Source of the DNA: a virus
DNA length: 22,453 nucleotides
Virus record (IMG/VR): IMGVR_UViG_3300032241_003249
Span: 1 to 22,453 of that record
Direction: 5' to 3' (one strand)
Shown here: positions 1 through 22,453 of the stretch, one piece after another
Layout of the letters: the number at the start of each line of letters is the position of its first letter
Numbering within the stretch: the stretch's first letter is position 1
Notes under the pieces: generated by a model
What the model saw: the letters and a program-made list of their open reading frames with translations, nothing else
Databases searched by the model: none
Told to the model about the DNA's origin: nothing
Made by a program: the position numbers and the translations under genes

Positions 1-1241
1 AGTTGAACAAGGTCATTGATTACAGCGGGAAGTGCCATTGGGGGCTGGTACTCTGGTGGGCGGGAGCCGGTCCAGCGCACAATATCGTAGGGCGAGTTTG
101 TGATGGAGTCATCCGCTATTGCGGTGTCCTCGTGCATCAGGAGGCGGGCAACGCCATGCGCCCGGGCGTTCTCAATCATGGTGTTCATGAGAGCGTTATG
201 AATATCCTGGAGAGGGGACTGATAGACCACGGTGCTTCTTCCCCAAACGGCAGTAGGATTGTCAATGTCCGTCATGATAGCATAGGGAAGGTAAGCGATA
301 TCAATGCCTTGCTCTATTCCTTGGCCCAGTTTGCTGCTGCGCTTGATGGAGGGGAAGCGGAACGGGGAGGCGGTTACTTCCTGGCTCAACAGTTCACCGT
401 CAATGGAGCAGTAGCAGAACCGGCCCTGCATTCCGTTTATGGGCAGGCCCTTTTCCCAATATTGAAATACTTCTACCACATCGTAATGATTTTGTTTCAG
501 GAACGTCGGTTGGGGTTCCGATTCTAGGGGAGCGCTGGGCTGGGTGGCGCTTACCGTTTTCCGGCGCAACCTATCCAGCAAATCCTCTTTGCCGGGGAAC
601 ATGAGGCAAGCTGCGTCGTAAGGAATATACATTCTTTCGAACACGAACCGAATCCGTTCATCTGTCTCGGCGTCCGGGTCTAAGAAAATGTTCCATGGAA
701 TTGGCACACTTATGTCTATGTCTCCCTCGGTCAGGATGTCCCCGGTCTCCGGGTTGAAATCGAGGACCTCGCCTAAGTCCGGGTTCCAGATGGTCTTGAT
801 AAAGCTGGTTCCGTACAGAAGCGCGTGCCCGGTAGCCCGGTCCTGCACCTCCTGCAGTTTATGTTTCCGGATAGCGAACCGAATAAGCCTATCGGCAGCA
901 TCCGCGGCACGGATATCGTGCAAGTCTCCGCTGGTAGGACGGCAGACTACCGATGGTGGGTTTGCGCTCATTTGGGAATGCAGGAACCTGTAATTTTTGA
1001 AAGCGGTATTCACGGATACCCGGGGTTGGCTGGTGAACGCATCATCAATGCCGGTACCGTCGCCAAGGGCCACTTTCTCCGCGCCGGTTTCGTCCACGTT
1101 CTGAATAGTGAAGACAATACGTTCCGCTTCCCGCCAGCCGCGCTCGATATCGATACGGGCCTGGATGGAATTTTTTAAGCGACGGTTCAGTTCAGCTTGC
1201 GCTTGGTCCGGGGTAGCCCAGACATTCAGTTTATGTGCCAT
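1..1241 (-). CDS. Phage portal protein, 3' end cut by window edge
   Basis: Reading the minus strand from the ATG at 1241 gives an open frame of about 413 codons that leaves the window without a stop. It begins MAHKLNVWATPDQAQAELNR. I call it portal because it is a long, mixed charged and aromatic protein lying directly downstream of the terminase genes, the usual place for portal. It also shows portal-like stretches: HALLYGTSFIKTIWNPD, then PWNIFLDPDAETDERIRFVF, then PLQDIHNALMNTMIENARAHG. Portal forms the twelve-fold DNA channel at the capsid vertex and docks the terminase. A start with AAGGT about nine bases upstream overlaps the end of the preceding small gene by 11 bases, consistent with translational coupling. 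The family call is by pattern and position, not by alignment. Confidence 0.8.
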   Translation of the reverse strand, partial: MAHKLNVWATPDQAQAELNRRLKNSIQARIDIERGWREAERIVFTIQNVDETGAEKVALGDGTGIDDAFTSQPRVSVNTAFKNYRFLHSQMSANPPSVVCRPTSGDLHDIRAADAADRLIRFAIRKHKLQEVQDRATGHALLYGTSFIKTIWNPDLGEVLDFNPETGDILTEGDIDISVPIPWNIFLDPDAETDERIRFVFERMYIPYDAACLMFPGKEDLLDRLRRKTVSATQPSAPLESEPQPTFLKQNHYDVVEVFQYWEKGLPINGMQGRFCYCSIDGELLSQEVTASPFRFPSIKRSSKLGQGIEQGIDIAYLPYAIMTDIDNPTAVWGRSTVVYQSPLQDIHNALMNTMIENARAHGVARLLMHEDTAIADDSITNSPYDIVRWTGSRPPEYQPPMALPAVINDLVQ

Positions 1242-1470
1242 CGCTAAGTACCTTATCTATTTGTGAAACTAGCTCAGGATTGTCAAGACGCGGCTTTATT
1301 TTAAGTAAGAACTCTTTAGCCCGTTCCTTGCTAGGCATATCCGCCTCAATGCAGTCTATAGCATACCGGGCTCTTTTTTCAAGGGGAATCGGCGGTTCCT
1401 CGTTCTTTGGCCGAGCATTCGGGGAAGGTAGGGGCTTATCCTTCATTACAGCAATAAGTACTTTAGCCAT
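1231..1470 (-). CDS. Small hypothetical protein between membrane protein and portal
   Basis: This 79-residue protein starts MAKVLIAVMKDKPLPSPNAR and is rich in charged residues and prolines, with a helical C-terminal half (KERAKEFLLKIKPRLDNPEL). I chose the ATG at 1470 over the TTG at 1491 because AAGGAAGA lies just upstream of 1470. The ATG overlaps the stop of the preceding 52-residue gene (ATGGCTAA), and its own stop overlaps the portal start, so the three genes are probably translated in a chain. I recognise no domain. Position between terminase and portal suggests a packaging or head-assembly accessory role, but that is inference only. Confidence 0.7.
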   Translation of the reverse strand: MAKVLIAVMKDKPLPSPNARPKNEEPPIPLEKRARYAIDCIEADMPSKERAKEFLLKIKPRLDNPELVSQIDKVLSDGT

Positions 1471-1621
1471 TTCTTGTTCTTCCTTTTGCAACGCGACGTA
1501 AGTTAGCGTATTGACGAATTTCTCGACGAAGCTGCTTTCGCTGATTCAGTGCGCCAAAAAGCATTAAGGAGGCTGTTATGTAGAACGGTGCTATTCCAAG
1601 AATTGTGAGGAGAATTACCAT
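1463..1621 (-). CDS. Tiny single-pass membrane protein after terminase
   Basis: The ATG at 1621 overlaps the terminase stop (ATGGTAA) and opens a 52-codon frame ending in TAA at 1463. Residues 2-24 are almost purely hydrophobic (VILLTILGIAPFYITASLML), followed by a strongly basic tail with RKQLRREIR and RRVAKGRTR. That is the profile of a single N-terminal membrane helix with a positively charged cytoplasmic tail. The overlaps at both ends and AAGGA upstream support real translation. Small membrane proteins of this kind in phages can be holins, superinfection-exclusion factors or unknowns; nothing here separates these options. Confidence 0.65.
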   Translation of the reverse strand: MVILLTILGIAPFYITASLMLFGALNQRKQLRREIRQYANLRRVAKGRTRNG

Positions 1622-3030
1622 CTGCGACGCATCCTTAACCTAGAATTTTTCAAAGCTTCCTTTTTCCGGTCCTGTTCCATTTTCATACGAAGGCGAACGT
1701 GCAGTTCAGGGATAGGGGCAACTTTCTCTTGCTTCGGTAAACAATCGTAAGCATAAATTAGGGCATCGTGCAAGTGGTAGCTCCGGGAATTTACCACTTT
1801 GTCCACTTGAGTCTCGGACCATTGCATGCTGCTAAGCTCAGTCAGTAGGTCCTGGCACCAGGGGGCAATGAACACCTTGTACCCAATTCCCGCTTGAAAG
1901 TTTTTCATCATCTCTGCGCGCCGGTTATTCTTATCGAACGGAGCCACGTATACAAAACCCATCTTGCTGGCTTGGCCTACGTACCAGGTGCTGGCGGCGT
2001 CGCACACCCGGCGGACAATGTTCAAGTTCCGAATCCGGTCAGTAACTGCTCGAACCAGGTCCTCGGGCACCGGGATGCCGGACACGTAATCCGCCCGCAC
2101 AATGTACCACTGCCCGCTTCCTGGGTCCTCCGCGAATACCACCTGGCCGTGCTTTGATTGGAGAGCAGGGTCCGCGCCTTCCACATGACGCCAGGAGGAG
2201 GAATAGTTTTCAGGAGTCCGGACTGCGGTATCCGGGATATGATACACGGCAAGGTCATCATCTAACCAATTCCCCTCTAGGATACACTGTCTGTAACTTT
2301 CGGGGTAACCTTCCAACTCTTTAAGGATTTTCTGTTTGCGTTCCTCTGAAAGAATAGGGTTTGCAAACATGGACATCTGATATTTTTTGGAATAGGGAAG
2401 GGAATAGGAATCCACCATTTTGCGGATTTCCGGGTTTCGAACCTTTGGAGTGAAGGTGCTAATAAAGAGGCCGTCCTTGGACTGGACGCGGCGCTCCAAC
2501 TCCTCGAACAGCTTGATACTGCGAGGCATTTCATCTAGCCAGCAGAAGTGCAGAACGAACGCTTGCAGCTTCTCCCGGGCTTCCGCCTCGTTGTGGTGAG
2601 AAGCTAGGAGCAGGGTGTTCCCAGTACCTCTGTGGACCACTTTCTGAGGAATCATGCCCACTCTGGGTATGTACAAATCGTCTGGACTGAAGAATGCCTG
2701 AATTTTTTTTAGGAGTTCTTCTTCCACCTGTTTCATGGTCCTGCCGACAAGGAGACCTGTTAAAGGAGCTTTTCCCCATTTAGATGGGCGCTTCCAGTTC
2801 GGCTTATTCTCGGCCAGGAACCAGGCGGCTAGGCGCGCTCCTAAAGCGGATTTACCGGACTGGTTTCCGGCAGTTACCGCTTGGGTGGGAACTTTGCCCC
2901 AGTCCTGAATTACCTGCTCTTGGAACAAATTTGGACGGGAGCCGGGCACTTCAGCATCGAAGCACTCAGCCATCTCCAGGCGGCGCAGCCGAGTAGCTGC
3001 TGCCGCGATTAAGTCCGTCCCGGCTTGCAT
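1615..3030 (-). CDS. terL: Terminase large subunit (DNA-packaging ATPase/nuclease)
   Basis: This 471-residue protein is the packaging motor that pumps DNA into the procapsid and cuts the concatemer. The ATPase half carries a Walker A loop GNQSGKS at residues 55-61, a Walker B FCWLDE at about 162-167 and a coupling motif STFTP at about 191-195. The C-terminal half has an RNase H-like nuclease with likely metal ligands: Asp287 in EGADPAL, Asp344 in RVCDAAS and Asp422 in LHDALIYAYD. Length is normal for the family. Its ATG overlaps the preceding stop by one base (TAATG). I cannot tell from sequence alone whether packaging is headful or site-specific. Confidence 0.93.
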   Translation of the reverse strand: MQAGTDLIAAAATRLRRLEMAECFDAEVPGSRPNLFQEQVIQDWGKVPTQAVTAGNQSGKSALGARLAAWFLAENKPNWKRPSKWGKAPLTGLLVGRTMKQVEEELLKKIQAFFSPDDLYIPRVGMIPQKVVHRGTGNTLLLASHHNEAEAREKLQAFVLHFCWLDEMPRSIKLFEELERRVQSKDGLFISTFTPKVRNPEIRKMVDSYSLPYSKKYQMSMFANPILSEERKQKILKELEGYPESYRQCILEGNWLDDDLAVYHIPDTAVRTPENYSSSWRHVEGADPALQSKHGQVVFAEDPGSGQWYIVRADYVSGIPVPEDLVRAVTDRIRNLNIVRRVCDAASTWYVGQASKMGFVYVAPFDKNNRRAEMMKNFQAGIGYKVFIAPWCQDLLTELSSMQWSETQVDKVVNSRSYHLHDALIYAYDCLPKQEKVAPIPELHVRLRMKMEQDRKKEALKNSRLRMRRRW

Positions 3031-3650
3031 TAGTAGGAGTTTCCGAAGCGGACATCCAGAAGTTGAACTGCTTGACCGCCGTTTGTGGTAACTGCAATTC
3101 GGGAGGTTGGGCGCAAAGGAAGCACGGTTTGGTCCCCGCTAACTTGCACATTCACCGAAAGAGTTAGGACAGTTGCGGCGGTTACCGTGATGGTGCCGGA
3201 GCCGTTGTCCGAGAAGGAAGCGGGAAGCATGCTGCCCGTTTGGGAGACACTCAGCTGAAAAGTGTTCAAAGTCGCATTAGTAACAAAGTACCGGGTTTGA
3301 GGGTCCAGATTTCCTGGGACAAAGCCTGAGGAGGAAAGACCAACAAGCTGGCCATTAGTTAGACCGTGGGAAGCGGCGGTGAAGGTGCCGGTCGTATAGT
3401 CCGCGGTTACCGTTATATCGGTACTTGCGGATAAAGCGCTTGACTTGATTGTGTTCCAAACGCCGTGCCCGTTCGAATCCTGCCAGTAAATGGTTGGGGT
3501 TCCGGAGACTTGTCCTAGGAATAAGTCCAGCTTGCAGTTCAGGCGGTTCTCGTGGGAAATGCCGAATGCAGTTGCCTGGGTTAGCGTTTGACTGGCGGGG
3601 ATTTGTACGCCACGAATAAGGGCGGTACGGGACTGATGACCGGATGCCAT
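3030..3650 (-). CDS. Beta-rich structural-type protein with FCCH-like repeat
   Basis: This 206-residue protein has the low-charge, Thr/Ser/Val-rich composition of a beta-sandwich virion protein. Residues from about 80 contain a pattern often seen in phage tail and fibre proteins: TVTADYTTGTFTAASHGLTN, then a 'NGQLVGLSS' turn and 'TRYFVTNATLNTFQLSVS'. Such modules are commonly annotated as E1 FCCH-like. The C-terminal part (LRPTSRIAVTTNGGQAVQLL) again looks like strands. It is odd to find such a gene between the putative small and large terminase genes. Candidate roles are head decoration, head fibre or tail-spike anchor. AAGGAA lies about eight bases upstream of the ATG. Confidence 0.7.
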   Translation of the reverse strand: MASGHQSRTALIRGVQIPASQTLTQATAFGISHENRLNCKLDLFLGQVSGTPTIYWQDSNGHGVWNTIKSSALSASTDITVTADYTTGTFTAASHGLTNGQLVGLSSSGFVPGNLDPQTRYFVTNATLNTFQLSVSQTGSMLPASFSDNGSGTITVTAATVLTLSVNVQVSGDQTVLPLRPTSRIAVTTNGGQAVQLLDVRFGNSY

Positions 3651-3665
3651 GAAAGGTTCCTTAGG

Positions 3666-4313
3666 TTATTTGTTTTCGATGGTTACGACTTGTTGAACGG
3701 AAAGTCCTTGCTCTTGCAAAAATTGGACTAGTTCCTCTTTACCCATTGCTTCTATTGCTTTTTTCTTTTTGTCAGCAGCGTTCACGGAGCTAGGCCCCGC
3801 ACCTGCTCCTTTAAGCCGGCCCGCCATCTCCGCCACAATCTTGACCATTTGTACTCTGGCGGATTGGGCTTTGGGGTCCGTGTTCAATAAGATGTCCTCA
3901 GCACTTGCTAACGCAAGGTGCAACAAATAGTCGAGGCGTTCATCCACCACGGTGCTTGATAGGAACCAGTCCTTGAAGCCTGGCTTTCCCCACCAGTTCG
4001 CTAGCGCGGCGGAATTGGTCATTTGCTGCGCTTGGGAGAGGGTGACCAGTCTGGGGTCCAGAAGTGGGTTATCGGCCATTCTTGCCCAGAATTTGGCCCG
4101 CACACGCGACTGCGCTTCCGTGGGACGGAATACGGTGGACAGGTCGGTGTTGGTTTGGGATACCCCCTCGGCAATCCCTGTCCCGGTGTCCTGGGAGGTC
4201 CGGGAAAGGGACGCTTCGGGTGACGGGTAGTGTCCTGTAGCAGGCGCGCTTTCGCTCGATTGAGCTGGAGCGGCAAGGGAGGGCAGGACGCTTTTTCGTA
4301 AATTGGTAGTCAT
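3666..4313 (-). CDS. Putative terminase small subunit
   Basis: This 215-residue protein has a long disordered Ser/Thr/Pro-rich N-terminus (about residues 1-65). A helical core follows, containing an HTH-like stretch (LSQAQQMTNSAALANWWG, then KPGFKDWFL). Next comes a longer helix region with LDYLLHLALASAEDILLN and QSARVQMVKIVAEMAGRLKG, and a lysine-rich tail. A small terminase binds the packaging site with an N-terminal HTH and oligomerises through helices. The composition and the position just ahead of the structural protein and TerL fit this, but no motif proves it. The start is the ATG at 4313 with GGAAGGA upstream, inside a potential hairpin described separately. Confidence 0.5.
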   Translation of the reverse strand: MTTNLRKSVLPSLAAPAQSSESAPATGHYPSPEASLSRTSQDTGTGIAEGVSQTNTDLSTVFRPTEAQSRVRAKFWARMADNPLLDPRLVTLSQAQQMTNSAALANWWGKPGFKDWFLSSTVVDERLDYLLHLALASAEDILLNTDPKAQSARVQMVKIVAEMAGRLKGAGAGPSSVNAADKKKKAIEAMGKEELVQFLQEQGLSVQQVVTIENK

Positions 4314-4329
4314 GAAGGATTAGTCCTTC
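4314..4329 (-). promoter_or_regulatory. Hairpin that would hide the small-terminase ribosome binding site
   Basis: In the leftward mRNA the bases immediately before the ATG at 4313 read GAAGGA-CTAA-TCCTTC, a perfect 6-bp inverted repeat with a four-base loop. The left arm is the Shine-Dalgarno sequence of the next gene and the CTAA loop contains the stop codon (TAA) of the wHTH gene. Ribosomes finishing the upstream gene would melt it, so it could couple translation of the two genes. Stem length is modest and the effect is inferred. Confidence 0.4.
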
Positions 4330-4616
4330 CAGCTGCAAAGTGGGCGCGTTGGCCGGACCCGAACTTTGCCCCAGGCGTACTTGGTATCGAAAACATCCAG
4401 GTAGCCCATGGAATGCAAAAAGAGGAGTTGGTCGTAGAGTTTTGAGGAGTTCAGCTTTAGAAGACGGGCAAGGGGGCCCATTTTCAGAAGAACGCTACCG
4501 TCCTCCAAGCGCTCCAGGCCTGCTTCCGAATCGGCAGGTTTGTAAAGGAGCAAGGCAAGAAGGCGGTCCGCCATGTAGCGGTGACGAATTGGCTCGATAT
4601 GTGACTTGTTAGACAT
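4320..4616 (-). CDS. Winged-helix DNA-binding protein, first gene of leftward block
   Basis: This 98-residue protein starts MSNKSHIEPIRHRYMADRLL. The middle has a winged-helix layout: a helix MADRLLALLLY, then GPLARLLKLNSSKLYDQLLF as the helix-turn-helix, then FLHSMGYLDVFDTKYAWGKV as helix plus wing. I take the ATG at 4616, with AGGAG eight bases upstream, rather than the GTG at 4652, which lies upstream of the expected transcription start. Being first in the leftward packaging operon, it could be a late-gene regulator or an accessory to packaging-site recognition. It has no signal or membrane segment. Confidence 0.7.
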   Translation of the reverse strand: MSNKSHIEPIRHRYMADRLLALLLYKPADSEAGLERLEDGSVLLKMGPLARLLKLNSSKLYDQLLFLHSMGYLDVFDTKYAWGKVRVRPTRPLCSWKD

Positions 4617-4636
4617 AAGGCGCACTCCTGCCCCTA

Positions 4637-4665
4637 AAGGTAACATGGTCACAAAAGAATGTCAA
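4637..4665 (-). promoter_or_regulatory. Sigma-70-like promoter for the leftward packaging block
   Basis: On the minus strand a perfect TTGACA (4665-4660) is followed after 17 bases by TACCTT (4642-4637), giving a start near 4630 and a short leader before the ATG at 4616. The -10 box matches only three of six consensus bases, so it may need an activator. Confidence 0.55.
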
Positions 4666-4716
4666 TTAGTAAATGGACCTGCCCTTAAATGGGCAATGGG
4701 TACTGTACAGCTAGTG

Positions 4717-4730
4717 ACTGACTAGTCAGT
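4717..4730. repeat. Perfect 14-bp palindrome
   Basis: ACTGACTAGTCAGT is its own reverse complement. It sits about 50 bases upstream of the leftward -35 box, a suitable place for a dimeric repressor or initiator site. A related CAGTGAC sequence recurs at 4797-4803. Confidence 0.5.
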
Positions 4731-4841
4731 GACTGTGCTCCGCGAAAGGCCCGCCCGTTTTGCGTTAGTGTTCGGAAGTTCAGCTCAAGGTAAAGCCAGT
4801 GACAGCTCACATGGTGCTTGTCACATTGCTTGTGCTAAGTA

Positions 4842-4886
4842 CTAGCGGGTCAAGTTCTAGCGGGCCAGTTACTAGCGTCAGTCACT
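4842..4886 (+). repeat. Three 15-bp iteron-like repeats (CTAGCGGG-type)
   Basis: Units begin at 4842 (CTAGCGGGTCAAGTT), 4857 (CTAGCGGGCCAGTTA) and 4872 (CTAGCGTCAGTCACT), exactly 15 bases apart; the third is degenerate after CTAGCG. A further CTAGCGGG lies at 4963-4970 and an inverted copy CCCGCTAG at 5451-5458. Evenly spaced short direct repeats in a noncoding region are typical of initiator-protein binding sites, though spacing here is shorter than in classical plasmid iterons (about 20 bp). Confidence 0.5.
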
Positions 4887-4974
4887 GTATGACCTATTTA
4901 CTCACACGTAAGTCCCTGTGTCAAGTGGAATCGTGGAACTGGTGCAATGTCGGGGCGCTACACTAGCGGGAAGT

Positions 4975-4989
4975 TGAGAACGGTTCTCA
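4975..4989. promoter_or_regulatory. 7-1-7 palindrome, Fur-box-like operator
   Basis: TGAGAAC-G-GTTCTCA is a perfect inverted repeat with a one-base centre. The 7-1-7 geometry and the TGAGAAY half-site resemble Fur boxes (TGATAAT-N-ATTATCA). A phage repressor operator is the main alternative. A related half-site recurs at 5593. Confidence 0.4.
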
Positions 4990-5066
4990 GGATGCCCCTA
5001 TTTTGATGGGGGCGCCCGAATTGGCCCGCTGGTACTAGCTGTCTGGAGTTAGTAGGCGCAGAGAAG

Positions 5067-5106
5067 CCCAGTGCTAGCTTCTTTTTTTTAGAAGGCTAGG
5101 ACTGGG
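5067..5106. repeat. Long hairpin with T-rich loop
   Basis: CCCAGTGCTAGCTTC at 5067-5081 can pair with GAAGGCTAGGACTGGG at 5091-5106, with one mismatch and one bulge, around a loop of eight T and one A. Because the T run is in the loop rather than after the stem, it does not look like a normal rho-independent terminator. It could extrude as a cruciform or act as a single-strand initiation or packaging signal. Confidence 0.5.
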
Positions 5107-5258
5107 TCCTGGGGGGAGTCAGTGTTTAAACTTGAATGGGGCCTTACCCGTCACGTCACAACACGAACACTAGGTACATACGCATTCCCTTTGCTAGGGG
5201 AATTATCTGAACCTACACACATACTACCTTAAAACTGGCCAGGCGTCAAGGGGGGAGT

Positions 5259-5328
5259 GGGCCCGATTTTGTGCTGCTGGTGATGCCTTGAAAAACAGCT
5301 AGGAACTGTCAGTAGTTGGGCCCGATTT
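5259..5328. repeat. Two direct copies of GGGCCCGATTT
   Basis: The same 11-mer occurs at 5259-5269 and 5318-5328, 59 bases apart. A related TTGGCCCGCT is repeated at 5021-5030 and 5447-5456. These look like scattered protein-binding repeats in the control region; no known protein is suggested. Confidence 0.4.
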
Positions 5329-5535
5329 GGGGGGAGGGCCGTGCGCTTGTTAGTACGTTGGCGCATGTTTGCTGCTCGGTGCGGTAGCTGGGTGCGGCCT
5401 TGCTTCAGATTGTTCTTGACAGCTGGCGCAAAAGGTGCTGCTTATTTTGGCCCGCTAGCGGCAGTGGCCTCCCCAGTGTAAGTCCCCAGTGTGGCAGGAT
5501 ATTCCCCTTTCCGCGAGGCCCTCGCCGGCACTTCT

Positions 5536-5586
5536 GGGGGGGGGCAGGCGGTAGGGGGGGGCCATGGGCGGTACTCTGGCTGGGGG
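5536..5586 (+). other. G-run cluster, possible G-quadruplex
   Basis: Runs of nine, eight, three and five G lie at about 5536, 5554, 5566 and 5582 on the plus strand. The two long runs can each supply more than one G tract, so an intramolecular quadruplex is possible despite one long loop. It sits just upstream of the Fur-like array. Confidence 0.4.
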
Positions 5587-5592
5587 CGATGC

Positions 5593-5619
5593 TGAGAACG
5601 ATTATGAGAATCACTATCA
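5593..5619. promoter_or_regulatory. Overlapping Fur-box-like sites
   Basis: Bases 5600-5618 (GATTATGAGAATCACTATC) match the classical 19-bp Fur consensus GATAATGATAATCATTATC at 16 of 19 positions. Read as 7-1-7 repeats, TGAGAAC-G-ATTATGA (5593-5607) overlaps TGAGAAT-C-ACTATCA (5605-5619). A TATATAAG element follows about 15 bases downstream. Fur binding is inference; the site could belong to a phage repressor. Confidence 0.4.
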
Positions 5620-5664
5620 GCTGAGTACCTGCGCGTATATAAGGGAATGGGCGGGTGCGGGCGG

Positions 5665-5679
5665 GGGTGAATATCACCC
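5665..5679. promoter_or_regulatory. GGGTGA-ATA-TCACCC inverted repeat
   Basis: Six-base perfect arms around a three-base centre, about 90 bases upstream of the first sigma-28-like promoter. The short centre favours a protein-binding operator over an RNA hairpin. Confidence 0.4.
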
Positions 5680-5756
5680 GGCATCCTGATAACACTAATC
5701 GCCACTGACAACGTTCCAGCTAACTCGCCAGAATTTCTCAGCTAATACGATTTCTC

Positions 5757-5783
5757 TCAAGTTTTCTAGCAGAATACCGATGA
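5757..5783 (+). promoter_or_regulatory. Sigma-28-like promoter, copy 1
   Basis: TCAAGTTT, 11 bases, then ACCGATGA. The E. coli FliA consensus is TAAAGTTT-N11-GCCGATAA, so this copy has seven and six of eight matches with the canonical spacing. The spacer holds TTCT-AGC-AGAA, a small inverted repeat shared with the other copies. It points at the gene starting at 5837. Confidence 0.6.
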
Positions 5784-5836
5784 GTTCTATGTGTTCTGAG
5801 GCAGAACTAAAAACCGTCTAATCGAAAGGACACCAA

Positions 5837-6001
5837 ATGACCTACCAGCAAGAGCTAGAATACCTGCAGGGCGCTCTTCAAGTTTTGAATACCGAGCTTG
5901 GAACCGCACGAGACAAAATTGAAGTCATGGAACGTATTCAGAACATCAAAGACTGCATCGTTCGCCTAGTCCTTTCCAACGAATCAGCTGGGAGGGTTTA
6001 A
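5837..6001 (+). CDS. Small helical protein, first rightward gene
   Basis: This 54-residue protein (MTYQQELEYLQGALQVLNTE...) has AAGGA seven bases upstream of its ATG. It is built of leucine- and glutamate-spaced heptads (YLQGALQVLNTELG, IEVMERIQNIKDCIVRLVL), which suggests two helices or a short coiled coil. It is the first gene after the sigma-28-like promoter at 5757 and nearly abuts the next gene. I recognise no family. Similar small coiled-coil proteins are common as early phage products that bind a host protein, but that is only a possibility. Confidence 0.7.
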   Translation: MTYQQELEYLQGALQVLNTELGTARDKIEVMERIQNIKDCIVRLVLSNESAGRV

Positions 6002-6002
6002 G

Positions 6003-6338
6003 ATGAAACGCTTTAATGTAGCTACCCATCCTAAGTTGGCCAAAATGACCTGCATTCAGAAAGCCCTGGTATTCACTCAACATGCCAGTCAGCGCGCGCT
6101 TGAGAAAGGCGTTCTAGTCCCTCGCTTCCTAACCATTCAAGAGGGCGAAGTAGTTGAAGTAGAATTGGTGGCGAATCAGCTAAGCAAATTGGTTATGCGC
6201 CGAGCTATGAATAAGGACCATGACCTTGTCCTTGTTCTTATCCCGCGGGATAGGGACACCTGGACGGTAATTACTTGCTGGCTCAATCGGAAAGAAGACA
6301 CGCATAGAACACTGCGAAAAGACAGGCTTAGTGCTTAA
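6003..6338 (+). CDS. RelE-fold-like small protein (DUF4258-type pattern)
   Basis: This is a 111-residue protein. The pattern is QHASQRALEKGV near residue 26, then EGEVVEVELVANQLSKLVMR, then DLVLVLIPRDRDTWTVITCW and a final NRKEDTHRTL. An 'H.S.R...RG...I..GEV' start followed by strands ending in 'VIT.W.N' is typical of small RelE/DUF4258-like proteins found in phages and toxin loci. Whether it is a ribonuclease cannot be judged, and there is no antitoxin partner I can name beside it; the preceding 54-residue protein is the only candidate. The start has GGGAGG seven bases upstream. A second sigma-28-like promoter begins four bases after its stop. Confidence 0.65.
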   Translation: MKRFNVATHPKLAKMTCIQKALVFTQHASQRALEKGVLVPRFLTIQEGEVVEVELVANQLSKLVMRRAMNKDHDLVLVLIPRDRDTWTVITCWLNRKEDTHRTLRKDRLSA

Positions 6339-6341
6339 TGC

Positions 6342-6369
6342 TCAAGTTTCTAACAGAATATGCCGACAA
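6342..6369 (+). promoter_or_regulatory. Sigma-28-like promoter, copy 2
   Basis: TCAAGTTT, 12 bases, then GCCGACAA (seven of eight match the FliA -10). The spacer carries TTCT-AAC-AGAA overlapping the -35 end, as in copy 1. It lies wholly between two genes and points at the DUF932-like gene at 6424. Confidence 0.6.
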
Positions 6370-6423
6370 GTTTTTTGTAAGTAAATTCAAAGCAACAAAA
6401 CTACCCACACAAAGGAATTTATC

Positions 6424-7149
6424 ATGAACAATCAGCTTATCCTTAAAACTCGCGAAGGCCTAAATCGTCCTACCTTAGCCACTTTGGACCAAGCAGAACT
6501 AATTCAGCACACCACGGCCACACTAGCTAAAGTGGCACCGGCTACTAGCTTCCTGTACAGTTGTCGCACCCAGGATAAATCTCACACCAAAGCCGCTAAA
6601 CAATACGGCGGTGGCTCGGTGTACCGGCACATGTTGCGCGCCAATACTTCTGTCAATGTAAATAGTGATTTACTTTATCCGCAAATTACTATTATTGACC
6701 GTACCTTTTCTGGCGCGTCTTTAAAAGTTTACGTAGGATTTTATCGGATTATTTGCAGCAACGGCCTAACTGTTTCAGTGGGCGAAACTTTGTCCTGGTC
6801 AATTGACCATCGATTATCCTCCGCCGTTCAACTTATGGAACTTAGTCGCAGCATCGCAGCTGCATGGTCTCAAGTAATTCAAGCGCAGACTGTTCTAGCC
6901 AACGCGGCAATTGCTTCAATCAATCCTATTCAAGCTATTGACAATTTATCCATGTTTTCTATTCGCCAAAAAGAACAGTTAAAACAAGCGTTGCCTACTG
7001 CCCGTCCCGAAGATAATGTGAATACCGTATACGGCCTTTACAATTTCTTAAATGAACAGGACAGACTAACCGCGCGGCGCGGCAGTACCGCCTATCTGGA
7101 CAGGGATACCAACATGCTTGCTACCTTAATCGAGTTTGCCGCAGCCTAA
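6424..7149 (+). CDS. DUF932 family protein
   Basis: The 241-residue product fits the DUF932 phage/plasmid family. The hallmark is a strand pair reading GASLKVYVGFYRIICSNGLT at about residue 98, the equivalent of the family's 'L...G..R.VCSNG' core. An N-terminal region on substrate-like turns and a long helical C-terminus follow. DUF932 proteins are widespread in phages and conjugative elements near GP88-like and RadC-like genes and their activity is not established. AAGGAA lies nine bases upstream. Codon choice in this gene and the next is visibly more AT-rich than in the replication block. Confidence 0.75.
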   Translation: MNNQLILKTREGLNRPTLATLDQAELIQHTTATLAKVAPATSFLYSCRTQDKSHTKAAKQYGGGSVYRHMLRANTSVNVNSDLLYPQITIIDRTFSGASLKVYVGFYRIICSNGLTVSVGETLSWSIDHRLSSAVQLMELSRSIAAAWSQVIQAQTVLANAAIASINPIQAIDNLSMFSIRQKEQLKQALPTARPEDNVNTVYGLYNFLNEQDRLTARRGSTAYLDRDTNMLATLIEFAAA

Positions 7150-7175
7150 TCTATTTTAACCTTAAGGAGATTTAT

Positions 7176-7952
7176 ATGCGCCTACTTTCGCCGGAAGCCT
7201 CCAATGCTAAGTTAAGCAAAAACGCTGCAACCAATTCAGGTTATGAAACTAGCATCCTTTATTTGGCACCATCCAATCAAGCACGCGCGGATGTAGACTT
7301 GTGTCCTGGCGCATCTCCGGGTTGCCGCAAAGCTTGTTTATTCAGCGCGGGCAGAGGCAAATTCCAGAATGTACACAATGCGCGTGTTGCTAAAACGCTT
7401 CGTTTTTTGGATACTCCGCAAGAGTTTCTGGCCGATTTAGTTCACGACTTAGAATACCTAGTTCGAAAACAACAACGTACCGACGTGAAACAGGCTGTTC
7501 GGCTTAACGGCACTAGCGATATCCGTTGGGAAGCTATGCCTGTCCTGAGAAAAGGTGTTCAGTACCCCGGTATCCCACAAGCGTTTCCTGAACTACAATT
7601 TTACGACTATACCAAACTGCCAATGCGTGCAATGCAATTTCTTAAATCTAGCTGGCCTACTAACTATCACTTGACCTTTAGTCGCTCTGAAATAAATCAA
7701 GCAGCCGTGACTCAGTTAATAAGGACCGGCGTTAACGTGGCTGTTGTCTTTCAGGGCAAGCAGTTACCTAGCACTTGGATGGGCCAGACCGTTATTGACG
7801 GCACGCTGCATGACCAACGCTTTCTAGACCCACGTCAGGTAGTTGTAGGTTTGTTAGCTAAAGGCGACGCCAAAAAAGATGCTACAGGTTTTAGCGTGTC
7901 CGTGCTCGAATATGAACACAACGAATTCAATAGAAAGGTGGCAGGCTTATGA
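7176..7952 (+). CDS. GP88-family phage protein
   Basis: This 258-residue protein has the GP88 signature: an N-terminal cysteine cluster (DLCPGASPGCRKACLFSAGR, about residues 40-59), followed by GKFQNVHNARVAKTLRFLD. A middle section with VRLNGTSDIRWEA and YDYTKLPMRAM comes next, then a C-terminal FQGKQLPSTWMGQTVIDGT. The three cysteines plus His suggest a metal site. The biochemical role of this family is unknown; it often travels with DUF932, as here. AAGGAGA precedes the ATG at good spacing. The stop overlaps the next start. Confidence 0.75.
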   Translation: MRLLSPEASNAKLSKNAATNSGYETSILYLAPSNQARADVDLCPGASPGCRKACLFSAGRGKFQNVHNARVAKTLRFLDTPQEFLADLVHDLEYLVRKQQRTDVKQAVRLNGTSDIRWEAMPVLRKGVQYPGIPQAFPELQFYDYTKLPMRAMQFLKSSWPTNYHLTFSRSEINQAAVTQLIRTGVNVAVVFQGKQLPSTWMGQTVIDGTLHDQRFLDPRQVVVGLLAKGDAKKDATGFSVSVLEYEHNEFNRKVAGL

Positions 7953-8128
7953 TGCGGGCATTAGACTTTAAAATAATGAGCGATATCAAATGGAACAATT
8001 GGCAGGCTACCAGCGCAAGTGAACTACTTATGCTTGTGTGCGACAAATGGCGCATTGAGGACAGGCAAACAATTAAGCAAGTCTATCAGGCTATTTTAAC
8101 TATTCATCACTCCATTAATCCTAAATAA
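7949..8128 (+). CDS. Small hypothetical protein
   Basis: This 59-residue protein (MMRALDFKIMSDIKWNNWQA...) starts at ATGATG overlapping the GP88 stop. It contains a predicted helix SASELLMLVCDKWRIEDRQT followed by KQVYQAILTIHHS. No known motif. The overlap and an upstream AAAGGTGG support translation. The cysteine and histidines are too few for a clear metal site. Confidence 0.6.
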   Translation: MMRALDFKIMSDIKWNNWQATSASELLMLVCDKWRIEDRQTIKQVYQAILTIHHSINPK

Positions 8129-8143
8129 AAAAGGAATTATCTA

Positions 8144-8629
8144 ATGGGCTATACACACTATTGGTCTTTTGATTTTAAGGCAGGAAAAACTTCGGACCTT
8201 GAGACTAAATATCAACAGGCTATCCTGGAATGTTCTAAACTTGTTTATAAGTATTCCCAACGGCACGGTGGCATTGCAGGGTTTTCCGCCCACGCTAAGC
8301 CTGGCCTTTATGGCGGCCTCGCTTTGAACGGGTCTCGAGAGTCTGGCGCAGAATGGTTTTGCTTAAGGGAACACTTTAAAGAAAACGAAAAAACAGGTTT
8401 TTGTAAAACTAACCGGGAACACTACGACATGCTAGTCACAGCATGTTTAAGTATTCTTAAATACCGATTAGATACAGCTATCCATATATCCAGCGATGGC
8501 AATTTGGAAAACTGGAAGTATGGTGTTTTACTTGCCCAGCAAAGTTTGCGCCGCAAAGTAAACTGCCCAATTGAGGGGCAAAAAAATCAAACGCGCACGT
8601 TGACAAATTCTGCGCGCATAGTCAGTTAA
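8144..8629 (+). CDS. GYTHYW-family phage protein of unknown function
   Basis: This 161-residue protein begins MGYTHYWSFDFKAG, the characteristic start of a small family often seen in phages. Further family-like elements are GGLALNGSRESGAEWFCLRE, then GFCKTNREHYDMLVTACLSI and ISSDGNLENWKYGVLL. The C-terminal 30 residues (from about SLRRKVNCP) are basic and look like an extension or read-out beyond the conserved domain. The start has AAGGAA nine bases upstream. Function is not known. A TTGACA box lies inside its last codons at 8600. Confidence 0.7.
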   Translation: MGYTHYWSFDFKAGKTSDLETKYQQAILECSKLVYKYSQRHGGIAGFSAHAKPGLYGGLALNGSRESGAEWFCLREHFKENEKTGFCKTNREHYDMLVTACLSILKYRLDTAIHISSDGNLENWKYGVLLAQQSLRRKVNCPIEGQKNQTRTLTNSARIVS

Positions 8630-8665
8630 GGCTTCCCAGTTTTTTCTTAACATAGAAAGGGATTT

Positions 8666-8812
8666 ATGTTGCTCGTTTATTTTAAAGAGCCAACAACCCA
8701 GGCTTGGATACTTTATTCGGTAGCACAAACTGCAACGGATGCAGTGCAAATTGGCAGGGACTTAGTTCACCTCGATTATGAGGTTTATTTTCAGGAGAAT
8801 ACCAATGGCTGA
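8666..8812 (+). CDS. Small hypothetical protein
   Basis: This 48-residue protein (MLLVYFKEPTTQAWILYSVA...) has GAAAGG eight bases upstream of its ATG. Its sequence has a strand-helix-strand feel: LVYFKEP, AQTATDAVQIGRDL, DYEVYFQEN. It overlaps the start of the next gene by eight bases. I recognise no family. Confidence 0.6.
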   Translation: MLLVYFKEPTTQAWILYSVAQTATDAVQIGRDLVHLDYEVYFQENTNG

Positions 8813-8948
8813 ATTTTTGGCAACACAGCTGAATCTACCTATGGAACTAATTCGATTTCTGGATACTGCAGTGTCCATTCTGATGTTTATACTTATTGTT
8901 CGGCTGCTTGGGGAAATTGCAAAAGACAATAAGGAGATGCGTGAATGA
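8805..8948 (+). CDS. Tiny single-pass membrane protein
   Basis: This 47-residue protein (MAEFLATQLNLPMELIRFLD...) has one hydrophobic helix, AVSILMFILIVRLLG at about residues 23-37, and a charged C-terminus (EIAKDNKEMRE). AGGAG lies seven bases upstream. It is embedded by overlaps on both sides (8 bases and ATGA), so it is cotranslated with unknowns. It could be a superinfection or envelope-acting factor; nothing specific is visible. Confidence 0.65.
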   Translation: MAEFLATQLNLPMELIRFLDTAVSILMFILIVRLLGEIAKDNKEMRE

Positions 8949-9196
8949 GCCTAGGAAATCTGCCGGATGCATTGGACCAATTCAGTAATTTACACCGGAA
9001 GCTGCTTATCCGTTTTCCAGCTAGCGTATGCCCAATTCAGAATAGGGCAGTCTATTACGCGGACCAGGACATTTATTCTGATTGGCTCGAATCTTTGTAC
9101 GATTTAGATGCTAGCTATGAAGCAGCGGATTTACTGGACACTGCACGAAGAACAAGTCAGCGCTTTTTTAATGAGTTAAATCGTATCCCATTTTAA
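8945..9196 (+). CDS. Small acidic hypothetical protein
   Basis: This 83-residue protein (MSLGNLPDALDQFSNLHRKL...) starts at an ATGA overlap, with AAGGAGA upstream. The C-terminal half is acidic and helical (YSDWLESLYDLDASYEAADLL). No motif, signal peptide or membrane segment. No family recognised. Confidence 0.65.
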   Translation: MSLGNLPDALDQFSNLHRKLLIRFPASVCPIQNRAVYYADQDIYSDWLESLYDLDASYEAADLLDTARRTSQRFFNELNRIPF

Positions 9197-9210
9197 CTTA
9201 GGAGTATTCT

Positions 9211-9369
9211 ATGAGTAAGATTGTCGAATTCTGCGACTCTTTAATCCTTGAAGGTGCCAATCCACGCATTGCCATTCTGACCGCAGTGACCCGGTTTCGG
9301 TTAGGCGGCCTGGCTACTCGGCAATTGTGGGACTATTACCAGGTATCCGCAAATGAGTTGCCTATTTAA
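9211..9369 (+). CDS. Small hypothetical protein
   Basis: This 52-residue protein (MSKIVEFCDSLILEGANPRI...) has TTAGGAG upstream of its ATG. The middle (AILTAVTRFRLGGLATRQLW) could form an HTH-like pair of helices with a glycine turn, then DYYQVSANELP. This is suggestive of a small DNA-binding protein, but it is too short and too weak to call. Confidence 0.55.
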   Translation: MSKIVEFCDSLILEGANPRIAILTAVTRFRLGGLATRQLWDYYQVSANELPI

Positions 9370-9400
9370 TTTGGTAAAACCTACCATAAAAAGGCTTTAA

Positions 9401-9547
9401 ATGCATATCCTAATTTGTATATTTGTGCTCCTATTAATAGGACACTTAATCCTTGAAAGGGCTTATCATGACAGAGAAACCCGGTTTGATGCTCGTACCC
9501 GACACCACCAAAGAACAAAAAGAAAAGACAGAACAGAAAATGAATGA
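9401..9547 (+). CDS. Small membrane-anchored basic protein overlapping next two genes
   Basis: This 48-residue protein starts MHILICIFVLLLIGHLILER. Residues 2-18 form a membrane helix, and the rest is strongly charged (RTRHHQRTKRKDRTENE). AAGG lies about nine bases upstream. Its 3' half overlaps the next gene in another frame by 80 bases and its stop lies just ahead of the transglycosylase start. The helix-plus-charged-tail plan and the nesting resemble spanin or antiholin gene arrangements, but no spanin lipobox is present here. Confidence 0.5.
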   Translation: MHILICIFVLLLIGHLILERAYHDRETRFDARTRHHQRTKRKDRTENE

Positions 9548-9677
9548 GGAGACCGAGCATGCTATTTCCCCTGAAACCGCTGCGGAACGAAGACGCAAAC
9601 AGGAACAGGAACGTCGTCGCCGCAATAGTAATTTGGTGCGCGACCTTCGTGACGGGGACAAAGGCAAGCGGCGCTGA
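9468..9677 (+). CDS. Highly charged small protein nested between membrane protein and transglycosylase
   Basis: This 69-residue protein (MTEKPGLMLVPDTTKEQKEK...) is nearly all Glu, Lys and Arg after residue 18 (EQERRRRNSNLVRDLRDGD), probably one long charged helix. I chose the ATG at 9468, with GAAAGG seven bases upstream, instead of the TTG at 9453. It overlaps the membrane gene by 80 bases and the transglycosylase gene by 119 bases, each in a different frame. A regulator or chaperone for the lytic proteins is conceivable. Because the overlaps are large, either this or the 48-residue gene could be spurious. Confidence 0.5.
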   Translation: MTEKPGLMLVPDTTKEQKEKTEQKMNEETEHAISPETAAERRRKQEQERRRRNSNLVRDLRDGDKGKRR

Positions 9678-10233
9678 GAGTAGCAGCTTGGATGTTCTTC
9701 CGGTCCCGGAGACTCGACACACGGTACCTTATTCGAATGCTGGTTGGCTTGAATGCGGAAAACGTCTCAGCGCATTATCCGGTATAAAGCAGGACCAGCA
9801 AACTCAGTTAGTCCTACGGATTCGGGATTCCTCCATTGTAAGAACGTCCGATTTCTTAAGTCACTTGTATGCAATAGCTTACGTGGAGTCTCGGTTTAAT
9901 GAACAAGCAGTGTCCAGTTCCAAAGCGAGAGGGCTCCTACAACTCACTTCAATCGGCGCGGAGGAAGCTGCTCTGGAATGCGGGCTACCAATTCTTACCG
10001 AGGATTCTATGGATAGGCTCTTGAAGAGTTCCCTGAACGTGCGCTACTCCAGTTGCCTGCTGAGAAAGTATCTCAGGGAAACGAAGGGAAGTTGGTTCCA
10101 CGCTTTAATCCTTTACAACGGAGGTTACCTTCAACTGACCCGCTACCTAAGCACCGGTACCCTGACAGAGGAAACGCACAACTATGTTATGTCCGTCCTG
10201 AGTGCGTACGGAATTTGTTCTGTTCCCAATTGA
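9559..10233 (+). CDS. Membrane-anchored or exported lytic transglycosylase (SLT domain)
   Basis: This 224-residue enzyme cleaves peptidoglycan glycan strands. The SLT core is clear: AIAYVESRFNEQAVSSSKAR with the catalytic Glu near residue 110, then GLLQLTS at 125-131 and ALILYNGGYLQLTRYL further on. An N-terminal hydrophobic stretch (NVVAAIVIWCATFVTGTKA, about 18-36) follows a basic start and could be an anchor or signal peptide. I chose the ATG at 9559, with AGGAG seven bases upstream, over 9544. In phages such enzymes help DNA entry through the wall or act in lysis. It is far from the lysozyme at 18102, so the two are separate cell-wall activities. Confidence 0.85.
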   Translation: MLFPLKPLRNEDANRNRNVVAAIVIWCATFVTGTKASGAESSSLDVLPVPETRHTVPYSNAGWLECGKRLSALSGIKQDQQTQLVLRIRDSSIVRTSDFLSHLYAIAYVESRFNEQAVSSSKARGLLQLTSIGAEEAALECGLPILTEDSMDRLLKSSLNVRYSSCLLRKYLRETKGSWFHALILYNGGYLQLTRYLSTGTLTEETHNYVMSVLSAYGICSVPN

Positions 10234-10258
10234 CGAATTCTGCAAACTAGTTTAATTT
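10230..10258 (+). promoter_or_regulatory. Sigma-70-like promoter for the ClpP-like gene
   Basis: TTGACG, 17 bases, TAATTT, lying just after the transglycosylase stop. The expected RNA start near 10265 is followed by a small hairpin GTCCA-CTAA-TGGAC at 10266-10279. The first 14 bases TTGACRAATTCTGC recur at 8600. Confidence 0.5.
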
Positions 10259-10298
10259 AATTTGTGTCCACTAATGGACCTTAAAGAAAGTAGGTACA

Positions 10299-11039
10299 AT
10301 GAAAAGATTTATTCCAGTTCTATTAGGAGTATTCGGTTTCGCAATGCGTGCGCCTGCAGAGGTGGAGGTGCATAAGGACCATGCCGCAGTTATCTACGCA
10401 CCTATCACCGGCGGTAACCTGGACCCCATTAACCAGTTTGTTCTTGAAAGCATCGGGAAGCGGGACTACCTGGACCTTATTATTAATTCGCCTGGCGGGT
10501 CCGTCAGCGAAGGGTGGGCTCTACTGAACCGCTTGGACTATGCCCGGTCCAAAGGTGTAACGGTGAACTGTTTTGTCCCTGAAATTGCTGCTAGTATGGC
10601 GTTTCAAATTCTATTGCATTGTGACCATAGGTACGCGCTGAAACGGTCCGGCCTTCTTTGGCATCGAGTATCCGTGCACACAGGAATAGGTGCTAGCATC
10701 AATTCCTTGGTAGCGGCGGACCTGCTTCGGGACCTGCTTGCGGTGGATAAGCAACTTATACAGGACCTTGTATCCCACGTACCAATGACTAAAGAGGCTG
10801 TCCTATTTCACTTGGATAAAGAGACCATGCACCTGGCTACCGATTTGAATGAAGCGGCTCCCGGCTTCTTTGAAGAAGTCCCCGACAATATCTCTGGTCT
10901 TTACGAAGCGCTGACCTCACCTAAAGTGGTTCGTCAAACCGAGGAAATGGACATTCTGCGCCGCCTATTCGGTGGAGAAATCATTTACATCAAAAGAGGT
11001 TCTATACGTGAAGCGGAACCTGTTCCAGTTAAGAAGTGA
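10299..11039 (+). CDS. Exported ClpP-like serine protease
   Basis: This 246-residue protein has the crotonase/ClpP fold pattern. LDLIINSPGGSVSEGWALL (about 58-76) is the oxyanion loop with Gly66-Gly67. FVPEIAASMAFQILLH has the likely nucleophile Ser99, and SGLLWHRVSVHTG the likely His122. No obvious catalytic Asp was assigned. The first 20 residues (MKRFIPVLLGVFGFAMRAPA) are a textbook signal peptide with an APA cleavage site, so it should act in the periplasm. That differs from phage head-maturation ClpP homologs, which lack a signal and sit beside the portal gene. Neighbours are a transglycosylase upstream and small unknowns downstream. A lytic, anti-defence or host-surface role is possible. 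Confidence 0.8.
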   Translation: MKRFIPVLLGVFGFAMRAPAEVEVHKDHAAVIYAPITGGNLDPINQFVLESIGKRDYLDLIINSPGGSVSEGWALLNRLDYARSKGVTVNCFVPEIAASMAFQILLHCDHRYALKRSGLLWHRVSVHTGIGASINSLVAADLLRDLLAVDKQLIQDLVSHVPMTKEAVLFHLDKETMHLATDLNEAAPGFFEEVPDNISGLYEALTSPKVVRQTEEMDILRRLFGGEIIYIKRGSIREAEPVPVKK

Positions 11040-11217
11040 GGAATTAAGAATAAGGAGGCTGGTCCAGTGGCTGGCCTCCTTAACGGAGGACGATTTCTAT
11101 TTATTCAAGGATAGGTCCCTGGTTAGGGTAGCTAGCAAATTAAACAACAAAGCCCAGGATAGTGGGCTCCACAGTGAGGTGCGATATGAGTTCCAACACG
11201 AACTGGAATCCGATTAA
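11008..11217 (+). CDS. Small hypothetical protein
   Basis: This 69-residue protein is read from a GTG at 11008, with AAAGAGG eight bases upstream; it overlaps the protease gene by 32 bases. Sequence features are a basic helix (SEELRIRRLVQWLASLTEDD) and then RSLVRVASKLNNKAQ. No motif is recognisable and no alternative ATG is available, so the start is uncertain. Confidence 0.5.
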   Translation: MKRNLFQLRSEELRIRRLVQWLASLTEDDFYLFKDRSLVRVASKLNNKAQDSGLHSEVRYEFQHELESD

Positions 11218-11437
11218 GCTTAAGCTCTATTTGTCCCCGGAAGAAAGGCAAGCGTACCGGCTTGCGGCGAATGTGGTAGGTAAAGAGTCCATTAGCGAAT
11301 ACATGGCCCACGCCATCCAAACGTACACAGCTTTCCTGGTAAAGGAGCTGAGGGACCAGGTAGCTGCGGCTTCTCCGAGCACTTCCAATGTGCTGGACGC
11401 AACTCCTCAGGAGCCGGAGGTACCATCCAATGGCTAA
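11186..11437 (+). CDS. Possible ribbon-helix-helix type small protein
   Basis: This 83-residue protein (MSSNTNWNPIKLKLYLSPEE...) reads like a CopG/Arc-type RHH domain: a strand IKLKLYLS, helix EERQAYRLAANVVG, turn KESISEYM, helix AHAIQTYTAFLVKEL. A Ser/Pro/Thr-rich tail follows. RHH proteins are DNA-binding dimers, often autoregulators. I took the ATG at 11186 with GTGAGG close upstream. It overlaps the genes on both sides. Confidence 0.6.
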   Translation: MSSNTNWNPIKLKLYLSPEERQAYRLAANVVGKESISEYMAHAIQTYTAFLVKELRDQVAAASPSTSNVLDATPQEPEVPSNG

Positions 11438-11600
11438 AAAACAGTACCTAATTGCCTTGAACCAGGACCAGCTCATTTTCCTTGCACAGGACCTGGAGGA
11501 TGCGCTAGCTTCGGAAGCGTATTCCGTGTCCGAAAAGCTGCTTTTAGCAGCGGTGGTTAGCAAGCTTAGAAGGCAGAAAGCGAGACTTCAGGATGTTTAA
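11430..11600 (+). CDS. Small helical hypothetical protein
   Basis: This 56-residue protein (MAKKQYLIALNQDQLIFLAQ...) starts with CCGGAGG about eight bases upstream, overlaps the preceding stop by eight bases and overlaps the nuclease start by eight. Two leucine-rich helices (DQLIFLAQDLEDALAS and SEKLLLAAVVSKLRRQKARL) suggest a small helical bundle. No family recognised. Confidence 0.6.
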   Translation: MAKKQYLIALNQDQLIFLAQDLEDALASEAYSVSEKLLLAAVVSKLRRQKARLQDV

Positions 11601-12582
11601 ACCGACACTTGATTTAGTAAAAGACGGAATCCAGAATATTCAGGAGGAACACGCCAAATCGGAAGTTACGAAACGGGGTATCCTTCGCGCAGGTAGCACC
11701 GGCCTTCTATTAGGGGACGGTTCCGTGGTGGGCAAATGCGCCCGGCAAACTTACCTACGTCTTGAGGGTATTGAAGCTGGGGAGGATGATGCTAGCCGAG
11801 AATTCATGTTTGCTGCTGGCAGAACAAATGAGGATAGCTGGGTGGACCTATTCAGAAGAGCCGGTATTTCTTCAGAACAGATTCGTCGTGAAGAGGAAAT
11901 CCCCATTCAGTGGCAGACTAGGAGCGGGCGGCAAGTTTCAGGCCGGCCTGACATTGTTTTAGGGGAACCCAGATTGGGTGCATTTGTACCCATTAAAGGT
12001 ATCGAACTGAAGCTTGTGTCCTCGCTCTGGACCGCCAGGGATGTGGCCATAAAGCAGGAGCCGAAAGCAATGCACCTGATGCAAGCGGCACACTACTCCT
12101 GGAAGCTGGGCGATTTACCGTTCGAGCTTTGGTACACCAGCAGGGCGGACTTTGCAATAAACGGTTGGGCGCAAAAGAACTTTCCAAAGCAGAACGAGCC
12201 GGGCTCCCAGTACTGCCAGTACAATGAGAAAGGGGAAGTCCTTAAGACAGTACCCTTCATTGTCGGGTATGAACTGGACTGGAACAAGGGTACTTTGGAG
12301 TACCGCTGCCTCACTACCCCGGGCAGCAAATGGACGCCGACGATTGTGACCAAGCGTGGGATTGAGGAGTACTTTGAACTGGTGGACGGGATGGTAAATT
12401 CGGATAAGCTGCCTCCGAGACCGCTGAACGTTTCCGCTTCCGGAGAGAAAGGAAACTATTCAATCTGTTCCTACTGCCCACTGCAGCAGGTCTGCGATAA
12501 AATGGAGTCCAAAGGAAAAGCTGCTTGGGTTCAAGCGGTCCAGGAATGGGCTCCCAGGATTCCCTCTTCCGGTTCTTTGTAG
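11593..12582 (+). CDS. Cas4-like PD-(D/E)XK exonuclease with Fe-S cysteines
   Basis: This 329-residue protein carries the nuclease core QVSGRPDIVLGE with Asp120, GIELKLVSS with Glu138 and Lys140, and an MQAAHYSW helix with Gln164. Four cysteines are placed as in Cas4 and AddB: one near the N-terminus (Cys49 in GKCARQTYLR) and three at the C-terminus (Cys292, Cys295, Cys301 in ICSYCPLQQVC), which should bind a 4Fe-4S cluster. Cas4-like phage exonucleases resect DNA ends in recombination-dependent replication. No cas genes or CRISPR repeats are nearby, so I infer a replication and recombination role alongside the polymerase and resolvase downstream. Confidence 0.85.
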   Translation: MFKPTLDLVKDGIQNIQEEHAKSEVTKRGILRAGSTGLLLGDGSVVGKCARQTYLRLEGIEAGEDDASREFMFAAGRTNEDSWVDLFRRAGISSEQIRREEEIPIQWQTRSGRQVSGRPDIVLGEPRLGAFVPIKGIELKLVSSLWTARDVAIKQEPKAMHLMQAAHYSWKLGDLPFELWYTSRADFAINGWAQKNFPKQNEPGSQYCQYNEKGEVLKTVPFIVGYELDWNKGTLEYRCLTTPGSKWTPTIVTKRGIEEYFELVDGMVNSDKLPPRPLNVSASGEKGNYSICSYCPLQQVCDKMESKGKAAWVQAVQEWAPRIPSSGSL

Positions 12583-12604
12583 ATTAAGTAAGTTAAAAAA
12601 GTGT

Positions 12605-12632
12605 TCAAGTTTCTGTTCGAATGTTCCGATAA
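12605..12632 (+). promoter_or_regulatory. Sigma-28-like promoter, copy 3
   Basis: TCAAGTTT, 12 bases, then TCCGATAA (seven of eight match FliA -10). The spacer has TTCT-GTT-CGAA. It lies in the gap between the nuclease gene and the gene at 12691, implying that the replication block is part of the same regulon as the early genes. Confidence 0.6.
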
Positions 12633-12690
12633 ACAAATTGACGCTCATAGTGGGCGACAATCTAACGCCGAAAGGCAAGGAGTTTCTAGT

Positions 12691-13113
12691 ATGTCAAGTC
12701 AAGCAGCCCCAGTCGCCAAGTACATCCTCAAGATTAAGGAGGAAGCTGGCCTCAAGGAAGTTGGCAAAGTGGTGGAACGGGAAGGCGCAAACGGTTCCGT
12801 CTACATGACAGTGGAAGGCACCGACCTGATTGTTGGCACCAATAAGGACGGCCATTTAGTGCTTAAGAAAAAGAACGCGGACCCGGATGCAGAGTATGCT
12901 TACTCCACCATCACCCGCCTCTTTGAGAACGAGTCCAAGAGCGGTAACGCCTATCACCGCGGCAAGACTCAGGAGGGGGTAGTCTATATGATGTTTCCCA
13001 ATACCCCAAAAACAAAGGGCCGCAGCGGCGGTCGCAATTTCCAGTCCTCCGGTGCAGCCAAGCAAACGGGAGCTAAGCCCGCAGGCAACGGCTTCCAGCG
13101 CCGGCAAGCTTAA
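12691..13113 (+). CDS. Possible phage DNA-binding protein ahead of polymerase
   Basis: This 140-residue protein starts at the ATG at 12691 with AAGGAG about eight bases upstream; an earlier GTG at 12601 would start inside the promoter. The first 100 residues look beta-rich (VVEREGANGSVYMTVEGTDL, then IVGTNKDGHLVLKKKNADPD). The tail is a low-complexity Gly/Ser/Lys/Arg segment (KGRSGGRNFQSSGAAKQTGA). A compact beta domain with a flexible basic tail beside nuclease and polymerase genes would fit a single-strand or general DNA-binding protein. No acidic SSB tip is present, so this is a guess. Confidence 0.6.
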   Translation: MSSQAAPVAKYILKIKEEAGLKEVGKVVEREGANGSVYMTVEGTDLIVGTNKDGHLVLKKKNADPDAEYAYSTITRLFENESKSGNAYHRGKTQEGVVYMMFPNTPKTKGRSGGRNFQSSGAAKQTGAKPAGNGFQRRQA

Positions 13114-13279
13114 GCAAAGTCAGGAGCAGGTAGGACAGTACCTTTTCGGAGGCTACGCGTCCTACCTTTCTGAGTGGATTCGACTGAAGCAAGCTAGGGG
13201 ACTTAGGCCAGAATGGCAACGGCGTGAATTGGAGCAGCGAAATGTTCACAATCTTAAAGCCTCAAACAAGACCCCCTAG
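13052..13279 (+). CDS. Doubtful small ORF filling the gap before polymerase
   Basis: The only canonical start in this frame is a GTG at 13052 inside the preceding gene, and it has no ribosome binding site. Yet the part after 13113 reads like protein (QYLFGGYASYLSEWIRLKQA, then RGLRPEWQRRELEQRN) with codon use like its neighbours, and it fills an otherwise empty gap of about 130 bases. Either it starts at the weak GTG, or it is joined to the preceding gene by a +1 frameshift, or it is a decayed gene. Its last 38 bases overlap the polymerase start. Confidence 0.35.
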   Translation: MQPSKRELSPQATASSAGKLKQSQEQVGQYLFGGYASYLSEWIRLKQARGLRPEWQRRELEQRNVHNLKASNKTP

Positions 13280-15500
13280 ACTAAGTCAGCTGTCCATTTT
13301 GCAGCAGGAGCAGGAGCTTCAGGACCTGGAATGGATTTTCAAGGAACGCCCTGATAAGAAAGAGCCTATGGCTTTGGACTTTGAAACCTGTGGAGGTGAT
13401 TGGTCCAAGCCGGGAACTTACCCTGTCGGGGTTTCCTTATCCGATTCTAGAGGTTCCCTTTATATTCCTTTTTACGAAGGCTCCAATACCTACTCCAACG
13501 TAATGCATCTCTTGCACCAGTACCAAGTCCCGCTTCTGGCTCACAACGTATTCTTTGATGCAGGTTGGCCGCTTCGGGACTTTGGTCTTTGGCTTAATTG
13601 GAAAGCTTGCACCTTGGCCATTTACAAACTGACCGCTACCGAGGGAGTGCCCGGTTTCAGCTGGGGCCTCAAGTCCGCGCAGAAGGACCTACTCGGTTGG
13701 ACGGAGACTAATGAAGTAGCTCTAGATAATTGGCTGGTCCAGAACGGGTACGTGGCCAACGTAAGCAAGGAGCCGAAAGAAGGGTACGTATTCCAGCCTG
13801 AGGGAACCGAAAAAGAAAAAGAGGGTGCCCGCTGGCTTAAGCCAAGTAAACAGGACATGTGGCGCGCTCCAGTTTCCATCCTGGGCCATTACGCGGCACT
13901 GGATGCGGACGCCTGCTGGCAACTTTTTACCTACATTTTTCAACCTGTATTTGATAAGTTTCAAGTCCTTAAGTCCTATATCCTGGATATGTACCCCCGT
14001 TACCTGGAGCTACTTATCCGGCAAAAGCTTGCAGGAATAAAGATAGACATCCCTAAACTTACCCAGTATCAGAAGGACCTCGAACATGAGATTGCTGCTT
14101 TACAGACTAGTATACTCACTTCTCCTCAAATTGAACCGCATATCCTTTTCTGGAATACTGAGCGTATTAACGAGGTGTCCAGAAGTGAGCCTGCCAAGTT
14201 CAAGAAAGCACCAGCCCTTGGTGCAGAGCCGCCCCGTTATACTAAGAAAGGCGAGCCCAGTAAATCATGGGCCCAGTGGGACCAGAAGCGGGAGGCCCTT
14301 CAGGAGAGAGGACCTGAACTAAGTCTGAACTGGGTCAAGTGGCAGGAAAGGATGCAGGAAGCGGAAAGAACGCAGTACTTCAATCTGGGCAGCGGAAAGC
14401 AACTGGCCTGGCTCCTGTATGAACGCCTTCAGTTCCCTGTAGAAATAAGGACCGAATCCGGGCAACCTGCAACGGATGAGGACGCGTTGATGGGCATGGG
14501 GGAAGTGGGCCGGCAACTGATTCAGCTTAATGAAAAGAATAAGCTGCTCCAGTTCTGCAACCAGACACTGGCCCTAACTTCCAAGGAAGGTACCATACAT
14601 CCTGGGTTCAATGTGCCAGGCACCTTGACTGGCCGCCTGTCCGGTAGGGACCCTAATTTGCAGCAGGTTCCAAAGGTGGGCCGGTTCCTGGAATGCTGGA
14701 TTCCAAGGCCGGGGAAAGTGTTTCTGGACTGCGACCATTCCGCCTTGGAGCCTGTTGTTCTAGCGGAGCTGTCAAGGGACCCAGGGCTCTGGGCGGTGTA
14801 CGGACCGGACGCCCCGCCTAATGATGTGTACCTGTATTTAGGCGCGAACCTGCCAGCCCCCGTTGGTCCTGCCATCAGGGCGTGTGGCTACGTTCCAGAA
14901 GCCCCTACTAAGGAAGCAATTCAGCGGGCAAAGAAGGAAGCAAAGCAGGCGCGGCAGATTGCAAAATCGGTGAAGCTTGCCTGTGACTACGGCGCAAGTG
15001 CCAATAAACTTAGGGAAATTCTTAAGCTGCAGGGCATCCGGATAACGGAACAGGAAGCGGAAGCAATGTGGGAAGCTTTCTGGGAAACGTACAAAGGACT
15101 CCGCATCTGGCGCCGGGAGTTGGAGGCGCAGCACCGCTTCAATAAAGGCTGGGTCCTGAACGGGATAGGCAGGCCGCTGGGAGTTTGGGAACAATCGGTA
15201 AAGGACCTTGTGAACAGGGTGGGCCAGAGTACCGGGCATGACATTCATATAATGTATATCCTAATTGTGGATGAGCTACTCAATCAGGAAGACATTCCTT
15301 GGACCCCGGTTATTGTAGACTTTCATGACCAGATGATTCTTGAGGTGGACACCAGGTACGCGGATAGGGTAAAGTGGCTTATGGGTGTTCGTGCGTACGA
15401 GATTCTGAACGACCGGATTCAAGGGCAAATTAAGCTGAAAGGGGAAGCGAACATTGTGGAGAACCTGGCTTATGCAAAAGTGGAAGGCTGGGGTAAGTAA
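13242..15500 (+). CDS. Family A DNA polymerase with 3'-5' exonuclease
   Basis: This 752-residue replicative polymerase has a proofreading exonuclease with DFE (Asp46, Glu48), HNVFFD (Asn102, Asp106) and YAALD (Tyr217, Asp221). Polymerase motif A reads DHSALE (Asp498) instead of the usual DYSQIE. Motif B is RQIAKSVKLACDYG (571-584), with Leu579 where E. coli Pol I has Phe762. Motif C is HDQ (695-697) in place of the usual HDE. There is no 5'-3' exonuclease domain. Inserts occur near residues 170-207 and 280-375. Start: ATG at 13242 with GGAG seven bases upstream, not the GTG at 13224. Confidence 0.93.
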   Translation: MFTILKPQTRPPRLSQLSILQQEQELQDLEWIFKERPDKKEPMALDFETCGGDWSKPGTYPVGVSLSDSRGSLYIPFYEGSNTYSNVMHLLHQYQVPLLAHNVFFDAGWPLRDFGLWLNWKACTLAIYKLTATEGVPGFSWGLKSAQKDLLGWTETNEVALDNWLVQNGYVANVSKEPKEGYVFQPEGTEKEKEGARWLKPSKQDMWRAPVSILGHYAALDADACWQLFTYIFQPVFDKFQVLKSYILDMYPRYLELLIRQKLAGIKIDIPKLTQYQKDLEHEIAALQTSILTSPQIEPHILFWNTERINEVSRSEPAKFKKAPALGAEPPRYTKKGEPSKSWAQWDQKREALQERGPELSLNWVKWQERMQEAERTQYFNLGSGKQLAWLLYERLQFPVEIRTESGQPATDEDALMGMGEVGRQLIQLNEKNKLLQFCNQTLALTSKEGTIHPGFNVPGTLTGRLSGRDPNLQQVPKVGRFLECWIPRPGKVFLDCDHSALEPVVLAELSRDPGLWAVYGPDAPPNDVYLYLGANLPAPVGPAIRACGYVPEAPTKEAIQRAKKEAKQARQIAKSVKLACDYGASANKLREILKLQGIRITEQEAEAMWEAFWETYKGLRIWRRELEAQHRFNKGWVLNGIGRPLGVWEQSVKDLVNRVGQSTGHDIHIMYILIVDELLNQEDIPWTPVIVDFHDQMILEVDTRYADRVKWLMGVRAYEILNDRIQGQIKLKGEANIVENLAYAKVEGWGK

Positions 15501-15528
15501 TTGCAAGGATGAGAAGGCTGGGGTAAGT
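15483..15528 (+). repeat. 16-bp direct repeat across the polymerase stop, 30-bp period
   Basis: GAAGGCTGGGGTAAGT occurs at 15483-15498 (the last codons of the polymerase) and again at 15513-15528, in the same frame and ending in another stop. It looks like a recent 30-bp tandem duplication, or a conserved element placed around the stop. Confidence 0.6.
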
Positions 15529-15611
15529 GAGCCTAAACGGTAAACTAAACAAAAAAATATTCAGATAATCGGCCCCAGTGTATTCTCCCTGTAGAAAGAA
15601 AACGGTAGCAA

Positions 15612-16142
15612 ATGGCAAAGTACAAAAGCAAATTAGCACTGGAGATTGAGCGCCACGCGGGCGTGCTTAAAACGGGAAATGTCCTTGCTATCGACCCCTC
15701 TTCCGGTTCCCAAGGCAGCGTTCCCGGGTACGCACTTTTTAAAGCAGGACAGCTGCAGGATGCCGGCACCATCGCTTTACCGAGAGGTACCAAAGCTTTA
15801 TCAAACCGACTGTTCCTGCTAAGGGACACTTTGGAAAAAGAATTCCAGAAGCCGGACCTACTTATTGTAGAACTGATTAGTCCTGTAATGCCCGCTAAGA
15901 ATGGGCAGTTCCTGCACGCTAACGGCTCCAGTCTTATCAAGGCGGTGGGCGCTATTCTTAGCTGCTGGGATGTCCCTGTTCTGGAAGTGGCCCCTATGAC
16001 CTGGCATTCCATGACCCCGCCTACCTACAAAAAATCGGATACGCACGATGCCTGCATGATTGGCTGGGCCGCGTTCATTACCTTAGCCCGCGTTACCGGG
16101 GAACCGGAACCTGCCCCCATTCTGCCTTTGGAGTCTGTATGA
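15612..16142 (+). CDS. RuvC-like Holliday junction resolvase
   Basis: This 176-residue protein has an RNase H-fold acidic set: Asp28 in VLAIDPSSG, Glu87 in LLIVELI, and Asp143/Asp146 in KKSDTHDACMIGW, matching the RuvC D-E-D-D layout, with GYALFKAGQLQDAGTIAL forming the second and third strands. Such phage enzymes cut branched DNA before packaging. The start ATG at 15612 has a weak ribosome site (GAAAACGG). Its stop overlaps the next gene by ATGA. Confidence 0.8.
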   Translation: MAKYKSKLALEIERHAGVLKTGNVLAIDPSSGSQGSVPGYALFKAGQLQDAGTIALPRGTKALSNRLFLLRDTLEKEFQKPDLLIVELISPVMPAKNGQFLHANGSSLIKAVGAILSCWDVPVLEVAPMTWHSMTPPTYKKSDTHDACMIGWAAFITLARVTGEPEPAPILPLESV

Positions 16143-16450
16143 GTTTGCCGGAAACAATTCAGGTACTTGGTGTTCCATTTAGAATTGAGCTAGTAGAGTT
16201 TGAGGAGGAAGGGCAGTGTGGGGAGTGCCACGGCCTTCTGCGGGTTATCAAGATATCTAGCGCTTTGGACACAAAGAGGCAGTGGACCACCCTGGTTCAC
16301 GAATTCATTCACGCTACCTTGTTCATAATGGGCGCAGCTACCGAGATTTCTGACTCGATGGAAGAGTGCATTGCGCAAAGCTTGGAGCATTCAATTGAAC
16401 AGCTGATTAGGCAGGTTGGTCCTGAACTAATTAAGTCCTATCAAGATTGA
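16139..16450 (+). CDS. Small HExxH zinc metallopeptidase-like protein
   Basis: This 103-residue protein contains LVHEFIHATLF (zinc ligands His54 and His58, catalytic Glu55). About 20 residues later it has SMEECIAQSLEHS, with Glu74 or Glu75 as a possible third ligand. Near residue 27 is a CGEC pair. The layout matches small ImmA/IrrE- or SprT-like domains found in phages. ImmA/IrrE proteins cleave repressors, so an anti-repressor role is possible. It is coupled to the resolvase gene by an ATGA overlap. Confidence 0.7.
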   Translation: MSLPETIQVLGVPFRIELVEFEEEGQCGECHGLLRVIKISSALDTKRQWTTLVHEFIHATLFIMGAATEISDSMEECIAQSLEHSIEQLIRQVGPELIKSYQD

Positions 16451-16476
16451 AATTGAGCGTATAAACTTAATAATAT
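16447..16476 (+). promoter_or_regulatory. Possible sigma-70-like promoter
   Basis: TTGAAA at 16447, 18 bases, then TAATAT at 16471, directly ahead of the FmdB-like gene. The region is AT-rich compared with its surroundings. Confidence 0.35.
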
Positions 16477-16490
16477 CAAAGGAGATTAGA

Positions 16491-16685
16491 ATGCCTCTTT
16501 ACGATTGGAAATGTGAGAAATGTGGCAAGTGGGAGTCCACCGTTTACCCGATAGAGGAGCGGGACACTGCACCAGATGAGAAGCATTCTCAAGATGGTTG
16601 CGACCATGCTTGGGAACGCAAGATGAGTGGAAAGCAGGCTATGATAAAAAGTGCCCGGTGGGGAATGGGAAAAGGAAATTGGTAG
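16491..16685 (+). CDS. FmdB-type zinc-ribbon protein
   Basis: This 64-residue protein begins MPLYDWKCEKCGKWESTVYP, the typical 'MP.YD..C..CG' opening of FmdB-like zinc ribbons. A second potential ligand pair follows in DGCDHAW. FmdB-type domains are widespread in phages and bacteria and are thought to bind nucleic acid or other proteins. The tail ARWGMGKGNW is basic. AAAGGAG lies seven bases upstream of the ATG. Confidence 0.7.
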   Translation: MPLYDWKCEKCGKWESTVYPIEERDTAPDEKHSQDGCDHAWERKMSGKQAMIKSARWGMGKGNW

Positions 16686-16687
16686 CC

Positions 16688-16852
16688 ATGTATCCGGAAA
16701 CATACGAACATTTAATGGACGCATTCATTCTGCTAAAGATTGAGAAAGAAATTGCCGATAAGAAAGTAGAGTCTTTAACCTCTCTTATTCAGGAAATGGA
16801 GCTTCAGTATGCCAAAAGCTATCCTCCAATTCAACCTCCCAGAGGAACGTGA
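16688..16852 (+). CDS. Small coiled-coil protein
   Basis: This 54-residue protein (MYPETYEHLMDAFILLKIEK...) starts at the ATG at 16688, just after the FmdB stop. KIEKEIADKKVESLTSLIQE is a clear heptad-rich coiled coil, followed by a proline-rich tip. No family recognised. A sigma-28-like sequence lies inside it at 16734-16761. The ribosome site (AAAAGGAAA) is rather far upstream. Confidence 0.55.
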   Translation: MYPETYEHLMDAFILLKIEKEIADKKVESLTSLIQEMELQYAKSYPPIQPPRGT

Positions 16853-17129
16853 AGAGTTCAATTTAACAGTAAAAGCTGGGAATCTGCACAGCGCTCTTTG
16901 GGACATTCTAGAGTCGGTGTTCCGGCCAGCTAGGAAACACGGATACTCCGATACCCGACTTCAGAAGCTTATTCAAAAACTGGACGCATGTACTCCCACC
17001 TGGCAGGACCAGGACCAGGACCCCGAATGGCCTAGGGATGAACATGGCCCCCTAAGTGCAACTGATTTAGTTGGGCTACTTGAAAAACGGTTCCACGAAA
17101 TCCTTGAACAGCATGAGGTGATTTTATGA
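16809..17129 (+). CDS. Conserved-type phage protein (LPEE...ALWD family)
   Basis: This 106-residue protein opens with MPKAILQFNLPEEREEFNLT, followed by HSALWDILESVFRPARKHGY. It resembles a widespread small phage protein family with the pattern 'L.F.LPEE.EE...A..G......L.D....LR'. No enzymatic motif is visible. It overlaps the previous gene by 44 bases and the next by ATGA. Confidence 0.65.
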   Translation: MPKAILQFNLPEEREEFNLTVKAGNLHSALWDILESVFRPARKHGYSDTRLQKLIQKLDACTPTWQDQDQDPEWPRDEHGPLSATDLVGLLEKRFHEILEQHEVIL

Positions 17130-17335
17130 CCATCGCTATTACCTACATGGAAACGGACCTGTCAGACGGATTCAAGCAGCGGGAGAAGACGGTGTTCGTT
17201 CCCAATTATAGGACCCTCCGCTCCTTACTCTCTGCAGTGGACGCGGCTTGCATGGAGATTGAGCAGACCAGGAAGGACCCGCATCCGTTGACTCAAAGCA
17301 AAAAAGAAGGGGACCGCAATGGTGTCGAACTCTGA
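17126..17335 (+). CDS. Small hypothetical protein
   Basis: This 69-residue protein (MTIAITYMETDLSDGFKQRE...) has an N-terminal strand pair and a helix YRTLRSLLSAVDAACMEIEQ, then a polar tail. It starts at an ATGA overlap with GAGGTG upstream. No family recognised. Confidence 0.6.
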   Translation: MTIAITYMETDLSDGFKQREKTVFVPNYRTLRSLLSAVDAACMEIEQTRKDPHPLTQSKKEGDRNGVEL

Positions 17336-17705
17336 ATGGATAACCAGGCTAAACGAGGTGCAGGACGCGGCGGAGTGGATAGCGAAAGAGTTGCTCCGGG
17401 CACGCATCTGTGTAACTCAGTACAAAGAAAAGTGGGGCATGGTCCGGGTCTATTGTACCTTCGGCTTCATCCAGTTTCATGATTTGATATACCCTGGACA
17501 TATCTGGAATAGGTTCAGCCCTAGGATGCAGTGGTGGGATGAACGGGTATTAGGGCCAATCGTGAATCAGCTTTCCTGGCTTCTTATCCCTGCGCAGAAG
17601 GCATGGTACCGAAGGACTTATAAACGGGCTCTTTCCAGATGGCCCCATTTACAGGATTCAATTTTGTCCGGCCCAGATTACCCGGACCTGTTGAGGGGAC
17701 TATGA
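17319..17705 (+). CDS. Hypothetical protein, aromatic-rich
   Basis: This 128-residue protein (MVSNSEWITRLNEVQDAAEW...) contains YKEKWGMVRVYCTFGFIQFH and many Trp residues toward the C-terminus (MQWWDERVLG, SWLLIPAQKAWYRR). The 'YKEKWG.VRVYC.FG' element occurs in small uncharacterised phage proteins. One mildly hydrophobic stretch (VNQLSWLLIPA) is too short for a membrane helix. AAGGGG lies six bases before the ATG. Confidence 0.65.
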   Translation: MVSNSEWITRLNEVQDAAEWIAKELLRARICVTQYKEKWGMVRVYCTFGFIQFHDLIYPGHIWNRFSPRMQWWDERVLGPIVNQLSWLLIPAQKAWYRRTYKRALSRWPHLQDSILSGPDYPDLLRGL

Positions 17706-17998
17706 CAAAAGAAGAGATTGAGAAAGCGTACCAACGTATTTTGATGTCCGGAAGCAACAAGAACTGGGGACTAGGGGCAGGCGTGAATCCGTATTCTACC
17801 GATGAAGAATGGGCAGAGTGGGCCAGGAACTGGTCCAGCTGGAAACCGAATCCGTTAGCCCCGTCCGAACCAGAAACTCCTCAGAAAATGCGGTGCGAGA
17901 AACATGAATGGGTGGATACTGGTACGGCAAAAACCTGGTGCAAAAAGTGCGACAGGACAGGCCGCTGGGAAATGGGAATTGTACATGTCCAAGACTAA
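17702..17998 (+). CDS. Small zinc-ribbon-like protein
   Basis: This 98-residue protein (MTKEEIEKAYQRILMSGSNK...) has a C-terminal metal-binding pattern CEKHEWVDTGTAKTWCKKCD, with Cys, His, Cys and Cys in the spacing of a zinc ribbon. The N-terminal 60 residues are Trp-rich and acidic. It starts at an ATGA overlap with GAGGGG very close upstream. No function known. Confidence 0.6.
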   Translation: MTKEEIEKAYQRILMSGSNKNWGLGAGVNPYSTDEEWAEWARNWSSWKPNPLAPSEPETPQKMRCEKHEWVDTGTAKTWCKKCDRTGRWEMGIVHVQD

Positions 17999-18092
17999 AA
18001 GAATCCTTTTTTACCTTACCTCAATTTGGACATTGTTCTGCCTTTACATTGCCCCAAGACTTGCTTCCTGGATAATTCAACTTTTCCGTTAG
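17985..18092 (+). CDS. Tiny membrane protein immediately before lysozyme
   Basis: This 35-residue protein (MSKTKRILFYLTSIWTLFCL...) has a basic start, a hydrophobic helix at about residues 7-24 (ILFYLTSIWTLFCLYIA) and an amphipathic end (RLASWIIQLFR). GGGA lies about eight bases upstream. It overlaps the zinc-ribbon gene by 14 bases and ends nine bases before the lysozyme start. Being a membrane peptide directly upstream of a lysozyme without its own signal peptide, it is the best holin candidate in the window, though 35 residues is very short for a holin. Confidence 0.5.
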   Translation: MSKTKRILFYLTSIWTLFCLYIAPRLASWIIQLFR

Positions 18093-18101
18093 GAGTTTAG
18101 T

Positions 18102-18566
18102 ATGAACCAAAAAAGACCTGTTCCGGAAGCGGCCATTCAACTGGTTAAAGAGTTTGAAGGACTTCGGGTCGCGGCGTACCCGGACCCAGGTACCAAGGGC
18201 GCGCCGTGGACCGTAGGCTATGGACATACCACCGGAGTGTTCAAGGATACACACGTAGGTCCGGACCAGGCGAACCGGCTCCTACAACTGGACCTGGAGG
18301 AAGCTGGCCGGCAAATAGAAAACATAGTAAAGGTTCCCTTAAATGAGAACGAGTGGGCCGCTTTACTGGTGTTTGTATTCAACGTGGGCGCAGGTAACTT
18401 GAAAGGGAGCACCCTTCTTAAACTTTTAAACGAAGGGAACAGGCAGGAAGCTGCATCCGAGTTTCTCCGCTGGAACAAAGCGGCGGGAAAGGAGCTGGCA
18501 GGCCTTACCCGGCGCAGGATAAAGGAGCGGGAGCTTTTCCTGAAGGAGCCGACCAGTGAAAGTTAA
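18102..18566 (+). CDS. Endolysin, GH24 lysozyme
   Basis: This 154-residue muramidase has the catalytic region KEFEGLRVAAYPDP with Glu19 and Asp28, then WTVGYGHTTG with Thr37. That is the T4-lysozyme-type E-D-T set. It also has NEWAALLVFVFNVGAGNL as the family's helical 'FVFNVG' element, and ends with a typical GLTRRRIKERELFL. There is no signal peptide, so it needs a holin to reach the cell wall. TTAGGAG lies about seven bases upstream of the ATG. Length is normal for the family. Confidence 0.92.
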   Translation: MNQKRPVPEAAIQLVKEFEGLRVAAYPDPGTKGAPWTVGYGHTTGVFKDTHVGPDQANRLLQLDLEEAGRQIENIVKVPLNENEWAALLVFVFNVGAGNLKGSTLLKLLNEGNRQEAASEFLRWNKAAGKELAGLTRRRIKERELFLKEPTSES

Positions 18567-18780
18567 GGGCATCAAGTGTCCCAAATGCAAGCAGCTTATC
18601 TGGCCTAAAAAACCGAATGTTCCGGTACTCTGTTTTTGCGGGTACTGCTACATTGAATACATTCAAAAAGAGGGCTCCGGGCACACGAGGATAGGCTACG
18701 GTTACCCTGGCCAAAAGATGGCCGAGGTACCAAAGTACATAGACGTGAATACGGATACCGGAAAAGGGGAAACGGAATGA
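18556..18780 (+). CDS. Small zinc-ribbon protein, GTG start
   Basis: This 74-residue protein is read from the GTG at 18556, with AAGGAG seven bases upstream, overlapping the lysozyme end by 11 bases. It has CPKCKQLIW near residue 7 and CFCGYCYIEY near residue 25, giving a compact zinc ribbon, then a polar tail. No known partner. Confidence 0.65.
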   Translation: MKVKGIKCPKCKQLIWPKKPNVPVLCFCGYCYIEYIQKEGSGHTRIGYGYPGQKMAEVPKYIDVNTDTGKGETE

Positions 18781-19013
18781 GTTTATTTGCAGCAATTCTA
18801 GCAACCCAGCTTTACTGCCCTAAAACTCGTCTTTATGTGCCGGACGGGCACACGGTAACTCAGCTGGATTTGGAAACGGTAAAGCGGGCAAAGGTCCGCT
18901 GTTTTGAGTTGTATCCAGAATCGCCTTGTGCTAAGTATGTGTCCAGAAAAGGGCTTCTCGATTACCACGTAGTTTGTGGAAGTCCGAACCAAAATAGTAC
19001 TCAAGTTTTCTAA
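18777..19013 (+). CDS. Small cysteine-containing hypothetical protein
   Basis: This 78-residue protein (MSLFAAILATQLYCPKTRLY...) starts at an ATGA overlap. Four cysteines (in LYCPKT, VRCFEL, SPCAKY and VVCGSP) may bind metal or form disulfides. Its N-terminus is mildly hydrophobic but not a convincing signal peptide. The -35 box of the fourth sigma-28-like promoter overlaps its last codons. Confidence 0.6.
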   Translation: MSLFAAILATQLYCPKTRLYVPDGHTVTQLDLETVKRAKVRCFELYPESPCAKYVSRKGLLDYHVVCGSPNQNSTQVF

Positions 19014-19028
19014 CGGAACTGCCGATAA
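19001..19028 (+). promoter_or_regulatory. Sigma-28-like promoter, copy 4 (perfect -10)
   Basis: TCAAGTTT, 12 bases, then GCCGATAA, the full FliA -10 consensus. The spacer carries TTCT-AAC-GGAA. Unlike the other copies, a strong terminator follows only about 20-30 bases after the expected RNA start. Confidence 0.65.
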
Positions 19029-19056
19029 GGGAGTTGGGTGGTTCGGTAAAAGTTGC

Positions 19057-19090
19057 GCCTGCGCCCAGTTCTCTGGGCCAGGCCTTTTTT
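19057..19090 (+). terminator. Rho-independent terminator
   Basis: GCCTG-C-GCCCAG pairs with CTGGGC-CAGGC around a TTCT loop: an 11-bp GC-rich stem with one bulged base, followed by CTTTTTT. It closes the 16.5-19.0 kb operon and would also stop transcripts started at 19001 after roughly 55 bases. Confidence 0.85.
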
Positions 19091-19117
19091 AACTAAATAA
19101 CCTTAGAAGGAGAATAT

Positions 19118-19561
19118 ATGTCCAAGGACAAAGTAGCTGTAGAAATGTATTCCACTACTAAAGAGTACAGCGGCACCAGTCAGGTTCCCAATTTTGGAAT
19201 TCAAGAATACACAGGAACGCCACCGGCATATCCAATTAGCGTTGGAACCGCGCCACTTGGCGGGACGAAGCATGACGGCGGAAAACCAGACCTAAGCTTA
19301 ATACCGTACAGCGCCCAGTGTGTGGAGGCGAAGGTGTTCCAATTCGGAGCCGCCAAATATGAGCGGGACAATTTTAAGAAAGGAATGGAATCTCACCGCC
19401 TGGTAGCAGCTGCAATGCGGCACATTGGCGCTTACTGGGAAGGAGAGGATTTGGACCCAGAGTCTGGGCTTCCGCATCTGGGACACGCCCGGTGTTGCCT
19501 TGCCATGTTGATTGAATTGGAGCGGCTGAGCAGGTTAAAAGACACTAGGTTCAAGGAATAA
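19118..19561 (+). CDS. Predicted dATP/dGTP diphosphohydrolase-type (MazG-like) protein
   Basis: This 147-residue protein has a Ser/Thr/Tyr-rich N-terminal 48 residues. The domain then opens with KHDGGKPDLSLIPYSAQCVE and continues FGAAKYERDNFKKGMESHRL, MRHIGAYWEGEDLDPESG and LPHLGHARCCLAMLIELE. These blocks (GGKPDLSL, GAAKY..NW/F, HLGHA) define the DUF5664/dATP-dGTP diphosphohydrolase family of phage nucleotide pyrophosphohydrolases, all-alpha relatives of MazG, which remove nucleotide triphosphates from the pool. AGAAGGAG lies about eight bases upstream. It is the first gene after the terminator. Confidence 0.8.
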   Translation: MSKDKVAVEMYSTTKEYSGTSQVPNFGIQEYTGTPPAYPISVGTAPLGGTKHDGGKPDLSLIPYSAQCVEAKVFQFGAAKYERDNFKKGMESHRLVAAAMRHIGAYWEGEDLDPESGLPHLGHARCCLAMLIELERLSRLKDTRFKE

Positions 19562-19586
19562 ACTTTCTAAATTGTAGGAGCTAGAA

Positions 19587-19823
19587 ATGGGACAGAAAAA
19601 AACTAAGAAGCAGCCTGAGACTCCCATTAGCTTGGGGGAACGCATGCGCCGAATTCAAGAGCTGGAAGAGTGGAAACCGCCGTTCTGGATTTACTGCAAG
19701 ATGCCCGGGTTTCAAATTTCTGGCGGGAGGATTTGCCTGGACATAAACTCGGACGGGGATTCAATGAGCAGGGAGGAAGCTCTCCGGTTTTTTGAACTTC
19801 TGGTGGAAGAACTTTCAGTATGA
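19587..19823 (+). CDS. Small hypothetical protein
   Basis: This 78-residue protein (MGQKKTKKQPETPISLGERM...) has a lysine-rich start, a middle strand pair (WIYCKMPGFQISGGRICLDI) and an acidic C-terminal helix (REEALRFFELLVEELSV). AGGAG lies eight bases upstream; the stop overlaps the next start (ATGA). No family recognised. Confidence 0.65.
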   Translation: MGQKKTKKQPETPISLGERMRRIQELEEWKPPFWIYCKMPGFQISGGRICLDINSDGDSMSREEALRFFELLVEELSV

Positions 19824-20077
19824 ACATTATCGAAGCTGTCAGAACAGGAAAGCCCTTCAAAAGAACCGGCTGGCCTGCCACGGAATATCAGACCATAAAT
19901 TGGCATTCCGGATTTAGCGCGGAGGATGTCCTAGCGGAGGATTGGGAGGTGGAAAGTCCGTTAGTAACAATTACCCAAGAGCAGTTTACTGCGGCGTGGG
20001 TTGAAGCGGTAACAATTGGTCTTCCTAATAATGTAAGGGCACGAAACATAATTGCAAAAAGGCTTGGACTTAAATGA
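19820..20077 (+). CDS. DUF2829/Tad2-like small protein
   Basis: This 85-residue protein reads MNIIEAVRTGKPFKRTGWPA, then FSAEDVLAEDWEVESPLVTI. The pattern 'EA...GK...R.GWP ... F...D.LAEDWE' is that of the DUF2829 family, which includes Tad2, a phage protein that sequesters Thoeris signalling nucleotides. The second half (QEQFTAAWVEAVTIGLPNNV) is not part of that core in the examples I recall, and related 'AEDWE' proteins exist without known anti-defence activity. Tad2 is therefore a possibility only. Confidence 0.6.
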   Translation: MNIIEAVRTGKPFKRTGWPATEYQTINWHSGFSAEDVLAEDWEVESPLVTITQEQFTAAWVEAVTIGLPNNVRARNIIAKRLGLK

Positions 20078-20367
20078 TTCACGTCAAGGCTATCCCGGTG
20101 TTCGTTTACGAGACCCTTAAGAAACGGGGGATTCAGAAGCAGGCCTTGGGCCATACCAAGCTTGCCCATCCCACTGTCCTGAAAGGCTGGAAAGAGCTGG
20201 ATAAAGAGTCCTGGCCCACCATTCGCAAAGGGGACGGGGAAGTGCCCGGGGAAATTCTCTACGTAACCGCCCGGGAACTGAAGCAGCTGGACGACTGGGA
20301 GGACAGATACACCCGGCAGATTGTACACACTGAAAAAGGTGCGGCGTGGGCATACATTCACAAATAG
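20074..20367 (+). CDS. Gamma-glutamylcyclotransferase-like (AIG2/GGCT) protein
   Basis: This 97-residue protein has the GGCT fold pattern: VFVYETLKKRGIQKQALGHT at about residue 9, VPGEILYVTARELKQLDDWE in the middle and an AWAYIHK end. The usual start of the family is VFVYGTL; here Glu replaces the glycine. The acidic residue in LDDWED could be the catalytic base. GGCT-like proteins cyclise gamma-glutamyl groups; in phages their substrates are unknown. It is coupled to the preceding gene by ATGA. Confidence 0.75.
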   Translation: MIHVKAIPVFVYETLKKRGIQKQALGHTKLAHPTVLKGWKELDKESWPTIRKGDGEVPGEILYVTARELKQLDDWEDRYTRQIVHTEKGAAWAYIHK

Positions 20368-20377
20368 GAGACGTCAT

Positions 20378-21892
20378 ATGGGCGCGGCACCAAAGCAGAA
20401 GCAGAAGCAGCTTCAGAACCAGGACCGGAACATCCTTCAATTCTTTGATGCGGGAAAAACGCCCCGGCCAGGGCAGGAACTTTCCCTTAAAACGGTACAG
20501 GATACCTGGAACAAGACCGACGTTTTTGTCATAGAAATCCCCACCGCAGGGGGCAAATCCGCTACCGCCCTAACTATAGCCCGCTGGGCGCAGTCCGTGC
20601 ACAAACAAAAAAGCATGGTCCTAGTCCCGAACAATGTCCTCCTGCAGCAGTACCTGGACGGGAACCCGCGCCTTGCCACCATTCGGGGAAAGCAGGACTA
20701 TGAATGCTTGCACGGCAAGACGGAGCATTACACAATGTCCTGTAAGGAGTACTCCCAGAAAATGGGTTACACCTGCAAAGGCGTCTGCCCTTACACAGCA
20801 GCGAACCGAAAGATTCGGGCGGTCCCTTACGGCGTAGTAAACTTCTACACCTACTTAGCGCACCGACTTTACTCGGACGTGGTCATTGTAGATGAAGCGC
20901 ATAACCTACTTGGAATGCTTCGGGATTTTGCCAGCAAGAAACTGTGGAAACATCAGTACCATTACCCTGACTACATTAAATCTTATTCTGATTTATTACG
21001 CTGGGTCCAGGATAAAAGAGAGGAGAGGCAGGAGGAAGGGCAGCCGGTGGACCAGAAGCTAGAAGCTCTACACAAGGACCTTACTTCCGGCGCGCCTAAG
21101 TACCTAGTTGAAAAGGGGACCGACCTTTATTTCGGGGAGGAAAAGCCCCTTCTTAAGTTGCTTCCAATTGACACTTCGGACCAGCCGCCGATTCTTTGGC
21201 CCAGCGCCGTTAAAAAACTGGTTCTTTTGTCCGCCACTATTGGCCCTAAAGATTTGGAGCAACTGGGACTGGACAGACGCCGGGTTACCTGGATAGCAAC
21301 CCCTTCACCTATCCCTCCGGAAAGAAGGCCCATTTACGTAGATTCTCCCGGCTTGAATCTAGCATACGGTGCGCCGGCGCAGGAACTAGAAAAGGTAGCG
21401 GACCGAATTGCGGAAATTGTGAATGCGCACGCGGGGGAAAGAGGCATTCTGCATGTAACTTACGGCCTTATAAATCAGTTAGCGGGAAAGCTGGCTACCC
21501 GGATTCCTGGGGCCCGAATCCTAACGCATACTAAAGAGAATAAAAAAGAGGTGTATAAGCAGTTCCTGGAAGGGAAGCAGGACGCCGTCCTGATGTGCGC
21601 GGGACTTTACGAGGGTATTGATTTACCTGGCGACCTGGGCAGGTTTCAGGTTATAGTAAAGGTGCCCTGGCCTTCCATTGCGGAGCCTGCTTGGAAATAT
21701 CTGGCACAGAAGGACAGGGACAGATACTGCTACGAGACTTTGAAGACGGTGATGCAGGGAGCAGGCAGGGTTTGCAGAACTCCAACGGACTTTGGGGTAA
21801 CCTACCTGATAGACAGGACCTTCCAGAACATACCCACGGAACTAATGCCGCACTGGTTCCGGGAAGCGCTAGCGGCGGGAGAGCAAGGATGA
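20378..21892 (+). CDS. DinG/XPD-type Fe-S superfamily 2 helicase
   Basis: This 504-residue helicase has Walker A PTAGGKS at 55-61, DEAH at 172-175 and motif III LLSATIG. Motif V is YEGIDLPGD and motif VI QGAGRVCRTPTDFG. Between Walker A and DEAH lie four cysteines (110, 122, 133 and 137), the position of the 4Fe-4S domain of XPD/DinG helicases, which move 5' to 3'. The start is the ATG at 20378 with AGGAG about eight bases upstream. It likely serves as the replicative or recombination helicase of the phage. Confidence 0.9.
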   Translation: MGAAPKQKQKQLQNQDRNILQFFDAGKTPRPGQELSLKTVQDTWNKTDVFVIEIPTAGGKSATALTIARWAQSVHKQKSMVLVPNNVLLQQYLDGNPRLATIRGKQDYECLHGKTEHYTMSCKEYSQKMGYTCKGVCPYTAANRKIRAVPYGVVNFYTYLAHRLYSDVVIVDEAHNLLGMLRDFASKKLWKHQYHYPDYIKSYSDLLRWVQDKREERQEEGQPVDQKLEALHKDLTSGAPKYLVEKGTDLYFGEEKPLLKLLPIDTSDQPPILWPSAVKKLVLLSATIGPKDLEQLGLDRRRVTWIATPSPIPPERRPIYVDSPGLNLAYGAPAQELEKVADRIAEIVNAHAGERGILHVTYGLINQLAGKLATRIPGARILTHTKENKKEVYKQFLEGKQDAVLMCAGLYEGIDLPGDLGRFQVIVKVPWPSIAEPAWKYLAQKDRDRYCYETLKTVMQGAGRVCRTPTDFGVTYLIDRTFQNIPTELMPHWFREALAAGEQG

Positions 21893-22356
21893 AAAGTAGA
21901 CCCAAAGTTTGGGACATGCAGAAGCAACTGGCGGTAGGTGCCAAGGGGGAGAAACTGCTTCTGAAGCACTGGCCCCACCCGGTTCAAAGGCACCCCGTTT
22001 TTAAGGGCCCCGATTTCCTGGACATTCAGGACACTGTTATCGAACTTAAAACCGACACCTACGATATGGAAGCTACTCCTAATTTCTTTATTGAACGCTG
22101 GTCCAATGCGGAGACCCGGGCACCTGGCGGCCCGTGGCAAGCTCACTTGAAAGGGGTAGAAGTGTTCATCTACCTTTTTATTCAGAACAAAACCTGGTTC
22201 ATTTTTCGGGACTTACCCGCCTTGCTAAAGCGTTTGGACGAATTAACCGATAAGATGTATGTGCACAACATTCCAAATAAAGGTTGGGTGACTCAGGGAT
22301 ACAGGGTAAAACGGGCAGATTTAAAAGACTTTTACGAAGAGGTGAAACTTGTTTAG
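21889..22356 (+). CDS. PD-(D/E)XK nuclease-like protein
   Basis: This 155-residue protein has Glu21 in AKGEKLLLKH, Asp42 in GPDFLDIQ and Glu52-X-Lys54 in VIELKTDTYD, the full PD-(D/E)XK catalytic set. NFFIERWSN and GVEVFIYLFIQNKTWFIF follow as the remaining strands. It resembles small phage nucleases of the resolvase or repair type. It starts at an ATGA overlap with the helicase gene, suggesting they act together on branched or flapped DNA. A sigma-28-like sequence lies within it at 22226. Confidence 0.75.
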   Translation: MKSRPKVWDMQKQLAVGAKGEKLLLKHWPHPVQRHPVFKGPDFLDIQDTVIELKTDTYDMEATPNFFIERWSNAETRAPGGPWQAHLKGVEVFIYLFIQNKTWFIFRDLPALLKRLDELTDKMYVHNIPNKGWVTQGYRVKRADLKDFYEEVKLV

Positions 22357-22453
22357 ACAAATTAAGTTACTAATTCTTGGTTCCTTGATAGCAGCATGTT
22401 CCACTGTGGCAACTTGCAACTATCTTGTAGATAAGCCGGTGGAGTGTACCAGA
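22349..22453 (+). CDS. Start of a probable lipoprotein, cut by window edge
   Basis: A TTG at 22349, overlapping the previous stop by eight bases and with GAGGTG four bases upstream, opens a frame still open at the window end (35 codons visible). It reads as a basic start (FRQIKLL), a hydrophobic core (LILGSLIAA) and a lipobox LIAAC with Cys at residue 17, so the product should be lipidated. Such small lipoproteins in phages may be o-spanins or exclusion factors. The end is missing, so I cannot choose. Confidence 0.55.
   Translation, partial: MFRQIKLLILGSLIAACSTVATCNYLVDKPVECTR

Follow-up and report, generated by a model that had tools for sequence, protein, structure and literature searches.

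The FliA (sigma-28) promoters of class 3 flagellar genes in E. coli and Salmonella consist of TAAAGTTT and GCCGATAA boxes at a spacing similar to that of the viral sites described here, and their RNA starts about 8 b past the -10 octamer. Lytic phages are generally thought to begin with the housekeeping sigma factor of the host or with factors of their own. The middle and late promoters of SPO1/T4-type phages mark a gene class by a dedicated motif, as the viral sites do, and the phage brings its own sigma factor or activator, while T7-type phages carry a gene for a single-subunit RNA polymerase and use an uninterrupted promoter about 20 b long. The gene flxA is located in the cryptic prophage Qin of E. 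coli. Its expression is FliA-dependent (PMC4183435), which makes it a parallel in that a FliA promoter drives a gene carried by a prophage. In Bdellovibrio, FliA has been described as a global attack-phase regulator and more than a motility factor, and of 140 attack-phase promoters defined through 5' RNA end mapping, 92 carried TTAAG-N16-CCGATA (PMC3627812); fliA was reported to be essential in this organism (PMC5430801). Here we analyzed a stretch of 22,453 nucleotides of viral DNA from IMG/VR (hereafter the window), in which candidate promoters of the FliA class accompany the genes of a replication module.

Candidate FliA-type promoters in the window

The window was scanned with the independent E. 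coli FliA consensus (TAAAGTTT-N11/12-GCCGATAA, threshold at least 13/16), which was chosen because circularity was to be avoided. Six distinct sites were found on the + strand (P1 to P6, Table 1) and a single match, at 4095, on the - strand; dinucleotide shuffles gave an expectation of 0.47 at this threshold for both strands together. The preliminary description had placed four sites on the + strand at 5757, 6342, 12605 and 19001, with 11-12 bases between the boxes. All four were real and their coordinates exact, while the set itself had to be enlarged by P4, which was absent from it, and by the weaker P6.

Table 1. Predicted promoters and gene modules in the window
Feature	Position	Strand	-35 box	Spacer	-10 box	Predicted +1	Score	Remark
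P1, predicted FliA-type promoter	5757..5791	+	TCAAGTTT 5757-5764	N11	ACCGATGA 5776-5783	G 5791		
P2, predicted FliA-type promoter	6342..6377	+	TCAAGTTT 6342-6349	N12	GCCGACAA 6362-6369	G 6377		
P3, predicted FliA-type promoter	12605..12640	+	TCAAGTTT 12605-12612	N12	TCCGATAA 12625-12632	G 12640		
P4, predicted FliA-type promoter	16734..16769	+	TAAAGATT 16734-16741	N12	GCCGATAA 16754-16761	G 16769	15/16	
P5, predicted FliA-type promoter	19001..19036	+	TCAAGTTT 19001-19008	N12	GCCGATAA 19021-19028	G 19036		
P6, tentative FliA-type promoter	22226..22261	+	TAAAGCGT 22226-22233	N12	ACCGATAA 22246-22253	G 22261	13/16	
Rightward replication/early-type module	5837..22356	+						behind P1-P6
Leftward structural/packaging module	1231..4652	-						terminase large subunit 1615-3030

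With distances counted from where the site begins, the next plausible ATG lay at 80 b for P1 (upstream of the ORF at 5837), 82 b for P2 (preceding the DUF932 gene at 6424), 86 b for P3 (between the Cas4-like exonuclease gene and the ORF at 12691/DNA polymerase), 75 b for P4 (within the 3' part of ORF 16598-16852 and upstream of the ORF at 16809) and 117 b for P5 (upstream of the dATP/dGTP diphosphohydrolase-like gene at 19118). P6, the weakest site, was intragenic, in the 3' part of ORF 21691-22356 and ahead of a gene truncated where the window stops. Closer examination revealed a G exactly 8 bases past the -10 octamer, the expected +1, in all six sites, as well as a C before the -35 box and a G after the -10 box in five of them; five had N12 spacing, with N11 in P1. 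Two more copies of TCAAGTTT (5878, +; 5128, -) were without a -10 partner, and sigma-70-like sites in window 4300-13300 were at chance level (8 vs 9.2).

P1 to P6 are co-directional, all pointing rightward with the replication module, whose genes encode DUF932, GP88, an SLT transglycosylase, a Clp-like protease, the Cas4-like exonuclease, a family A DNA polymerase, a RuvC-like resolvase, a lysozyme and a helicase. No convincing FliA-type site directing the structural module was present in the window, the 13/16 match at 4095 lying inside an ORF. About 1.2 kb of non-coding DNA (4653-5836) with many G-runs and CTAGC words lies between the divergent structural and replication modules and may serve as an origin or in regulation. 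Homologues of GP88 and/or of the ORF at 8144 (window 7176-7952 and 8144-8629) also occurred in G002, G013 and G018, which are contractile-tailed or unclassified contigs; there, too, they were located behind FliA-like sites, directly so in G002 and G013. Searches for exact peptides of the polymerase and GP88 proteins gave no relatives, and DNA-level matches of the window were absent among phage isolates.

Conservation in related uncultured phages

Related phages were obtained by two routes, a pattern scan of IMG/VR for contigs with several co-directional sites and a terminase profile search that fetched relatives independently of the motif. G001, G007, G008, G009 and G016 were first found by motif, and the terminase search recovered each of them again except G009; G028 to G033 were found through terminase alone. 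The 61 kb contig G001 showed synteny to the window (identity of 65% for DUF932 and 39% for the polymerase) and carried sites at the same boundaries as window 5757, 6342 and 12605. Its counterpart of P1, at 46309, stood before the same gene block, a site at 43967 preceded DUF932 as P2 does, and a 16/16 site at 45257 directly followed the homologue of the ORF at 6003. A site at the exonuclease/polymerase boundary was shared by seven phages (window, G001, G009, G016, G028, G029 and G030), although their proteins were only about 37-58% identical.

Across 12 family contigs, 50 sites scoring at least 14/16 ran in the direction of the replication module and 3 in the opposite one; shuffles led to an expectation of 0.97 and the reversed-letter control contained 0. 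The terminase-selected loci, mostly from the structural side, contained 34 sites and 0 reversed-letter control sites. Few sites were present in some family members (none in G032, one in G031). The predicted +1, mostly a purine about 8 b past the -10 octamer and upstream of the translated start, preceded the next Shine-Dalgarno start by a median of 47 b, and 81% were within 120 b compared to 25% of random positions. The -35 box was preceded by C in 45 of 53 family sites and 62 of 72 sites of other phages, and the -10 box was followed by G in 45 of 53 and 65 of 72, respectively; the extended signature is written C-TMAAGTTT-N11/12-NCCGATAA-G. The sigma-28-like regulon of replication genes that had been proposed for the window thus gained strong support from site statistics, synteny across relatives, start-codon distance and the +1 base, and we regard the predicted promoter class and its conservation across the phage family as well supported at the sequence level.

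Contigs outside the family by terminase, including the contractile-tailed G013 and G018, carried arrays of up to 9-12 sites, an enrichment that is no independent test because these contigs were selected by motif. The tail sheath of the G013/G018 group shared 31% identity with its counterpart in Myxococcus phage Mx1. In G010 (L068, L130 and L131), FliA-like sites numbered twelve over 40 kb and occupied both strands; one large protein of this contig compared with isolates gave no protein match. In G014 (L079), a conserved GTATAATG-type word recurred behind each of the six FliA-like sites, roughly where RNA would start. A different arrangement was common to L002, L005, L006, L008, L011 and L019 (marine, freshwater), namely a composite sigma-70-type promoter in which TCAAG is followed by TTGACA-NN-GCCGATAA and a TATACT-like -10 box; among these composite-promoter records, G005 and G006 each have a gene for a Sigma70_r2 protein. 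Exact TCAAGTTT-N12-GCCGATAA matches across IMG/VR were rejected as a group since they were mostly unrelated, six of them being sigma-70-type promoters with GCCGATAA between the boxes. The array was absent from Limnohabitans phage DC31, the part of Planktothrix phage PaV-LD that was scanned and the cultured Bdellovibrio phages phi1422 and phi1402 (first 20 kb only).

Candidate readers and hosts

We consider it likely that the sites are sigma-28 (FliA) class promoters of the replication operons, read most probably by a FliA-type sigma factor of the host. Such a sigma factor, acting on the host RNA polymerase, would be both the likeliest reader of the phage sites and the simplest, because no phage sigma factor of this class and no T7-type polymerase was found in the phage records searched. 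The latter was rejected since PF00940 was present in 0 of 22 phage records and the motif comprises two boxes with a variable spacer. RNA would then start at the predicted sites in a host with an enlarged FliA regulon, and the sites would drive the operons of the replication module, while the structural module, lacking such promoters, would be started by other means. The replication part of infection is probably triggered by a specialised switch of the host in place of its housekeeping one.

The host itself was approached through the terminase and the site signature. Terminase profile matches were obtained in three bacterial or archaeal assemblies (an Oligoflexales bin of the Bdellovibrionota, Thiomargarita and Nanoarchaeia), and the terminase family was found in 2 of 58 Bdellovibrionota genomes, one being the genome that had led to this phylum. 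The pattern AAGTTT-N12/13-CCGATAAG reached up to 32 copies per Bdellovibrionota genome with almost no control matches; in 185 Gammaproteobacteria, the one other class compared, it gave 11 matches, at most one per genome and near control level. Dozens of matches to the site signature (C before -35, G after -10, mixed N11/N12) were present in some Bdellovibrionota genomes. In the seven motif-richest of them the base after CCGATAA was G in 146 cases and non-G in 56, and G follows the -10 box in 4 of 52 E. coli FliA sites (PMC4183435, Table 2). As in the phages, a C preceded the -35 box in 19 of the 20 Bdellovibrionota sites read, and all 11 Bdellovibrionota genomes checked encoded a true FliA. 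No tRNAs that could hint at a host were detected in eight relatives. Counting against a host from this phylum are the cultured Bdellovibrio phages phi1422 and phi1402 that have no array, the low number of genomes with the terminase, its matches outside the phylum and flagellin genes devoid of the motif. On balance, we slightly favor a Bdellovibrionota-like host on these sequence patterns. This lineage would be the best candidate, with FliA as the attack-phase master sigma factor known in Bdellovibrio, and FliA control would turn on the replication genes in just the kind of cell that the virus encounters.

The preliminary description had instead suggested a tie of infection to motile hosts; in such a reading, the phage would sense the motility state of an ordinary flagellated proteobacterium. 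Both boxes do fit the E. coli and Pseudomonas flagellar consensus (PMC4183435, PMC7286023), and the best terminase matches among isolates were Pseudomonas phages, at 24% identity. However, neither the N12 spacing nor the trailing G is typical of E. coli, and the control-level occurrence of the exact signature in Gammaproteobacteria also argues against this proposal, which we judge unlikely. A link to motility would be conjectural, as the flagellin genes of the best-matching, motif-rich Bdellovibrionota genomes lack the motif in the upstream regions read, and FliA is a putative reader there as well. Proteins downstream of the sites in motif-rich genomes contained almost no Pfam families, and given this as well as the flagellin regions, the Bdellovibrionota sites could not be tied to flagella. 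In G053 to G058 and G051, all Bdellovibrionota, dozens of FliA-consensus sites were followed by proteins that are mostly uncharacterised, and each genome had seven to nine flagellin genes.

Somewhat less probable still is a divergent sigma factor or sigma-appropriating factor of the phage that mimics FliA and is encoded outside the fragment or escapes known profiles. There would be room for such a gene, as the window covers 22 kb of a genome of about 57-61 kb judged by its relatives, and a short ORF with a Sigma70_r4-like helix-turn-helix was noted in G002 when sigma region 4 was searched in four records. The earlier statement that the window encodes no sigma factor agreed with our Pfam scans of its main ORFs and with FliA_WhiG (TIGR02479), which gave no match. 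Among records with such sites, Sigma70_r2 was found in 0 of 25 and FliA_WhiG at E<=1 in 0 of 20, including several relatives of 57-61 kb, and the phage-encoded mimic that had been suggested is accordingly disfavored. The same promoter class occurs in contigs that encode a sheath of a contractile tail (G013 and relatives), and the flanking bases match those of the bacterial sites, both of which also speak against a phage factor.

Instead of being sigma-dependent promoters, the sites might be bound by a phage regulator or might be conserved protein-coding motifs, which we consider very unlikely. P6 comes closest to this alternative, in that it and its counterparts in G008, G028, G029 and G030 are coding with similar codons; these counterparts likewise lie within the homologous gene towards its 3' end, although at a different protein position. 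Most sites, in contrast, are asymmetric and lie between genes or at gene ends, some 47 b ahead of starts; their +1 is mostly a purine, and spacers of 11 and 12 are interchangeable. Chance occurrence of AT-rich words at gene boundaries, for which it could be said that TCAAGTTT-N12-GCCGATAA has 24 matches over IMG/VR, roughly the chance frequency by our own estimate, is refuted by the virtually empty shuffle and reversed-letter controls in the family and by the synteny of the sites.

With host-encoded FliA as the preferred reader, a wider scenario can be put forward tentatively, in which uncultured phages of predatory Bdellovibrionota-like hosts, including the contractile-tailed group, may independently have placed their replication genes under host FliA as the attack-phase master sigma factor, locking their programme to a life-cycle switch of the host and not to its housekeeping sigma factor.

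Comparison with described promoter systems

No phage array of this kind was found in the literature, in a search that covered subscription journals thinly. A conserved alternative-sigma array over a replication module would mean that infection is gated by the developmental state of the host. It would also supply a sequence signature for the host assignment of uncultured phages, and it makes single-sigma control of replication-module expression directly examinable.

Unlike the FliA promoters of E. coli and Salmonella, the sites described here precede phage replication genes, mix N11 and N12 spacing and carry a G after the -10 box. In flxA of Qin a single accessory gene is affected, whereas in the window an array of sites that all point one way spans a lytic replication module. 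The SPO1/T4-type systems differ in that the motif of the window family is that of an alternative sigma factor of the host and no phage factor was found. The attack-phase FliA promoters of Bdellovibrio bacteriovorus share the N16 spacing (TTAAG-CCGATA) with five of the six window sites (PMC3627812), but the window sites read TCAAG or TAAAG instead of TTAAG and are located in a phage.

Follow-up and report, generated by a model that had tools for sequence, protein, structure and literature searches.

Within the 22,453 nucleotides of phage DNA analysed here (the window), the sigma-28-type promoter P4 is followed by a hairpin with a U-tract that resembles an intrinsic terminator and, behind it, by genes for a dATP/dGTP diphosphohydrolase, a DNA helicase and a nuclease (Table 1). 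Our preferred reading, to which we assign a probability of a little under one in two, is that P4 and the terminator form a promoter-proximal attenuator which keeps this operon at a low level. The promoter class, the hairpin, the U-tract, the order of these parts and the lack of another promoter in front of the diphosphohydrolase gene were all read from the nucleotide sequence. It is the last of these points that led us to prefer the attenuator. The interval from position 19090 to the start of the diphosphohydrolase gene at 19118 contains no promoter-like site and accommodates the SD sequence only. Thus, the diphosphohydrolase, helicase and nuclease genes would need read-through, either of transcripts initiated at P4 or of transcripts arriving from upstream.

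Table 1. Promoter copies, elements of the hairpin region and neighbouring genes in the window
Feature	Position	Strand	Properties
Copy 1	5757..5783	+	TCAAGTTT-N11-ACCGATGA, 14/16; precedes a small ORF (start 5837)
Copy 2	6342..6369	+	TCAAGTTT-N12-GCCGACAA, 15/16; precedes the DUF932 gene (6424-7149)
Copy 3	12605..12632	+	TCAAGTTT-N12-TCCGATAA, 15/16; flanked by the Cas4-like nuclease gene and the gene starting at 12691
Small upstream ORF	18777..19013	+	78 aa; no family match; homologs in G374, G379 and G380
P4 (copy 4)	19001..19028	+	-35-like TCAAGTTT (19001-19008), -10-like GCCGATAA (19021-19028), 12-base spacer; 16/16
Predicted short RNA	19035..19090	+	~55 nt; putative start ~19035, predicted end in the U-tract
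Possible alternative pairing	19035..19067	+	19035-19040 with 19062-19067; weak
Terminator-type hairpin	19057..19083	+	11 pairs (5+6 around one bulged C); loop UUCU; dG about -21 kcal/mol
U6 tract	19085..19090	+	separated from the hairpin by one C
dATP/dGTP diphosphohydrolase gene	19118..19561	+	PF18909 (E=1.4e-30); first gene past the terminator; SD at 19107-19112
DNA helicase gene	20321..21892	+	PF13307; phrog_2488

To identify promoters of this class, sites were scored by the number of matches to 16 bases. Five sites with at least 14 matches were detected in the window, compared to a mean of 0.03 and a maximum of one in 200 dinucleotide shuffles. The four intergenic copies (5757, 6342, 12605 and 19001) all lie on the + strand, in the rightward direction of the genes, 47 to 83 nt in front of a gene start with an SD sequence. 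Motif matches at 16734 and 22226 are located inside ORFs and were set aside as probably coincidental. P4, whose -35 box overlaps the final codons of the upstream ORF, is the best-matching copy in the window. Its boxes and spacer correspond to those of sigma-28 (FliA) promoters, i.e. a TAAAGTTT-like -35 box and a GCCGATAA -10 box about 11 to 12 bases apart. The perfect -10 box which the first-pass annotation ascribed to this copy was thus recovered (both boxes 16/16, N12 spacer), and its sigma-28-like classification is backed by repetition, gene-proximal placement and conservation across phages. The reality of the promoter class is well supported by these sequence comparisons; dependence on the sigma-28 holoenzyme is presumed. 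An additional element common to many sites, CCGATAAG-N4-TTGTAAG or similar, was noticed near the expected start in L145, L151, L166, L170 and L174 and at 6362-6381 of the window; it is present at the 6342 copy and absent at P4.

The class extends to other phages. A viral scan with CAAGTTT-N12-GCCGATAA was discarded since it returned, by estimate, about a chance number of matches, many of which were sigma-70 promoters carrying GCCGATAA in the spacer. Unlike this pattern, the stricter CTCAAGTTT/CCGATAAG pattern separated signal from chance: CTCAAGTTT-N12-CCGATAAG occurred in 44 IMG/VR stretches and the form with one extra N in 12. Many matching sequences contained multiple sites, mostly on one arm and one strand, and zero matches to a reversed control pattern. 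Relatives of the window and several otherwise different phages possess two to nine sigma-28-type sites each, and in five control phages whose hosts are known, none or one was found at the level of at least 14/16. Altogether 62 sites from the window, G001, G374, G006, G379, G380 and seven more loci (14 sources) were scored, 54 of which lie 15 to 120 nt before a gene start with SD and ATG in the same orientation, compared to 10% of random positions. As the sequences were retrieved by motif only, this placement is an independent test, although the search pattern also fixed a few adjoining bases (a C in front, a G behind). Two other arrangements were observed. In L181 (3094-8632, minus strand), the same boxes are followed by a TATAAT at six sites, e.g. 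CTCAAGTTT-N12-TCCGATAAGTAGGTATAATG, with a GP88 homolog nearby. Another phage family (contigs L005, L021, L022, L026, L057, L092 and L099, up to 223 kb) carries GCCGATAA within a TTGACA...TAGAAT spacer with TTTTTCnCAAGTTT in front, an arrangement that recurs from contig to contig.

With its 22 kb, the window covers part of a phage genome whose relatives are the ~60-kb contigs G001, G374, G379 and G380. Identities to the window amount to 63-66% (portal) and 58% (terminase) for G001, 44% (terminase) for G374 and 65% (DUF932 protein) for G379. The DUF932 gene has a sigma-28-type site in front of it in the window (6342), G001 (57869, 16/16), G374 (1157), G379 (1897) and G006 (54315). The window (12605), G374 (8784) and G379 (9246) also share a site that lies between the Cas4-like nuclease gene and the gene following it. 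G006 is an otherwise different phage retrieved solely via the promoter pattern, and homologs of DUF932, GP88 and 8144 adjoin its four sites. At the level of at least 14/16, seven sites were found in G374 (0.04 expected) and five in G006 (0.12 expected); in G375, G376 and G377 the pattern is scarce or absent. The early arm of G374 (L120, 2492-2905, minus strand) also encodes an S-adenosylmethionine lyase family protein (PF23780), possibly with an anti-restriction function.

As a rule, transcription of early phage genes relies on the housekeeping sigma factor or on factors made by the phage itself. A sigma-70 family protein (TIGR02937) was detected in 14 control genomes and in none of G000, G001, G374, G375, G376 and G377; in G006, two weak matches fell short of the cut-off. 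Neither the window, which is a fragment, nor most of the ~60-kb relatives yielded a sigma factor, so that a FliA-type sigma factor of the host would be the simplest reader. The promoters would resemble those of phage 7-11 and phiEco32 (PMC8948821) in being read via a dedicated specificity factor and not solely via the housekeeping sigma; in those phages this factor is the phage's own sigma factor. A T7-type phage RNA polymerase was also considered; none was present among the large G374 proteins tested, several of which had no match. As for the host, some two thirds of the attack-phase promoters of Bdellovibrio bacteriovorus appear to be under the control of FliA via the form TTAAG-N16-CCGATA (PMC3627812), and P4 reads TCAAG-N16-CCGATA in this format. 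Exact genome hits to the 21-base CTCAAGTTTTCT-N8-TGCCGATAA were limited to two, both from Bdellovibrionota and one of them labelled Bdellovibrio. On the other hand, 369 Bdellovibrionota genomes contained no close terminase homolog and a single partial helicase match, and the multi-copy promoter pattern is absent from the cultivated bdellophages phi1422 and phi1402. Bdellovibrionota as host are therefore a weak lead.

When both strands were scanned, 19057-19090 emerged as the strongest combination of hairpin and U-tract in the window, a GC-rich hairpin with an immediate U-tract as is characteristic of intrinsic terminators. Its combined terminator score was 35.8. In ten shuffles of the whole window, one candidate came near this value (33.8) and none had a hairpin below -15.5 kcal/mol. 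Due to the bulge, a simple terminator scan missed the hairpin. Since the -10 box ends at 19028, the RNA probably starts near 19035, which would place the onset of the hairpin about 22 nt downstream. The 11-bp stem with a U tail roughly 20 bases past the RNA start, as described in the first-pass annotation, agrees with these data. From the order of P4, hairpin and U-tract an RNA of ~55 nt can be predicted. A terminator-like palindrome with a T8 tract was also seen in a divergent non-coding region (window 5044-5120).

The scheme that we infer, including the start site, the use of host sigma-28, the efficiency of termination and the purpose of the arrangement, would be as follows. Host RNA polymerase with a FliA-like sigma factor would read P4 and, within ~55 nt of the start, produce the hairpin and the U6 tract, where most complexes would stop and release the short RNA. 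A read-through fraction would supply the diphosphohydrolase-helicase-nuclease operon, which might be kept low passively or until relief by some factor. The hairpin would also halt transcripts from the upstream genes, which include a lysozyme gene; this lysozyme region was the sole match when the phage collection was searched with the DNA of positions 18000-22453. Like leader-RNA attenuators, the P4 leader has a terminator before an operon and a possible alternative pairing. It differs from them in that an Rfam search of the window gave no match, hence no known leader RNA family, that no leader peptide was seen, and that the alternative fold is far less stable than the terminator (-14.3 versus -21.8 kcal/mol) and would be stable only before the 3' arm of the terminator is made. 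Two further points were counted against the attenuator. The pair is not conserved in the relatives: in G374, G001, G379 and G380 the order of P4 and terminator was not found at the diphosphohydrolase gene, which is located elsewhere there. This says little on closer kin since the compared proteins are at most ~75% identical, mostly far less. Moreover, hairpins are common behind this promoter class, which makes a leader role possible. The earlier proposal of an attenuator controlling the hydrolase and helicase genes thus stays plausible with regard to the absence of an intervening promoter, but found no parallel at the same genes of relatives, in a known RNA family or in a strong antiterminator fold.

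The main rival possibilities are a plain leader hairpin and a terminator of the upstream operon, with antitermination of the Q/AlpA type as a lesser one. It is rather unlikely, though less so than for the other rivals, that the hairpin is a stem-loop of the 5' leader acting on mRNA stability or translation, with minor termination and an incidental U-tract. Leaders behind sigma-28-type promoters folded far more stably than shuffles (mean z of -1.88 for ~37 leaders), compared to a mean z of -0.18 for other gene leaders of the same phages (n=298), and the enrichment was seen in the window, G374, G006, G379, L148, L162, L170 and others. In G380, the promoter after the homolog of ORF 18777-19013 is also followed soon after the start by a leader hairpin (GGGCAC-GTA-GTGCCC) without a U-tract. 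Owing to this enrichment, a common leader element may have given rise to the hairpin at P4. However, a U6 tract directly behind a stem of -21 kcal/mol occurs in the P4 leader only, the others leading mainly into A-rich linkers. Judged by sequence, the P4 hairpin is terminator-like by exception, special in its strength and its U6 tract.

That the hairpin merely ends the upstream operon, P4 being weak, decayed or unused, is also unlikely. Its location 44 nt past the stop codon with which the upstream genes end and the gene order near it, which is reshuffled among the relatives, would suit such a function. It conflicts with the match of P4, the best of all copies, and would leave the downstream operon without a promoter of its own. 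A terminator upstream of a promoter is the usual insulating order. This is what was found in the related phages L094, L148 and L162, whose terminators lie upstream of such promoters and not downstream; at P4 the order is reversed.

A switch that would activate the operon at a later time, with a phage protein loading at P4 and enabling polymerase to move past the terminator, is improbable. The succession of promoter, intrinsic terminator and operon is indeed shared with lambdoid PR'-tR' (Q), e.g. in phage 21, and with Pseudomonas PalpB-tB (AlpA) (PMC9371919, PMC6606751), and a weak -10-like TTCGGTAA (5/8, read by eye and within chance) is located at 19042-19049. These systems, however, combine a sigma-70 promoter with a loading site and a known protein; for P4, neither such a site nor such a protein was found. 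No Q or AlpA homolog was present among the tested proteins of the window, a partial genome, and the arrangement was found once, not at every promoter copy. Finally, a gene for a ~55-nt regulatory RNA, also suggested by the first-pass annotation, is most improbable: the compact promoter-terminator unit, the predicted size and the existence of FliA-driven small RNAs in Bdellovibrio (PMC3627812) are compatible with it, but nothing further was gained in its favour, and it has no Rfam match, no conservation in relatives and no known target.

Beyond the attenuator, a wider proposal can be made, to which we assign a probability somewhat below one in two. It may be that uncultivated phages of different genome types, sharing an early cassette, use promoters of the host flagellar sigma factor for early and replication genes and thereby tie infection to swimming, and that leader hairpins are typical of these promoters, one of which would here have become a terminator throttling the nucleotide and helicase genes. 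The sites have the same boxes, spacing and leaders of tens of bases as FliA promoters (TAAAGTTT-N11-GCCGATAA) and their Bdellovibrio form (PMC3627812). What separates them from FliA promoters is the repeated use for DUF932, nuclease and replication genes and the frequent C as second base of the -35 box, and their FliA dependence is predicted. In the part of the literature covered by our search, we found no description of phage genes transcribed from sigma-28 promoters. If the proposal is true, infection would hinge on motility or, if the host is a predator like Bdellovibrio, on its life stage, and sigma-28-type promoters would help to point to the hosts of many anonymous contigs. The terminator behind P4 is a simple site for measuring how such a phage doses its nucleotide-pool and helicase genes. 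The position of the diphosphohydrolase gene varies among the window, G374, G001, G379 and G380, similar to a moving cassette, and the region 19820-20077 of the window shows a weak match (E=1.2e-4, below the curated cut-off) to a Tad2-like domain of Thoeris anti-defence.
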